Source: Candidatus Methylomirabilota bacterium (GTDB taxonomy: Bacteria > Methylomirabilota > Methylomirabilia > Rokubacteriales > CSP1-6). Taken from it: a DNA stretch of 48,254 nucleotides. Both the position numbers and the translations under genes were made by a program. Shown here in pieces: positions 1 through 48,254 of this stretch. The notes below the pieces were generated by a model, which searched no databases, was not told where the DNA came from, and saw nothing but the letters and a program-made list of their open reading frames with translations. The stretch is from positions 1 through 48,254 of the forward strand of contig DASTFB010000107.1 in the NCBI GenBank assembly GCA_035709005.1, given 5' to 3'. Each line of letters opens with the position of its first letter. The first letter of the stretch is position 1.

Positions 1-1
1 G

Positions 2-220
2 AGCGCCCGGCAGTTGCGACGCTTTTGCCTGCTGCCCGCAGACGGCGAACGCCTGCTGACGACGGCCGCGGCTCGCCTGGGACTCTCGGCCCGAGGCCAC
101 GCCCGGCTGTTGAAGGTCGCCCGCACGATCGCCGATCTCGAAGAGGCTGAGGCGATCACCGTGGAACACCTCGCCGAAGCGATCCAGTACCGGGGCCTGG
201 ATCGCCAGTGGCGGGGCTGA
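2..220 (+). CDS. comM: ComM/YifB-family Mg-chelatase-like AAA ATPase, C-terminal fragment
   Basis: Only the last 72 codons are present; the reading frame is open to the left edge, so the gene starts outside the window. The visible part contains the family's C-terminal helical signature: LSARGHARLLKVARTIADLE followed by EHLAEAIQYR. This is the Mg-chelatase C-terminal lid domain. ComM proteins are cytoplasmic AAA+ ATPases; in naturally competent bacteria ComM promotes branch migration during integration of transformed DNA. The AAA core is not visible, so catalytic residues cannot be judged. Its location near a complete type IV pilus locus is compatible with DNA uptake, but comM is widespread and this alone proves nothing. 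The gene converges on the transglycosylase gene four bases away. Confidence 0.85.
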   Translation, partial: SARQLRRFCLLPADGERLLTTAAARLGLSARGHARLLKVARTIADLEEAEAITVEHLAEAIQYRGLDRQWRG

Positions 221-223
221 CAA

Positions 224-892
224 CTAGAAGCGGCGGCCCTGGGGCGCGATATTCGTGTAGGTGATCGTGCCGTTTCGATCGACCGTCCGAAACGTCGATC
301 GGGGTAGCGTCGCCGCCGCGCCGCCGTACAGGTAGAGGACGCGGCTCACATACTCGCGCGTCTCCGGATAAGGGGGCACCCCCCGGTATGTGAGGACCGC
401 TTGCTCGCCGGCATTGTAGGCGGCCAGGACGATGCGCAGGTCATCCCCGAAGCGTTCCTTGAGACCCTTGAGGTGGCGAACACCGGCGTCGATATTCTGC
501 CGAGGATCGAAGGAATCCCGCACTCCGAGGATCGCCGCCGTTTCCGGCATGAGCTGCATGAGGCCTCGCGCGCCCCGGCGGGAAACGGCTTTGGGGTTGA
601 ACCCCGACTCGGCCCGTATGACCGCCCGGATGAGGGACTCCGGGATGCCGTACCGCTCAGCGGCTTCGCTGATCTCCCGTTCGTAGAGCCGGCGCGGCGG
701 AGCGGCTGGGCGCGCGACGAGCACGATCGGCCTTTTGCTGGCCAGACCGTGTCGTCGATACCGCGGGTCTGTCGGGGCGTTGGTGAAGTGGACGGTCCCG
801 TCAGGGGCGACGAACCGAAATACCTGGGCCGTGGCCGGCCCGGCAGCCCCGGCGGTGGCCAGCAGGACAGCTACCGCGGCCACATGTTTCAC
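224..892 (-). CDS. Secreted lytic transglycosylase (SLT domain) with DUF4124-like N-terminus
   Basis: A 222-residue exported protein with a signal peptide at about residues 1-22. A DUF4124-like segment follows (VFRFVAPDGTVHFTN, residues 24-38), then a Slt70-type lysozyme-like domain at about 75-185. The expected catalytic glutamate is E95 in RAESGFNP, and the GLMQLMPETA and AAYNAGEQAV motifs of the family are intact. These enzymes cleave peptidoglycan glycan strands to 1,6-anhydro products in the periplasm. A second short motif like the N-terminal one (GTITYTN) closes the protein. The start is GTG; the next in-frame GTG is three codons later. Such enzymes often make wall gaps for envelope machines, but a specific link to the pilus genes here is only inference. 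Confidence 0.9.
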   Translation of the reverse strand: MKHVAAVAVLLATAGAAGPATAQVFRFVAPDGTVHFTNAPTDPRYRRHGLASKRPIVLVARPAAPPRRLYEREISEAAERYGIPESLIRAVIRAESGFNPKAVSRRGARGLMQLMPETAAILGVRDSFDPRQNIDAGVRHLKGLKERFGDDLRIVLAAYNAGEQAVLTYRGVPPYPETREYVSRVLYLYGGAAATLPRSTFRTVDRNGTITYTNIAPQGRRF

Positions 893-898
893 ACGAGA

Positions 899-929
899 AT
901 TCTAGCGAATCCGGTGACTGTAATGTCAA
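899..929 (-). promoter_or_regulatory. Possible sigma-70-type promoter for the transglycosylase gene
   Basis: On the reverse strand TTGACA (924-929) and TAGAAT (899-904) are separated by 19 bases, longer than the ideal 17. The predicted start of transcription falls at or next to the GTG start codon at 892. If this promoter is real, the mRNA would be leaderless or translation would begin downstream. Weak support. Confidence 0.35.
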
Positions 930-963
930 GAGTCAGAACTGGTATCTGTTCAGAATAGGACAC

Positions 964-3345
<2,382 letters not shown>

Positions 3346-3379
3346 CGTACGCTCTCAGCCTTTCTGTGATCCGCGTCAC

Positions 3380-3772
3380 TCAGAACAGATCGACTGGCTG
3401 CAGGTGCCCGGAGGCCGATCGGACCAGCGCCTCCTTGGCCTCTCGGCGCGGCCGGCTGACCGGCGCGCCTTCTTCGCCGCTTTCCCGCACATAGGCGAGG
3501 AGATCCTCGATCTGCCGCTGCATTTCCAGCATTCGACGCCTCATCCTTAGGATGATCTCGACGCCGGCAAGATTCACGCCCAGATCCCGGGTCAAGCGGA
3601 TGAGTCGGGCCAGTTCTTCCACGTCCTCCGGCGAATACATCCGCGTGCGGCCCTGGGTACGGCTCGGCCGCAACAACCCCTTCCTCTCGTAGAACCGCAG
3701 GGTCTGGGGGTGCACCTTCAACATGCTGGCCACGACACCGATCGTGTAAAGCGGCTTGCTCCGGTCGTTCAC
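3380..3772 (-). CDS. hspR: MerR-type heat-shock repressor HspR
   Basis: 130 residues. The N-terminal MerR winged helix is clear: YTIGVVASMLKVHPQTLRFY then ERKGLLRPSRTQGRTRMY. A helical segment follows (about 75-115) that would form the dimer coiled coil. HspR represses dnaK operons, usually binding HAIR inverted repeats with DnaK as co-repressor. The position supports the name: it starts with GTG overlapping the dnaJ stop (GTGA at 3769-3772), so it is translationally coupled to dnaJ and sits between dnaJ and lon. This implies negative autoregulation of the cluster. The C-terminal tail is mixed-charge and not conserved. The alternative, a generic MerR regulator, is unlikely given the location. 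Confidence 0.9.
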   Translation of the reverse strand: MNDRSKPLYTIGVVASMLKVHPQTLRFYERKGLLRPSRTQGRTRMYSPEDVEELARLIRLTRDLGVNLAGVEIILRMRRRMLEMQRQIEDLLAYVRESGEEGAPVSRPRREAKEALVRSASGHLQPVDLF

Positions 3773-4647
3773 TCCGCCCCTCCCGCGTAGCGGTCGAGAT
3801 CGGCCCGAGGCGTCAGTGGAATCAGCCGCTCGAGCTCCCGGACCAGCTCGTCGGTGCGCGCGTCGAGCCCCCGGGGGACCTCCACGCGGATGGTGACGTA
3901 GAGATCTCCGCGACCCTCACCAGTCAGCTTCGGCAGCCCGTGGCCCCGCAAGCGGAATACCTCACCGGCCGTCGTCCCCGGAGGCACCACGAGAACCGCT
4001 TCGCCGGTAGGTGTTGGCACTCGCATGCGGACGCCCCGGATGGCTTCCCACACGCTGATCGCCACGTCGCAGTACATGCCGTCTCCCTGACGCTTGAAGA
4101 ACGGATGCTCGCGGACCCGCGTGCTGACGACCAGATCTCCCCGAGGCCCGCCGAACGCTCCGGCGCTTCCCTCGCCGCGCACCCGCACCTGGGTACCGGA
4201 GTCCACGCCGGCGGGAAGCCTCACCCTGACGGCATCCACGACCCGCCGGACCCCTCGCCCCCGACAGAACCCGCAGGCTCCAGCGGAGGTGAGCCCGGAC
4301 CCGCCACAGGCGTCACAGGGCGAGAACCGCGGTACGTCCAGGCGTACGGTGGTGTCGCGGGCGGCCTGGCCAAACGAGAGGTCCACGGCCACGTGGACAT
4401 CCTCGCCTGTCCGGCCGCCCTCCACCGCCACACCGGTCGGGCCATAGCGATCGTAGATGGCCCGGGCCGTCGGATCGCTCAGCACACGGTACGCCTCGGA
4501 GATCTCCTCGAAGAGGGGGCGGGCGCCCTCTTCCCAGAAGTTGACGTCGGGCGAGTACTGCCGGGCCAGCCGCTGAAACGCCCGCCGGATCTCGCGAGGG
4601 TCCGCCGTGTCGGCGATTCCCAGGACGGCATAGTAGTCCCGTCTCAT
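3769..4647 (-). CDS. dnaJ: DnaJ/CbpA-type co-chaperone with a non-canonical J domain
   Basis: 292 residues. A J domain covers about 3-70, but the normally invariant HPD tripeptide reads SPD (Ser32-Pro33-Asp34, codon TCG on the reverse strand). A half-size zinc region follows with only two cysteine motifs, CDACGGSG (111-118) and CGFCRGRG (125-132), enough for one zinc site instead of DnaJ's two. Two C-terminal substrate-binding beta domains complete it (from about residue 140). There is no Gly/Phe-rich linker of normal length. The gene starts three bases after dnaK and overlaps hspR. Because His of HPD is needed to stimulate DnaK's ATPase in studied J proteins, the activity of this protein is open to question; it may still bind clients. 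Confidence 0.88.
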   Translation of the reverse strand: MRRDYYAVLGIADTADPREIRRAFQRLARQYSPDVNFWEEGARPLFEEISEAYRVLSDPTARAIYDRYGPTGVAVEGGRTGEDVHVAVDLSFGQAARDTTVRLDVPRFSPCDACGGSGLTSAGACGFCRGRGVRRVVDAVRVRLPAGVDSGTQVRVRGEGSAGAFGGPRGDLVVSTRVREHPFFKRQGDGMYCDVAISVWEAIRGVRMRVPTPTGEAVLVVPPGTTAGEVFRLRGHGLPKLTGEGRGDLYVTIRVEVPRGLDARTDELVRELERLIPLTPRADLDRYAGGAE

Positions 4648-4650
4648 GGC

Positions 4651-6573
4651 CTAAGATTTCTTGTCGCCTAGATCCTCGAAATCGGCGTCCACGACCTCGC
4701 CCTCCTTGGCGCCGCCGGCGGCCTCGCCCTCGGTGGTCGGTCCCCCCGGCTGACCCCCACCGGCGGTCCCGCTCTGCGCCTGCCGGTACATCACCTCGGC
4801 CAGCTTGTGTGAGACTCGCGTGAGATTCTCCTGCGCCTGTTTGATGCGCTGGCTGTCCTCACCCTTGAGGGCCTCCTTGGCCTCCCCCAGCGCTTCCTCG
4901 ATCGCTTTGCGGTCGGCCTCCTCCAGCTTGGACCCGTGCTCGGCGAGCGTACGCTCCGTGGAGTACACCAGCGAATCGGCCTGGTTGCGGATCTCGATCT
5001 CCTGCTTGCGCTTGACGTCCTCGGCGGCATTCGTCTCGGCGTCTCTCACCATGCGTTCGACCTCCTCCTTGGTCAGCCCCGAGGAGGCGGTGATCGTGAT
5101 GTTCTGCTGCCGGCCGGTGGCGGTATCTTTGGCCGAGACGTTGAGGATGCCGTTGGCGTCGATGTCGAACGCGACTTCGACCTGCGGAACCCCCCTCGGC
5201 GCCGGGGGGATCCCGACCAGGTGGAACTTGCCAAGCGTCCGGTTATCCCGGGCCATCGGCCGCTCGCCTTGAAGGACGTGGACCTCCACCGAGGTCTGGT
5301 TGTCGGCCGCGGTCGTGAAGATCTCGCTCTTCTTGGTGGGGATCGTCGTGTTGCGCTGGATGAGCGTGGTCATGACGCCCCCGAGGGTCTCGATGCCGAG
5401 AGACAGTGGCGTGACATCCAGCAGCAGCAGATCCTTCACCTCGCCGGTGAGGACCGCCGCCTGGACCGCCGCTCCGACCGCCACCACCTCGTCGGGGTTG
5501 ACGCCCATGTGGGGTTCTTTGCCGAACAACTGCTTGACGACCTCCCGCACTTTCGGCATGCGCGTCTGCCCACCGACCAGGATCACCTCGTCGATGTCCT
5601 TCGGCGTCACTCCAGCGTCCTGCATCGCCTGACGGCAGGGCCCCAGAGTCCGGTCGACCAGATCGGCCACCAGCGCCTCGAGCTTGGCGCGCGTCAGCGT
5701 CAGGACGAGGTGCTTCGGCCCACTGGCGTCCGCGGTGATGAAGGGAAGGTTGACTTCCGTCTGCACGGTCGTCGAGAGCTCGCACTTGGCCTTCTCGGCA
5801 GCCTCCTTGAGGCGCTGCAAGGCCATGCGGTCCTTCTGCAGATCGATCCCGTGCTCCTTCTTGAACTCACCGGCGATCCAGTCGATGACGCGCTGGTCGA
5901 AATCGTCGCCCCCGAGATGGGTATCCCCGTTGGTGGCCTTCACCTCGAAGACGCCCTCGCCGATCTCCAGGATGGATACGTCGAAGGTGCCACCGCCCAG
6001 GTCGTACACCACGATCGTCTGATCCTTCTTCTTGTCCATGCCGTAGGCGAGGGCCGCGGCGGTCGGCTCGTTGATGATGCGGAGAACCTCCAGGCCGGCA
6101 ATCTTGCCCGCGTCCTTGGTGGCCTGGCGCTGGCTATCGTTGAAGTAGGCCGGCACCGTGATCACCGCCTGGCTGACCTTCTCACCCAGGTACGCTTCGG
6201 CGGCTTCCTTCAGCTTGCGCAGGATCATGGCCGAGATCTCCGGAGGCGCGTACTGCTTGCCCCGAATCTCCGCGCGGACATCGCCGTTCGCTGCTTTGAC
6301 GACCTTGAACGGGACGAGCTTGATCTCTCCCAGGACCTCGTCGTAGCGGCGCCCCATGAACCGTTTGATCGAGAAGACGGTATTCTCGGGGTTCGTGATC
6401 GCTTGCCGCTTGGCGACCTGTCCGACGAGGATCTCTTCATCCTTGGTGAAACCGACGACGGACGGCGTCAGGCGACTGCCCTCCTGATTCGCGATCACCG
6501 TCGGGTTGCCGCCTTCGACGACCGCCACCACGGAGTTCGTCGTCCCGAGGTCGATACCGATTACCTTCGCCAT
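4651..6573 (-). CDS. dnaK: Chaperone protein DnaK (Hsp70)
   Basis: 640 residues, full length. The ATPase domain has the hallmarks [17 protein letters not shown] at the N-terminus, [15 protein letters not shown], and [12 protein letters not shown]. The substrate-binding domain contains [19 protein letters not shown], and the lid ends in [12 protein letters not shown], matching the EEVD-like acidic bacterial tail. DnaK binds exposed hydrophobic segments of client proteins and cycles with ATP, a J protein and GrpE. The ATG is preceded on its strand by AAGGAG. It lies between hsp20 (82 bases upstream) and dnaJ (3 bases downstream). No grpE occurs in this cluster, unlike the dnaK-grpE-dnaJ-hspR order known from actinobacteria. 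Confidence 0.98.
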
Positions 6574-6604
6574 GTCCTGTTCTCCTTCTCTTCCTCAAAT
6601 GGCA

Positions 6605-6642
6605 GGGAGGCGAAGCGGAGCCGAACACCCGCCTCGCCTCCC
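6605..6642 (-). other. Intercistronic hairpin between hsp20 and dnaK
   Basis: GGGAGGCGA (6605-6613) pairs with TCGCCTCCC (6634-6642), and after one mismatch GCGG (6615-6618) pairs with CCGC (6629-6632) around a 10-base loop. No T-run follows on the transcribed strand, so it looks more like an mRNA processing or stability element, or a partial terminator, than a full stop. It could set different hsp20 and dnaK levels from one transcript. Confidence 0.5.
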
Positions 6643-6655
6643 ACACCCTGGGCGC

Positions 6656-7129
6656 CTAGCGAATGTCGACCTTGATCTCCTTGGGCCGGACCTCTTCCAC
6701 CTTGGGCAGCTTGATCTCCAGCACCCCGTCCCGGTAACTCGCCGTGACCTTGTCGGCCTGCACGGGCACCGGCAGCGAGATGGTCCGCTCGAACTTGCCG
6801 TAGACCCGCTCCAGGCGGTGGACGCCGTCCTCCTTCAGCTCCTTGTCCCACTTCCGCTCGCCCTTCACGGTAAGCAGGTCACCCGTGATGGAGACGTGGA
6901 CGTCCTTTTCTTTCACGCCAGGAACTTCCAGGGTCACATAGAGGTCGTCTGTCGTTTCGTGCATGTCGCACAGGGGAACCCAGGTCCGCTCACCAGCCGC
7001 CACCGTAGCCGGACGACCGTAGAAATTGTCGAACAGCCGGTTCACTTCCTGCTGGATATCCCCGAGATCGCGAAACGGCTCCCACCGGCTCAGCGGACTC
7101 GCGAAGGAACGCCAACGCTCGATTGCCAT
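6656..7129 (-). CDS. Small heat-shock protein, Hsp20/alpha-crystallin family
   Basis: 157 residues, usual for the family. A variable N-terminal arm (about 1-50) precedes an alpha-crystallin domain at about 51-145. Its marks are VPLCDMHETTDDLYVTLEVP, the GVKEKDVHVSITGDLLTVKGER strand pair, and YRDGVLEIKLPK, with the core Gly-Val-Leu of the family. It would form oligomers that hold unfolded proteins for DnaK without using ATP. The ATG directly follows a strong AAGGAG ribosome site. It is the first gene of the leftward heat-shock cluster and has a promoter about 60-90 bases upstream, so transcription of the chaperone genes probably begins here. Confidence 0.95.
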   Translation of the reverse strand: MAIERWRSFASPLSRWEPFRDLGDIQQEVNRLFDNFYGRPATVAAGERTWVPLCDMHETTDDLYVTLEVPGVKEKDVHVSITGDLLTVKGERKWDKELKEDGVHRLERVYGKFERTISLPVPVQADKVTASYRDGVLEIKLPKVEEVRPKEIKVDIR

Positions 7130-7191
7130 CTCCTTGTCCTCCTTCCTCGCCTTCTGCCGGCAACCGCCGGCTCCTGATTGAGTGCATAAAC

Positions 7192-7220
7192 CTTATATCA
7201 AGTGAGTGTGTCATTGTCAA
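7192..7220 (-). promoter_or_regulatory. Sigma-70-type promoter of the hsp20-dnaK-dnaJ-hspR-lon cluster
   Basis: On the reverse strand a perfect TTGACA (7215-7220) is followed, after exactly 17 bases, by TATAAG (7192-7197). This is the best housekeeping-type promoter in the window. Transcription would start near 7185, giving a leader of about 55 bases to hsp20. CTTGATA overlapping the -10 and ACTCAAT just downstream resemble the halves of an HspR (HAIR) site, but are 12 bases apart instead of the usual 7, so the operator assignment is weak. Confidence 0.75.
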
Positions 7221-7240
7221 ATTGCTCTGGTCTTTTGACA
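7215..7240. repeat. Inverted repeat joining two divergent -35 elements
   Basis: TGTCAAA (7215-7221) and TTTGACA (7234-7240) are perfect 7-base inverted arms around a 12-base spacer. The left arm contains the -35 of the hsp20 promoter. The right arm offers a TTGACA (7235-7240) to the rightward gene at 7277, with a poorer TTATCT (7260-7265) 19 bases on. The arms could equally be an operator. Confidence 0.5.
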
Positions 7241-7276
7241 CTAACTAGCCGGTAAACGCTTATCTTTCGCTGATTT

Positions 7277-7957
7277 GTGTGTGCCGTGCTAGCGTGTGGC
7301 CCGGTGCGGCTTGGATGCGGCGGCTGCTTAACAACTCTTGTTGTCTGGGGCATCATCGCCGGCGCTCTTGCCTCAGTAGGCTGGCTCGCCACGGGAATCC
7401 TCGCCGAAGCAGAGCTGGCGCCCGTCCTCTCCGGCGACGAGGCGCTCGCCCGACAAAAGCTCTCCCAGGTCCTGGCCACTGCCCGTAACCGGCCACAGCA
7501 GTCGCGCCTCGTGAGCTTCACTGAGGGGGAGCTGAACGCCCTCCTGTCCCGAAGGCTCCCAGAGCTTGCAGAGTTCCCCCTGACGCGGGTCCAGCTTCGT
7601 CTGCCTGGCCTTGGAACCGCCGAAGTCGCCGGCCGAGTTCCGGTCGCCGCCCTGCTCGGTGAACAACCATTCAATCGGTTGGTGAATCTCTTACCAGCGG
7701 GGTGGCAGCAAACCCCTGTCTGGGTCAGGTTCCGGGTCCGAGCCAGCGTGGAGCCGATGGACGACGGTCGCCGCCGCTACATGCGGCTTCGGATCGAGCG
7801 ATTCTGGCTGGGGCGGCGGCGTCTGCCGGCCATCCTGCCGCGCTTGATGCTGAGCCCGGCGACGCTTAGAGTTCTGCACTTCCGCCTACCGGATTCGGTG
7901 GCGGAGGTCTCCCTTCAGGCCGGGCGTATCGACGTCGTCAGGGTCGAGAAGCCCTGA
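7277..7957 (+). CDS. Membrane-anchored protein of unknown function
   Basis: 226 residues from a GTG start. A single hydrophobic segment at about residues 18-42 (TTLVVWGIIAGALASVGWLA) suggests an N-terminal signal anchor, with the rest outside the cytoplasm. The remainder has alternating beta-rich segments, including FTEGELNALLSRRLPELAE and a basic, arginine-rich C-terminal third (RRRYMRLRIERFWLGRRRLP). The pattern of a short membrane anchor, a helix carrying an E-LNALL motif, then beta strands recalls lipid-binding periplasmic proteins, but I do not recognise a named family and assign no function. It reads away from hsp20 and its last 20 bases overlap the convergent DUF1844 gene. Confidence 0.7.
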   Translation: MCAVLACGPVRLGCGGCLTTLVVWGIIAGALASVGWLATGILAEAELAPVLSGDEALARQKLSQVLATARNRPQQSRLVSFTEGELNALLSRRLPELAEFPLTRVQLRLPGLGTAEVAGRVPVAALLGEQPFNRLVNLLPAGWQQTPVWVRFRVRASVEPMDDGRRRYMRLRIERFWLGRRRLPAILPRLMLSPATLRVLHFRLPDSVAEVSLQAGRIDVVRVEKP

Positions 7958-8336
7958 CGTACCGCAGCTGGAGGTCGTAGATCAGCTCCTCCAGGACCTG
8001 GCTCTCTTCCGGCGTCCGGTGACCCTCGGTCTTGTCCCGAAGCAGCATCAACGTGTCGATGGCTTCCGCGGCATGTGCGGGATTGCGCTCGGCCTGGCCG
8101 GTGGACGGGTCGTGGACACCCTCGAGACCAGCCAGGGCCAGGCTTCCCAGCATCATGAAGAGGCCGGTCAAGCTGCGCTCCTGAGGCGCCGAGGGGCCAC
8201 CCGTCGTCGGTGGCGGCGGCGCCGGTCGGCCGGCCTCGGCCTGCCTCCGCTCCTCTCCAGGTGCGGAGCGGGGCTCCTCGGGGCGATGCCGCCGATCCCG
8301 GATTTCAAAGCCCCGCTCGGAGTCGTCCTGCGCCAT
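7938..8336 (-). CDS. DUF1844 domain protein
   Basis: 132 residues. The first 50 are charged and then Pro-rich (APPPPTTGG), probably disordered. The conserved DUF1844 part is about 55-125: FMMLGSLALAGLEGVHDPST, then AEAIDTLMLLRDKTEGHRTP and LEELIYDLQLRYV. This small helical domain is common in GC-rich Gram-negative phyla and has no established function. The gene converges with the membrane-anchored protein at 7277 (20-base overlap) and diverges from mazG, with which it shares a short control region. A TATGCT element (8349-8354, reverse strand) may be its -10. Confidence 0.85.
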   Translation of the reverse strand: MAQDDSERGFEIRDRRHRPEEPRSAPGEERRQAEAGRPAPPPPTTGGPSAPQERSLTGLFMMLGSLALAGLEGVHDPSTGQAERNPAHAAEAIDTLMLLRDKTEGHRTPEESQVLEELIYDLQLRYVRASRP

Positions 8337-8347
8337 GTCCGCGAACG

Positions 8348-8377
8348 TAGCATACGAAAAAAGCCTTACGGTATAAT
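8348..8377 (+). promoter_or_regulatory. Promoter of mazG-macro pair
   Basis: A perfect TATAAT lies at 8372-8377 with a poor TAGCAT at 8348-8353, 18 bases upstream. Transcription would start near 8384, 18 bases before the mazG ATG. The same short interval must also serve the divergent DUF1844 gene. Confidence 0.5.
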
Positions 8378-8401
8378 CAATTCCACCCTTCAGGAACGGA
8401 C

Positions 8402-9208
8402 ATGGCCGAGTCCCCCGGACACGTCTTCAACCGCCTCGTTGAAATCCTGGCGCGTCTTCGCGCCCCCGATGGCTGTCCGTGGGATCGCGAGCAAACCCGA
8501 ACGTCGTTGAAGCCCCATCTCATCGAAGAAGCCTACGAAGTTCTGGACGCGCTGGAGTCCAGCGATCCCCGTCACCTGGCCGAGGAGCTGGGCGATCTGC
8601 TCTTCCAGGTGATGATCCACGCTCAGATAGCCAGCGAGCTCGGCGAGTTCACCATTGCCGACGTGCTCACGGGACTGGTCGACAAGATGGTCAGCCGCCA
8701 TCCCCACGTCTTCGGCGAGGCATCGGTGAGCACCGCGCAGGAGGCGCTCACGCAGTGGGAGCGCCTGAAGCGGCGGGAAGCGTTGGCGGCCGGTCATCAT
8801 CGTTCGGTGCTGGACGGCGTGCCTCGAGCCCTGCCGGCCCTGCTCCGCGCCCAGCGCCTGCAGGGAAAGGCCTCGCGCGTTGGCTTCGATTGGCCCCATG
8901 CGCGCGCGGCCTGGGGGAAGGTCGAAGAAGAGGTGCGCGAGGCCGCCGCCGTGCTCGCCGACAATGCGCGGCTCACCGAAGAACTGGGGGACCTGCTCTT
9001 TTCCCTGGTCAACGTCGCCCGCCTGGCCGGCATCGACGCCGAAGGCGCGCTCGGGCAGGCCAGCGACAAGTTCCGCCGGCGCTTTGCCGACATGGAGCGC
9101 CGTCTCCATGCCGAGGGCAAGTCGGTGGACAGCGTTCCGCTGGAGGAGTTGGAGCGGTGCTGGCAGGCAGCCAAAGCCCAGGAGGAGCCGGAGCAGGGGT
9201 GGAGATGA
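8402..9208 (+). CDS. mazG: Nucleoside triphosphate pyrophosphohydrolase MazG
   Basis: 268 residues with two MazG repeats, as in the enterobacterial enzyme. The first (about 20-115) shows APDGCPWDREQTRTSL, the EEAYE metal-binding glutamates at 42-46 and EELGDLLFQV from 61. The second (about 160-245) shows VGFDWPHARAAWGKVEEEV, EEVREA and EELGDLLFSLVNVAR. MazG hydrolyses NTPs to NMPs and pyrophosphate, clearing abnormal nucleotides in the cytoplasm. An AGGAA ribosome site precedes the ATG. It shares an ATGA stop-start overlap (9205-9208) with the macro-domain gene, so the two are translationally coupled. That pairing suggests a nucleotide-housekeeping unit. Confidence 0.95.
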   Translation: MAESPGHVFNRLVEILARLRAPDGCPWDREQTRTSLKPHLIEEAYEVLDALESSDPRHLAEELGDLLFQVMIHAQIASELGEFTIADVLTGLVDKMVSRHPHVFGEASVSTAQEALTQWERLKRREALAAGHHRSVLDGVPRALPALLRAQRLQGKASRVGFDWPHARAAWGKVEEEVREAAAVLADNARLTEELGDLLFSLVNVARLAGIDAEGALGQASDKFRRRFADMERRLHAEGKSVDSVPLEELERCWQAAKAQEEPEQGWR

Positions 9209-9741
9209 AGGTCAAGATAGGAGCAGCCACGGTTGCCATCGAGCGCGGCGACATCACCGACCGGGACGTCGACGCCATCGTCAATGCCGCGAACACGACG
9301 CTGGCAATGGGAACCGGTGTGGCGGGCGCGATCAAGCGCAAAGGTGGGGTCATCATCGAAGAGGAAGCCATACGCCAGGGGCCCATCGAGGTCGGGGAAG
9401 CGGTCCTCACCACCGGTGGCAACCTGATGGCAACCCACGTGATCCATGCCGCGGTGATGGGTGCCGACCTGAAGACCGACCCCGATAAGGTGGCCTTAGC
9501 CACCCGGGCACTCCTGGCCCTGGCCAACAAGCACCGTATCACTTCGCTGGCCTTACCGGCCCTGGGAACCGGGGTCGGCCATGTGCCCCCGGCCCTCTCG
9601 GCCGAGGCGATGCTGAAAGAGGTTATCGGCCACCTCAAGAGCGGCCAGAGCAGCCTCAAACGGGTGCTCTTCGTGCTGTACCAGGACGACGCCTACAAGA
9701 TCTTTTCAGAGACATTGAAGCGGTTGGGGGGAGTGGCGTAA
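9205..9741 (+). CDS. Macro domain protein (ADP-ribose-binding, YmdB-like)
   Basis: 178 residues, one complete macro domain. Motifs: IERGDITDRDVDAIVNAAN at the N-terminus, GTGVAGAIKRKGG in the ADP-ribose phosphate loop, GEAVLTTGGNL, and LALPALGTGVGHVPP near the C-terminus. Family members bind ADP-ribose or hydrolyse O-acetyl-ADP-ribose and ADP-ribosyl groups. The start was set at the ATG overlapping the mazG stop; the same frame is open further upstream inside mazG but the protein there does not resemble anything. Its last 60 bases are repeated 5.8 kb downstream, immediately before pilB, as part of a flanking duplication. Confidence 0.93.
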   Translation: MKVKIGAATVAIERGDITDRDVDAIVNAANTTLAMGTGVAGAIKRKGGVIIEEEAIRQGPIEVGEAVLTTGGNLMATHVIHAAVMGADLKTDPDKVALATRALLALANKHRITSLALPALGTGVGHVPPALSAEAMLKEVIGHLKSGQSSLKRVLFVLYQDDAYKIFSETLKRLGGVA

Positions 9742-9823
9742 GACAAACTCGGGCAGTCCGTTCAACCGCCGCATCGGCGACCTTCTCGTTGCCGAAGGCC
9801 TGATTTCGCAGGAAGACAGTCGC
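9682..9823 (+). repeat. Left copy of the macro-gene/pilB junction repeat
   Basis: This block carries the true 3' end of the macro gene plus a decayed start of pilB. It matches 15531-15688. Across the macro part (9682-9744) I count about four mismatches in 63 bases; across the pilB part about three differences in 62 bases. Relative to the right copy, about 21 bases containing the pilB start codon are missing here. Confidence 0.85.
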
Positions 9824-9850
9824 CTCGAGGCCGCGGCCAAGAAGCAGCTG
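9742..9850 (+). pseudogene. pilB: Truncated, frameshifted 5' fragment of pilB
   Basis: The sequence resembles the first ~40 codons of the intact pilB at 15601 (LGQSVNRRLGDLLVAEGLIS). It has lost the start codon, carries one extra T within the NRR region that breaks the frame, and diverges completely after about 9850. It is not translatable as PilB. It is evidence that the macro gene and pilB were once adjacent. Confidence 0.8.
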
Positions 9851-9868
9851 CCCTACTGGTCAAAAGTG

Positions 9869-9891
9869 CGTCGGCGTTGACTACGCCGACG
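9869..9891 (-). terminator. Possible terminator downstream of the beta-helix gene
   Basis: A perfect 9-base stem (CGTCGGCGT, 9869-9877, with ACGCCGACG, 9883-9891) has a 5-base loop. In the reverse direction it is followed by CACTTTTG, so it could end transcription from the beta-helix gene, whose stop is some 240 bases earlier. The T-run is short. Confidence 0.4.
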
Positions 9892-9926
9892 TGGACACCA
9901 TTACCCGCCCATTCGACCCGACTGGT

Positions 9927-9968
9927 GCGCAGGGGCCGTACGCCTCGTCGAGTGCCCGGCCCCTGCGC
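9927..9968. repeat. 12-base perfect inverted repeat near the left edge of the inserted block
   Basis: GCGCAGGGGCCG (9927-9938) and CGGCCCCTGCGC (9957-9968) flank 18 bases. No T-run follows on either strand. The rest of the 387 bases between the macro gene and the beta-helix gene holds only the pilB fragment and the hairpin at 9869; I see no gene in it. Confidence 0.5.
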
Positions 9969-10128
9969 GCTACCGCCGTCGCTGACCTACGACAACTGCA
10001 TCGCCTCCACATCAGTCTCGCTCGGCGTCCGCCGAACACCCGCCTTACCATCGGGGACACACTTCACAGCGAGCGGCCGCACCGCGGTGTTCGACACTAT
10101 CCGCTGACTGGCCCGGCGGCTGCAACCG

Positions 10129-11223
10129 TCAGTCCCCGACGATCTTGACCGAATCGGTCCCGCGGATCGCCCCACCGTTCAACGTACGGCCCTCCAACGT
10201 CAGCGTACCGGTCTGGTTGGTGCTGCGTGCCGCGACGTCCAACGCCTCGGTGCTGATATGCACCAGGAGGTCCAGGAGGCCATCGCCATTCAGATCCACG
10301 AGCGACGCTTGGGGAGAGCCGTTGCCCAGCAGAGCGACCGACATACCCGCGAGCTTGACCGTACTGAGGTCCACCGACGACACGTCAAAGCTCGACGTAC
10401 TGTAAATCGCGACAGGGATGGTCCCTTGAGCACCAGGGTTGAGCGACGCCGGCTTGATGTCGATGGACACCACGGTCGCCTCGCCAAACGGCCTGGTCCA
10501 CGGCAGGTTGTCCTGCCCCCATGGACTCACTACGACCCTTGGTGCGTCGCAGAAGCCGTCACCGTCCTGGTCGCTGCAGCCCTCGGCGGGGGTGTCGAAG
10601 TCAGTCCAGTAGTTGCCGCCAGTCGGCAGGGCGAGGGAGAACCACGTCGTGCCCACGACAGCAGCCTGGACCTGGTTGTCGAAGAAATTGTTGTTGACGA
10701 CGGTATTCCCCACTGAGGACAGGACGTCCAGACCGCGTGCGTTGTTGGAGATCGTATTTTCCCTGAGGTTGTTGCCATTGCTGAAGGTGTCGATTCGCAC
10801 GCCGAACTGGCTGTTGCGCCGCACGGTATTCCGTCTGAGCATGTTCCCGCCGGCTGCGGTCAGTTGAATACCCCCGGCGTTACCCTCGACCGTGTTGGCC
10901 TCGAATGTGTTACCTGAGGACGAGGAAACGACAATCCCGTTTCCGTTATTGGTGACGACACAGTTCCTCACGGTCACCGACGTTTTCCCGTTGAGGGTGA
11001 TCCCCGTGGCGGCGCCGCTGATACGATGGCCGTTGCAATCCAGCACGATGCCATGCGCACCGATCGTGATTCCCCCGACGTTGTCAGCGGTGAGCGTGGT
11101 ATCCGTGATAATCACGGTCTGTGCCGACAGCAGCGAGGGCGCGACGACGCCCGCGACAGAGACGATCAGGACTACCACCCATTGACATGCAATCTGGCGA
11201 GTTTGTCCTGGCCACCAGCTCAT
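10129..11223 (-). CDS. Secreted right-handed beta-helix (NosD-like) protein
   Basis: 364 residues from ATG at 11223, chosen because AAGGGGGG precedes it; the frame is open 30 codons further up. A signal peptide (about 1-35, ending SLLSAQT) leads to parallel beta-helix repeats at about 45-200, rich in N-N-G-I-x-V turns such as TNNGNGIVVSSSSGNTFEAN. Next is a calcium-loop-like DQDGDGFCDA, then a C-terminal domain (about 250-364) starting VVSIDIKPASLNPGAQGTIP with a second loop DLNGDGLLDLLVH. That C-terminal domain recurs in many secreted environmental proteins. Beta-helices of this type often bind or cleave polysaccharides; no catalytic residues can be assigned. A sigma-54 promoter lies upstream, linking it to the pilus genes. 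Confidence 0.85.
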   Translation of the reverse strand: MSWWPGQTRQIACQWVVVLIVSVAGVVAPSLLSAQTVIITDTTLTADNVGGITIGAHGIVLDCNGHRISGAATGITLNGKTSVTVRNCVVTNNGNGIVVSSSSGNTFEANTVEGNAGGIQLTAAGGNMLRRNTVRRNSQFGVRIDTFSNGNNLRENTISNNARGLDVLSSVGNTVVNNNFFDNQVQAAVVGTTWFSLALPTGGNYWTDFDTPAEGCSDQDGDGFCDAPRVVVSPWGQDNLPWTRPFGEATVVSIDIKPASLNPGAQGTIPVAIYSTSSFDVSSVDLSTVKLAGMSVALLGNGSPQASLVDLNGDGLLDLLVHISTEALDVAARSTNQTGTLTLEGRTLNGGAIRGTDSVKIVGD

Positions 11224-11282
11224 AACGTGTCCCCCCTTGTCGCCCTGGTCCAGCTTCGACCAGTTCCCGTAAGGAAGTTGAA

Positions 11283-11298
11283 TGCAGGGGGGATGCCA
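11283..11298 (-). promoter_or_regulatory. Sigma-54 (-24/-12) promoter of the beta-helix gene
   Basis: The reverse strand reads TGGCATCCCCCCTGCA, matching TGGCAC-R-N4-TTGCW with the essential GG and GC correctly spaced. It is very like the pilA promoter (TGGCATCGGCTGTGCA). Transcription would begin near 11272, about 49 bases before the ATG. CTGTC motifs occur on the reverse strand at 11361-11365 and 11434-11438. Nothing else was recognised in the 230-base gap to the lipoprotein gene. Confidence 0.7.
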
Positions 11299-11453
11299 CA
11301 CCCTCCAGATCAACCGTCGTGTATCCGCATACTTATGGGTGACCTACAACGCCGGGACGAGACAGGTGACCAGGACTGGCATCCAGACTGACAAAAGACG
11401 GCACCGATTGGTCGTTCGGGTGAGGCGCGCTACGACAGCAAGGAGTGCGGGCG

Positions 11454-12164
11454 CTAACGGCTGTCCGGAAAGTCGTCCCGGACTTTGACGCTGTTCTGAG
11501 GCGTGAGGTCGAGCTTGAGATCCTCCCCGGCCTTGAGCGCCACCTTGAGGCGCCAGATGGGAGGACCGGCCACGCGGTTCGTGAGGGAATACTCTCCGGG
11601 CGGAACATCGGCGATGCGGAACATCCCGCGCTCGTCCGTCTGCACTCGATAGAACTCGTCCTCGATAGACGTGCCCTTAATACCTTTGAGGAACAGCCGA
11701 AGGTGAGGCTGGGGACGCACGCTGCCGTCCTTGCTCCACAGGACCTGCCCTGAGAGGCTGGCGCGGTCCGGGCGCGTGGGCGCCGGCTCGGAGGATGGCG
11801 CCGCCTGTGCCTTGGAGCGGAAGGCGCGGAGCCACTCGCGGGCGTCCTTGACCTCCTGCGAATCTGCCACCCCATTTGCGACGACCCACTCGAACTGGGC
11901 TTCGGCCTCGTCGCTGAGGTCGAGCCAACTCGCACTGACCGCGAGCAGGTGATGAGCCTCGACGCTGTCCGGGGTTTCGGCAACGACCTGACGGAGAAGC
12001 CGTGCGCTGGTGTCATAGTCGCGCCGCGCAATTGCCTCGCGCGCCTGGGCGAGCAGATCTGGCGGCGGCGTCGCGCTGGGCTGCAACCGCGGCGCGTCCT
12101 GGCAGGCAACGGTCAGGGTGAGTATGCCCACCGCCAGGAGCGTGAGACGGGTGACGGTGAACAT
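11454..12164 (-). CDS. Lipoprotein with TPR-like helices and a carboxypeptidase-regulatory-like domain
   Basis: 236 residues. The N-terminus is a lipoprotein signal, with the lipobox ending in TVAC (Cys21). Helical repeat-like sequence at about 37-115 (AREAIARRDYDTSARLLRQV, then a second unit containing SWLDLSDEAEAQFEWVVANG) looks like two TPR units. After a Pro-rich linker comes a beta-sandwich segment at about 135-225 with SLSGQVLWSKDG and GMFRIADVPPGEYSL, typical of carboxypeptidase-regulatory-like folds. It is the last gene of the reverse minor-pilin operon: its ATG overlaps the pilX stop (TGATG). A periplasmic or outer-membrane helper for the pilus tip or for the adjacent secreted protein is plausible but inferred. 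Confidence 0.75.
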   Translation of the reverse strand: MFTVTRLTLLAVGILTLTVACQDAPRLQPSATPPPDLLAQAREAIARRDYDTSARLLRQVVAETPDSVEAHHLLAVSASWLDLSDEAEAQFEWVVANGVADSQEVKDAREWLRAFRSKAQAAPSSEPAPTRPDRASLSGQVLWSKDGSVRPQPHLRLFLKGIKGTSIEDEFYRVQTDERGMFRIADVPPGEYSLTNRVAGPPIWRLKVALKAGEDLKLDLTPQNSVKVRDDFPDSR

Positions 12165-13420
12165 CAGCTCGAGACCTCGCGCCAGGTCCCGGGCTTCACC
12201 ATGAAGCCCTGCGGAATTCTGCCGCCAGCGTTGTTGATATTGTTGCAGTCGTAGTTGATCGAGATCGTACCGTTCGTCGTGGTATCGATCTGGGTATCGT
12301 TCGCGCCATTTTCGTTGTGAGCGATGACCGCCCCGTTGACGACGGCCGTGCCGTTCCCCGCGGTCAGGTCGTCGGCGGCGTAGACCAGGCCGTTGTAGGT
12401 GGCGTCACCGCTGAGATCGATCGAGCCCATGACGATCATCCAGCCGGAATAGGTGCCACCGCTACCGGCGATCCGGACATCGGCCATATCGGCGACATTG
12501 CTCGCCGTGGGCGGATTCCCGCTGATGGTATCCACGAACACGATGCCGTTGGGCAGGGGGACGCTCGTGCCGAAGTTGACCGCTCCGTTCCAGGTTCCGC
12601 CGGTTGACGGCCCGTTGTAGTTCGGCGGTCCCCAGTACGTCCCGGCTTGCTTGGCCATGTCCTTGAGCATGTTCAGCTCGTCCCGCGTCAGCGTCAGGTC
12701 ATTGAACGTCGTCGGGGCGTTCGGCTGGCTCTCGAGACAGCTCGGGCTCTGGCAGTCCGTTTGATTGCTGCTGCAGTCGACGCCCGCGCAGATCTGTGCC
12801 GCGCCATCCACTTCCGTGGCATTCGACGAATAGCTCCCACTCGCGGGTCCGCTGCCGTTACAGATGTTGCCATAGGCGGCGATGGCCGCGTTGCCGGACA
12901 CGAGCGTCTCGCCGTCGACGTTCAGGGCTCCAGGCGGCCGGAAGCGGTGGTTGAGCGACATCAGCGTGACGCGCACGGCGCGAGTCGCGGAGGGGTTGGC
13001 GTTGTTGGGAATCCAGCCGGTACTCGCCACCTGCACCTCGTTGGGCCTCGCCCCTGGCATGAGCTGCACCGTGTAGCCACCCACCGCCACCGGATCATTG
13101 GAGGCGGTCAGGCTGAACAGGGAGCTGCCGTCCCAGGGCGCGCCCTGCGGGCCGGCCAGTGGTGTGGCGACGCCATAGGTGACCGGGCCCGTCGGCGCCG
13201 GGCTCAGCGTCCAGATGGATCGTTCCACTCCCGCCTCGGCCAGCGTCAGGGCCTGGTCCGCCCGCTTCAGGTTCGTGGAGCTCAAGGGCTCCGTCGTGCC
13301 GAGCATGGCCAGGGCCGCGGTGAGCGACCCGAGAACAGCCAGCACCATCAGGGCTATGGGAAGTGCCATTCCGCGTTCATCGCGCAGGACCTTCAGGACT
13401 GTTGTTTTCAGAACCGGCAT
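12164..13420 (-). CDS. pilX: Large PilX-like minor pilin
   Basis: 418 residues, more than twice the length of classical PilX. The leader DERGMALPIALM (cleavage expected after Gly17) and a hydrophobic stretch to about residue 42 match the PilX N-terminal domain; the mature position 5 is Ile rather than Glu, as in some PilX/GspK proteins. The following helix, SSTNLKRADQALTLAEAGVE, is the family signature. The large C-terminal part is Gly/Asn/Thr-rich and has two cysteine pairs (AAQICAGVDCSSNQTDCQSP region). A large head is expected of a pilin at the fibre tip, where GspK-like proteins cap the complex. It is followed by the overlapping lipoprotein gene and preceded by pilW (16-base gap). Confidence 0.85.
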   Translation of the reverse strand: MPVLKTTVLKVLRDERGMALPIALMVLAVLGSLTAALAMLGTTEPLSSTNLKRADQALTLAEAGVERSIWTLSPAPTGPVTYGVATPLAGPQGAPWDGSSLFSLTASNDPVAVGGYTVQLMPGARPNEVQVASTGWIPNNANPSATRAVRVTLMSLNHRFRPPGALNVDGETLVSGNAAIAAYGNICNGSGPASGSYSSNATEVDGAAQICAGVDCSSNQTDCQSPSCLESQPNAPTTFNDLTLTRDELNMLKDMAKQAGTYWGPPNYNGPSTGGTWNGAVNFGTSVPLPNGIVFVDTISGNPPTASNVADMADVRIAGSGGTYSGWMIVMGSIDLSGDATYNGLVYAADDLTAGNGTAVVNGAVIAHNENGANDTQIDTTTNGTISINYDCNNINNAGGRIPQGFMVKPGTWREVSS

Positions 13421-13436
13421 GTCTCTTCCCCCTCCC

Positions 13437-13979
13437 CTACGAGTTGCGGAGCCGGACGGTTGTCGTGACCTGAGACTTTGTGTCGGCCACAGTCCCCGCC
13501 GGAGCGGTCTCCTCGGTGCGGGTCCGGATCGTGATGGAGACGGTCTTCGCGGTCGGGTAGGTCAGGGTCAACTGCTCGACGCCGCCGATCAGCGTCAGGA
13601 ATTGTAGATCCACGCCGGTTTCCTGCCGCTGCAGCGCGCCGCCACTCAGACGATACGTCACCCGCTCGCCCCGGAGCACCCCATCCACGGCGACCGCGAT
13701 GGCCTCGCCGACAACCCCGTTGCCATTCCAATCGGTCTGGACGGTCAGCTGGGTCGCCGTCTGATTGGCCAGCGCCTGCGCCTCGCGGATCTCGCGGGCC
13801 ATGCGTTCCAGCGCTACGCGGGCGTTCTGCTGGACCTCGACCCGATTGGATCCGTAGAGGTAAGCCCGCAGGCCGCTCTCGTGAACCGTCGCCAGGCCGG
13901 CGAGCGCCAGGCCCAGAACCGCCAAGCCGACCAGCAGCTCGGCGAGGGTGAATCCTTTCTGGCAGGCCCAGGGTGTCAT
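13437..13979 (-). CDS. pilW: PilW-like minor pilin
   Basis: 180 residues with a type III leader: MTPWACQKG cleaved before FTLAELLVGLAV, with Glu at mature position 5. The hydrophobic helix continues into RVEVQQNARVALERMAREIR, the conserved feature of PilW/GspJ-like pilins. The rest is beta-rich. It would be processed by PilD and built into a tip complex with FimT, PilV and PilX. It lies 8 bases after pilV in the same operon. Confidence 0.88.
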   Translation of the reverse strand: MTPWACQKGFTLAELLVGLAVLGLALAGLATVHESGLRAYLYGSNRVEVQQNARVALERMAREIREAQALANQTATQLTVQTDWNGNGVVGEAIAVAVDGVLRGERVTYRLSGGALQRQETGVDLQFLTLIGGVEQLTLTYPTAKTVSITIRTRTEETAPAGTVADTKSQVTTTVRLRNS

Positions 13980-13987
13980 GGCCAGGC

Positions 13988-14554
13988 CTATTGCCGCAGG
14001 GCCACGAAAGTCGTCATCTTCGCAGCCTCCTCGGTCGTGTTATTGAGCGTGCCGACGCCCGTCTGTGGTCGGAAGAACACGGAAACGGTTACCTGACGGA
14101 TACCGCTGTCCAGCACGCCGCCGCTGCATCCGGGGGGGACGCCACAATCCTCGATGCGCACCTCGCGGCGATAGAGGGGATGTCCGGCAATCGTCCCGTA
14201 GCCTTCGTCAGCAAAGGTAACGGTGCCGGTGTTGCCGGTGATGTTCAGCGGTGCCGGCGAGGCGCAGGTTGCAGTGGTCACCGTTGGCGCACTCGTCGTG
14301 GGATTCGAGCGTCCGACTGAGTCACTATAGTTCGGAAAGCAGGTCCACACACCGTTCTTGACCTGCTCGAGGCGCTGCTGGGCCAGGAACACAGCTGTGG
14401 TCCGAAAGTTCGCCTGACCGATGTGGCCCAGCGAGAGAGGGACCAGCCCCGCGAGGGCGATCAATCCGATCAGGATGACCGACATAGCGATCAGGACCTC
14501 GACGAGAGTCAGCCCGGCCTCGTCGTTCCTTACAATCGTCAGCATTCGCCTCAT
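13988..14554 (-). CDS. pilV: PilV-like minor pilin
   Basis: 188 residues. The leader is 14 residues ending in DEAG, with mature sequence LTLVEVLIAMSVILIGLIAL and Glu5 present. The motif FRTTAVFLAQQRLEQVKNG after the helix is typical of PilV/GspI. Several cysteines and Gly/Thr-rich beta segments follow. It lies 13 bases after fimT and 8 before pilW. A paralogue is encoded at 37204 on the other strand. Confidence 0.88.
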   Translation of the reverse strand: MRRMLTIVRNDEAGLTLVEVLIAMSVILIGLIALAGLVPLSLGHIGQANFRTTAVFLAQQRLEQVKNGVWTCFPNYSDSVGRSNPTTSAPTVTTATCASPAPLNITGNTGTVTFADEGYGTIAGHPLYRREVRIEDCGVPPGCSGGVLDSGIRQVTVSVFFRPQTGVGTLNNTTEEAAKMTTFVALRQ

Positions 14555-14567
14555 GTCGCTACGGTTC

Positions 14568-15047
14568 CTATTTCGTCACGCGTCCAGAGGGCGCGACGAC
14601 GACGTCACGGGTCAGCCCCTGCGCGTCGGCGATCCTGAAGACCGCTTGCGCCGGCGCCGCGCCGAGCCGATCGAACACCGGATTATTACCGGGGGGGTTC
14701 TTGGTCACGGTTACATCGCCGGCCAGCGTGTAGAAGCCGTTCGTCGCCGTTCCGGGGCCGTTCCAGACTGTCCCACCCCCGCAGGTACCCAGCCAGAATC
14801 GGTACCGCTTGGTGCCGTCGACCAGCTCCACACAGACGTTGCGGTTCCGAGCAAGGGCGAGGTGGCGGGCGTTGTTCAGCCCAGCGACCAGTTCTTCGGC
14901 TGCTGCCTTTACCGTCGACGCCCGCCAGTAGCCGATGAGGGTCGGCATTGATGCCAATGCCAAAGTGCCGAGGATGGCGAGAACAACGAGCACTTCGCCA
15001 GTGGTAAATCCACCGCTTGTCGGTCGCCGAACGACCCGATGGAGCAT
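14568..15047 (-). CDS. fimT: FimT/GspH-type minor pilin
   Basis: 159 residues from the ATG at 15047, preceded by GGAAGGAA; the frame is open further upstream but nothing there is leader-like. The leader MLHRVVRRPTSGG precedes FTTGEVLVVLAI (Glu5 present). The GspH signature follows: AAEELVAGLNNARHLALARN, then a beta-rich domain ending DVVVAPSGRVTK. FimT/GspH proteins sit in the minor-pilin tip complex; some FimT proteins bind DNA in natural transformation. It is first in the operon fimT-pilV-pilW-pilX-lipoprotein and has a sigma-54 promoter 40 bases upstream. A paralogue is at 36406. Confidence 0.88.
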   Translation of the reverse strand: MLHRVVRRPTSGGFTTGEVLVVLAILGTLALASMPTLIGYWRASTVKAAAEELVAGLNNARHLALARNRNVCVELVDGTKRYRFWLGTCGGGTVWNGPGTATNGFYTLAGDVTVTKNPPGNNPVFDRLGAAPAQAVFRIADAQGLTRDVVVAPSGRVTK

Positions 15048-15086
15048 TGGACGGTTTCCTTCCCTACACATGACCCAAGCCTTTGC

Positions 15087-15102
15087 AGCAAGGAATGGAC
15101 CA
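15087..15102 (-). promoter_or_regulatory. Sigma-54 (-24/-12) promoter of the reverse minor-pilin operon
   Basis: The reverse strand reads TGGTCCATTCCTTGCT. It fits TGG-N2-C-R-N4-TTGC-W with both invariant dinucleotides at the right distance and a pyrimidine-rich T before TGG. The predicted start of transcription is near 15076, giving a leader of about 30 bases to fimT. The neighbouring TGTC repeats fit activation by PilR. Confidence 0.75.
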
Positions 15103-15110
15103 AGCTGGTT

Positions 15111-15132
15111 GTGTCGCCTAAATCGTGTCGCC
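15111..15132 (-). promoter_or_regulatory. Candidate PilR-binding direct repeat
   Basis: GTGTCGCC occurs at 15111-15118 and again at 15125-15132, 14 bases apart, just upstream of the minor-pilin sigma-54 promoter. (C/G)TGTC repeats are the motif I recall being described for Pseudomonas PilR. The close distance to the -24 box is unusual for an enhancer, which lowers confidence. Confidence 0.4.
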
Positions 15133-15498
15133 GGAAGCAGCCGAACCGCTGAGCCTTCAAACACCGCCACGGAAAAATTCGCCATCAGTGCCAGCTTGTA
15201 CCCAGGGGCGACGAGAATTGCCGCCTTCCTGGTACACGCCCGGCGCGAGCAGACATCGTCGCCGGGATACGGCCTCTGAACCCCAGAAGACTAGGTGGTA
15301 TCGAGCACCGGTTGCTCTCACCAGGAGTGGAACGCCTTTCTCCGGCGTCAACCGACCGATGACGAGCTCTTTGGGGCGTCCCGTCGCCCACCCCCAGGTG
15401 TTGACGTGCGGCGTAGCGTTCCACTGGCGAGGAAGGGCGAAACAGCGCTCGATCGACAGGATGGGTAAAAAGGCGAGCTGGCAGGCTGGAGTGGCCAC

Positions 15499-15590
15499 GG
15501 ACCGATCGATGTGGGGGAAGCGGCCCTCACCAGGACGACGCCAACAAGATCTTTTCAGAGACATTGAAGCGGTTGGGGGAAGTAACGTAA
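15499..15590 (+). pseudogene. Collapsed remnant of the macro-domain gene
   Basis: Two pieces of the macro gene are fused with loss of the middle. 15499-15531 encodes GPIDVGEAALT, matching GPIEVGEAVLT of the intact gene. 15531-15590 encodes QDDANKIFSETLKRLGEVT then a stop, matching its C-terminus. The pieces are in different frames. The remaining sequence between fimT and pilB (15103-15498) shows no convincing gene. Confidence 0.8.
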
Positions 15591-15688
15591 GAATGCTTTA
15601 ATGGCTTATTCGAAGCTCGGGCAGTCCGTCAACCGCCGCCTCGGCGATCTTCTCGTTGCCGAAGGCCTGATTTCGCCGCAAGATCTGA
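15531..15688 (+). repeat. Right copy of the macro-gene/pilB junction repeat
   Basis: This block carries the decayed end of the macro gene plus the genuine start of pilB, complementary to the left copy at 9682-9823. The 5.7 kb between the two copies holds the beta-helix gene and the minor-pilin operon. Confidence 0.85.
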
Positions 15689-17340
15689 CCCGGGCCTTGG
15701 CGGCCCAGAAGGGCACCGCCGAAAAGCTCGGATCCGTTCTCCTCAGCCTCAAGCTCCTCACCGAGGAACAGCTGATCGGCTTCCTGTCCCGGCAGTATGG
15801 CATCCCTTCCATGACGCTCGCTCAGTTCGACGTCGATGCGGATGTGCTGCGTCTCGTGCCGGCGGCCATCGCCAAGAAGTACGAGGTTCTACCCGTGAAA
15901 CGGGTCAGCAACTCGCTGACACTCGCCATGGTCGACCCCACCAACGTCTTCGCGCTCGACGACATCGCCTTCATGACGAACCTCCAGGTTCTGCCGGTTG
16001 TGGCCTCTCAGGCAGCCATCCGCAAGGCTATCGAGCGCAACTATGAGGGTCACGGCGGTGCGGCCACCGAGAGCCTTACCGACCTGGCCAGTGACGTCAC
16101 CGCAGCGGCCGTGGAGGTCGTGGAAGACAAGGAAGCGCCCAAGCTCGACATCTTCGAGCTGAAGGAGTCGGCGGACGAGGCGCCGGTGGTGAAGCTGGTC
16201 AACATGGTGCTCGGTGACGCCATCCAGAAGGGCGCGTCGGACGTCCATTTCGAGCCCTACGAGAAGGTGTACCGGATTCGCGTTCGTGTCGACGGCGTCT
16301 TGCACGAGATCCTCTCGCCACCCAAGCGGCTGGAGCCAGCCCTCACATCGCGGATCAAGATCATGTCCAACCTGGACATCGCCGAGCGGCGGCTGCCCCA
16401 GGACGGCCGCATCAAGCTTCGCTACAACGACCGGGAGATCGATTTCCGGGTGGCCATTCTGCCGACGATCTATGGCGAGAAGGCCGTCCTCCGGATCCTG
16501 GACAAGGAGGCTCTGCGACTCGACCTCACTGAGCTCGGGTTCGATCCCGGGAGCCTCGAGCAGTTCCAGGCGGCGATCCGCCAGCCTTATGGGATGGTCC
16601 TCATCACAGGCCCCACCGGCTCGGGCAAGACCACGACGCTCTACTCGGCAATCCAGGCCATCAATTCGCCCGAGCAAAACATCCTGACCGCGGAGGACCC
16701 CGTCGAGTACAACCTGCGGGGCGTCAATCAGATCCAGATCAACGAGGCCGTGGGGCGCACCTTCGCGGCGGTCCTGCGTTCATTCCTGCGCCAGGATCCC
16801 GATGTGATATTGGTCGGCGAAACGCGCGATCTGGAGACGGCCCAGATCGCCATCCGGGCGGCCTTGACCGGCCACCTCGTGTTCTCCACGCTGCATACCA
16901 ACGACTGTCCCTCCACGGTGGCGCGGCTGGTCGACATGGGCATCCCCCCGTACCTGGTCGCATCCGCGCTCGTCCTGATCGTCGCCCAGCGCCTGGGCCG
17001 CAAAGTGTGCAACGAGTGCCGGGAATCTTACGAGATCGACCAGGAGAGCCTGACACCCTACGGGCACCAACCGACAGGACCTAGGCGGGTCACAGTCTAC
17101 AAGGGCAAGGGGTGTACGGTCTGCAACTTCACCGGCCTGAAAGGCCGAGTGGCATTTTACGAAGTCATGCCGATGACGGCGGAGTTGCGCGATATGATCC
17201 TGAGAGGCGCACAAGAGGCGGAGTTGCGCCGAGCCGCGCAGCGCTTGGGCATGCGCACGCTGCGCCAGGCGGGGCTCACCAAGGTGCTCGACGGCGCTAC
17301 GACGGTGGAGGAGGTGCTTCGAGTCACCGTCGCCGAGTAA
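15601..17340 (+). CDS. pilB: Type IV pilus extension ATPase PilB
   Basis: 579 residues. An N-terminal MshEN-type domain (about 1-150: LGDLLVAEGLISPQDLTRAL, then FLSRQYGIPSM) may bind cyclic di-GMP as in related PilB/MshE proteins. The ATPase follows with Walker A GPTGSGKTTT, the Asp box (ILTAEDPVEYNL), Walker B LRQDPDVILVGE and the His box LVFSTLHTND. Four cysteines, CNEC and CTVC, form the zinc site of extension motors. PilB is the cytoplasmic motor that adds pilins at the base. The ATG lies just after the macro-gene remnant with only a weak ribosome site. pilT and pilC follow closely, so this is a motor-platform operon. Confidence 0.97.
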   Translation: MAYSKLGQSVNRRLGDLLVAEGLISPQDLTRALAAQKGTAEKLGSVLLSLKLLTEEQLIGFLSRQYGIPSMTLAQFDVDADVLRLVPAAIAKKYEVLPVKRVSNSLTLAMVDPTNVFALDDIAFMTNLQVLPVVASQAAIRKAIERNYEGHGGAATESLTDLASDVTAAAVEVVEDKEAPKLDIFELKESADEAPVVKLVNMVLGDAIQKGASDVHFEPYEKVYRIRVRVDGVLHEILSPPKRLEPALTSRIKIMSNLDIAERRLPQDGRIKLRYNDREIDFRVAILPTIYGEKAVLRILDKEALRLDLTELGFDPGSLEQFQAAIRQPYGMVLITGPTGSGKTTTLYSAIQAINSPEQNILTAEDPVEYNLRGVNQIQINEAVGRTFAAVLRSFLRQDPDVILVGETRDLETAQIAIRAALTGHLVFSTLHTNDCPSTVARLVDMGIPPYLVASALVLIVAQRLGRKVCNECRESYEIDQESLTPYGHQPTGPRRVTVYKGKGCTVCNFTGLKGRVAFYEVMPMTAELRDMILRGAQEAELRRAAQRLGMRTLRQAGLTKVLDGATTVEEVLRVTVAE

Positions 17341-17356
17341 CGGGCCGGGAGGAACG

Positions 17357-18484
17357 ATGGCGGCTACGATGGCTGATCTGCTGCAGATCCTCGTTGATCG
17401 AGGCGGTTCCGACCTCCACATCACGACCGGCACGCACCCCCAGATCCGTATCGCCGGCAAACTAATGCCGTTGTCCGAGTTCGAGCAGCTGACGCCCCAG
17501 GACACGCAGCGATTGGCCTACAGCGTGCTGAACGAGGCCCAGAAGCAGAAGTTCGAGGAAGAGAGCGAGCTCGACCTGTCTTTCGGCATCCAGGGGTTGG
17601 CCCGATTCCGCTGTAACGTCTACCGGCAACGCGGCGCCGTCGGCGCCGCTATCCGAGTAGTGCCCTACAAGATCCGCAGCTTCGAGGAGCTCGGCCTGCC
17701 GAAAGTCGTCGAGGAGCTGGCCGAGCGGCCCAAGGGCCTCGTCCTCGTCACCGGTCCCACCGGCTCGGGAAAGTCCACGACGCTGGCCGCCATGGTGGAC
17801 AAGATCAACAACGAGCGCAGCGAGCACATCGTCACGATCGAGGATCCCATCGAGTTCGTGCACCCGCACAAGCGGTGCGTCGTGAACCAGCGGGAGGTCT
17901 TCGCCGACACCCATTCCTTCAAGAACGCGCTCAAGTCGATCCTGCGTCAAGATCCCGACGTCGTGCTGGTCGGCGAGATGCGCGATCTAGAAACCATCGC
18001 CGCTGCTATCACGATCGCGGAGACGGGTCACCTCACCTTCGGGACGCTGCACACCAACTCTTGCGCCCAGACCATCAACCGAATCATCGACGTGTTCCCG
18101 ACGACGCAACAGGCACAGGTCCGAGCCCAACTCTCACTGGTACTCGAGGGGGTGCTCTCGCAGACGCTCATCCCCAAGATCGGGGGCGGGCGGACGATGA
18201 GCATGGAAATCATGGTGGCGACGCCTGCCATCCGGAACCTCATCCGGGAGGAGAAGATCCACCAGATCTATTCTGCGCTGCAGTCCGGCGCCAAGTTTGG
18301 CATGCAGACGATGAACCAGTCCCTGGCCGATCTCGTCCGTCGCCACCAGATCACCCGCGAGGATGGCATGAACCGGTCGACCCTTCCCGAGGAGCTCGCC
18401 CAGCTGCTCCAGAGCGATGGGGGCGGGGCTTCCCCCGCGACGGCAGGCGCGGGCAGCGCGTCGCCGTTCTCCCGGCGGTCGTAG
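17357..18484 (+). CDS. pilT: Type IV pilus retraction ATPase PilT
   Basis: 375 residues. Hallmarks: SDLHITTGTHPQIRIAGKL near the N-terminus, Walker A GPTGSGKSTT, the Asp box IVTIEDPIEFVH, Walker B LRQDPDVVLVGEMRDLET, His box HLTFGTLHTN and the C-terminal AIRNLIREEKIHQIYSALQ (the AIRNLIRE motif needed for retraction). It disassembles the fibre into the membrane, powering twitching and DNA uptake. It starts 16 bases after pilB and has an extra four residues before the second Met (MAATMADLLQ). The Gly/Ala/Ser-rich tail is unremarkable. Confidence 0.97.
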   Translation: MAATMADLLQILVDRGGSDLHITTGTHPQIRIAGKLMPLSEFEQLTPQDTQRLAYSVLNEAQKQKFEEESELDLSFGIQGLARFRCNVYRQRGAVGAAIRVVPYKIRSFEELGLPKVVEELAERPKGLVLVTGPTGSGKSTTLAAMVDKINNERSEHIVTIEDPIEFVHPHKRCVVNQREVFADTHSFKNALKSILRQDPDVVLVGEMRDLETIAAAITIAETGHLTFGTLHTNSCAQTINRIIDVFPTTQQAQVRAQLSLVLEGVLSQTLIPKIGGGRTMSMEIMVATPAIRNLIREEKIHQIYSALQSGAKFGMQTMNQSLADLVRRHQITREDGMNRSTLPEELAQLLQSDGGGASPATAGAGSASPFSRRS

Positions 18485-18493
18485 GAGGCCATC

Positions 18494-19702
18494 TTGCCGA
18501 ACTTCGTCTACCGAGGGAGGACGATCGCCGGCGCTGTGGCCGGCGAGGTTGAGGCAACCGACCGGGCCAACGCTGTCGGCGAGCTCCGTTCCCGGGGCAT
18601 TCTGGTTACCGCCGTCACCGAGCGGCGGACCAGGGCCGCGACATCCGCTCGACGTGGTGGCGGAGGCAAGGTCAAGGACCGAGAGCTCGCCGTGTACACC
18701 CGTCAGTTCTCGGCGATGATCGACGCCGGCCTGCCGATCACCCAGTGCCTCTCGATCCTGGCCGAGCAGACGGAATCCAAACACCTCCGCAACGTCACCC
18801 AGCAGATCGTCAAGGAAGTAGAGGCGGGCGCCGCCCTGGCTGACTCTTTCCGCAAGTTTCCCCGAGTCTTCAACGATCTGTTCACCAACATGCTGCAGGC
18901 CGGCGAATCGGCCGGCGTGCTTGACGTGGTCCTCCAGCGGTTGGCGGCCTACATCGAAAAGGCCGCTTCGCTGAAGCGTAAGGTCAAGGGCGCCATGGTG
19001 TACCCCGCGACTATTATCTCCGTGGCCGTCCTCGTGGTGATCTTCATGATGACGTTCGTCATCCCGACCTTCAAAACCATGTTTACGGGGTTGGGGGCCG
19101 ATTTGCCGCTGCCGACCAAGGTCGTGCTCTGGGCGTCGGACTTCACCCGCAAGTACATCCTCTACATCTTCGCCGCCATGGCCGCCTTCGTGTTCGTCCT
19201 CAAGAAGTACTATGCTACCGAGTCGGGTAGCATGGTCATCGATTCGCTTCTTCTCAAGGTGCCAGTCATTGGCGTCCTCATCCAGAAAGTATCGGTGGCG
19301 CGATTCACCAGGACACTGGGGACGATGATCTCGTCCGGCGTCCCGATTCTTGAAGCGCTCCGCATCACGGCCCGCTCTGCCGGTAACCGGGTGGTGGAGA
19401 AGGCGGTCATGCAGGCCCGGGCGGCGGTCACGTCGGGGCGCACGCTGGCCGAGCCACTGCGAACGGCGGCGGTCTTCCCGCCCATGGTCGTTCACATGAT
19501 CAACGTCGGCGAGTCGACCGGAGCCCTCGACCAGATGCTGGCCAAGGTGGCCGACTTCTACGACGACGAGGTTGATACCGCGGTGGGTGCTCTCATGTCA
19601 CTGCTGGAGCCGGCGATGATCGTCATTCTCGGCGTCATCATCGGCGGCCTGGTCGTCGCGCTTTATCTACCGATCTTCAAGATCGTGACCCTGATCAAGT
19701 AA
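18494..19702 (+). CDS. pilC: Type IV pilus inner-membrane platform protein PilC
   Basis: 402 residues, with two GspF repeats (about 65-190 and 270-395) and three predicted membrane segments, including AMVYPATIISVAVLVVIFMM and AMIVILGVIIGGLVVALYLP. Motifs VYTRQFSAMIDAGLPITQCL and FTRTLGTMISSGVPILEALR mark the two repeats. PilC couples the PilB/PilT motors to pilin movement. The start appears to be TTG at 18494, with TAGGAGG overlapping the pilT stop as ribosome site; no ATG is available near. Confidence 0.96.
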   Translation: MPNFVYRGRTIAGAVAGEVEATDRANAVGELRSRGILVTAVTERRTRAATSARRGGGGKVKDRELAVYTRQFSAMIDAGLPITQCLSILAEQTESKHLRNVTQQIVKEVEAGAALADSFRKFPRVFNDLFTNMLQAGESAGVLDVVLQRLAAYIEKAASLKRKVKGAMVYPATIISVAVLVVIFMMTFVIPTFKTMFTGLGADLPLPTKVVLWASDFTRKYILYIFAAMAAFVFVLKKYYATESGSMVIDSLLLKVPVIGVLIQKVSVARFTRTLGTMISSGVPILEALRITARSAGNRVVEKAVMQARAAVTSGRTLAEPLRTAAVFPPMVVHMINVGESTGALDQMLAKVADFYDDEVDTAVGALMSLLEPAMIVILGVIIGGLVVALYLPIFKIVTLIK

Positions 19703-19722
19703 GCGGAAGACGCGGCAAGCAA

Positions 19723-22122
19723 TTGGCGAGCGTCCGGATCACGCCGGGGCTGGCCGGCGCCCTCTTGGTCGGCGCGGCATTCGCGCTCGGCGTGACCAAG
19801 GTGGAGGACTGGGACGCCTTCACCCACCTCGCACTCGGCCGGGAGATTGTCGGCCGCCGCTGGTTTCCCGACCACGAGCTCTTCACTTTCCCGACCGCCG
19901 CCCTGCCCTACTACAATCCGGAGTGGCTGTTCGACGTAGTCCTCTATTTGGCCTATGTCCTCGGTGGTTACACGGGCCTGATCCTCCTGAAGGCGGCGCT
20001 CGCATCGTTGACCGCGCTCATCCTGTGGAAGGACTCCGGGCTCGGCTCCCCACTGTCGTCGGATAGGGTGCTGGGGGTGACGATCCGGGCGGCCGTCCTC
20101 GTTCCTTTTCTCCTCATGATCCGCTATCGGATCGTGGAGCGGCCGGACCTGGTTCTCATGGTCTTTCTCAGCTTCACCATCTACGCGCTCAACGCGTATC
20201 TCACCGACGGCCGGCGTTACCTCTACCTTCTTCCGGGGACCCAGGTCGTCTGGGCCAACATGCATCCGAGCACGATCGTCGCCGTCGTGCCGTTCATGGC
20301 CATCCTGGCGGGCGGCGTTCTCTTGCGTGTGCTCGAGCGCCGGCGCGGGACGCCCATTCTGGGCACCCCGTCGCCGGCCCAGCTGCGGACGGTAGCGCTG
20401 GTGTTCGCCGGGGTTCTCGTCGCCTCCACGCTGAATCCCTATGGCACCCATGCGCTGACCCAGCCGTTCCGCATCGTCGCCGCACCGTGGTTGACCCAGT
20501 ACGTCGCCGAGCTCCAGCCGCCCCGCCTTGGCCTGCAGCCGGGCCCCTTCGTCGCAGCCGGGGTGCTCGCGATCACGTTCATCTTCCTCGCTCGACGGTT
20601 GCCGGTCATCCCGCTCCTCCTCGTCGCACCGTTCGTCTATCTCGGGCTTTCTGCGCTGCGGTTCATGTTCCTCCTCGGCCTCGTCGCTGCGCCCGTGCTC
20701 GGCCGAAACGCCCTGGCGATCGTGGGCGCTCCGGCAAGCGTCGCGCGTCGGGTTGCCATCGTCACGGCATCAGCGGCCGTCGTGCTCGGCGTCGCGTCCA
20801 CGGGACTGGCCCTGGCCGGCCTCGGGCCCTTTGCCGCACCGGCCTTGACGACTGGCCTCGGGATCCAGGATCGCTTCCTCCCCGAACGCGCGCTCCAGTA
20901 CCTCGACCGGGTCGGCGCGCACGGACGCGTGTTCAACACCGTCCATTGGGGTGGCTACCTCGCCTGGCGGGACTTCCCCCGTCGCCTGGCGATCGTCGAT
21001 GGCCGCGGGCACCTCCCGGAGGCGGTACTCGCCGACGTTCACTTCGCCACGACGAACGCCGGGGTCCTCGACCGTCTCCAGGCAGCGTATGCGTTCGATA
21101 TAGTGGTCGTGGCCTATCCCCGGGTCGACGCCGGGAGCAGCACCGAATTCATCTCGCCTCAGTGGGCCCTCGTCTACTGGGATGACGTCGCGCTAGTCTA
21201 TCTGCGCCGGTCGACCGCGTTCGCTGGAGTGATCGCGCGGGACGAGTACCGCCATGTGAAGCCGGCCCACGGAGTCCCGCACCTGCGCTGGATGCTAGAC
21301 AACGGCGCGCCGTCTCCTGCGCTCGAGCAGGAGATCCGCCGAAACGTGGCCGAAACGGGATCGTCGCTGGGCTACACATTCCTCGGCTTCGTCGACCTCC
21401 AGGCTCGCCGCTACGACGCGGCCCTACAGGCGTTCCGCCGAGTGCGCGATTATAGCTCCCGCTGGCACGCCTACCAGGGGCTGGCACTCGCCTACTGGGG
21501 GCAAGGCGATCTCGCTCAGGCCGTCGAGTACTACAAGGCGGCGGCAGCCGTGTTCGAGGATCCGGTCTTCTTCTACAACGTCGGCCTCGGGTTGACGCGG
21601 CTGGGAAACGATCGCGACGCGGTCCAGTATCTCGAACGCGCCCGCGCCCGTGACCCCGGCTTCACCGCGACCTACCCGCTGCTCATCGACGCCTATCGTC
21701 GCCTGGGAGAGCGAGAGCGAGAACGGCAGGTGGCTGCCGCGTACGAGCAGGCGCGCCTGCGCGCCCGCGTGCACGAACACATCCGGAACGCCGTTCGGCT
21801 CGCCCGCGCGGGGAACGCCGAGGCCGCCGTGGGCGAGCTCCAGGTGTCTCTTCGCCTCGACCACCGGAACGCGGCGACCCGACACGTGCTCGGCAATATC
21901 TATCAGGCCCAGGGCCGGTTCGACGCGGCGATCGTCCAGCAGCAGGCCGCCCTCGAGGCAGATCCCCGCTTCGCTCCGGCCCACTACGCCCTGGGACGCC
22001 TGTATCAGCAACGCGGGGACGCGACCGCCGCCCGAGCCCACCTCGACGCGTACATCCGCCTCGACCGCGACAGTTACCTGTCGTGGAAAGTCCGCGAGGA
22101 GCTCGCCGGAACTCCACGCTGA
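19723..22122 (+). CDS. Polytopic membrane protein with C-terminal TPR repeats (GT-C-like), copy 1
   Basis: 799 residues from a TTG start. About ten hydrophobic segments occupy residues 5-385. The first loop, KVEDWDAFTHLALGREIVGR followed by ELFTFPTAALPYYNPEWLFD, has the acidic-residue loop and W-L pattern seen in a large family of predicted GT-C glycosyltransferase-like proteins. RVFNTVHWGGYLAWR and IVDGRG in the soluble part are also typical. The C-terminal ~270 residues are TPR units (QLDHR-type spacing, AALEADPRFAPAHYALGRLY). It may act on lipid-linked sugars and use the TPRs to hold a partner, but no acceptor is known. It follows pilC by 20 bases and has a paralogue at 33059, also inside the pilus locus. 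Confidence 0.75.
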   Translation: MASVRITPGLAGALLVGAAFALGVTKVEDWDAFTHLALGREIVGRRWFPDHELFTFPTAALPYYNPEWLFDVVLYLAYVLGGYTGLILLKAALASLTALILWKDSGLGSPLSSDRVLGVTIRAAVLVPFLLMIRYRIVERPDLVLMVFLSFTIYALNAYLTDGRRYLYLLPGTQVVWANMHPSTIVAVVPFMAILAGGVLLRVLERRRGTPILGTPSPAQLRTVALVFAGVLVASTLNPYGTHALTQPFRIVAAPWLTQYVAELQPPRLGLQPGPFVAAGVLAITFIFLARRLPVIPLLLVAPFVYLGLSALRFMFLLGLVAAPVLGRNALAIVGAPASVARRVAIVTASAAVVLGVASTGLALAGLGPFAAPALTTGLGIQDRFLPERALQYLDRVGAHGRVFNTVHWGGYLAWRDFPRRLAIVDGRGHLPEAVLADVHFATTNAGVLDRLQAAYAFDIVVVAYPRVDAGSSTEFISPQWALVYWDDVALVYLRRSTAFAGVIARDEYRHVKPAHGVPHLRWMLDNGAPSPALEQEIRRNVAETGSSLGYTFLGFVDLQARRYDAALQAFRRVRDYSSRWHAYQGLALAYWGQGDLAQAVEYYKAAAAVFEDPVFFYNVGLGLTRLGNDRDAVQYLERARARDPGFTATYPLLIDAYRRLGERERERQVAAAYEQARLRARVHEHIRNAVRLARAGNAEAAVGELQVSLRLDHRNAATRHVLGNIYQAQGRFDAAIVQQQAALEADPRFAPAHYALGRLYQQRGDATAARAHLDAYIRLDRDSYLSWKVREELAGTPR

Positions 22123-22153
22123 GGGTCCCCGGGGCCGGGGGCCATAGCGCCGG

Positions 22154-23215
22154 CTACCAGCGGAGCAGGGGACGGGCCAACAGCCAGTAGCCTCGGAGCA
22201 GCGGATTCATCACGCGGCGCAGGAGCCAGCTATCCACGGCCGGAAACTCGATTCGCGCCGTCCAATGCACGGTGATCGCCCGATCGGGAACCCGGCGAAT
22301 GGACTGGACAGCGCGTCGCTTCTGTCTCAGGTATTGCCAGGTCGACCGCCGCATGAAGAAGCGGTACACGGCGAGACGTCGCCCCAGCCAGCCGCCAGTG
22401 AACGCATAGCCGAGCATCAGCACCTCGAATAGCAGAAGCGCGGGCGCGAGCAGCGCCAGCGTGCTCAACCGATAGTGGGTGAGGACGTTGATGAGTCGGT
22501 TCCGCTCGATGTAGTAGAGCTTGTCGGGGTTCCGACCGAAGTCGTAGTCGTGGTGCATGCGCGCACGCGGCGCCAGCAGCACGTCGTACCCGGCCAGGCG
22601 CATGCGCCACGAGAGGTCGCTGTCCTCGTGGTACATGAAAAATGCGGGGTCGAAGAGGCCGACGGTCCGCAGGGCGCTCGCCCGAAAGAGCACACCGGCC
22701 CCGCTCGCATACCCCACTGGCCTGGGCTCGAGCGGCCCGTCCGGACGACCGTCCCCGCCGGAGAAGCCAACGCCGAGGAAATGGAGCTCATTTCCCCACG
22801 TGTTGATGACCATCCGGCCGTTTCGATCTGTTCTCAAGATCTTTGGCTGCACGGCCCCGGCCTGCGGGTGTCGCTCGGCAATCGCCACCAGCTCCCGCAG
22901 CCAATCGGGGTCGAGGACCGTGTCCTGGGTGATGACGGCCACGTAGTCGACCCCGGCCGCCAGCGCTTCGCGCATGCCGGCGGCCGCTCCGCCGGCGTAC
23001 CCAATGTTGTCCCCGGGCACGAGGACACGCACCTGGGGCGCGCGCGCGCGAAACCATCGCCAAGCGTCGCGGTCCGGCCCGTTCTCCACGACGATCAGAG
23101 ACTGACGCTCGGACCGATAGCGGAGGGCCTGAACGCTGGCATAGAGTCGGTCGAGATTGTCCGCGCCGAAGTAGGTGACGAGGACGATGGCAACAGCGGG
23201 ATCGCCGGGCGACAC
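22154..23215 (-). CDS. Glycosyltransferase family 2 (rhamnosyltransferase-like)
   Basis: 353 residues. A GT-A domain begins VAIVLVTYFGADNLDRLYAS and carries VENGPDRDAW, the nucleotide-binding GDNIGYAGGAAAGMREAL, and a DTVLDPDW metal-site equivalent. The acceptor part contains GLFDPAFFMYHEDSDLSWRM, typical of WbbL-like enzymes. A hydrophobic segment at about 265-290 and a basic C-terminus suggest membrane association. It would transfer a deoxyhexose or hexose to a growing surface glycan; the sugar cannot be told. It is the most downstream gene of the leftward glycan cluster, 11 bases after DUF2304. Confidence 0.88.
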   Translation of the reverse strand: MSPGDPAVAIVLVTYFGADNLDRLYASVQALRYRSERQSLIVVENGPDRDAWRWFRARAPQVRVLVPGDNIGYAGGAAAGMREALAAGVDYVAVITQDTVLDPDWLRELVAIAERHPQAGAVQPKILRTDRNGRMVINTWGNELHFLGVGFSGGDGRPDGPLEPRPVGYASGAGVLFRASALRTVGLFDPAFFMYHEDSDLSWRMRLAGYDVLLAPRARMHHDYDFGRNPDKLYYIERNRLINVLTHYRLSTLALLAPALLLFEVLMLGYAFTGGWLGRRLAVYRFFMRRSTWQYLRQKRRAVQSIRRVPDRAITVHWTARIEFPAVDSWLLRRVMNPLLRGYWLLARPLLRW

Positions 23216-23226
23216 CAGCTGACGTC

Positions 23227-23592
23227 TTATCCGCGCCCAGGCCTATCGAGCTGACTCGCCAGGAGCGCCAGCTCCTGGACCAGGTTCTTCACTTCCGTCG
23301 TCAGTCGGGAGATGATCACCGAGTAATGGATGACGATGGCCAAAAGGAACAGCAACGAGAAGAGCAGGAGGGTCGTGATCGGCGACACGGCGCCGATGAC
23401 CCACGTTATGAGCACCAGGAGGCGCTGCCACACCACGAGGACGATCATGAGTCCGCCGGTGAGAAGCCAGAGCCAAGAGTACTCCTCACGAAGCCGCCTG
23501 CGGCGCACCAGCTCCAGGATGAAGACGAACACCAGCACCGAGGTGACGATCGCGAAGAATTGCTGGTGGGGCGTCATCAAGAGATGATCCAT
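23227..23592 (-). CDS. DUF2304 membrane protein
   Basis: 121 residues with three hydrophobic segments (about 12-30, 40-62 and 66-90) and a C-terminal amphipathic helix (SRLTTEVKNLVQELALLASQ). The sequence EEYSWLWLLTGG is typical of DUF2304. This family is often found beside a dolichyl-phosphate-mannose-synthase-like GT2, as it is here (one base from the fused GT2 gene), which suggests it helps lipid-linked sugar synthesis or flipping. Function is inferred from neighbourhood only. Confidence 0.8.
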   Translation of the reverse strand: MDHLLMTPHQQFFAIVTSVLVFVFILELVRRRRLREEYSWLWLLTGGLMIVLVVWQRLLVLITWVIGAVSPITTLLLFSLLFLLAIVIHYSVIISRLTTEVKNLVQELALLASQLDRPGRG

Positions 23593-23593
23593 A

Positions 23594-25492
23594 TCAGATC
23601 TCCTTCGGCTCGCTCATGTCACGGCGGAGCGGGACCAGCGCAATTGACAGCAGCATCTTGAAGACGTAATAGATCGGCCGCAGCCCGGAGTGCATCGAGA
23701 GCGGTCGGTGCGTTGGGTACATGCGGACCGGCACCTCCTTCACCCGGAAGCCAGCCCGCTTCAGCATAATCAGCACGTCGGCGTCGGGATAGTCGACGGG
23801 GTAGCGTTCTGTCGTGTAGAAGCGGAGGACGTCCCGGCTGAGCGCTTGAAAGCCCGACGTCACGTCGGAGAAGCGCATCCCTGTCAGCGCGAACGCCAGG
23901 AAGGAAAACAGTCGCATCCCGATCCGCCGGGCGATGGACGGGCGGTACGCCGTGGCGTTGATGAAGCGGGATCCCAGGGCGACATCCGCCTCCTCGCGGT
24001 CGATGACGCTGAGGAGCAGCGGGACGTCCGCTGGCTCGTGCTGCCCATCGCCGTCCAGCTGAACGACGCAGTCGTAGCCTTCCCGAAGGGCGTGCTTGTA
24101 GCCGGTCTGCAGCGCCACCCCGTAGCCCATGTTGAACGGCAACCGAACAACCCGGGCGCCCGCGGTCCGCGCAACGGCCGCCGTGCCGTCGGTTGAACCG
24201 TCATCCACGACCAACACGGGCAGACCGGGTCCGATGGCCGCAGCGCGCCGGACTACCGCGGCAATGGAAGCCGCCTCGTTGAACGCGGGAATCACGACCA
24301 AAGGGTTCAGGACGGCCGACCTTCGCCGCCGATCGGGGGTAGCTCCGTCCAGACGATCGTCCAGGGCACCGCCAGTGGGGTGTCCGCCGCGGGGCTTCAC
24401 CGGCGTCACCGGAGCCGTCCGCCCGAGGCCGAGGGCGATGGCCGCGATCGTGCCTGCCTTGCGCCACTCGCGCTCAGCCAGTCGCAACAGCATGCTCGCG
24501 AGCACCCCGAGATAAACGGTGGGAAGAGCAAAGGGATAGAACTTTCGGGTGATCCGCAGCCGGTTCCTGATCAACAAACGCTCGGCCATGAGACTTCGTT
24601 TTCTGGCATCCATGTTCGCCCCGGTACTCGCCCCTCCCTTGTGGTACAGCACGCTGCCCGGCGCATAGGTGAGGGCATACCGGCCGCGGATTCGAAAGGC
24701 CCAGTCCACCTCTTCGAAAAAGAGAAAGTAGTCCTCGCTCATCAAGCCGATGTCCTCGAGCACCCGCCGCGAGACGAGCATGGAGGCGCCCATGATGTAG
24801 GACAGGCGCCGCTCGACCCGCGCTTCCTCCGCAACCGCCGCGCTTGCAGGCCGGCGTGCACCGATGTGCCACGTGCCCCCTAGCCACTTGTTGTAGCGGG
24901 CACCGGCCAGGGCCTGGACGAGGTGCGGCGGGTCATATGACAAGAGTGTCGAGCCGCACATGCCGGCGTCCGGTCGCTCTTCCATCCGCCGGACGAGATG
25001 ACCGAGGGTGTCCGGACGGACGACCGTATCGTTGTTGAGCACCCAGGCGTACGCGAACTCGTCCCGGGCCAGGACGTAGCGCAGGCCGACGTTGACCCCG
25101 CCGGCAAAGCCAAGATTGCTGCCCGTTTGGATGAAAACCAGGCGGGTATCGCGATCCTGGGGGCCGCCCCCTGCTTCAGCAGCCGTCCGATCATAGCTGG
25201 TGTGGGCAACGGGCTTGGCCACCGGAGGCGCCAAGAGGCCGCGCAACGGATTCCCGGGCGCCACGACCACATCGAGAAGCCCGGCCGCCCACGCCTGGAG
25301 GTGCTCGAACGATCGGTCCGCTGAGCCGTTGTCGCACACGATGACGCGGAAGGACGGCCAATTGCTCCGGAGCAGGCTCTCCAGACACTCGATGGTATCG
25401 GCCCAGCCCTTCCAGTTGACTACGACGACGGCCACCGTCGGTCCGGAGGTGGCGCCGGGCGGCGCCGAGCGACTACTCGCGGCCTGCGCCAC
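23594..25492 (-). CDS. Fused tandem family-2 glycosyltransferases
   Basis: About 632 residues from a GTG at 25492, chosen because sequence upstream is out-of-frame GT4 coding and unlike any protein. Domain 1 (about 18-330) is WbbL-like: VAVVVVNWKGWADTIECLES, CDNGSADRS, GSNLGFAGGVNVGLRY, LNNDTVVRPDTL, DYFLFFEEVDWAFR. Domain 2 (about 395-632) is a DPM1-like GT2: LVVIPAFNEAASIAAVVRRA, VDDGSTDGT, FNMGYGVALQTGYKHAL, QLDGDGQHEPAD, and DVTSGFQALSRDVLRFY. The two domains are normally separate genes. Domain 2 plus DUF2304 would make a polyprenyl-phosphate sugar; domain 1 would elongate the glycan. The 20-base overlap with the upstream GT4 gene implies coupling. Confidence 0.85.
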   Translation of the reverse strand: MAQAASSRSAPPGATSGPTVAVVVVNWKGWADTIECLESLLRSNWPSFRVIVCDNGSADRSFEHLQAWAAGLLDVVVAPGNPLRGLLAPPVAKPVAHTSYDRTAAEAGGGPQDRDTRLVFIQTGSNLGFAGGVNVGLRYVLARDEFAYAWVLNNDTVVRPDTLGHLVRRMEERPDAGMCGSTLLSYDPPHLVQALAGARYNKWLGGTWHIGARRPASAAVAEEARVERRLSYIMGASMLVSRRVLEDIGLMSEDYFLFFEEVDWAFRIRGRYALTYAPGSVLYHKGGASTGANMDARKRSLMAERLLIRNRLRITRKFYPFALPTVYLGVLASMLLRLAEREWRKAGTIAAIALGLGRTAPVTPVKPRGGHPTGGALDDRLDGATPDRRRRSAVLNPLVVIPAFNEAASIAAVVRRAAAIGPGLPVLVVDDGSTDGTAAVARTAGARVVRLPFNMGYGVALQTGYKHALREGYDCVVQLDGDGQHEPADVPLLLSVIDREEADVALGSRFINATAYRPSIARRIGMRLFSFLAFALTGMRFSDVTSGFQALSRDVLRFYTTERYPVDYPDADVLIMLKRAGFRVKEVPVRMYPTHRPLSMHSGLRPIYYVFKMLLSIALVPLRRDMSEPKEI

Positions 25493-26723
25493 GAGGGCCC
25501 CCCGCTGTCGTCGCGTCGGCTTTCGCAGCACGTTGGAGGTGAGCGAGGAGTCGGAGGCCGGCCTGCTCCATGGTCCAGCGCTCGCTGACGGCCGCGGCCG
25601 CGGCGCGGCCGATCTTCCGCCGCTTGCCGTCATCCGCCAGCAGCTCGGACACCGCGGCGGCGAACAGCCCTTCGTCCCGCTCGACGAGGATGCCGGTGTC
25701 GCCGTCGACGATGCTTTCCCGCAGGCCACCCTCCTTCACGGCCACCACCGGCGTCCCGCAGGCCATGGCTTCCAGGGGCGCCAGGCCAAAGGGCTCCAGA
25801 TACGCACCGTAGACGAACACCCGGGCGCGGTTGTACAGCTGAACCAGCTGGGGATCCGAGACGAGAACTCGGATGTCCAGCACGACGCCCTGGCGGGCCG
25901 CCAGCGTCTCGATGTAGCGCTGCCAGTCGTGATCTATCCCATTCGCCACCAGCACGAGTCGAGGCCGGCGTCGCTCCTCGATGCGGGCGAGGGCTCGCAC
26001 GATGAAGTCGTGGCCCTTCATCGGCCCCATGTAGCCCACCGACATCACATAATCGTCCTCGTCCTCGTCCTGGTGCGCGAAGAGCTCGTGGTCCACGCCG
26101 AGGTAGCAGACCGACGCGTTCATACCGTAGACCCGAAGGATCGCCTCTCGTGAGAAGTAGGAGTTCGCAAGGATCGACCGGGCTGCCGAAGCATTGCCGC
26201 GGTCGATCTGGACCAGCCGGGCCTCGGCGTAGCGGCGGGCCAAGTCGATCCGCAACAACGGCGCGCGGTGCACGTTGCCCTCCCGGCGGACGGTCTCGTT
26301 CACGCGCTCCTGTTGCCGGCAGGGCTGCTGACAGTAGTAGACGTGCGGCGTGACCAGGTACTTGAGGATGAAGGGCGACATCGTGTAGCGGTCTTGCTCC
26401 ACGAACACCGCCTCATAGTCGCCCTCATCGATCACCGCCGCGATCCGCCGCTGGGTACGTTCCAGATCCGCCAGCGACACGGACAGCGGCGCGATCGGCG
26501 GCAGATAGCGGAGCGCAGAGGTGACAACCCCGGACCATGTCGCGCCAACCGGAAAGACCTCGACGCGCCTGGCCAAGTCCCGCAAGCTCAAATACGCTTC
26601 GTCCGCTCCCACCGGGATGAGCACATCGATCGCACACCCCGCGCGGTGGAGCTGCTTGACCAGGCCGTAGAGGGCCCGTTTCGCGCCACCCGCCGGCAGG
26701 TTGTGAAAGACCGCGAGTCTCAT
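25473..26723 (-). CDS. Glycosyltransferase family 4 (GT-B)
   Basis: 416 residues starting at ATG 26723, which overlaps the methyltransferase stop (ATGA). The N-terminal domain opens MRLAVFHNLPAGGAKRALYG, a donor-fold glycine loop. The C-terminal domain has the GT4 signature FGLAPLEAMACGTPVVAVKE followed by GGLRESIVDGDTGILV, including the EX7E glutamates. A Cys/Gln-rich stretch HVYYCQQPCRQQERVNE is distinctive. It would retain sugar configuration while adding to a lipid-linked or surface glycan. The reading frame is open much further upstream, but that part is the shadow of the methyltransferase gene. Confidence 0.88.
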   Translation of the reverse strand: MRLAVFHNLPAGGAKRALYGLVKQLHRAGCAIDVLIPVGADEAYLSLRDLARRVEVFPVGATWSGVVTSALRYLPPIAPLSVSLADLERTQRRIAAVIDEGDYEAVFVEQDRYTMSPFILKYLVTPHVYYCQQPCRQQERVNETVRREGNVHRAPLLRIDLARRYAEARLVQIDRGNASAARSILANSYFSREAILRVYGMNASVCYLGVDHELFAHQDEDEDDYVMSVGYMGPMKGHDFIVRALARIEERRRPRLVLVANGIDHDWQRYIETLAARQGVVLDIRVLVSDPQLVQLYNRARVFVYGAYLEPFGLAPLEAMACGTPVVAVKEGGLRESIVDGDTGILVERDEGLFAAAVSELLADDGKRRKIGRAAAAAVSERWTMEQAGLRLLAHLQRAAKADATTAGGPRGAGRE

Positions 26724-27463
26724 ATCTTTCGCGCAACCGCGACCAGGTCGTGGCTGAACGCCGCCGGGCACACGCCGAGGAACTTGCCGAGCACCCACAA
26801 CCCCACCCCGCGGACGGCTGCCCTCGTCTGGCCGATGACCCACGCGTCCAGGCGGGGGACGCGCTCGTAGTCCAGCATCACCGGTGCGAATCCGGTCAGA
26901 GCCAAGCACTGCCGCAGGCCGTCCGGCGCAAATGGAGTCTCGTGCGTGAAGTCCCTGTAAAAGACCCGACCCCACGTCGGATTGTCGGCGTTGGTCACGC
27001 GGATCACGATGAGCCCCTCACGATCCAGCGCGGCGTGGCACCGATCAAGCAGCTCGAGCACTCGATCCTTCGACAAATGGTCCAGGAGGTCGATCACGGC
27101 GATGGCCGCGAACGCCCCTCCCCGCCGCACATACTCGAAAACATCGGCGAGCTCGAAGACGACCTTCGCAGCGGCGTCGAGTCCGTGCTCCGCGAGCTTG
27201 CCCCGGGCGATGACCAGCTGCTCCTCGGATACATCCACCGCGTGGAGATTGCGGAACCCCCGCCGCAACAGATAGTGCTCGAGGTACCCGACGCCGCACG
27301 GCAGATCCAGGATCGGGGCTTCCTTTGGCAGGGCTGAGAAGTAAGGGCCAAAGTTCACGTCGATCCTCCTGATCGCCCACTCCCAGGCGGCCGCGCTCTG
27401 CGGCATCACTCGATGGTAGTGCGTGGACCAGTACCGCTGGACGAGTCGCTCCTGATAGTTCAT
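26720..27463 (-). CDS. Class I SAM-dependent methyltransferase
   Basis: 247 residues from ATG 27463, overlapping the flippase stop by ATGA. Motif I is ILDLPCGVGYLEHYLLRRGF, motif II the acidic LHAVDVSEEQLVIAR, and then FELADVFEYV and AIAVIDLLDHLSKD. The C-terminal hydrophobic region (RGVGLWVLGKFLGV) resembles family members that work near membranes. In this setting methylation of a glycan or its lipid carrier is likely, but the acceptor is not visible. Confidence 0.85.
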   Translation of the reverse strand: MNYQERLVQRYWSTHYHRVMPQSAAAWEWAIRRIDVNFGPYFSALPKEAPILDLPCGVGYLEHYLLRRGFRNLHAVDVSEEQLVIARGKLAEHGLDAAAKVVFELADVFEYVRRGGAFAAIAVIDLLDHLSKDRVLELLDRCHAALDREGLIVIRVTNADNPTWGRVFYRDFTHETPFAPDGLRQCLALTGFAPVMLDYERVPRLDAWVIGQTRAAVRGVGLWVLGKFLGVCPAAFSHDLVAVARKI

Positions 27464-29016
27464 GGCATGCGTCCTCCGAAGACCGCCAGCACGCTGTTCC
27501 GGTCGTCGCGAGTCAGCACCCAGTGCCACGACGCCGTCGCCGCGCCGACGACCATGGCGCATACCGCCACCGCCCGCAATAGATGGTCTTCGGCGAGGCC
27601 GTCCAGCATCACCCCCGCCGCCCCCAGCGAAACGATGATCGCCAGCGGTCGGCCTAGGTCGCGCACTGCCAACGTGAAGCGAAGATGGACGATCCGGCTG
27701 GCAACCACCGACAGCACGGCGGTCTCCGCGAGGGCCCGGATCCCGAACGACAAGGCGGCGCCGGGAAGGCCAATCGCGTTCACCAGCGCCCAGGTCAAGG
27801 CGGCATTGAGGGGAAGGGCGCACAGGTACAGCGTCGCGATGACGCGAGGACGACCATAGCCTTCGATGACGCTTCCCGAAACTGGCGCGATCGCCGCGAA
27901 CATCGAGGTCAGGGCGAACAGCTGCAGCGGCAAGGTCCCGTGCCTCGCGAAATCCTCACCCAGCCACAGGCCGAGCAGTGGCCCGGCATAAACCGTGAGC
28001 ACCAGGGCGATCGGGCTCATGGCCAGGACCAGATAGCTCACGCTGCGCACGAAAAGCTGACGAGCGCGGGCCAGATCGGGCCTGCCGCTCAATGCGGTGA
28101 AGGCGGGAAAGAGGGTCAGGACCAAGCTCGTCGGCAGCATCCACACCCGCTCGATCAGATCAAAGGGGGCGGCGTAATAGGCGAGCGCCGACATGGACAG
28201 CAGCGCCCCGATAACATAGCGATCCACGTAACGCAGGCAGGGAGCCGCGATCTGGCACATGGCGATCCATCCCCCAAAGGACCAGAGCCGCGCCATGAGC
28301 GCCCGCCGGGGCCGTTGCAGTCGCTTCAAGTCGGGAAAGATCCGCATGCTCAACACGAGCCAGGCCAGCAGCGCCCCAGCCCGCGCCAGCAGGAGTAGCC
28401 CGACGATGCCGGGCAGCCCGAACCCCAAGAGCACCCCGATCAACGGCATCAGGAACGTGAGCACGCCCGTGGGCAGCCGCACCGCCATCACCAGATCGAA
28501 GCGCTGGGCCGCTTCCAGCGCCCCGGCGAACGAAGTGGACACTGCGATCACTGGAATGGTCAGCGCGACGAGCACGAAGGCGACCTGGGCGTCGCCGGCG
28601 AGATCCGGCGAGACGCTCAGAACGCGACCGACGACCACCGGCGCGAGGCCCGCGCCGAGCAGGCCGCTCGTCGCTCCTACAAGCAACTGCACGGCAGCCG
28701 CCGTCCACACGAGCCGGGGAATGTCCTCCTGGTTCCCGCCGCCGAGCGCCTCGGCCACCGTCCTGGTCGTGGCCCGGCCGAGGCCGACGTCGAAGATCGC
28801 GACGTTGGCCAGCAGGACCCAGACCAGGGAGAGCACGCCGAAGCGCTCCACACCCAGGGCGGGAACGAGGAGCGGGATGGCGAGCAACGCGGCCACGAAC
28901 GGCGTCGCCTGACTCAGAACGTTGAGGCCGGTGTTCCGGACGAGCAGTTTGCCCCCGAACTCCACGGCTGGACGGGGTCTCGCACTGCTAGGCGGTATCC
29001 GATCATCGCGGTTCAT
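27460..29016 (-). CDS. Polysaccharide flippase (Wzx/MATE-like)
   Basis: 518 residues from ATG 29016. About 12-14 hydrophobic segments run the whole length, starting with SQATPFVAALLAIPLLVPAL. GVERFGVLSLVWVLLANVAI and FDVGLGRATTRTVAEALGGG are hallmarks of the polysaccharide-synthesis flippase family. It would move lipid-linked oligosaccharide across the inner membrane. It is first in the leftward glycan operon, with ATGA coupling to the methyltransferase. The 96-base interval to divergent pilS contains a rightward TTGACA (29064-29069) without a good -10; I cannot place the operon promoter. Confidence 0.88.
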   Translation of the reverse strand: MNRDDRIPPSSARPRPAVEFGGKLLVRNTGLNVLSQATPFVAALLAIPLLVPALGVERFGVLSLVWVLLANVAIFDVGLGRATTRTVAEALGGGNQEDIPRLVWTAAAVQLLVGATSGLLGAGLAPVVVGRVLSVSPDLAGDAQVAFVLVALTIPVIAVSTSFAGALEAAQRFDLVMAVRLPTGVLTFLMPLIGVLLGFGLPGIVGLLLLARAGALLAWLVLSMRIFPDLKRLQRPRRALMARLWSFGGWIAMCQIAAPCLRYVDRYVIGALLSMSALAYYAAPFDLIERVWMLPTSLVLTLFPAFTALSGRPDLARARQLFVRSVSYLVLAMSPIALVLTVYAGPLLGLWLGEDFARHGTLPLQLFALTSMFAAIAPVSGSVIEGYGRPRVIATLYLCALPLNAALTWALVNAIGLPGAALSFGIRALAETAVLSVVASRIVHLRFTLAVRDLGRPLAIIVSLGAAGVMLDGLAEDHLLRAVAVCAMVVGAATASWHWVLTRDDRNSVLAVFGGRMP

Positions 29017-29112
29017 CGCCGACCATCTCAGAATCGCATGATGGCCGCGAGCCGCGAAAATTCTTGACAAGTATCGCGCCGAAACAGGACCCTGGGAAAA
29101 AGGCGCGGCGCA

Positions 29113-30756
29113 TTGATCGGATCCCCTCACGAGCGTCTCGACCTCGACCGCATGCTCCGTGTCTTCGCATGGGGCCGACTGGTCGTGGCTGTGCTCCTCG
29201 GCATCACCGCGCCCTTCATTCCGTCCGACCTCCTGCCCAGGACGAACGCCGGCTTGTTGCTGGCGGCCTTTTTTACGGTGGTAGCGTCCTCGGCGGCGGT
29301 ATTGCTGCTCCACTCGACGGTGAGGCCGCAACGGACAGCGTGGTGGGTCTGCCTGCTCGACATCGTCCTCGTCACCGGCGTGGTCGCGACCACCGGCGGC
29401 GCCAAGTCGATCCTCGCGTTTCTCTACGTGCTACTGGTGACCGCCGCCGGCATGGTGCTGTCCCGCCCCGGCGGCCTCATGATCGCGGTCCTGTCCAGCG
29501 GCATGTACACGGCGCTCGTTTTCGTGCGCACCGTCGTCCCCGTCACCCACTTCTGGGAGCCGATTGGGGAAGGGATGGCGCTCGAGATCCTGACCATCTT
29601 CGTCAACGCTGGGACGCTACTCGTCGTCGGCATCACTGCGGGTAGCCTCGCCGAGCGGATCCTGGCCGCCCAGCACGAACTGGAGACTCGCGGCCGAGAC
29701 CTGAAGGACCTTCAGGCCTTTAAGGACCTCATCTTCCAATCCGTAGGCACCGGACTGATCGCGCTTGATCGAGACGAGCGGATCACCGCCTTCAACCGGG
29801 CCGCCGAGGCCATCAGCGGCGTCCCCGCCACGGTCGCCGTCGGGCGACGGTGGGCAGAGCTCTTCGGGGGGCTGTCCCCACGGGCGTTGACGACTCTCGG
29901 CGCGCCGGCGTCAACCCGGCACGAGCTCGAGCTCAACCGTCCGGACGGCACGCGAACGCCCATCCGGGTCACTACCTCGCCCCTGCTCTCGAGCGACGGA
30001 ACCCGCATCGGGGTCATCGCGGCATGCGAGGACCTCTCGCGGATCCGGGAGATGGAAGCCCACATGCGTCGGGCCGATCGTCTGGCCGCCCTCGGTCGCC
30101 TGGCCGCGAACATCGCGCACGAGATCCGCAATCCACTGGCCTCGCTGACCGGCGCCATCGAGGCCCTAGCCACGGGCGGCAGCCGAGAAGAGCGGGAACG
30201 GCTGACCCAGATCGTGTTGCGCGAGTCGGAGCGACTCGACGACATGATCAAGGCCTTTCTTGACTATGCGCGGCCGACGCCGCTGTCGAGGGCCGTGGTA
30301 GACGTTGCCAGCGTCCTGGACGATGTGCTCCTCCTTCTCGAGCACCGCGAGTTGCCGCCCGGACTCAAGATCGTTCGGAGCTTCCCTCCCATGCTGCCGT
30401 GGGATATCGACCAACATCGTCTGCGGCAAGCGCTCTGGAATCTGTGCCTCAATGCCGTCCAAGCCATGCCCGCCGGCGGTGAGCTGAACGTGAGCGCCAG
30501 CGCCGACGATCGCACCTTGAGGATCACCGTCAGCGACACCGGCGAGGGGATAGCGCCGGCCGACCTCAGCAACGTGTTCGAGCCCTTCTTCTCGACCAAG
30601 CCCGGTGGGAGCGGGCTTGGGCTGGCGCTCGTGCACCGCATCGTTCACGAGCACGGCGGCGATATCCAGGTCCAGAGCGCCCCCGGGCTGAGGACCACGT
30701 TCGTGATGACCTTACCGGCTCGGCATCCCGCGATCCCGGAGCCGACGCATGCCTGA
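29113..30756 (+). CDS. pilS: Sensor histidine kinase PilS
   Basis: 547 residues from TTG 29113; an ATG 13 codons on is an alternative start. Residues ~15-185 contain six hydrophobic segments, as in PilS. A PAS domain (about 205-310: FQSVGTGLIALDRDERITAF) precedes the kinase. The phosphoacceptor is His in NIAHEIRNPLASL; the ATPase has NLCLNAVQAMP (N box), DTGEGI (G1) and GGSGLGLALVHRIV (G2). PilS senses pilin levels in the membrane of Pseudomonas. It overlaps pilR by 8 bases, so the pair is co-translated. Confidence 0.93.
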   Translation: MIGSPHERLDLDRMLRVFAWGRLVVAVLLGITAPFIPSDLLPRTNAGLLLAAFFTVVASSAAVLLLHSTVRPQRTAWWVCLLDIVLVTGVVATTGGAKSILAFLYVLLVTAAGMVLSRPGGLMIAVLSSGMYTALVFVRTVVPVTHFWEPIGEGMALEILTIFVNAGTLLVVGITAGSLAERILAAQHELETRGRDLKDLQAFKDLIFQSVGTGLIALDRDERITAFNRAAEAISGVPATVAVGRRWAELFGGLSPRALTTLGAPASTRHELELNRPDGTRTPIRVTTSPLLSSDGTRIGVIAACEDLSRIREMEAHMRRADRLAALGRLAANIAHEIRNPLASLTGAIEALATGGSREERERLTQIVLRESERLDDMIKAFLDYARPTPLSRAVVDVASVLDDVLLLLEHRELPPGLKIVRSFPPMLPWDIDQHRLRQALWNLCLNAVQAMPAGGELNVSASADDRTLRITVSDTGEGIAPADLSNVFEPFFSTKPGGSGLGLALVHRIVHEHGGDIQVQSAPGLRTTFVMTLPARHPAIPEPTHA

Positions 30757-32170
30757 GCCTCGAGTCCTCGTCGTCGACGACGAGCGGAGCATGCGGGATC
30801 TGCTCGCCATCACCCTGCGGCAACACAGCTACGATGTCGCGGTAGCCGACGGCGGTGAGGCCGCGCTCGCCGCACTGAAGGCCGGCGACTTCGACCTCGT
30901 GATCACCGACCTCCGGATGCGTAAGCTCGACGGGCTGGCCGTGCTCAAGGCCGCCAAGGAACTGTCGCCAGAGACGGTCGTCCTCGTCGTCACGGCCTTC
31001 GCCTCCACCGACACCGCCGTGGAGGCGATGAAGCTCGGCGCTTATGACTACATCACCAAGCCATTCAAGCTCGAGGAGATTCGGCTGACCGTGGATAAGG
31101 CCCTGGAGCGCAAGCGGCTCCAGGACGAGAACGTTGCCCTCAAGCGGCAGCTCCGCAAGCACCAGGGCTTCGACAACTTTATCGGGCGAAGCCGCGCCAT
31201 GCTCGAGGTCTTCGGCACGATTCGCAAGACCGCGGATTCTACGTCCACGGTGATGATTACCGGCGAGAGCGGAACCGGCAAGGAACTGGCGGCCCTGGCC
31301 GTCCATCACGAGAGCGGTCGCCGCAACGCAGCCTTCGTCTCGGTGAACTGTGGGGCCATCCCGGAAGGGCTCATGGAGTCCGAGCTGTTCGGGCACGTCA
31401 AGGGGGCGTTCACTGGCGCCGTTGCCAACTCGCCCGGCCTCTTCTCGGCGGCCGACGGGGGCACGCTCTTCCTCGACGAGGTGACCGAGGTCCCGCATTC
31501 CGTTCAGGTGAAGCTGCTCCGCGCGATCCAGGAACGAGAGGTCCGCCGTGTCGGCGACACCCGCGACATCAGGGTCGACGTACGCCTCATTGCGGCGTCC
31601 AACCGGGACCTCTCGCGGGCCGTCGCCGAGGGCCTGCTCCGCGAGGATCTGTTCTACCGGCTGAACGTGATTCCCATCCACCTGCCGGCACTTCGCGAGC
31701 GGAAGGAGGACATTCCGCTGCTGGTCGCGCACTTCATCGATAAGATCGGCGCTGCCACCGCCAAGCCTGTACACGGCATCTCGCCGGAGGGTCTCGCTCT
31801 CCTGGAGGCGTATCACTGGCCTGGCAACGTTCGGGAGCTGGAGAACATCATCGAGCGGGCCATCGTCCTCGGGAATGGTGGGCAGATCACGCCGGAATCG
31901 TTCCCGCCCAACCTTTTGCATCCAGCCGAGGGGCCCGAGATCCCCCTGGACGTGCCTGACGACGGGCTCAATCTCGAGGGCATGCTCGATCGTTTGGAAC
32001 GCCAGTACATCCAGCAGGCACTGCACCGCACGGGGGGCAACCAGACACGGGCCGCAGCCCTGCTCGGGCTTAGCTTCCGTCAGCTCCGCTACAAGGTCCG
32101 CAAACATGGCCTGCAGACTGACCATCTGACAGAGCCGCGCGACAGTGCCCGGTCGACAGTCCAGGACTGA
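30749..32170 (+). CDS. pilR: Sigma-54-dependent response regulator PilR
   Basis: 473 residues. The receiver domain (1-120) has Asp54 in VITDLRMRKLDG and the acidic VVDDERS. The AAA+ activator domain has GESGTGKE, the sigma-54-contacting GAFTGA loop (HVKGAFTGAVAN), FLDEVTEV and the arginine-finger region. The C-terminus is a Fis-type helix-turn-helix (GGNQTRAAALLGLSFRQLRY). It activates sigma-54 promoters; three candidate targets in the window are described separately. Its last codons overlap the repeats at 32128-32196 that may be its own binding sites for pilA. Confidence 0.95.
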   Translation: MPEPRVLVVDDERSMRDLLAITLRQHSYDVAVADGGEAALAALKAGDFDLVITDLRMRKLDGLAVLKAAKELSPETVVLVVTAFASTDTAVEAMKLGAYDYITKPFKLEEIRLTVDKALERKRLQDENVALKRQLRKHQGFDNFIGRSRAMLEVFGTIRKTADSTSTVMITGESGTGKELAALAVHHESGRRNAAFVSVNCGAIPEGLMESELFGHVKGAFTGAVANSPGLFSAADGGTLFLDEVTEVPHSVQVKLLRAIQEREVRRVGDTRDIRVDVRLIAASNRDLSRAVAEGLLREDLFYRLNVIPIHLPALRERKEDIPLLVAHFIDKIGAATAKPVHGISPEGLALLEAYHWPGNVRELENIIERAIVLGNGGQITPESFPPNLLHPAEGPEIPLDVPDDGLNLEGMLDRLERQYIQQALHRTGGNQTRAAALLGLSFRQLRYKVRKHGLQTDHLTEPRDSARSTVQD

Positions 32171-32196
32171 GCCGTCTGCCATCGTTCGTCTGACAC
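32128..32196 (-). promoter_or_regulatory. Candidate PilR enhancer repeats upstream of pilA
   Basis: On the reverse strand CTGTC occurs at 32128-32132, 32141-32145 and 32155-32159, at 13-14 base steps, and GTGTC at 32192-32196. The first three lie inside the end of pilR. They are 105-175 bases before the pilA -24 box, the normal distance for a sigma-54 enhancer, and fit the (C/G)TGTC motif I recall for Pseudomonas PilR. Confidence 0.5.
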
Positions 32197-32300
32197 GTTT
32201 CGTCACCTCTGCCAGCTTCGCGCGTCAGTCGGACCCCGGCCTGAGACGTGGGATGGTGCCTAACGTAGCGGATTGCTTGGGCTCCATCGATTGAATGCTC

Positions 32301-32316
32301 TGGCATCGGCTGTGCA
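32301..32316 (+). promoter_or_regulatory. pilA: Sigma-54 (-24/-12) promoter of pilA
   Basis: TGGCATCGGCTGTGCA fits TGGCAC-R-N4-TTGCW with GG and GC ten bases apart. Transcription would start near 32326, giving a leader of about 69 bases. Lying between pilR and pilA, it is the expected site of PilR action. Confidence 0.8.
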
Positions 32317-32343
32317 CCTCGCCTACCGCAAGGGCAAACAAGC

Positions 32344-32378
32344 GGGTGGGCCGCAATAGTGCGGTAACCCCGTCACCC
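32344..32378 (+). other. pilA: Structured leader of pilA mRNA
   Basis: CCGCA (32351-32355) pairs with TGCGG (32360-32364) around ATAG, and the outer GGGTG (32344-32348) pairs with CACCC (32374-32378). The structure ends just before the ribosome site (GGGAGGGG, 32380-32387). It may stabilise this abundant mRNA or limit translation; it is too short for a known cyclic-di-GMP aptamer. Confidence 0.45.
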
Positions 32379-32394
32379 AGGGAGGGGCAAAGCT

Positions 32395-32889
32395 ATGATG
32401 CGGTTCTGGCAGAGACGAATCGGAAACACACGAGGCTTCACCCTGATCGAGCTGATGATCGTCATCGCGATCATCGGCATCCTGGCGGCCATCGCGATTC
32501 CGATGTACGCCAACATGCAGGCCCGCGCCCGCGTGGCCAAGGCGCAGTCCGACCTGCGCGGACTGTATTCCGCGCTCACGGCGGTAGCCGCCCACTGCGG
32601 CGATGTGCCGTCTGGCGGCTTCCCCGTCGCTGGCCCGCCGACCTCGGTCTCGTTCTCCCCGGCGGGCGCGAACTGTGTCGGCGGCGTCAACAACGCCGGC
32701 GACCTCTCGGTGCTTGGCGGCATCCTGAGCGATAGCAACGGCACCCCGGCCGGCCCCTTCTACCAGGGCTCGATGACGGCTCCTGTGGGCTGGACGTACA
32801 CGTACACGCGGGGAGCCAGCGCCGGGACGTTCACGCTCGTCGGCGCGAGCCCGGGCGATCTGCCGAGCGGCAACATCCAGTACCCCTAA
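32395..32889 (+). CDS. pilA: Major type IV pilin PilA
   Basis: 164 residues. The leader [14 protein letters not shown] is cleaved before [20 protein letters not shown], a textbook class IVa N-terminus with Glu5. The mature protein of about 150 residues has a helix ending [20 protein letters not shown] and a small Gly/Pro/Ser-rich head with two cysteines (AHCGD and GANCVGG), which could form a disulphide loop rather than the usual C-terminal one. Its own sigma-54 promoter, strong ribosome site, structured leader and strong terminator agree with high-level expression and set it apart from the minor pilins. Confidence 0.95.
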
Positions 32890-32908
32890 GTTCTGACGTC
32901 GATACAGC

Positions 32909-32937
32909 CGGCCGCCGAGGGAGACCCTCGGCGGCCG
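32909..32937 (+). terminator. Hairpin terminator after pilA
   Basis: A perfect 13-base stem (32909-32921 with 32925-32937) closes a three-base loop (AGA). No T-run follows, so it may act as a barrier to transcription and to 3' exonucleases, giving a short stable pilA mRNA. Confidence 0.7.
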
Positions 32938-33058
32938 TGCGTTCGGCAGGACATCAACCATCCGAGACGGGCAGCGCTCCAACAGGGCCGGCGCTACCCG
33001 TCGAGACCGTTCTGGCCCAGGCCCTGTAGCGAGGGGTCCCGTCATCGCCTGGCTGAGG

Positions 33059-35515
33059 TTGACCCTCGGAAAGCTCCGTTCCAGCGGGGCCGGCACCGAC
33101 GGTGGCCGAGCGGTCGAGGTTGCCGGTAAGCTCTGCGCCTGTCTCCTGGTCGCGGCCGCGTTCGCCCTTGGAATCACGAAGATCGAGGACTCGGACGCGT
33201 GGACACATCTGGCTCTGGGGCGCGAAATCATCCGGCACGGCGGGTTCCCGCCGCACGAACCCTTCACGTTCCCGAGCGCCGGGATGCCGTTTTACAACAT
33301 GGAGTGGCTCTTTCAGATTGTGCTCTACCTCGGCTATGCTACCGGTGGCGTCGGCGCGGTCATTCTCGTGAAGGCGGCCCTCGCCGCGCTCGTCCTGTTG
33401 ATCCTCTGGAAAGATTCTCGGCTGCCGGGCCGAGACGACGCCGCCGCGCTGATGATCAGGACGGGAGTGCTGCTCGGTTGCCTCCTTCTGATCAGACCCC
33501 GGCTGGTCGAGCGGCCCGACCTCGCCCTCATGGTCTTCCTGAGCTTCACCATCTACGCCTTGAACGCCTATCTCCACCGGGGCAGCCGGCACCTCTACTG
33601 GCTACCGGCGCTCCAGGTGCTCTGGGCCAATGTTCAGCCCAGCATGCTCGTCGGCATGGTGCCCTTTGTTGCGGTGCTAGGGGGGGGCCTCATCCTCCGC
33701 CTGGTCCAGCGCTTACGCGGCCTGGAGGTCGCCGGGTGTCCGTCTGTGACGCAGCTCAAGACCGTGGCCGCGGTGTTCGGCGCCGTCCTCGCCGCGTCCC
33801 TGGTCAATCCGTACGGTCCCGAGGCGCTGACGCCGCCGCTTCGATTCGCCACGTCGGTGTGGCATTCACAGTACATCGTCGAGCTTCAGCCTCCGGACCC
33901 CATCCAGCAACCCTGGCCGTTCGTGGTGACCGCACTGATCGCGGGGGCGCTCATCGCCAGTGGCCGTCGCGTCCCGGTCATGGCGGTCCTTCTCGTGGCA
34001 CCATTCGTCGTGCTCGCTCTGTCCGCCCGACGGTTCAGCTACATCCTGGCCGTCGTCGCCGCTCCCCTGCTGGCCAGGAGCCTGGTGGCGTTCGCCGACC
34101 AGCTCGAAAGCCGTGTCGGCCGGCGTGGCCTTCAGGCGCTGGCGGCCGGGGGCGCCCTCACCGCAATCGCCTCGATAGTGCTGGCGCTGGTGAACACCGG
34201 ACCGTTCGCCGATTCGAGAAGGCTGCCCGGCTTCGGGGTCAACGAGCTCTTCCTGCCCGAGCGTGCCCTCCGTTATCTGGACGAGGCCGGGATCAAGGGA
34301 CGGATCTTCAATACCTTCCACTGGGGTGGCTACGTGGCTTGGCGAGACTTCCCCAACCGACTGCCGATCATCGACGGGCGCGCGCATGTCGAACCGGCGC
34401 TTCTGTGGGAGATCCGATTCGCCCGGCAGGACTCCGACCTTCTCGAGCAGTTGCGTTCGCGATACAGATTCGACGTAGCACTAATCGCCTATCCCGCCCG
34501 CGACAAGGCCGAGCCTAACGCGTTCGCGTCGCCACACTGGGCGTTGGTCTACTGGGACGACGTCGCCCTCGTCTATGTGCGGCGCTCGACCGAGCTGGCC
34601 GCGCTCATCGAGCGCGACGAGTATCGCTCGGTCGACCCGACAAGGGGCGTCGACGGGGTGGTGCCCAGGCTACCCGGCGGAGCCGCCTCCATTGAAGCTG
34701 AGATCCGACGCAGCCTCAGCCAGACTCCCTCGAGCATCGCTCACATGCTCCTGGGTTTCGTCAGACTGCAGGCTGGAGCGTATGACGAGGCGATCGAGGA
34801 GTTCGCTCGCGTTCGCGGCTACAGCACCATCGTCGACGCCGCGCAGGGCCTCGCCATGGCACACTGGCGAAAGGGCGATGTCGTGGAAGCGGTCAACCAC
34901 TACCGGCGTCTGGTCTCGGCGTACCCCACCCCGATCATGCTGTACAATTTGGGGTTGGCTCTGACCCACGTCGGAGAGTACGGTGAGGCAGCTTCCCACC
35001 TCGAGCGGGCACGCCGGCACGATCCGCAATTCGCAGCCGTGTACCCCGTGCTCATGCACTCCTATCACCGCCTCGGGCGTAGCGACCGAGCCGAGGCTCT
35101 GGCGCGCGGTCATGCCACGGCGCTCGCCCACGGGCAGGCGGAGTCCCATGTGCAGGCCGCGCGGCGGCTGGCGCGCGAAAGAAAGTTCCACGAGGCGGCT
35201 GTCGAACTGGAGACGTCGCTCCGTCTCAACCCCCGTAATTCCGAGGCGCTCAGCCAGCTGGGCGAGGTCTACCTCGAGCAGGGACGACTGGATGACGCAG
35301 TCAACCGACAACGAGCAGCGCTCGGGCTCGATCCCAAGCTGGCCCAGGCGCACTACGGTCTGGCCCGCGTCTACGAACGGCTCGGTGACCCGGTGTCCGC
35401 CCGCCGGCATTTCGAACGATACCTGCGGCTTGAACCAGCGAGCTATCGAGCCTGGACAGTACGCAGGGCGCTGAGCCAGCCGCCTCCGACAGGTCGACAG
35501 GCATCCGAGCAATGA
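33059..35515 (+). CDS. Polytopic membrane protein with C-terminal TPR repeats (GT-C-like), copy 2
   Basis: 818 residues; the start is uncertain (TTG 33059 used). It shares the whole architecture of the 19723 protein: KIEDSDAWTHLALGREIIRH in the first loop, about ten membrane segments, RIFNTFHWGGYVAWRDFPNR, and TPR units to the C-terminus (SLRLNPRNSEALSQLGEVYL). The two are clearly paralogous. The acidic first loop suggests a GT-C-type enzyme acting on lipid-linked sugar. Its stop overlaps the pilD start (ATGA), so it is translated together with the prepilin peptidase, making a role in pilin maturation or glycosylation worth testing. The 169 bases before it contain the pilA terminator and a near-miss sigma-54 site. 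Confidence 0.75.
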   Translation: MTLGKLRSSGAGTDGGRAVEVAGKLCACLLVAAAFALGITKIEDSDAWTHLALGREIIRHGGFPPHEPFTFPSAGMPFYNMEWLFQIVLYLGYATGGVGAVILVKAALAALVLLILWKDSRLPGRDDAAALMIRTGVLLGCLLLIRPRLVERPDLALMVFLSFTIYALNAYLHRGSRHLYWLPALQVLWANVQPSMLVGMVPFVAVLGGGLILRLVQRLRGLEVAGCPSVTQLKTVAAVFGAVLAASLVNPYGPEALTPPLRFATSVWHSQYIVELQPPDPIQQPWPFVVTALIAGALIASGRRVPVMAVLLVAPFVVLALSARRFSYILAVVAAPLLARSLVAFADQLESRVGRRGLQALAAGGALTAIASIVLALVNTGPFADSRRLPGFGVNELFLPERALRYLDEAGIKGRIFNTFHWGGYVAWRDFPNRLPIIDGRAHVEPALLWEIRFARQDSDLLEQLRSRYRFDVALIAYPARDKAEPNAFASPHWALVYWDDVALVYVRRSTELAALIERDEYRSVDPTRGVDGVVPRLPGGAASIEAEIRRSLSQTPSSIAHMLLGFVRLQAGAYDEAIEEFARVRGYSTIVDAAQGLAMAHWRKGDVVEAVNHYRRLVSAYPTPIMLYNLGLALTHVGEYGEAASHLERARRHDPQFAAVYPVLMHSYHRLGRSDRAEALARGHATALAHGQAESHVQAARRLARERKFHEAAVELETSLRLNPRNSEALSQLGEVYLEQGRLDDAVNRQRAALGLDPKLAQAHYGLARVYERLGDPVSARRHFERYLRLEPASYRAWTVRRALSQPPPTGRQASEQ

Positions 35516-36258
35516 TGGGGGTGGCGCTCGTTCTCGGCGCGGTGGTCGGTAGCTTCCTCAATGTCGTCGTTGTGCGAATTCCCCGTGGCCAGAGCCTCGT
35601 GAGGCCCCCGTCGCACTGTGGTGTTTGCGGGAAGCCGATCCGCTGGTTTGACAACATTCCCCTGCTGAGCTTTCTCTGGCTGCGCGGCCGCTGCCGCCTC
35701 TGTCAGACTCGAATCTCCTGGCGCTATCCGGTGATCGAGGCCACCACGGCCATCCTCTTCGCGCTGGCCGCCCCCCGTGTAGGCTGGGGCGTCGAGCTGG
35801 TCGGGGCCTGGCTCTTCGTCGCCGTGCTGGTGGCGATCGCAGCCATCGACCTGGAGCACCAGGTCATCCCTGATTCGATCAGTCTGCCAGCGATCGCCGC
35901 CGGCCTGGCGCTGTCGTTCGTGACTCCCTCGCGCGTCTGGGTCGACTCCCTGCTCGGCATTACAGTCGGCGCCGGTATTCCTTTCGCCGTCATCATCCTC
36001 AGCCGCGGCGGAATGGGCGGCGGCGATATGAGGCTCGGGGCGTTGATCGGCGCCTTCCTCGGATGGCAGTTGGCGCTACTGTCGTTGTTCATGGCCGTCC
36101 TGCTCGGAGGCGTCGTCGCCACCGCGCTCCTCGTTGCCGGGCGCAAGGGCCGCAAGGATCGGATCCCGTTCGGTCCATTTCTCGCCGGGAGCGGTGTGAT
36201 CTGTCTGCTCTGGGGAAATGCGCTGCTCGGGTGGTACTGGAGCAGTTTCACTCCGTAA
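35512..36258 (+). CDS. pilD: Prepilin peptidase PilD
   Basis: 248 residues. After a short first membrane segment (VALVLGAVVGSFLNVVVVRI) comes the cytoplasmic loop with the CGVC/CRLC cysteine pairs of the methyltransferase half. The two catalytic aspartates are in AAIDLEHQVIPD and GGGDMRLGALIGA. It cleaves leaders of PilA and the minor pilins and N-methylates the new first residue at the inner membrane. All pilin leaders in this window would be its substrates. ATGA overlap with the preceding TPR gene shows coupling. Confidence 0.95.
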   Translation: MMGVALVLGAVVGSFLNVVVVRIPRGQSLVRPPSHCGVCGKPIRWFDNIPLLSFLWLRGRCRLCQTRISWRYPVIEATTAILFALAAPRVGWGVELVGAWLFVAVLVAIAAIDLEHQVIPDSISLPAIAAGLALSFVTPSRVWVDSLLGITVGAGIPFAVIILSRGGMGGGDMRLGALIGAFLGWQLALLSLFMAVLLGGVVATALLVAGRKGRKDRIPFGPFLAGSGVICLLWGNALLGWYWSSFTP

Positions 36259-36405
36259 AGCGGTCGGGTCGCCGATTGGCCGGTACATGCGGGGACGGTC
36301 GATGTCGAGGTTCTCTGTGGCGCCTCGGCTTGGACCCGAAGATGGGAGTATCAGCGCGACGAAAACTGGCCACAGTGTCTTCTGTTGCTTTCGGAGGGAG
36401 TCAAC

Positions 36406-36915
36406 GTGAGGAGACCGCAGGCCTTGATCGCGCGTGCGGACGGGTTCTCGTTCATCGAGGTCATCGTGGTCATGGCGATGATCGGCGTGGTCGCCGTCTT
36501 CTGCCTCCCGACGTTCATCGGTTTCATGCAGGCTCAGCGAACGAAAAGCGCGGCCCGGGAGCTCGTCGCCATGCTGAATCAGGCGCGCCACCTTGCCGTT
36601 ACCCGCAACACGGCCTTCAGCATCGAGGTCCGGGCGACTCCGCGAGGAAGTCAGCTGCGCTATTGCTCGGGCATGACGACACCGTGTCCAGGAGCCAATG
36701 TCTGGGCAGGACCTGGAACTGGGGCCAACGGCTGGATGGGAATGGCCAACGGCGACCGAATCGTCTTCAGCCCGCAAATCACGTTCAGCTCGCTGGGCGC
36801 TGCCTCCTCGGCCGGCACGCTACGGGTTCAGAATGCCGAGGGTTCCTCATGCCTGGACGTGGTCGTCAGTCCGGCCGGCCGCATTCGGATCGCGCTTGCA
36901 GGAGCGTGCCCATAA
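36406..36915 (+). CDS. fimT: FimT/GspH-type minor pilin, second set
   Basis: 169 residues from GTG 36406, chosen because GGAGGG lies seven bases before it. The 13-residue leader ends in RADG, with mature FSFIEVIVVMAMIGVVAVF and Glu5. The conserved KSAARELVAMLNQARHLAV follows, then a beta-rich head with cysteines near the middle and end. It resembles the fimT at 14568 in layout (ending DVVVSPAGRI versus DVVVAPSGRV). It starts a second minor-pilin group that lacks a pilW. The 147 bases between pilD and this gene hold nothing I recognise. Confidence 0.88.
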   Translation: MRRPQALIARADGFSFIEVIVVMAMIGVVAVFCLPTFIGFMQAQRTKSAARELVAMLNQARHLAVTRNTAFSIEVRATPRGSQLRYCSGMTTPCPGANVWAGPGTGANGWMGMANGDRIVFSPQITFSSLGAASSAGTLRVQNAEGSSCLDVVVSPAGRIRIALAGACP

Positions 36916-37030
36916 GCGTGCGTGGTCGCACCTCGCTCGCAGCCGGCACGGATCCACCGGCGACCCTGGCGGTTGGGGTCGCAGTGGTGCCAGGCCATGG
37001 AGCCTGGCGTGGACAACAGCGAGGACCTAC

Positions 37031-37123
37031 GTGACCATCGATCCGGCACTCGTCTGGCTCCGGAAGGATCCCCGCTTCCCGAAGTTCGCGCGGCGGTCGG
37101 CCCCAAGCGAACAGCCGGGGTAG
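37031..37123 (+). pseudogene. C-terminal tail remnant of an unrelated TPR/regulator-type protein
   Basis: Thirty codons (starting VTIDPALVWLRKDPRFPKF) resemble the last residues of many TPR-containing kinase or cyclase-like proteins, which end with DPA-x4-LR-x-DPRF. No matching upstream domain is present; the frame upstream is uninformative. It sits in the 288-base gap between fimT and pilV, where I see nothing else, and suggests a deletion of an earlier gene. Confidence 0.4.
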
Positions 37124-37203
37124 CGCCGGATGCCAGGGCGCCCCACCGTCAGCATTTTGCGGCATTGCCCTTTGGGTCTCTTCGACGTCACCATGGGAGC
37201 GGG

Positions 37204-37623
37204 ATGAATACGGCGTCCTCCGACGCTCGGGGTACGGCGAGCCGGCGCGGGTTCACGCTCGTCGAGGTCCTCATCGCCTCGGCGATGAGCGTCGTCGGCT
37301 TGACAGCGGTCGCCGCGGGGTTCCAGCACGCCCTCAACTCCGCGGAGGTCGGAAGACTGCAGACCACGGCGCTCTTCCTAGCCGAGCAGCGGCTTGAGCA
37401 GGTCAAGGCGATGGCGCTAGTCGATTTCGATGGGCTGACGGCCGGCAGCTTCCCGGGGGAGGCCTCGGTGGTCGGCTATCCCCAGTATCGCCGCCGTGTA
37501 GATTTCACGCCCGGTCCTCAGGGGCTCACTGGCGCGGTGCGCGTCCAGGTCACCGTCGAGTACCAGTCGATGACCACCGGCCCGCGAATGGTGACCCTTG
37601 CGACGGTACTGTCCAGGAGATGA
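37204..37623 (+). CDS. pilV: PilV-like minor pilin, second set
   Basis: 139 residues from ATG 37204 (GGGAGCGGG precedes it); the frame is open upstream but holds no leader. The 16-residue leader ends SRRG, with mature FTLVEVLIASAMSVVGLTAV and Glu5. TTALFLAEQRLEQVKAMALV matches the same segment of the pilV at 13988 (TTAVFLAQQRLEQVKNG). The head is small and has no cysteines. Eight bases separate it from the PilX-like gene. Confidence 0.88.
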   Translation: MNTASSDARGTASRRGFTLVEVLIASAMSVVGLTAVAAGFQHALNSAEVGRLQTTALFLAEQRLEQVKAMALVDFDGLTAGSFPGEASVVGYPQYRRRVDFTPGPQGLTGAVRVQVTVEYQSMTTGPRMVTLATVLSRR

Positions 37624-37630
37624 GCACCGA

Positions 37631-38050
37631 ATGGCCCTCAGCTTGACCCTCATCGTGCTTGTGGCGCTCACTGCGCCCATGCTGGCGCTCCTCTCGGTGA
37701 GCGCGCTCGAACCCCTGATCGCTCGGAATCTGGTCGACGCGACCAGGGCCCTTTATGTCGCCGAGGCCGGGATTGAGTGGGCGTTTGCTCTGCTGGTCGA
37801 TACGGCGGACCCCGGCGAAGTTGTCAACCTGGCGCCGCCTCCCGGGCTGCTGCCCTGGGGAACGGCCTTGATTACCGCTACGTCGGCCGCCACCCCTGGG
37901 GTCGTCATCCTCACGAGCACCGGGACGGTGAACGGCGCCCAGCGGATCGTTGAGGTCGCTCTGAGCCCCGTCCCCGTGAGCCTGGCGGGCGGCTCCGAAA
38001 GCCCGGGGATTCTGGGCCGGCCCCGGATCGTCAGCTGGCGGGAGCGCTGA
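37631..38050 (+). CDS. Short PilX/GspK-like minor pilin, second set
   Basis: 139 residues from ATG 37631, with AGGAG inside the end of pilV as ribosome site. The hydrophobic N-terminus and VDATRALYVAEAGIEWAFAL match the PilX N-terminal domain. From this ATG the protein would lack a leader. The same frame is open upstream to TTG 37598 and encodes DEHR just before MALSL, which parallels DERG-MALPI in the larger PilX at 13420, so translation may really start at 37598. The head is tiny compared with the 418-residue paralogue. The start choice decides whether PilD can process it. Confidence 0.7.
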   Translation: MALSLTLIVLVALTAPMLALLSVSALEPLIARNLVDATRALYVAEAGIEWAFALLVDTADPGEVVNLAPPPGLLPWGTALITATSAATPGVVILTSTGTVNGAQRIVEVALSPVPVSLAGGSESPGILGRPRIVSWRER

Positions 38051-38184
38051 TGACACCGCCTCCCGAGCGCCAGGTCGCCGGGGGGCCGGCAGCCTGGCCA
38101 CGGCGACGGGTGCGAGCGCGCCGGATCGGGCACCCGGAGACAGCAGGAATGGATATCTGCGGCCGGATTGGCGTTCCGTAAAAC

Positions 38185-38214
38185 TTAGGTCCAGGGCATG
38201 ATGCTTTCTATACT
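38185..38214 (+). promoter_or_regulatory. Candidate promoter of pilMNOPQ
   Basis: TATACT (38209-38214) is a good -10; the best -35 is TTAGGT (38185-38190), 18 bases upstream and weak. Transcription would start near 38221, 27 bases before the pilM ATG. The 197-base gap has no other recognisable feature. Confidence 0.45.
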
Positions 38215-38247
38215 AGTTTCAAGACGGAGGGCACGCGGAGCCACGCC

Positions 38248-39306
38248 ATGTTCAAGATGCCGTTCTTGCAGAAGCGGCGGAACACGTTCGGCTTGGACGT
38301 TGGGTCCAGCACCATCAAGGCACTTCAACTCAGCCAGAATGGTGGGGGGTTCAAGCTGGCCGCGCTCGGCATCGCGTCGTTGCCGCCCGACGTGATCGTG
38401 GAAGGCACGATCAGGGAGCCGGCTGTAGTCACCGAAGCCATCCAAGAGGCCGTGAGCCGCGCGGGTATCAGCACGAAGGACGCGGCCATCGCGCTCTCTG
38501 GCCGTGAGCTTATCATCAAGAAGATTCAGATCCCGACGGTGCCGGCCAAGGAACTCCAGGATGCCATGCAGCTCGAGGCCGAGCATCACATCCCTTTCGC
38601 GATCGATGAGGTCTATCTCGACTACCACGTCGTGGGCAAGCCCGAGGAGACGATGGATCTCATTCTCGTCGCCGTCAAAAAGTCCAAGGTAACGGAGTAC
38701 GTCTCGGTCGTGGAGGCGGCGGGGCTCAACCCTGTGGTCGTCGACGTGGATGGCTTCGCGCTGGGCAACCAGTTCGAGCTGAATCAGCCCGACGAGCACG
38801 GTGAGGCCGTGGCCCTGGTAGACATCGGCGCCTCGGCGATGAAGACCAACGTCGTCCGGGACGGAACCTCGATCTTCGCCCGCGACATCCCGTTCGGGGG
38901 AAAGAACTACACCCAGGCCATCGCCCAGCAGTTGCGGGTCTCGATTGAGCAGGCGGAAGCGGCCAAGCTCGGCAAGGACGTGGGGATCCCCTGGGACTCG
39001 ATCGTCGGCGCTCTGGAGGCGGTCTCTCGGGAGCTGTCGCTCGAGATCCAGCGCACCTTCGATTACTTCGCCTCGACCGCCGAATCCGAGCGTATCGGCA
39101 AGATCGTTTTGGCGGGCGGCTGCGCTCAATTGCCGGGCCTTGTCGATTACCTCTCGTCGACGTGGGGCATCCGGGTCGAGGTCGCCCGGCCTTTCGACCG
39201 CATCCACGTCGGTTCCGCCTACGCCGATACCGTGGCCACGGCCGGGCCGGGGCTCGCCGTCGCCGTTGGACTGGGGTTGAGGCGCGCCGGAGACAAAGAC
39301 CAGTGA
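38248..39306 (+). CDS. pilM: Type IV pilus assembly ATPase-fold protein PilM
   Basis: 352 residues with an actin-like (FtsA-type) fold: FGLDVGSSTIKALQLSQNGG (phosphate 1), ALVDIGASAMKTNVV (phosphate 2) and KIVLAGGCAQLPGLVDYLSS (adenosine motif). It is cytoplasmic and binds the N-terminal tail of PilN, linking the motor side to the alignment complex. First gene of pilMNOPQ; its TGA overlaps the GTG of pilN. Confidence 0.95.
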   Translation: MFKMPFLQKRRNTFGLDVGSSTIKALQLSQNGGGFKLAALGIASLPPDVIVEGTIREPAVVTEAIQEAVSRAGISTKDAAIALSGRELIIKKIQIPTVPAKELQDAMQLEAEHHIPFAIDEVYLDYHVVGKPEETMDLILVAVKKSKVTEYVSVVEAAGLNPVVVDVDGFALGNQFELNQPDEHGEAVALVDIGASAMKTNVVRDGTSIFARDIPFGGKNYTQAIAQQLRVSIEQAEAAKLGKDVGIPWDSIVGALEAVSRELSLEIQRTFDYFASTAESERIGKIVLAGGCAQLPGLVDYLSSTWGIRVEVARPFDRIHVGSAYADTVATAGPGLAVAVGLGLRRAGDKDQ

Positions 39307-39860
39307 TCAAGATTAACCTGGTCCCCCCTGAGAGACGGCGCCGTCGCGCCGGCCTCTCCCTTGAGCTGCCCAGCTTCAACCTCGGTGTACTCTTCGCGGT
39401 CGTCTACCTTCTGGCCATCGTTGGGATCGGTGTGACCTGGCTGTGGCGGTCGGCGACGGAGTCCCGGTTGACGGCTCAGGTGCAAAAGGACAAGGTGGAG
39501 CTATCCGTCTTGAAGGCCACGATCGGTCAGGGAACGAAGATCAAGGAGCAGCACGCCGCGCTGAAGGCCCGCCTCCAGGCGATCGACGAACTGAGCAAGA
39601 ATCAGCACCGGTCGATCGCGCTCCTCGATGCCTTCGTCAACACGGTCCCTCCGGACCTCTGGATCAACACGTTGGAGGACAAGGGCGCGGCGCTGAGGGT
39701 CTCGGGAACCGCCCACTCGCCTACGGCGATCTCTGACTTCATGTCGAACCTGCGCCGGTCTGGACGCTTCAAGGACATCGACATCCTCATCGCCAAGCAG
39801 GATCTCGCCAAGAACCCTCGGCCGGTGACCTTCGAAGTCACCTGTCGATTCGAGATCTGA
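39303..39860 (+). CDS. pilN: Type IV pilus alignment protein PilN
   Basis: 185 residues from GTG 39303, overlapping the pilM stop by four bases. The N-terminus IKINLVPPERRRR is the conserved PilM-binding peptide (INLLP-type). One membrane segment (VLFAVVYLLAIVGIGVTWLW) is followed by a coiled coil (about 55-105) and a small ferredoxin-like domain. It pairs with PilO in the inner membrane and periplasm. Confidence 0.93.
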   Translation: MIKINLVPPERRRRRAGLSLELPSFNLGVLFAVVYLLAIVGIGVTWLWRSATESRLTAQVQKDKVELSVLKATIGQGTKIKEQHAALKARLQAIDELSKNQHRSIALLDAFVNTVPPDLWINTLEDKGAALRVSGTAHSPTAISDFMSNLRRSGRFKDIDILIAKQDLAKNPRPVTFEVTCRFEI

Positions 39861-39863
39861 CCA

Positions 39864-40493
39864 ATGACTCTCCCCCCCTACTTCGACCCGATCCTCAACG
39901 CGCCTCGCTGGCAGCGGGTGCTGCTGGGAGCTATGGGCGTGGCCGCCCTCGTGGGCGCCGCCTACGTGTTCCTGATCTCTCCCATCGAACATCGGATCGA
40001 CCTCCTTAGCGCCGAGCAGGCCTCGCTCCAGCGCGAGCTGGTCGAAAGCCGCCGCATCGTCGCCGACCTGGAGCGTTTCCGCCGCGAAATCGCTGAGCTG
40101 CAGCAACAGATCGACGTCGCCAAGGAAAAGCTGCCGACCGAGAAGGACATCCCCCCCCTCTACCGAACGCTCTCGGACGCCGCCTTTCAGTCGGGGCTTG
40201 GCGTCGCTCTCTTCCAGCCGAGAGATCTGAAGGTCGGTGAGTACTTCACCGAGATTCCCATCGCGGTGAACGTCGAGGGGGGCTACCACCAATTGGGCGA
40301 GTTCTTCGAGCGGGTGGCCGGCCTTCCGCGAGTGGTCAACGTCGTCGAATGGCGGCTCAGCGGACTGCAGAAGGGCGAGATCGTGAATGTCAAAGGTGAC
40401 CTGATCCTTGCGACGTACATGTACCGCCCTGTGGGCTCGCCGGCGCCGGCGAAACCCGCGGCGCCGGCCGCCCGGCCCGCAGCACCGAGGTAA
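39864..40493 (+). CDS. pilO: Type IV pilus alignment protein PilO
   Basis: 209 residues: one membrane segment (about 18-40), a coiled coil (about 42-95, ending IAELQQQIDVAKEKLPTEKD) and a periplasmic ferredoxin-like domain with GVALFQPRDLKVGEYFTEIP and YHQLGEFFERVAGLPRVVNV. The C-terminal 20 residues are Ala/Pro-rich. It begins three bases after pilN. Confidence 0.95.
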   Translation: MTLPPYFDPILNAPRWQRVLLGAMGVAALVGAAYVFLISPIEHRIDLLSAEQASLQRELVESRRIVADLERFRREIAELQQQIDVAKEKLPTEKDIPPLYRTLSDAAFQSGLGVALFQPRDLKVGEYFTEIPIAVNVEGGYHQLGEFFERVAGLPRVVNVVEWRLSGLQKGEIVNVKGDLILATYMYRPVGSPAPAKPAAPAARPAAPR

Positions 40494-40496
40494 TCG

Positions 40497-41015
40497 ATGA
40501 GGCAGATCGGCCCGCTCGGTTGCCTGGGTCTTGTCGTGCTCCTGTCGGCCTGTGGAGGCTCGCCCCCCACGGCTCCCACTACGTCGGCAACACCGGGAAC
40601 CCTGCCCGCTCCGGGAACCTCGGCGCCCCGGACGCCCATCGCCGCTCCCGTGCAGCCGCCGACCGCCGGTCCGCAAGTGGCTACCGCCGTGAGTGGCAAG
40701 GACGCGATGTCTCCGCCTCGCGGCGAACGGCAATACGAGCCCGGGGGACGGCGGGACCCATTCGAGCTGCCCGAGGCGGTCGAGGGTTCTGTCGGCACCA
40801 CCGTGGCATCGGTGAAGCTCACCGGCATCATTCGTACTGGCGGCCGCGTCGTGGTTCTGATCGAGACCCCGGACGGACTCGGTTACATATTGCAACCCGG
40901 AGACGCGTTCGGCGATGGACGCCTGGTCGAGATCGGCCAGGGCACGGCGGTGTTCACCGTCGTCTCGCGACACGCGCCAACCAACCATCGTGTCGTCTTG
41001 AAGCTTGGCGGGTGA
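40497..41015 (+). CDS. pilP: Type IV pilus lipoprotein PilP
   Basis: 172 residues. The lipobox LLSAC places the acylated cysteine at residue 19. A long Pro/Thr/Ala-rich linker (about 22-75) leads to the beta domain, with RRDPFEL and TGIIRTGGRVVVLIETPDGL and GYILQPGDAFGDGRLVEIGQ. PilP joins the PilNO complex to PilQ across the periplasm. Three bases separate it from pilO, two from pilQ. Confidence 0.93.
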   Translation: MRQIGPLGCLGLVVLLSACGGSPPTAPTTSATPGTLPAPGTSAPRTPIAAPVQPPTAGPQVATAVSGKDAMSPPRGERQYEPGGRRDPFELPEAVEGSVGTTVASVKLTGIIRTGGRVVVLIETPDGLGYILQPGDAFGDGRLVEIGQGTAVFTVVSRHAPTNHRVVLKLGG

Positions 41016-41017
41016 CA

Positions 41018-43288
41018 ATGACTCGACGAACGGCGGAGGGGATCGTGCACGCAGCGGTGGTGATGGCCATGGTGCTGTTCCCCGGTGTCACTCTCGGTGC
41101 GGCCGACCTATCTGCCCCGCGAGTGGCGCCCGCTCCGCGGCTTCACGACGTGACGGTGGTAGATCGGCAAGACGCCGTCCTCGTCCGCGTCAAAACTGCG
41201 GGACCGGCGAAGTTCCGGGCGGAGCTGGTCGAGTCTCCTTATCGTCTCGTCGTGGATCTCGAGGACACGATCTACGCCTGGCGCAAGACACCGCTGAATG
41301 TCGGTCGGGAGCCGGTTCGTCGGGTCCGTGGGGGCCAGTATCAAGAAGATGTGGCGCGGGTCGTGGTGGAGCTCACGCGCAAGGTGGGGTACGTGGTCCG
41401 TGCGGATGACGATGGCCTGGTGATCGTCGTACCCACGGTCTCCTCAGCACCGGCCGGCATCGGGCGAATCGTACCTATCAACGGATCCGTGAACGGCCTC
41501 CGCGTGATCAACGCAGCGGCGCCGGCCGCACCAGAGCCGGGACCCAGCGTCCAGGAGCCGCCGACCGAGGAAGCAGCCAAGCCGCAAGCAGTCAAGCCAC
41601 AGACGGCCGACAAACCGGAACCGACGGTCGCCCCACGCCCCCAACCGAGCGCCGAGCCAGCCAAAGTGCCGGCGCCCATCGTCCCAAACCCCGTCCGGAT
41701 TGCCCAGACCGCCACAGCGCGGCCCGCGACGCGGCCTCCTGTGACGCTCGAGTTCAAGGACGCCGACATCGTCAGCTTGCTGCGCGTTCTGGCCACCGAA
41801 GCCGGTCGGAACATCGTCATCGGAGAGGACGTCAAGGGCAAGATGTCGATTTCGCTCCGGAACGTCCCCTGGGAGCTGGCACTGCAGACGATCCTCGAAG
41901 CCCGGGGCCTGGAGGCGATTCAACGCGATGGCATTCTACGGATCGCGACCCGCGAGCAGCTGACGAAGGAAGCCGAAGCGACCATCAGGATGCGCGACGT
42001 TTCCGCCAAGCTTGCCGAGTCCACGGCAAAGCCCGAGCTGCGGGGGCCGCTGCGCGAAGAGACGATCCGCCTCTACTACACCGACGCGGAAGAAGTTGCC
42101 AAGACCCTGCAAGGCATTCTCGGGATCGAGGCCGAAGGGGCTCGGGTAGCCCGGCTCGGAGGCCCCATCGCCGGGCCCATTGCCGAGCCACCCTTCTCAC
42201 AACTCTACGGCCCGCCACCGCCGCCACCCCCGCCGGGGGCGACAGCGCCACAGGCGCCCCCTGAAGTGCTCTTCAAGGGGTTGACGATCAGGGCTCACAA
42301 ACCGACGAACACTCTGTTCCTTCGTCTCTACCAGGCCGATCTCGAGCGAGTGAAGCAGCTCATCCGTGAGTCCCTCGACATCCCCCTACCCCAGGTCAAG
42401 ATCGAGGCGCGCATGGAGATCCTCGATCGCAGCGCGCTGGAGCAGATCGGCATCCAGTGGGGCGGGGCCTTTGCAGCGCCACTGAATTCCACGACGGTCG
42501 TCGGCCGGGGTCTGGAGACGGCAGGTGCGTTACCCCTGATCCCAGGCGGCATCCCTGTTCAGGGCTTTACGCCGGGCAACACGGGGCTGACCCTTGCCAA
42601 CGCCCTTCCAGTGAGTGCCGCAACGGGCCTCCCGCTCGGTGGAAATCTGGTGAATCTTCCTATCAGCGCCCTGCCTACGACCGGAGCGCTGCCCGCGGCC
42701 GGACTCGCTTTCGGTATCGTCGGAACCCGGTTCAACGTCAACCTCGCGCTGCAGGCGTTGGCGACGCAGAACAAGACCCGGACGCTGGCCCGTCCGGAGG
42801 TGGTGACGGTCGAGAATGCCAAGGCCGTGATATCGCTGGGTGAAGAGATTCCCTACGCCACGGTCAGCTCGGCCGGCACCCAGATCCAGTTCAAAGAGGC
42901 GTTGCTGAAGCTCGAGGTCACCCCAACGGTCATCCGCGAGGGCGACATCACCAAAATCAAGATGGTCGTCGTGGTCGAGAACAATTCGCGGGGGGCGGTG
43001 GTGAACCTGGGAAGCGCCGGTGCTCCGCCTGCCATCAACCGCCGAAAGGCCGAAACCCAGGTGCTGATGCGGGAGGGAGAACGGCTGATCATCGGCGGAG
43101 TCACCACGAACGTCGACATCGAGGAGACGCGCAAGGTCCCGATCTTCGGAGACATACCGTTGCTGGGTTGGCTCTTCAAGCAGCGTGAGCGCTCGGAAAC
43201 GGGCCGCGAGCTGGTGGTGTTCCTGACCCCCACCGTTTTCCGTAACAACACCGAGCGCGCCACCTCCGCCGTCCCCACCCGCAAGTAG
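41018..43288 (+). CDS. pilQ: Type IV pilus secretin PilQ
   Basis: 756 residues from ATG 41018; the frame is open through pilP but the signal peptide (about 1-30, [14 protein letters not shown]) fixes the start here. Order: one AMIN domain (about 45-140), a long Pro/Ala linker (about 165-240), STN/secretin N0 ([20 protein letters not shown], from about 245), N1 (about 395-470), then the secretin beta-barrel (about 570-745) with [20 protein letters not shown] and [16 protein letters not shown] run of eight prolines sits at residues 399-406. It forms the outer-membrane gate for the fibre. Only one AMIN domain is seen, where many PilQ have two. Confidence 0.96.
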
Positions 43289-43298
43289 CCCCCGGGGG

Positions 43299-43322
43299 CC
43301 GGGGGCCAGCACCGGGCCCCGG
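43299..43322 (+). terminator. GC hairpin between pilQ and aroC
   Basis: CCGGGG (43299-43304) pairs with CCCCGG (43317-43322), extended by two pairs after a mismatch, with a six-base loop. No T-run. It may attenuate transcription from the pil operon into the aro genes. Confidence 0.4.
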
Positions 43323-43347
43323 GTCCCGACCCGGTCGTGATACCCTG

Positions 43348-44529
43348 ATGCCCATGCCCGAGGCCTTCCGTTTCCTCACTGCGGGCGAGTCTCACGGCGA
43401 GGCGCTCACCGCCGTCATCGACGGCGTGCCCGCCGGGTTGCTCCTGCGTGAGACGGATATCAATGAGGATCTGGCTCGGCGCCAGCGCGGGTACGGTCGT
43501 GGCGGGCGGATGAAGATCGAGCGCGACCAGGTCCACATCGTTTCCGGCGTCCGCTGGGGCGTCACGCTGGGTAGTCCCATCACGCTGCAGATCCTCAACC
43601 GGGACTGGGAAAACTGGAAGGGGACGATGTCGGTGGCGCCTCCGGATCCGGCCTCCCCTCCGAAGGAAGTCACCCGGCCGCGCCCGGGACACGCGGACCT
43701 GGCCGGGGCCATGAAATACAACCACCGGGACATCCGGAACGTGCTGGAGCGCTCCAGCGCCCGCGAGACTACGGCCCGGGTGGCCGTGGCCGGCGTGGCC
43801 AAGCGCCTGCTGAGCGAATTCGGCATCACGGTCTTGAGCCACGTGGTCGAGATCGGCGGCGTGCGGGTGCCGGAAACCCTGGACCTGCCCTGGGCCGACC
43901 TGACCCAGCGGGCGGAGGCGTCTGAGGTGCGCTGCGCGGACCCCGAGACCGAGGCCGCCATCATCGCGGCCATCGACCACGCCAAGACCAAGGGAGACAC
44001 GCTCGGCGGTGTCTTCGAGGTCGTGGCCCTCGGCTGTCCCGTCGGCCTCGGCTCGTACGTGCAGTGGGACCGGCGCCTCGATGGCAGGCTTGCCCAGGCG
44101 TTCTGCTCGATCCAGGCCATCAAGGGCTGCGAGCTGGGACTCGGCTTCGAGACTGCCCGCCGGCCAGGCTCCGTCGTGCACGACGAGATCCTCTTCGACA
44201 CGGCCAGTGGCTTTCGCCGGTCATCCAACAACGCCGGCGGGCTGGAAGGCGGCGTCACCAACGGGCAGCCGGTGATCGTTCGCGCGGCCATGAAGCCGTT
44301 GTCCACGCTGCGCACGCCGCTCAGGTCCGTGGACCTGGCGACCAAGCAAGCGGTGGAGGCGGTCGTCGAACGCAGCGACGTGTGCGCGGTGCCGGCGGCG
44401 GCCGTCGTCGGTGAGGCCATGATGGCCATCGTGATCGCCCAGGTCTTCCTGGAGAAGTTCGGTGGCGACAGCGTGGAGGAGATTCGCCGCAACTACCGCG
44501 CCTATCTGGACGCTCTCCAGACCTGGTAA
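43348..44529 (+). CDS. aroC: Chorismate synthase
   Basis: 393 residues, the long bacterial form. Motifs: [20 protein letters not shown] at the N-terminus, [40 protein letters not shown], and [20 protein letters not shown], covering the FMN and EPSP sites. It converts 5-enolpyruvylshikimate-3-phosphate to chorismate using reduced FMN. It begins 59 bases after pilQ. In many proteobacteria aroK-aroB follow pilQ; here aroC takes the aroK place. Confidence 0.96.
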
Positions 44530-44545
44530 CCGGACCGACGGTCGC

Positions 44546-45628
44546 ATGATCATCCCCGTCCGTCTCGGCGCACGAGCTTACGACGTGGTCGTCGAACGGG
44601 GGGCGCTCGGGACCCTGGGCGTCCGCCTGCGCAGCCTCCGGGTCGGATCACGAGTGGCGCTGGTCAGCTCCTCCAGCGTGCTCCGCCTGCACGGCAAGCA
44701 GGCGGTGGAGAGCCTCGACGCGGCAGGCTTGACGACCGTCCCGGTCGAAGTCCCCGACGGTGAGGCCGCCAAGACGCTCGGAGTCGCCGAGCATTGTTGG
44801 AACGCTCTCCTGGAGGCCGGGCTCGATCGCACCTCGACGGTCGTGGCGTTGGGCGGAGGAGCGGTGGGCGACCTGGCCGGGTTCGTGGCGGCGACCTACA
44901 TGCGGGGGATCCACCTGGTTCACCTCCCCACGACGGTGCTCGCCCAGGTGGACGCCTCCATCGGCGGCAAGACGGCGATCGACCACCCCCGAGCCAAGAA
45001 TCTGATCGGCGCCTTCCACCAACCGAGGCTCGTGCTGAGCGACCCCACCACGCTGGCTACACTGCCGGAGCGGGAATTCAGGTCGGGCCTCGCCGAGATC
45101 GTCAAACACGGCGTGGTCCTGGACGCGGCCTACTTCGACGAGGTCGAGGCCAGCGCCGCGGGGCTGTTGGCCCGTGATCTCCCGACGCTAGAGCGCGTCA
45201 TCGGGGGCTCCTGTCGTCTCAAGGCCGCCATCGTCGAGCGCGACGAGCGCGAAGCGGAGTTACGCCATGTGCTGAATTGTGGACACACCATCGGCCACGC
45301 CCTGGAGGCGGTGACCAGCTACGAGCGCTGGACGCACGGCGAGGCCGTGGCGCTCGGTATCGTCGCCGAAGCTCGACTGGCCGAGCGGCTCGGGATGGCC
45401 GAGCCGGCCACGGTGGAGCGCCAGGAAAAGCTGCTCGCCGCCGTCGGGCTTCCGACACGTGCCGCCGGCATCGACGCCGATGCCGTGTTGGCCGCCATCG
45501 GACGGGACAAGAAGGCCCGGGACGGGAGGGTCCCCTTCGTCCTGGCCCCGAGCCTCGGCGAATTCCGGCTGGTGTACGAGGTTCCCACCGCCGAAGTTCG
45601 GGCTGTGGTGGTTTCCCTGGCCCGCTGA
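44546..45628 (+). CDS. aroB: 3-dehydroquinate synthase
   Basis: 360 residues from ATG 44546, 16 bases after aroC. Motifs: GGGAVGDLAGFVAATYMRGI for NAD binding, TTVLAQVDASIGGKTAIDHP and HVLNCGHTIGHALEAVTSYE with zinc-binding histidines, and HGEAVALGIVAEARLAERLG. It makes 3-dehydroquinate from DAHP, the second step of the shikimate pathway. The linkage pilQ-aro-aroB is conserved in many Gram-negatives and probably reflects an old operon. Confidence 0.96.
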   Translation: MIIPVRLGARAYDVVVERGALGTLGVRLRSLRVGSRVALVSSSSVLRLHGKQAVESLDAAGLTTVPVEVPDGEAAKTLGVAEHCWNALLEAGLDRTSTVVALGGGAVGDLAGFVAATYMRGIHLVHLPTTVLAQVDASIGGKTAIDHPRAKNLIGAFHQPRLVLSDPTTLATLPEREFRSGLAEIVKHGVVLDAAYFDEVEASAAGLLARDLPTLERVIGGSCRLKAAIVERDEREAELRHVLNCGHTIGHALEAVTSYERWTHGEAVALGIVAEARLAERLGMAEPATVERQEKLLAAVGLPTRAAGIDADAVLAAIGRDKKARDGRVPFVLAPSLGEFRLVYEVPTAEVRAVVVSLAR

Positions 45629-45691
45629 GCCCGAACACCAGCGGGCGAGCGAGCGAATCGGTTTGACATCGGTCGGGGCCCCTGACCCCTG

Positions 45692-45768
45692 CCAACGTCC
45701 CCCAACGAACTGCCTGAAATCGTACGCCTAACGTCCCCTCCCCTTTGGGGCTCATTGGGGGACGTTGG
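45692..45768. repeat. 14-base perfect inverted repeat upstream of the DUF4062 gene
   Basis: CCAACGTCCCCCAA (45692-45705) is repeated in inverse at 45755-45768, 49 bases apart. A partial third copy, AACGTCCCC, lies inside at about 45730-45738. Just after, GACTCTGAGAGTC (45787-45799) is a palindrome preceded by a similar CTCTGAGAG. The 289-base gap between aroB and the DUF4062 gene has no gene I can see. The structure could be a terminator-like hairpin or the ends of a small non-autonomous element. Confidence 0.6.
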
Positions 45769-45917
45769 GACGGGACCTCTGAGAGTGACTCTGAGAGTCG
45801 CCGACGCCCCCGACCCGTCTCCTCCCCTGGCCGGCGGCATCCGGCGCGATGGCGCCCGCATCTCGGATTTGTTAGTTTGATGCGGGCCCAAACCCTCCAG
45901 GTCTCAAGGGGCGAAGC

Positions 45918-47102
45918 ATGCCGAGCCGAGCGCCCGCGGTCATGGTGAGTTCCACATTCTACGACTTACGGCAGATTAGGGCGGACCTGACCACGTTCAT
46001 CGTCGATGACCTTGGGTATGTCCCCTTGCTGTCTGAACTCAACTCGTTTCCTGTCGACCCCGATGCCGCGACGATCGAGAACTGCCGCCGCAGGGTCGAG
46101 GAAGACGCCGACATCTTGGTTCTCATCGTCGGAGGCCGATATGGCTCCGTCGATTCCAAGTCTGCCCGATCGGTCACCAACCTTGAGTATCTGACCGCTC
46201 GCGCGAAGGGCATTCCCGTCTACGCCTTCGTTGAGAAGAAAGTGCTCGCCGTGGTACCTGTGTGGCGCCAGAATCCCGATGCTAACTTTACCGGGATCGT
46301 CGACGATCCTCGCGTTCTCCACTTTATCGATCAGGTTCGATCGGTCGATCAAGTGTGGACTCATGAGTTCGAAACCGCCCAGGAGATCATCGACACCCTG
46401 CGCATGCAGCTAGCGTACCTGATGACCGAAGGCCTCTCATGGCGCCAACAGCTGCGACAGCGCTCTCGCGAATCGCGGATCCTCGAACGGCTCAAGAGCG
46501 AATCGCTTCGCCTGGCCCTTGAACGTCCACTGGCTTGGGAGTACCGCCTCTTCAGCCAGGTCTTGGCCGACGAAGTTGAAAATTGGTGTGATCTCAAGCG
46601 GGACTATCAGCTTGGTGTGGTCCTCGGTCTCGGAGAGTATCTCGCGCTTGAGGATTTTCATCCTTGGATGCAGGCGCGAATGGCCGAGCTTAAGCGAACG
46701 GTCGCGGCCGCAGTCACCCTCGTCAATGAGGTCGCGCCGCAGGCCTTTGGCCCACTGGGGACACACGGAGATCCCGAGACCATCGTGTTCGTTGCCCGGC
46801 GCATTGGGGACGTCTATCGCCATCTGTTGGAGTGGGCGCAAATGGTGCGACGCGCGGCTGTGGATGAGAGACTCACCGCCGTCGTCACGGAACTTGCTGG
46901 ATTCGCAGATGGCATCATCGGACAGATTGAAAGCCTGGGCCCCCGCGTCCTCGCTGGCATTGACGAGGCGTTGGCACAGCCGTCCAGCGAAGGGGTGAAG
47001 GTCCTCCATGTGACGCTAGAGTTGGCGATCCCCAATGTGGAGCGGTTTCAGCAAGCCCTGGACCAAGCGTTGCTTGACCTCGGACTATCGTACGATGCCT
47101 GA
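45918..47102 (+). CDS. DUF4062 domain protein, possible conflict/defence protein
   Basis: 394 residues. The N-terminal ~115 residues are a clear DUF4062 domain: VMVSSTFYDLRQIRADL, GYVPLLSELNSF, then ENCRRRVEEDADILVLIVGG with RYGS, and NLEYLTARAKGIPVYAFVEK. It is a Rossmann-like fold found at the N-terminus of many NTPase and immunity-type proteins. The remaining 270 residues are mostly helical, with no NTPase motif, and I do not recognise them. AAGGGG precedes the ATG. Base composition is visibly lower in GC than its neighbours (46321-46380 has 30 G/C of 60; 45301-45360 in aroB has 43). This suggests recent arrival. The next small gene starts inside its last codons. Confidence 0.8.
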   Translation: MPSRAPAVMVSSTFYDLRQIRADLTTFIVDDLGYVPLLSELNSFPVDPDAATIENCRRRVEEDADILVLIVGGRYGSVDSKSARSVTNLEYLTARAKGIPVYAFVEKKVLAVVPVWRQNPDANFTGIVDDPRVLHFIDQVRSVDQVWTHEFETAQEIIDTLRMQLAYLMTEGLSWRQQLRQRSRESRILERLKSESLRLALERPLAWEYRLFSQVLADEVENWCDLKRDYQLGVVLGLGEYLALEDFHPWMQARMAELKRTVAAAVTLVNEVAPQAFGPLGTHGDPETIVFVARRIGDVYRHLLEWAQMVRRAAVDERLTAVVTELAGFADGIIGQIESLGPRVLAGIDEALAQPSSEGVKVLHVTLELAIPNVERFQQALDQALLDLGLSYDA

Positions 47103-47331
47103 CCTCACGGGCCCCATGTGCGGATGGTCGGACTGCAACGAAACGGCGCCGATCCGAGACCCCGACACCGGGGCCGACATCCCGCTCCCCTCGGGCTGGC
47201 GGGCGCTGGGGCTGTCGAAGTACTCGCTGCTGGAGCCCTCTGGGGTGCTCCACGCCGACCGCGGCATGGTCCTGTGCCCGGTCCACGTCGAGGCGCTCAA
47301 GCGCCTGTTGAAGCGGATACCGCTGGGCTGA
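47095..47331 (+). CDS. Small cysteine-containing protein, possible zinc-binding
   Basis: 78 residues from ATG 47095, which lies inside the final codons of the DUF4062 gene, so translation is likely coupled. CGWSDC near the N-terminus and LCPVH near the C-terminus give Cys-x4-Cys and Cys-x2-His pairs, enough for one metal site. The middle (GLSKYSLLEPSGVLHADRGM) looks like a folded beta segment. GC content is back to the high local level, unlike the DUF4062 gene. No family recognised. Confidence 0.6.
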   Translation: MPDLTGPMCGWSDCNETAPIRDPDTGADIPLPSGWRALGLSKYSLLEPSGVLHADRGMVLCPVHVEALKRLLKRIPLG

Positions 47332-47437
47332 TCGGCGAGCGCGTGGGAGACATCCCCGTACAGCCTCGACGGCGTCGAACAACACGAAGAAGAACACGAA
47401 CGTGCTCGTCCACCGGAGGGAGACGCGTCCGCCCGCG

Positions 47438-48034
47438 TTACAGACCCTTTCTCTTCTCAGCGTCCCTGGCCGCTTCGATCAGTTTGCCCAGTTCCTTGCT
47501 CTCGTACGAGAGGGTGAGGGTGATCTTGAATTCCCGACCGAACAGCAGGACCGTGATCTTCGAGCCCGCGGTCGCGTATTCTGATCCCATGACGAGATGG
47601 CCCGCGGCGACCGCCATGTGCCACCGCGAGCGGTCGTCACGAAAGAGGTCTTCCTTCCAGATGGTCCGCTCCTTCACGGGAGGGCCGTACTTCTCCGTGA
47701 GCAGTTTCTGAAGTTCTTCGTAGTCGGTGATGTACTGGCTATCGTGGGCGGGCTTCTTCGGGAACCGCACCATGACCCGGGCGAGGCGATCATCGTCGAG
47801 AAAGAAGAACCCCAGGTCCGCCTCACGCCCCGCCACGCGAGCCCCCTTGCTCGTCAGCAGCGTCAGGCCGTCGACCTTACGCGGCAGGGGCTGGGCCTGG
47901 GGATAGAGGGTCTTGACTTCCTGCTGGGTCATCCCCCAGTGCGTCTCGCCGTAGCCTTCGCCTTGGGTTGAGGCCGGGGCAGGTGCCAGCAGAGCCGCGA
48001 CCAGCAGAAGAGCGAGTGGGGGGTTCGCCTTCAT
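47438..48034 (-). CDS. Exported protein of unknown function
   Basis: 198 residues. A clear signal peptide (about 1-23, LALLLVAALLAPAPAST) is followed by GETHWGMTQQEVKTLYPQAQ, a W-G-M-x3-EV motif common in small exported proteins of environmental bacteria. The rest alternates beta strands (ADLGFFFLDDDRLARVMVRF) with a helix (YEELQKLLTEKYGPPV), consistent with a small periplasmic alpha/beta domain. The C-terminus is a charged helix. I cannot name a function. Between this gene's stop and the small Cys protein lie about 106 bases without a recognisable feature. Confidence 0.75.
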   Translation of the reverse strand: MKANPPLALLLVAALLAPAPASTQGEGYGETHWGMTQQEVKTLYPQAQPLPRKVDGLTLLTSKGARVAGREADLGFFFLDDDRLARVMVRFPKKPAHDSQYITDYEELQKLLTEKYGPPVKERTIWKEDLFRDDRSRWHMAVAAGHLVMGSEYATAGSKITVLLFGREFKITLTLSYESKELGKLIEAARDAEKRKGL

Positions 48035-48121
48035 GGGGTCCTCTCCCGGCGAAGAGTTTTAACACCGTAACGGACCCAGGGCCACTGGCGCCCGTCCGCT
48101 TGACGCGAAAGCCATGGACGG

Positions 48122-48254
48122 CTAGGTTGCCTCGCTATGCCGCCTGGCTTCCTTGATGGCCTCCTCGAGGTCCTGCAACACATGGTCGTCCCATTCCGAG
48201 AGCGAGAAGCAGGCGGTCGTCTGTGACGCCCATCGGGGCCATTTGTCGCCCGGC
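48122..48254 (-). CDS. C-terminal fragment of a hypothetical protein
   Basis: The reverse frame is open from the right edge to TAG at 48122-48124, about 43 codons. It reads as plausible protein: PGDKWPRWASQTTACFSLSE, then an acidic-basic helix LQDLEEAIKEARRHSEAT. The gene begins outside the window. No family assigned. Confidence 0.5.
   Translation of the reverse strand, partial: PGDKWPRWASQTTACFSLSEWDDHVLQDLEEAIKEARRHSEAT

Follow-up and report, generated by a model that had tools for sequence, protein, structure and literature searches.

A gene for a secreted beta-helix protein carries the same promoter elements as the pilA gene of the same contig, in the same order and with the putative activator dyads 22 bp apart in both. 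These elements are conserved at pilA in relatives, and the complete layout is rare in the genome. A regulator common to pilA and the beta-helix gene is very probable, and the latter probably belongs to the PilR/pilin regulon. In the best explanation, which we hold to be likely, both genes would be targets of one sigma-54 activator, most plausibly the adjacent PilR, and the fimT promoter would be separate. The first-pass annotation had joined pilA, a minor-pilin operon starting with fimT, and the beta-helix gene into one PilSR regulon. The part on pilA and the beta-helix gene is supported by the dyads, the middle element, the -24/-12 sites and the fact that these two are the sole strong profile matches; the part on fimT is not, since the pilA-type dyads are absent there.

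Three predicted sigma-54 sites

The window (the whole stretch of 48,254 nt that was analysed) is contig C107 of a 4.59 Mb genome in 134 contigs. It contains three predicted sigma-54 sites:

32301..32316, plus strand: pilA -24/-12 site, rank 1 of the window by matrix, conserved behind pilR in relatives
15087..15102, minus strand: fimT -24/-12 site, inside a decayed pilD tail, identical to relative G052
11283..11298, minus strand: beta-helix -24/-12 site, with matrix and profile matches

The three 16-mers are found where the first-pass annotation had placed them, on the same strands and with GG and GC ten bases apart in all of them, and each predicted site, located upstream of a gene, has GG-N10-GC flanked by consensus bases. 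They had been described as lying 40-70 bases before start codons. This is correct for the beta-helix gene (59 nt from the site end to the ATG at 11223), and the other two are slightly outside, with 39 nt for fimT (ATG 15047) and 78 nt for pilA (ATG 32395), so that the actual range is 39-78.

Scoring was done with a sigma-54 matrix of consensus type; the consensus itself is quoted in the accessible part of PMC2725144. The expectation that the three would be top hits is partly borne out over the whole window, where about 96,500 positions were scored over both strands and the three take ranks 1, 3 and 5, with ranks 2 and 4 falling within long ORFs. When scoring is confined to the 160 nt preceding each of 35 putative gene starts, they come out as the best three (13.0, 11.5 and 11.1 vs 7.8 for the next). 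Many equal-scoring sites elsewhere in the genome had been named beforehand as the outcome that would speak against the proposal, and for the bare motif this is what we found, since it is not enriched genome-wide: TGGCAYN6TGCA has 30 genome matches vs 31 for the reversed control, and no enrichment in the window either. Some of those 30 matches lie before genes of interest, including two more pilin genes (L018, L024) and one sigma-54 activator gene (L022). RpoN is encoded in the genome, with two matches to its DNA-binding domain (PF04552) above the cut-off, one of them partial. A sigma-70 scan of 9700-15700 found no site, where shuffled sequences gave a mean of only 0.9, and the Rfam scan of the window returned no match at E up to 1.

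The promoters of pilA and the beta-helix gene

The pilA region contains the following features:

29113..30756, plus strand: pilS sensor kinase (6TM_PilS, HisKA, HATPase_c)
30749..32170, plus strand: pilR sigma-54 activator, presumed regulator (Response_reg, Sigma54_activat, HTH_8)
32191..32205, plus strand: putative pilA activator dyad 1, TGACACGTTTCGTCA, conserved in relatives' pilA promoters
32213..32227, plus strand: putative pilA activator dyad 2, right half GTCA intact and left half degenerate, 22 bp from dyad 1
32259..32275, plus strand: pilA middle element CCTAACGTAGCGGATTG, YTAAGTNNCTGAAA-like in the alignment of relatives
32395..32889, plus strand: pilA, major pilin of 164 aa (N_methyl)

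The PilS transmembrane domain (PF25323) scores 35.4 bits against a cut-off of 27, the kinase core is present, and pilS-pilR immediately precedes pilA in this genome and in relatives. Conservation of the sites upstream of orthologues, proposed earlier as a check, is confirmed for pilA: among 45 family pilR loci (29 loci and 16 further stretches), a -24/-12 site defined by pattern and a score of at least 7 is present downstream of pilR in 41. In the remaining four, L072 has no downstream DNA and L051, L055 and L074 have no site that passes. The dyad TGAC-N7-GTCA was found in 31 of these 41 relatives' promoters with up to one mismatch (25 exact) and is absent from 10; its end is separated from the -24 element by 84-121 nt, mostly 94-99. 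When 21 relatives' pilA promoters were aligned, they showed two tandem dyads of the form TGMC-N7-GTCA, a TAAGT-like middle element and TGGCAY-N6-TGCA. In our reading the middle element may resemble an IHF site, and the layout is reminiscent of promoters of the NtrC type, in which a bending site accompanies two enhancer sites. pilA2, a near-identical paralogue in the same genome, has the sigma-54 site, with no clear dyad.

Upstream of the beta-helix gene, the corresponding elements are:

11389..11403, minus strand: putative beta-helix activator dyad 1, TGCCGTCTTTTGTCA, rank 3 of the window by the relatives' matrix and a match to the genome pattern
11367..11381, minus strand: putative beta-helix activator dyad 2, TGCCAGTCCTGGTCA, 22 bp from dyad 1
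11321..11337, minus strand: beta-helix middle element CATAAGTATGCGGATAC, aligned to the profile

The beta-helix dyads are imperfect, their left halves reading TGCC. The fairest test is a profile of the 21 relatives' pilA promoters, built from sequence only and with this genome excluded from training. In the genome search, where 150 of 6161 first-look candidates were scored, pilA reached 29.0 bits, the beta-helix promoter 26.4 and the third match 15.7, so only the first two are strong matches. The same profile found pilA and the beta-helix promoter in the window and no other match at E 10. E-values for the beta-helix promoter are 3.3e-5 (genome) and 3.5e-7 (window), both to be taken as rough. 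With nhmmer, a profile of 29 relatives searched against the window and loci of the same genome gave the top rank to the beta-helix promoter (E 1.9e-6), followed by the pilA promoter of the window (E 0.0023).

A 37-nt dyad pattern has three genome matches (pilA, the beta-helix gene and one other) and none in the reversed control; its M was chosen after the beta-helix site had been seen, and the 21-relative profile was not fitted in this way. Pairs of a dyad and a sigma-54 site at 80-105 nt occur twice in the window vs none in 400 simulated windows, with thresholds set just under the beta-helix values. By a dyad matrix from relatives only, the beta-helix dyad is third in the window, after the pilA dyad and the best-scoring site, which lies within pilS coding DNA and is taken as chance. 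The DNA likeness between the beta-helix and pilA leaders is weak (best E 0.028, in a small set). The counts of site conservation cover pilA and fimT, the beta-helix gene having no orthologue to compare: neither 94 other genomes of the phylum at E 1e-10 nor the family at E 0.001 yielded a full-length match. The earlier proposal that the beta-helix gene is co-regulated with pili is supported by its pilA-type dyads, their spacing and the match to the whole-promoter profile, which probably reflect shared regulation.

The same promoter type was looked for across the family, for which we searched 56-57 genomes of uncultured bacteria. Of 56 genomes, 42 contain the pattern of dyad plus sigma-54 site, against a single match in the reversed control; in its strict form it does not match the beta-helix gene (TGCC left half-sites). 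Behind 30 loci with this pattern, classed by hand, there are 12 pilins, 4 glycosyltransferases (GT2), 3 lipoprotein-like genes, 2 STAS genes, 1 response regulator and 8 unclear cases. With 61 candidates scored per genome, profile matches at E 0.01 were found in 40 of 56 genomes and not in the other 16, several of which have pilR-pilA. We examined 20 of these family matches, one of them being a pilR-linked pilA, and an ORF was called behind 12. Nine of these ORFs encode pilins; the others are a GT2, a small protein and a doubtful frame. Pilins are thus the largest class behind the pilA-type promoter, but not the sole one.

Candidate regulators and the fimT promoter

The minor-pilin operon of the window is on the minus strand beside pilB, away from the intact pilD (last in the list), and begins with a decayed pilD tail:

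15086..15203, minus strand: decayed 3' pilD fragment, with a DNA identity of 67% to the pilD of G052 across 128 alignment columns, from which its limits were converted
14568..15047, minus strand: fimT/GspH-type minor pilin (GspH; family homologues)
13988..14554, minus strand: pilV-like minor pilin (N_methyl; best NCBIfam match PilV, below cut-off)
13437..13979, minus strand: pilW-like minor pilin, named by position (N_methyl)
12164..13420, minus strand: PilX-like protein of 418 aa, named by position, no Pfam match
11454..12164, minus strand: TPR-type protein, also found 3' of the minor pilins in relatives
35512..36258, plus strand: intact pilD, prepilin peptidase (A24_N_bact, Peptidase_A24)

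We compared 30 loci taken from family fimT matches, in many of which the fimT start is approximate. A site scoring at least 10 is located upstream of fimT in 27 of 29 relatives' loci, L107 and L109 lacking it, and the site is therefore conserved here as well as at pilA. This conservation fits a single PilR regulon of all three genes, in which PilR would activate fimT through weak or distant sites, as does the dyad located 73 nt before the fimT site in relative L104. In the accessible part of PMC6058289, pilR and pilA mutants of Pseudomonas aeruginosa are also reported to alter minor pilin genes, an effect described as Vfr-dependent. However, L104 is the only one of the 30 loci with a dyad scoring at least 14 in the 450 nt preceding the fimT site (two reach at least 10), and pilA-type dyads were not found upstream of fimT in the window (score 1.4). 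We regard the three-gene regulon as unlikely; the comparison suggests that the fimT promoter is of a related but separate, conserved sigma-54 type without pilA-type dyads.

Even with fimT set apart, the dyads could be owned by another NtrC-type activator controlling several envelope genes, and pilA and the beta-helix gene would then be co-regulated, but not by PilSR. A PilR query, for which 28 of 132 candidates were scored, gave 28 matches of the NtrC type in the genome, one of them PilR itself. The dyads could thus have a different owner, and in relatives the layout also precedes GT2, lipoprotein-like, STAS and response-regulator genes. On the other hand, pilS-pilR is directly 5' of pilA both here and in relatives, pilins are the largest class behind the layout (12/30 loci; 9/12 called ORFs), and PilR-pilA is a known pair in Pseudomonas and Geobacter, as given in the accessible parts of PMC6058289 and PMC2725144. 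The linkage and the precedent make PilR the best candidate, and control by a different activator appears quite improbable to us.

The predicted fimT site of the window comes from pilD. In relatives G051, G052 and G048, pilD is followed by fimT and the sigma-54 site is within the GPFLA codons near the pilD end. This arrangement of the site, which arises via a CTT leucine codon, occurs in 14 of 24 distinct pilD loci, and the distance from the pilD stop to the beginning of the fimT prepilin motif, measured in nine of these 14, is 8-20 nt. The site could then be a mere by-product of the GPFLA peptide of the prepilin peptidase and no promoter. A high score at GPFLA needs CTT, so CTT within the 14 loci adds nothing and the evidence is the proportion of 14/24. 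L107, merely 28 nt from fimT, has a CTG leucine codon and no site, and this locus, L075, L081 and the intact pilD of the window (GPFLA codons at 36172-36186 with CTC, no sigma-54 site) have neither the GPFLA nor the intergenic form. Against the by-product, that proportion contrasts with the 6% share that CTT has among the leucine codons of 12 genes of the window. Moreover, among the ten pilD loci without the GPFLA site, five have a separate intergenic site (11.3-13.2), and L114 has a site upstream of fimT. Finally, the 16-nt site of the window is identical to that of G052 although the surrounding pilD tail is decayed, which argues that it was retained as a promoter. We therefore give little credence to a simple by-product. 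The minor-pilin operon would have its own conserved sigma-54 promoter without dyads, overlapping the 3' end of pilD in relatives, and in the window it may have been moved or copied along with a decayed pilD piece still carrying this promoter. A literature search found nothing on an intragenic promoter within a prepilin peptidase gene.

A chance likeness of the beta-helix promoter, which the lack of enrichment of the bare motif would allow, is extremely improbable given the rough profile E-values and the absence of joint matches in 400 simulated windows.

Proposed regulation and the beta-helix protein

In the preferred reading, PilR would bind two dyads TGMC-N7-GTCA, 22 bp apart, which start 105-110 bp 5' of the -24 element. 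The intervening DNA may bend at the middle element, and the RpoN polymerase would start from TGGCAY-N6-TGCA. Both pilA and the beta-helix gene would answer the pilin-sensing PilS signal and be co-expressed. Since a near-complete pilA-type switch precedes the beta-helix gene, its product is probably made together with pili and, with a shared PilS signal, would be exported during pilus building. Its place in the PilR/pilin regulon is indicated by the strong profile match and by the promoter type standing mostly before pilins in relatives.

The protein is encoded as follows:

10129..11223, minus strand: secreted beta-helix protein of 364 aa, with a Sec-type leader (by eye), NosD/parallel beta-helix at 37-210 and an Ig-like C-terminal domain at about 250-362 (Pfam, NCBIfam, model)

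Beta-helix repeats (TIGR03804) score 72.3 bits against a cut-off of 19.45, and Pfam NosD and Beta_helix also match, features shared with NosD/parallel beta-helix proteins. The protein does not seem to be a NosD maturation protein, with TIGR04247 at 58.7 bits, far below the cut-off of 300, and it differs from NosD in the extra Ig-like domain. Nor does it seem to be a type IV pilin, having no N_methyl (prepilin leader) match. The C-terminal domain (~110 aa) has a conserved DxNxDGxxD-like loop and is common to varied secreted proteins of relatives; a pilA-type promoter was found before other genes with this domain in none of six loci, two of which (L151, L154) end before the upstream DNA. The structure model (mean pLDDT 71, pTM 0.51) has a confident beta-helix core and a beta-sandwich end. 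Foldseek listed tailspikes, depolymerases, AlgG epimerase and Ig-like domains, with a best E of 3.8e-4 and low TM-scores (<=0.36 by query). The search of solved structures by sequence gave no match at E 0.01, and that of a named genome collection gave one distant match. The protein probably acts in the matrix or at the cell surface. The first-pass annotation suggested a pilus-exported or pilus-associated adhesin or enzyme; that it might be an adhesin or act on polysaccharides would be a guess from the modelled fold. In Thermus, a competence-associated pilin has a beta-solenoid fold, and it is likewise a beta-solenoid tied to type IV pili. The Thermus protein is a pilin, and the protein described here has no prepilin match.

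The beta-helix gene could have taken the promoter, leader and perhaps first codons from a lost pilA paralogue and now be under pilin autoregulation, a possibility that we find rather doubtful. The protein starts with MSWW, and in family PilA proteins F-W or W-W is frequent close to the N-terminus, WW being within the first seven residues in 6 of 37 (with the start chosen by script). If this capture is true, PilS would sense the membrane pilin pool and the export of a non-pilin beta-helix protein would keep step with pilus building.

The accessible parts of PMC6058289 and PMC2725144 report PilS-PilR/pilA regulons reaching other surface genes in P. aeruginosa and Geobacter sulfurreducens. As in these species, a PilS-type kinase and an NtrC-type PilR are encoded upstream of pilA, which has an RpoN-type promoter. 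Unlike what those texts describe, the dyads here are tandem TGMC-N7-GTCA at a spacing of 22 bp, a pilA-type promoter also stands before a non-pilin beta-helix gene, and the fimT promoter overlaps pilD in relatives. NmpR of Myxococcus xanthus is likewise NtrC-type, with two dyads upstream of a sigma-54 site, but its dyad is GCGCA-N5-TGCGC according to the accessible part of PMC11841059; no comparable dyad appears in that of PMC3333781. Our literature search found nothing on PilR in Methylomirabilota.

For this family of uncultured bacteria, the pilA-type promoter offers a testable grammar that predicts which genes would rise with pili. At the pilD end, a predicted promoter coincides in part with the codons for a conserved protease motif; in this genome it has stayed intact after the surrounding gene decayed. 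The beta-helix gene is a non-pilin candidate of the regulon, and its product a possible surface factor that may be made when pili are built.

Direct repeat and second minor-pilin set in the window

9680-9816 and 15529-15683: copies of a direct repeat (blocks 79-94% identical)
36385-38050: second, diverged minor-pilin set between pilD and pilM

The fimT operon and the beta-helix gene form a minus-strand block bracketed by the two repeat copies, each made up of the end of an ORF, which looks like a macro-domain gene in our reading, and the start of pilB. This flanking repeat suggests an insertion or duplication. The second minor-pilin set occupies the position that the fimT operon has in relatives (the pilD-pilM interval) and lacks a sigma-54 site.

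Further pilin genes and RpoN in the source genome

Contig C84, 8723-9217 (L239): second PilA, sharing 95.7% identity with the one encoded in the window
Contig C102, 8803-9210 (L024/L240): third pilin-like gene; both a sigma-54 site and a dyad (putative activator site) precede it

The second PilA gene is located away from the pilus cluster and has a sigma-54 site, with no clear dyads found. At the third pilin-like gene, the TGAC-N7-GTCA dyad lies farther upstream, and the score with the pilA-promoter profile is weak. Two matches to RpoN-type DNA-binding domains, one of them partial, were found in this genome (contigs C133 and C96).

Related loci in other genomes

A protein sharing the C-terminal domain of the beta-helix protein (L150, genome G019, contig C327) is encoded near PilY1-, PilX-, PilW- and FimT-like genes, the names PilY1 and PilX being our reading; no pilA-type promoter was found at its gene. 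In several relatives (L196, L198, L211, L214 and L284), a dyad plus sigma-54 promoter is found at a GT2 glycosyltransferase gene, a possible link to pilin glycosylation or to the envelope.

What the first reader, a model, noticed from the sequence alone, without database searches (positions are those of the whole stretch)
45918..47331. Lower-GC DUF4062 gene coupled to a small Cys protein beside a 14-base inverted repeat
Seen: DUF4062 N-terminus, unknown helical C-terminus, clear GC drop, and a start codon for a 78-residue Cys/His protein inside its last codons. Inverted repeats lie just upstream. DUF4062 occurs in NTPase-type conflict proteins, but here no NTPase is attached. It may be a two-gene defence or toxin-like unit recently acquired, although the small gene's high GC argues that it was resident.
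Basis: partly seen in the sequence, partly recalled or inferred. Interest (0 to 1): 0.6.

Follow-up and report, generated by a model that had tools for sequence, protein, structure and literature searches.

The report
Acquired TIR-like NADase antiphage suicide gene
The gene encodes a probable antiphage 'suicide' enzyme, a TIR-like NAD-destroying domain joined to an undescribed helical sensor-like domain, and it was brought into this bacterium on a mobile DNA island; the tiny Cys protein after it is not a conserved partner.

Summary
In detail: a 394-aa gene (45918-47102) with an N-terminal DUF4062, lower GC, a 78-aa Cys/His ORF starting inside its last codons, and a 14-bp perfect inverted repeat upstream. 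DUF4062 is now known (2026 preprint PMC13174449, "Swarozyc") to be a TIR-like NADase that kills phage-infected cells. The window protein keeps the catalytic Glu (E90, invariant in 20 homologues), and its model has a TIR fold (SPARTA TIR Z 12.6; SARM1 about 11). Its C-terminal ~200 residues are a well-predicted helical domain (pLDDT 90) absent from Pfam and unrelated in sequence to Swarozyc's portal-sensing domain. Full-length homologues (28-47% identity) occur in at least five phyla, several beside Gabija, type I restriction-modification, candidate defence genes, integrases or in a prophage. The C-terminal domain also occurs alone, once directly behind a PIN-nuclease gene. None of 94 other genomes of the phylum has the full gene. 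In relatives aroB abuts a TPR gene; here this junction is broken by an island with integrase and transposase genes. So: an acquired TIR-like NADase defence gene of a distinct DUF4062 subtype. The "two-gene unit" is not supported: the small ORF looks coding but is an orphan absent beside every homologue.

The parts
45918..47102 (+). DUF4062 (TIR-like NADase) gene, 394 aa
   Evidence: ORF; Pfam DUF4062 E 5.9e-17; profile hit to KpSwz 10wc E 1.4e-7
45918..46427 (+). TIR-like catalytic domain, about residues 5-170; putative catalytic Glu E90 (codon 46185-46187) in the motif SVTNLEY
   Evidence: Model mbb6e1126fa5e, pLDDT 82.9; TIR fold matches Z 9-12.6 over residues 5-169; E90 invariant in 20 rows and aligned by hhalign to the KpSwz-type catalytic Glu
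46473..47099 (+). C-terminal helical domain (residues 186-394), putative sensor or oligomerisation module; motif WEYxLF...AFGxPGxxGDxExI
   Evidence: Model ma6325f3f3e8f, pLDDT 90, pTM 0.86; no Pfam family; stand-alone homologues E 2e-31 and 8e-29
47095..47331 (+). 78-aa orphan ORF with Cx4C ... CxxH; start overlaps the DUF4062 stop
   Evidence: Coding-like composition; no homologues
45692..45768 (.). 14-bp perfect inverted repeat (45692-45705 / 45755-45768), extended 23-nt arms 87% complementary; 64 nt after the aroB stop
45629..48254 (.). Left part of an acquired island inserted at the aroB|TPR junction; the right part lies at the end of contig C11 (integrase and transposase remnants)

Best explanation
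The gene encodes a single-protein abortive-infection effector. The N-terminal DUF4062 (about residues 5-170) is a TIR-like NAD+ glycohydrolase; a helix of about 30 residues (154-183) links it to a C-terminal helical domain that most likely keeps the enzyme off and switches it on by binding a phage component and oligomerising. Active enzyme would deplete NAD+ and stop growth or kill the infected cell before phage release. It arrived on a mobile island inserted between aroB and the TPR-efp-accBC genes. Shown: TIR fold of the model, conserved catalytic Glu, homology to the experimentally tested KpSwz in the catalytic domain, mobile context, defence neighbours of homologues. Inferred: NADase activity of this protein, phage sensing by the C-terminal domain, abortive infection.
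For: DUF4062 E 5.9e-17. KpSwz (10wc) is the top PDB sequence hit, E 1.2e-4 with the single protein, 1.4e-7 with the family profile; hhalign 98% over 111 columns with KpSwz-type proteins (the reference L128 matches 10wc full length at E 2e-97). The 10wc chain is consistent with the E97A mutant ('FTEKAF' against 'TEKEF' in close relatives), and the mutated position aligns with query E90, invariant in 20 homologues. TIR folds dominate the structural matches: SPARTA TIR-APAZ Z 12.6 (rmsd 2.9, 129 residues), SARM1 Z 11.0, nucleoside deoxyribosyltransferases Z about 11. The preprint shows DUF4062 of Klebsiella pneumoniae to be a portal-activated NADase giving abortive infection (PMC13174449). Homologues: next to GajAB (L020), between hsdS and hsdM (L029), beside PDC-S31 (L017) and PDC-S02 (L016, L018); in a prophage region (L012), beside integrases (L027, L032), near conjugative-element genes (L015); Enterococcus plasmids next to Fic and AbrB/Doc genes. 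Absence from the other 94 phylum genomes and the broken aroB|TPR junction with integrase and transposase remnants.
Against: No experiment on this subtype. The C-terminal domain is unrelated in sequence to the KpSwz portal sensor (hhalign probability 0.1), so the trigger may be different or not a phage. Human NWD1, NWD2 and NPHP3 carry DUF4062 but showed no NADase activity in the preprint. PADLOC has no model for it. No enrichment test of the neighbours against random genes was run; two of the three closest homologues (L013, L014) have no obvious defence neighbour.
Confidence: 0.77

Rival explanations
1. A TIR-like enzyme that makes an NAD-derived signal, or hydrolyses another N-glycoside (deoxyribosyltransferase- or CMP-glycosidase-like), rather than simply depleting NAD+.
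For: Structural matches to nucleoside 2-deoxyribosyltransferases and CMP N-glycosidases score as well as those to TIR NADases (Z 11.0-11.4 against 10.9-12.6); the preprint notes distant similarity of DUF4062 to NDT and allows more complex mechanisms.
Against: Tested family members (KpSwz, TEP1) produce only ADP-ribose and nicotinamide; no signal-receiving effector gene lies beside this gene in the window.
Confidence: 0.13
2. A two-gene toxin-antitoxin or defence pair in which the 78-aa Cys/His protein controls the DUF4062 toxin.
For: Stop-start overlap and coding-like composition of the small ORF; a Cx4C...CxxH pattern could bind zinc.
Against: No similar ORF downstream of any of the homologues examined; no relatives of the small protein in 98 related genomes, plasmids or viral contigs; homologues occur without a conserved partner.
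Confidence: 0.06
3. A degraded or neutral passenger of the island with no current function.
For: Only one genome of the phylum carries it; the island's integrase is only a partial match.
Against: The ORF is full length, all invariant residues of 20 homologues from several phyla are intact, and the model is confident.
Confidence: 0.07

Closest known systems
Swarozyc (KpSwz, K. pneumoniae DUF4062; PDB 10wc/11cq/11cv; PMC13174449)
   Same: Homologous N-terminal DUF4062 TIR-like domain with the same catalytic Glu; single protein; separate C-terminal auxiliary domain linked by helices; defence or mobile neighbours of homologues
   Different: The C-terminal domain is an all-helical bundle of about 200 residues with no sequence relation to the HTH/winged portal-binding AUX of KpSwz; the trigger is unknown
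DUF4062 proteins of Enterococcus plasmids (WP_228081223.1)
   Same: Same two-domain architecture over 99% of the length, 33-36% identity
   Different: Neighbours are Fic and AbrB/Doc genes, not a small Cys ORF
SPARTA TIR-APAZ, SARM1 and plant TIR NADases
   Same: Fold of the catalytic domain (Z 9.5-12.6)
   Different: Detected by structure only; different activators (Argonaute, ARM/SAM, NLR)
Stand-alone C-terminal-domain protein behind a PIN_4 gene (Arthrobacter sp. ERGS1:01 plasmid, WP_150116995.1)
   Same: Homologous C-terminal domain (E 2e-31)
   Different: Separate gene next to a putative nuclease instead of fused to an NADase

Membership tests
DUF4062 / TIR-like NADase family | Significant match to the DUF4062 profile | tested here: met
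   PF13271 62.1 bits against a cut-off of 24.7, residues 8-94 of 394
DUF4062 / TIR-like NADase family | TIR-like fold | tested here: met
   AlphaFold2 model; best VIA-align matches are TIR and NDT folds, Z up to 12.6 over residues 5-169
DUF4062 / TIR-like NADase family | Conserved catalytic Glu (E97 of KpSwz) | tested here: met
   E90, invariant in 20 homologues and aligned with the KpSwz-type Glu
DUF4062 / TIR-like NADase family | NAD+ hydrolysis to ADP-ribose and nicotinamide | not testable with these tools
   Needs purified protein and HPLC
Swarozyc sensu stricto (KpSwz type) | KpSwz-type auxiliary domain (HTH/winged, binds the phage portal) | tested here: not met
   hhalign of the C-terminal profile A4 against KpSwz-type proteins: probability 0.1; sequence similarity to 10wc ends at residue 108; the domain model is all-helical. 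10wc was not in the fold library, so its fold was not compared directly
Swarozyc sensu stricto (KpSwz type) | Portal-activated abortive infection | not testable with these tools
   Needs phage challenge
   No similar small gene near homologues; no homologue of the small protein
STAND/NACHT-type DUF4062 proteins (TEP1, NWD1) | NACHT ATPase next to DUF4062 | tested here: not met
   No NTPase family in residues 95-394

The most novel reading that the evidence does not exclude
The C-terminal 'WEY...GxxGD' helical domain is an undescribed, mobile phage-sensing module that bacteria attach to different killers: fused to a TIR-like NADase in this family and encoded as a separate partner of a PIN nuclease in Actinobacteria.
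Probability: 0.38. Interest if true: 0.65.

Novelty: new variant of a known kind. Interest (0 to 1): 0.45.

Why it matters
DUF4062 was recognised as an antiphage NADase only in 2026, from proteins with one type of sensor. This subtype has another, undescribed C-terminal domain, is spread over at least five bacterial phyla, and is absent from the defence library searched here. If the domain is a sensor, finding its trigger would show what else the DUF4062 executioner can be wired to, and the PIN-linked version would show that the same sensor can drive a nuclease.

Tried and rejected
Small ORF as partner: rejected as a conserved unit. Inverted repeat as a member of a dispersed repeat, an Rfam RNA or a classical terminator: the 14-mer is unique in the genome, no Rfam hit, no terminator-like site at its position; function unresolved. 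Inverted repeat with a matching copy at the right island end as attL/attR: only a 13-bp chance-level match (GACCTCTGAGAGT, E 0.37) between the two contig ends. NTPase or metabolic C-terminus: no Pfam, NCBIfam or PADLOC hit. Fold of the C-terminal domain: best matches are talin-rod bundles at Z 8.9 with Foldseek E of 0.26 or worse and no significant viral match; for helical bundles this is within the noise, so no kinship is claimed. Single-sequence scans of genome contigs and viral contigs found nothing; the alignment-based scan worked. The alignment-based viral scan returned DUF4062 relatives matching only the N-terminal half. The scan failed for lack of conserved stretches.

Full report
Observation. 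The window holds a 394-aa ORF at 45918-47102 (+) with DUF4062 at residues 8-94 (E 5.9e-17). GC falls to about 59-61% over the gene against 65-69% around it; GC3 is 0.70 against 0.85-0.89 for aroB and aroC. A 78-aa ORF (47095-47331) starts inside its last codons; its frame alone has coding-like codon composition. A 14-bp perfect inverted repeat lies at 45692-45705 / 45755-45768, 64 nt after the aroB stop; it is rarer than chance (0.05 expected per window), folds strongly as RNA (z -3.7) and is unique in the genome.

What DUF4062 is. The only significant PDB sequence match is the DUF4062 protein KpSwz (10wc; E 1.2e-4 single sequence, 1.4e-7 with the family profile). The accompanying preprint (PMC13174449) shows that DUF4062 is a TIR-like NADase and that KpSwz ('Swarozyc') is activated by a phage portal protein and causes abortive infection, with E97 as the catalytic residue. 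The deposited chain reads FTEKAF where close relatives read TEKEF, consistent with the E97A construct described in the paper, and this position aligns with E90 of the window protein. E90 and the surrounding S-x-T-N-x-E motif are invariant in 20 homologues.

Structure. AlphaFold2 with the 20-sequence alignment gives mean pLDDT 82.9. Residues 5-169 match TIR domains (SPARTA Z 12.6, SARM1 about 11) and the related nucleoside deoxyribosyltransferases and CMP glycosidases (about 11). A helix at 154-183 leads into a C-terminal domain that, predicted alone, reaches pLDDT 90 and pTM 0.86 and is all-helical. That domain has no Pfam family in any of 18 members above chance level and no convincing fold match.

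The family. An alignment-based scan of GTDB species genomes returned 48 loci, 22 of them (L012-L033) matching along most of the length; four more are on Enterococcus plasmids. Hosts include Bacillota, Bacteroidota, Planctomycetota, Calditrichota and Armatimonadota; one further hit (L023, Acidobacteriota MAG) is split over two frames. The tree puts the window protein with a planctomycete and a Spirosoma sequence (99/95 support), i.e. no trace of vertical descent. Of 94 other genomes of its own phylum none has a full-length homologue; two have a DUF4062 domain in other contexts.

Neighbourhoods. By PADLOC and Pfam: GajA and GajB immediately upstream in Acetobacterium (L020), position between hsdS and hsdM of a type I RM system (L029), PDC-S31 (L017) and PDC-S02 (L016, L018, a near-identical pair) candidate defence genes, integrases (L027, L032), a prophage region with an AntA antirepressor (L012), and lysozyme/CHAP and TraG-like genes (L015). 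That is at least 9 of 22 loci with a defence or mobile gene within about three genes, from manual inspection and without a random-gene control; L013, L014 and L019, for example, show none.

Acquisition. In related genomes aroB is followed within about 0-40 nt by a TPR gene with its own promoter, then efp, accB and accC. In the window's genome the TPR-efp genes lie near the end of another contig (C11), preceded by a partial phage integrase (Pfam E 5e-4) and an open-ended ORF with an rve transposase core (E 9e-4; IS21-like by its sequence, my reading). The last 29 bases of the window match only one other place in the genome, 0.7 kb inside the same end of C11 (93% identity). The simplest reading is one island inserted at the aroB|TPR junction, with the assembly broken inside it. 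The physical link between the two contigs is inferred, not shown.

C-terminal domain as a module. The profile of the C-terminal domain finds two stand-alone proteins on actinobacterial plasmids (E 2e-31 and 8e-29). The first starts 8 nt inside the end of a PIN_4-domain gene. The domain shows no relation to the KpSwz auxiliary domain (hhalign probability 0.1), whereas the catalytic parts align at 98%. The window protein is therefore a member of the DUF4062 TIR-like NADase family but not of Swarozyc in the narrow sense: the executioner is the same and the putative sensor is different.

Small ORF. None of the homologous loci has a similar small gene, and no relative was found in related genomes, plasmids or viral contigs. 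It may be a real orphan gene translated by stop-start coupling, but nothing ties it functionally to the NADase.

Verdict. Most likely an acquired single-protein abortive-infection NADase of a distinct, apparently uncharacterised subtype. NADase activity, trigger and phenotype of this protein are inferred.

Noticed in passing
L009:7109-8567 (Arthrobacter plasmid NZ_CP012477.1); L011:5884-6621 (pTC1): The C-terminal domain of this DUF4062 subtype occurs as a separate protein, in L009 directly downstream of and overlapping a PIN_4 gene; possible PIN-linked defence pair.
   Followed up: partly
G000:C11 end = L106:8900-10575: Upstream of the TPR-efp operon of the window's genome lie a partial tyrosine integrase and an IS21-like transposase running off the contig end; probably the right part of the island that begins in the window.
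   Followed up: partly
window 48226-48254 and L106:9833-9861: A 29-bp, 93% identical stretch, found only at these two places in the genome, reads as PGD[KQ]WPRWA in a small ORF at both contig ends.
   Followed up: partly
window 47438-48034 (-): A 198-aa predicted secreted protein (signal-like N-terminus) with no family and no homologue in 59 related genomes; probably part of the same island.
   Followed up: no
L133 (Salmonella Newport plasmid record NZ_CP051374.1): A DUF4062 gene sits between a P2-like virion morphogenesis/tail gene and baseplate gene V, a typical place for prophage cargo.
   Followed up: no
L021, L031: Near-identical DUF4062 relatives preceded by a 90-aa 5' fragment of a uvrB-like gene in two Bacillota contigs; possible insertion into, or co-transfer with, a uvrB fragment.
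   Followed up: no
L034-L056: A second DUF4062 subtype, mostly in Bacteroidota, with a short C-terminal region ending in a conserved DDDLPF motif.
   Followed up: no
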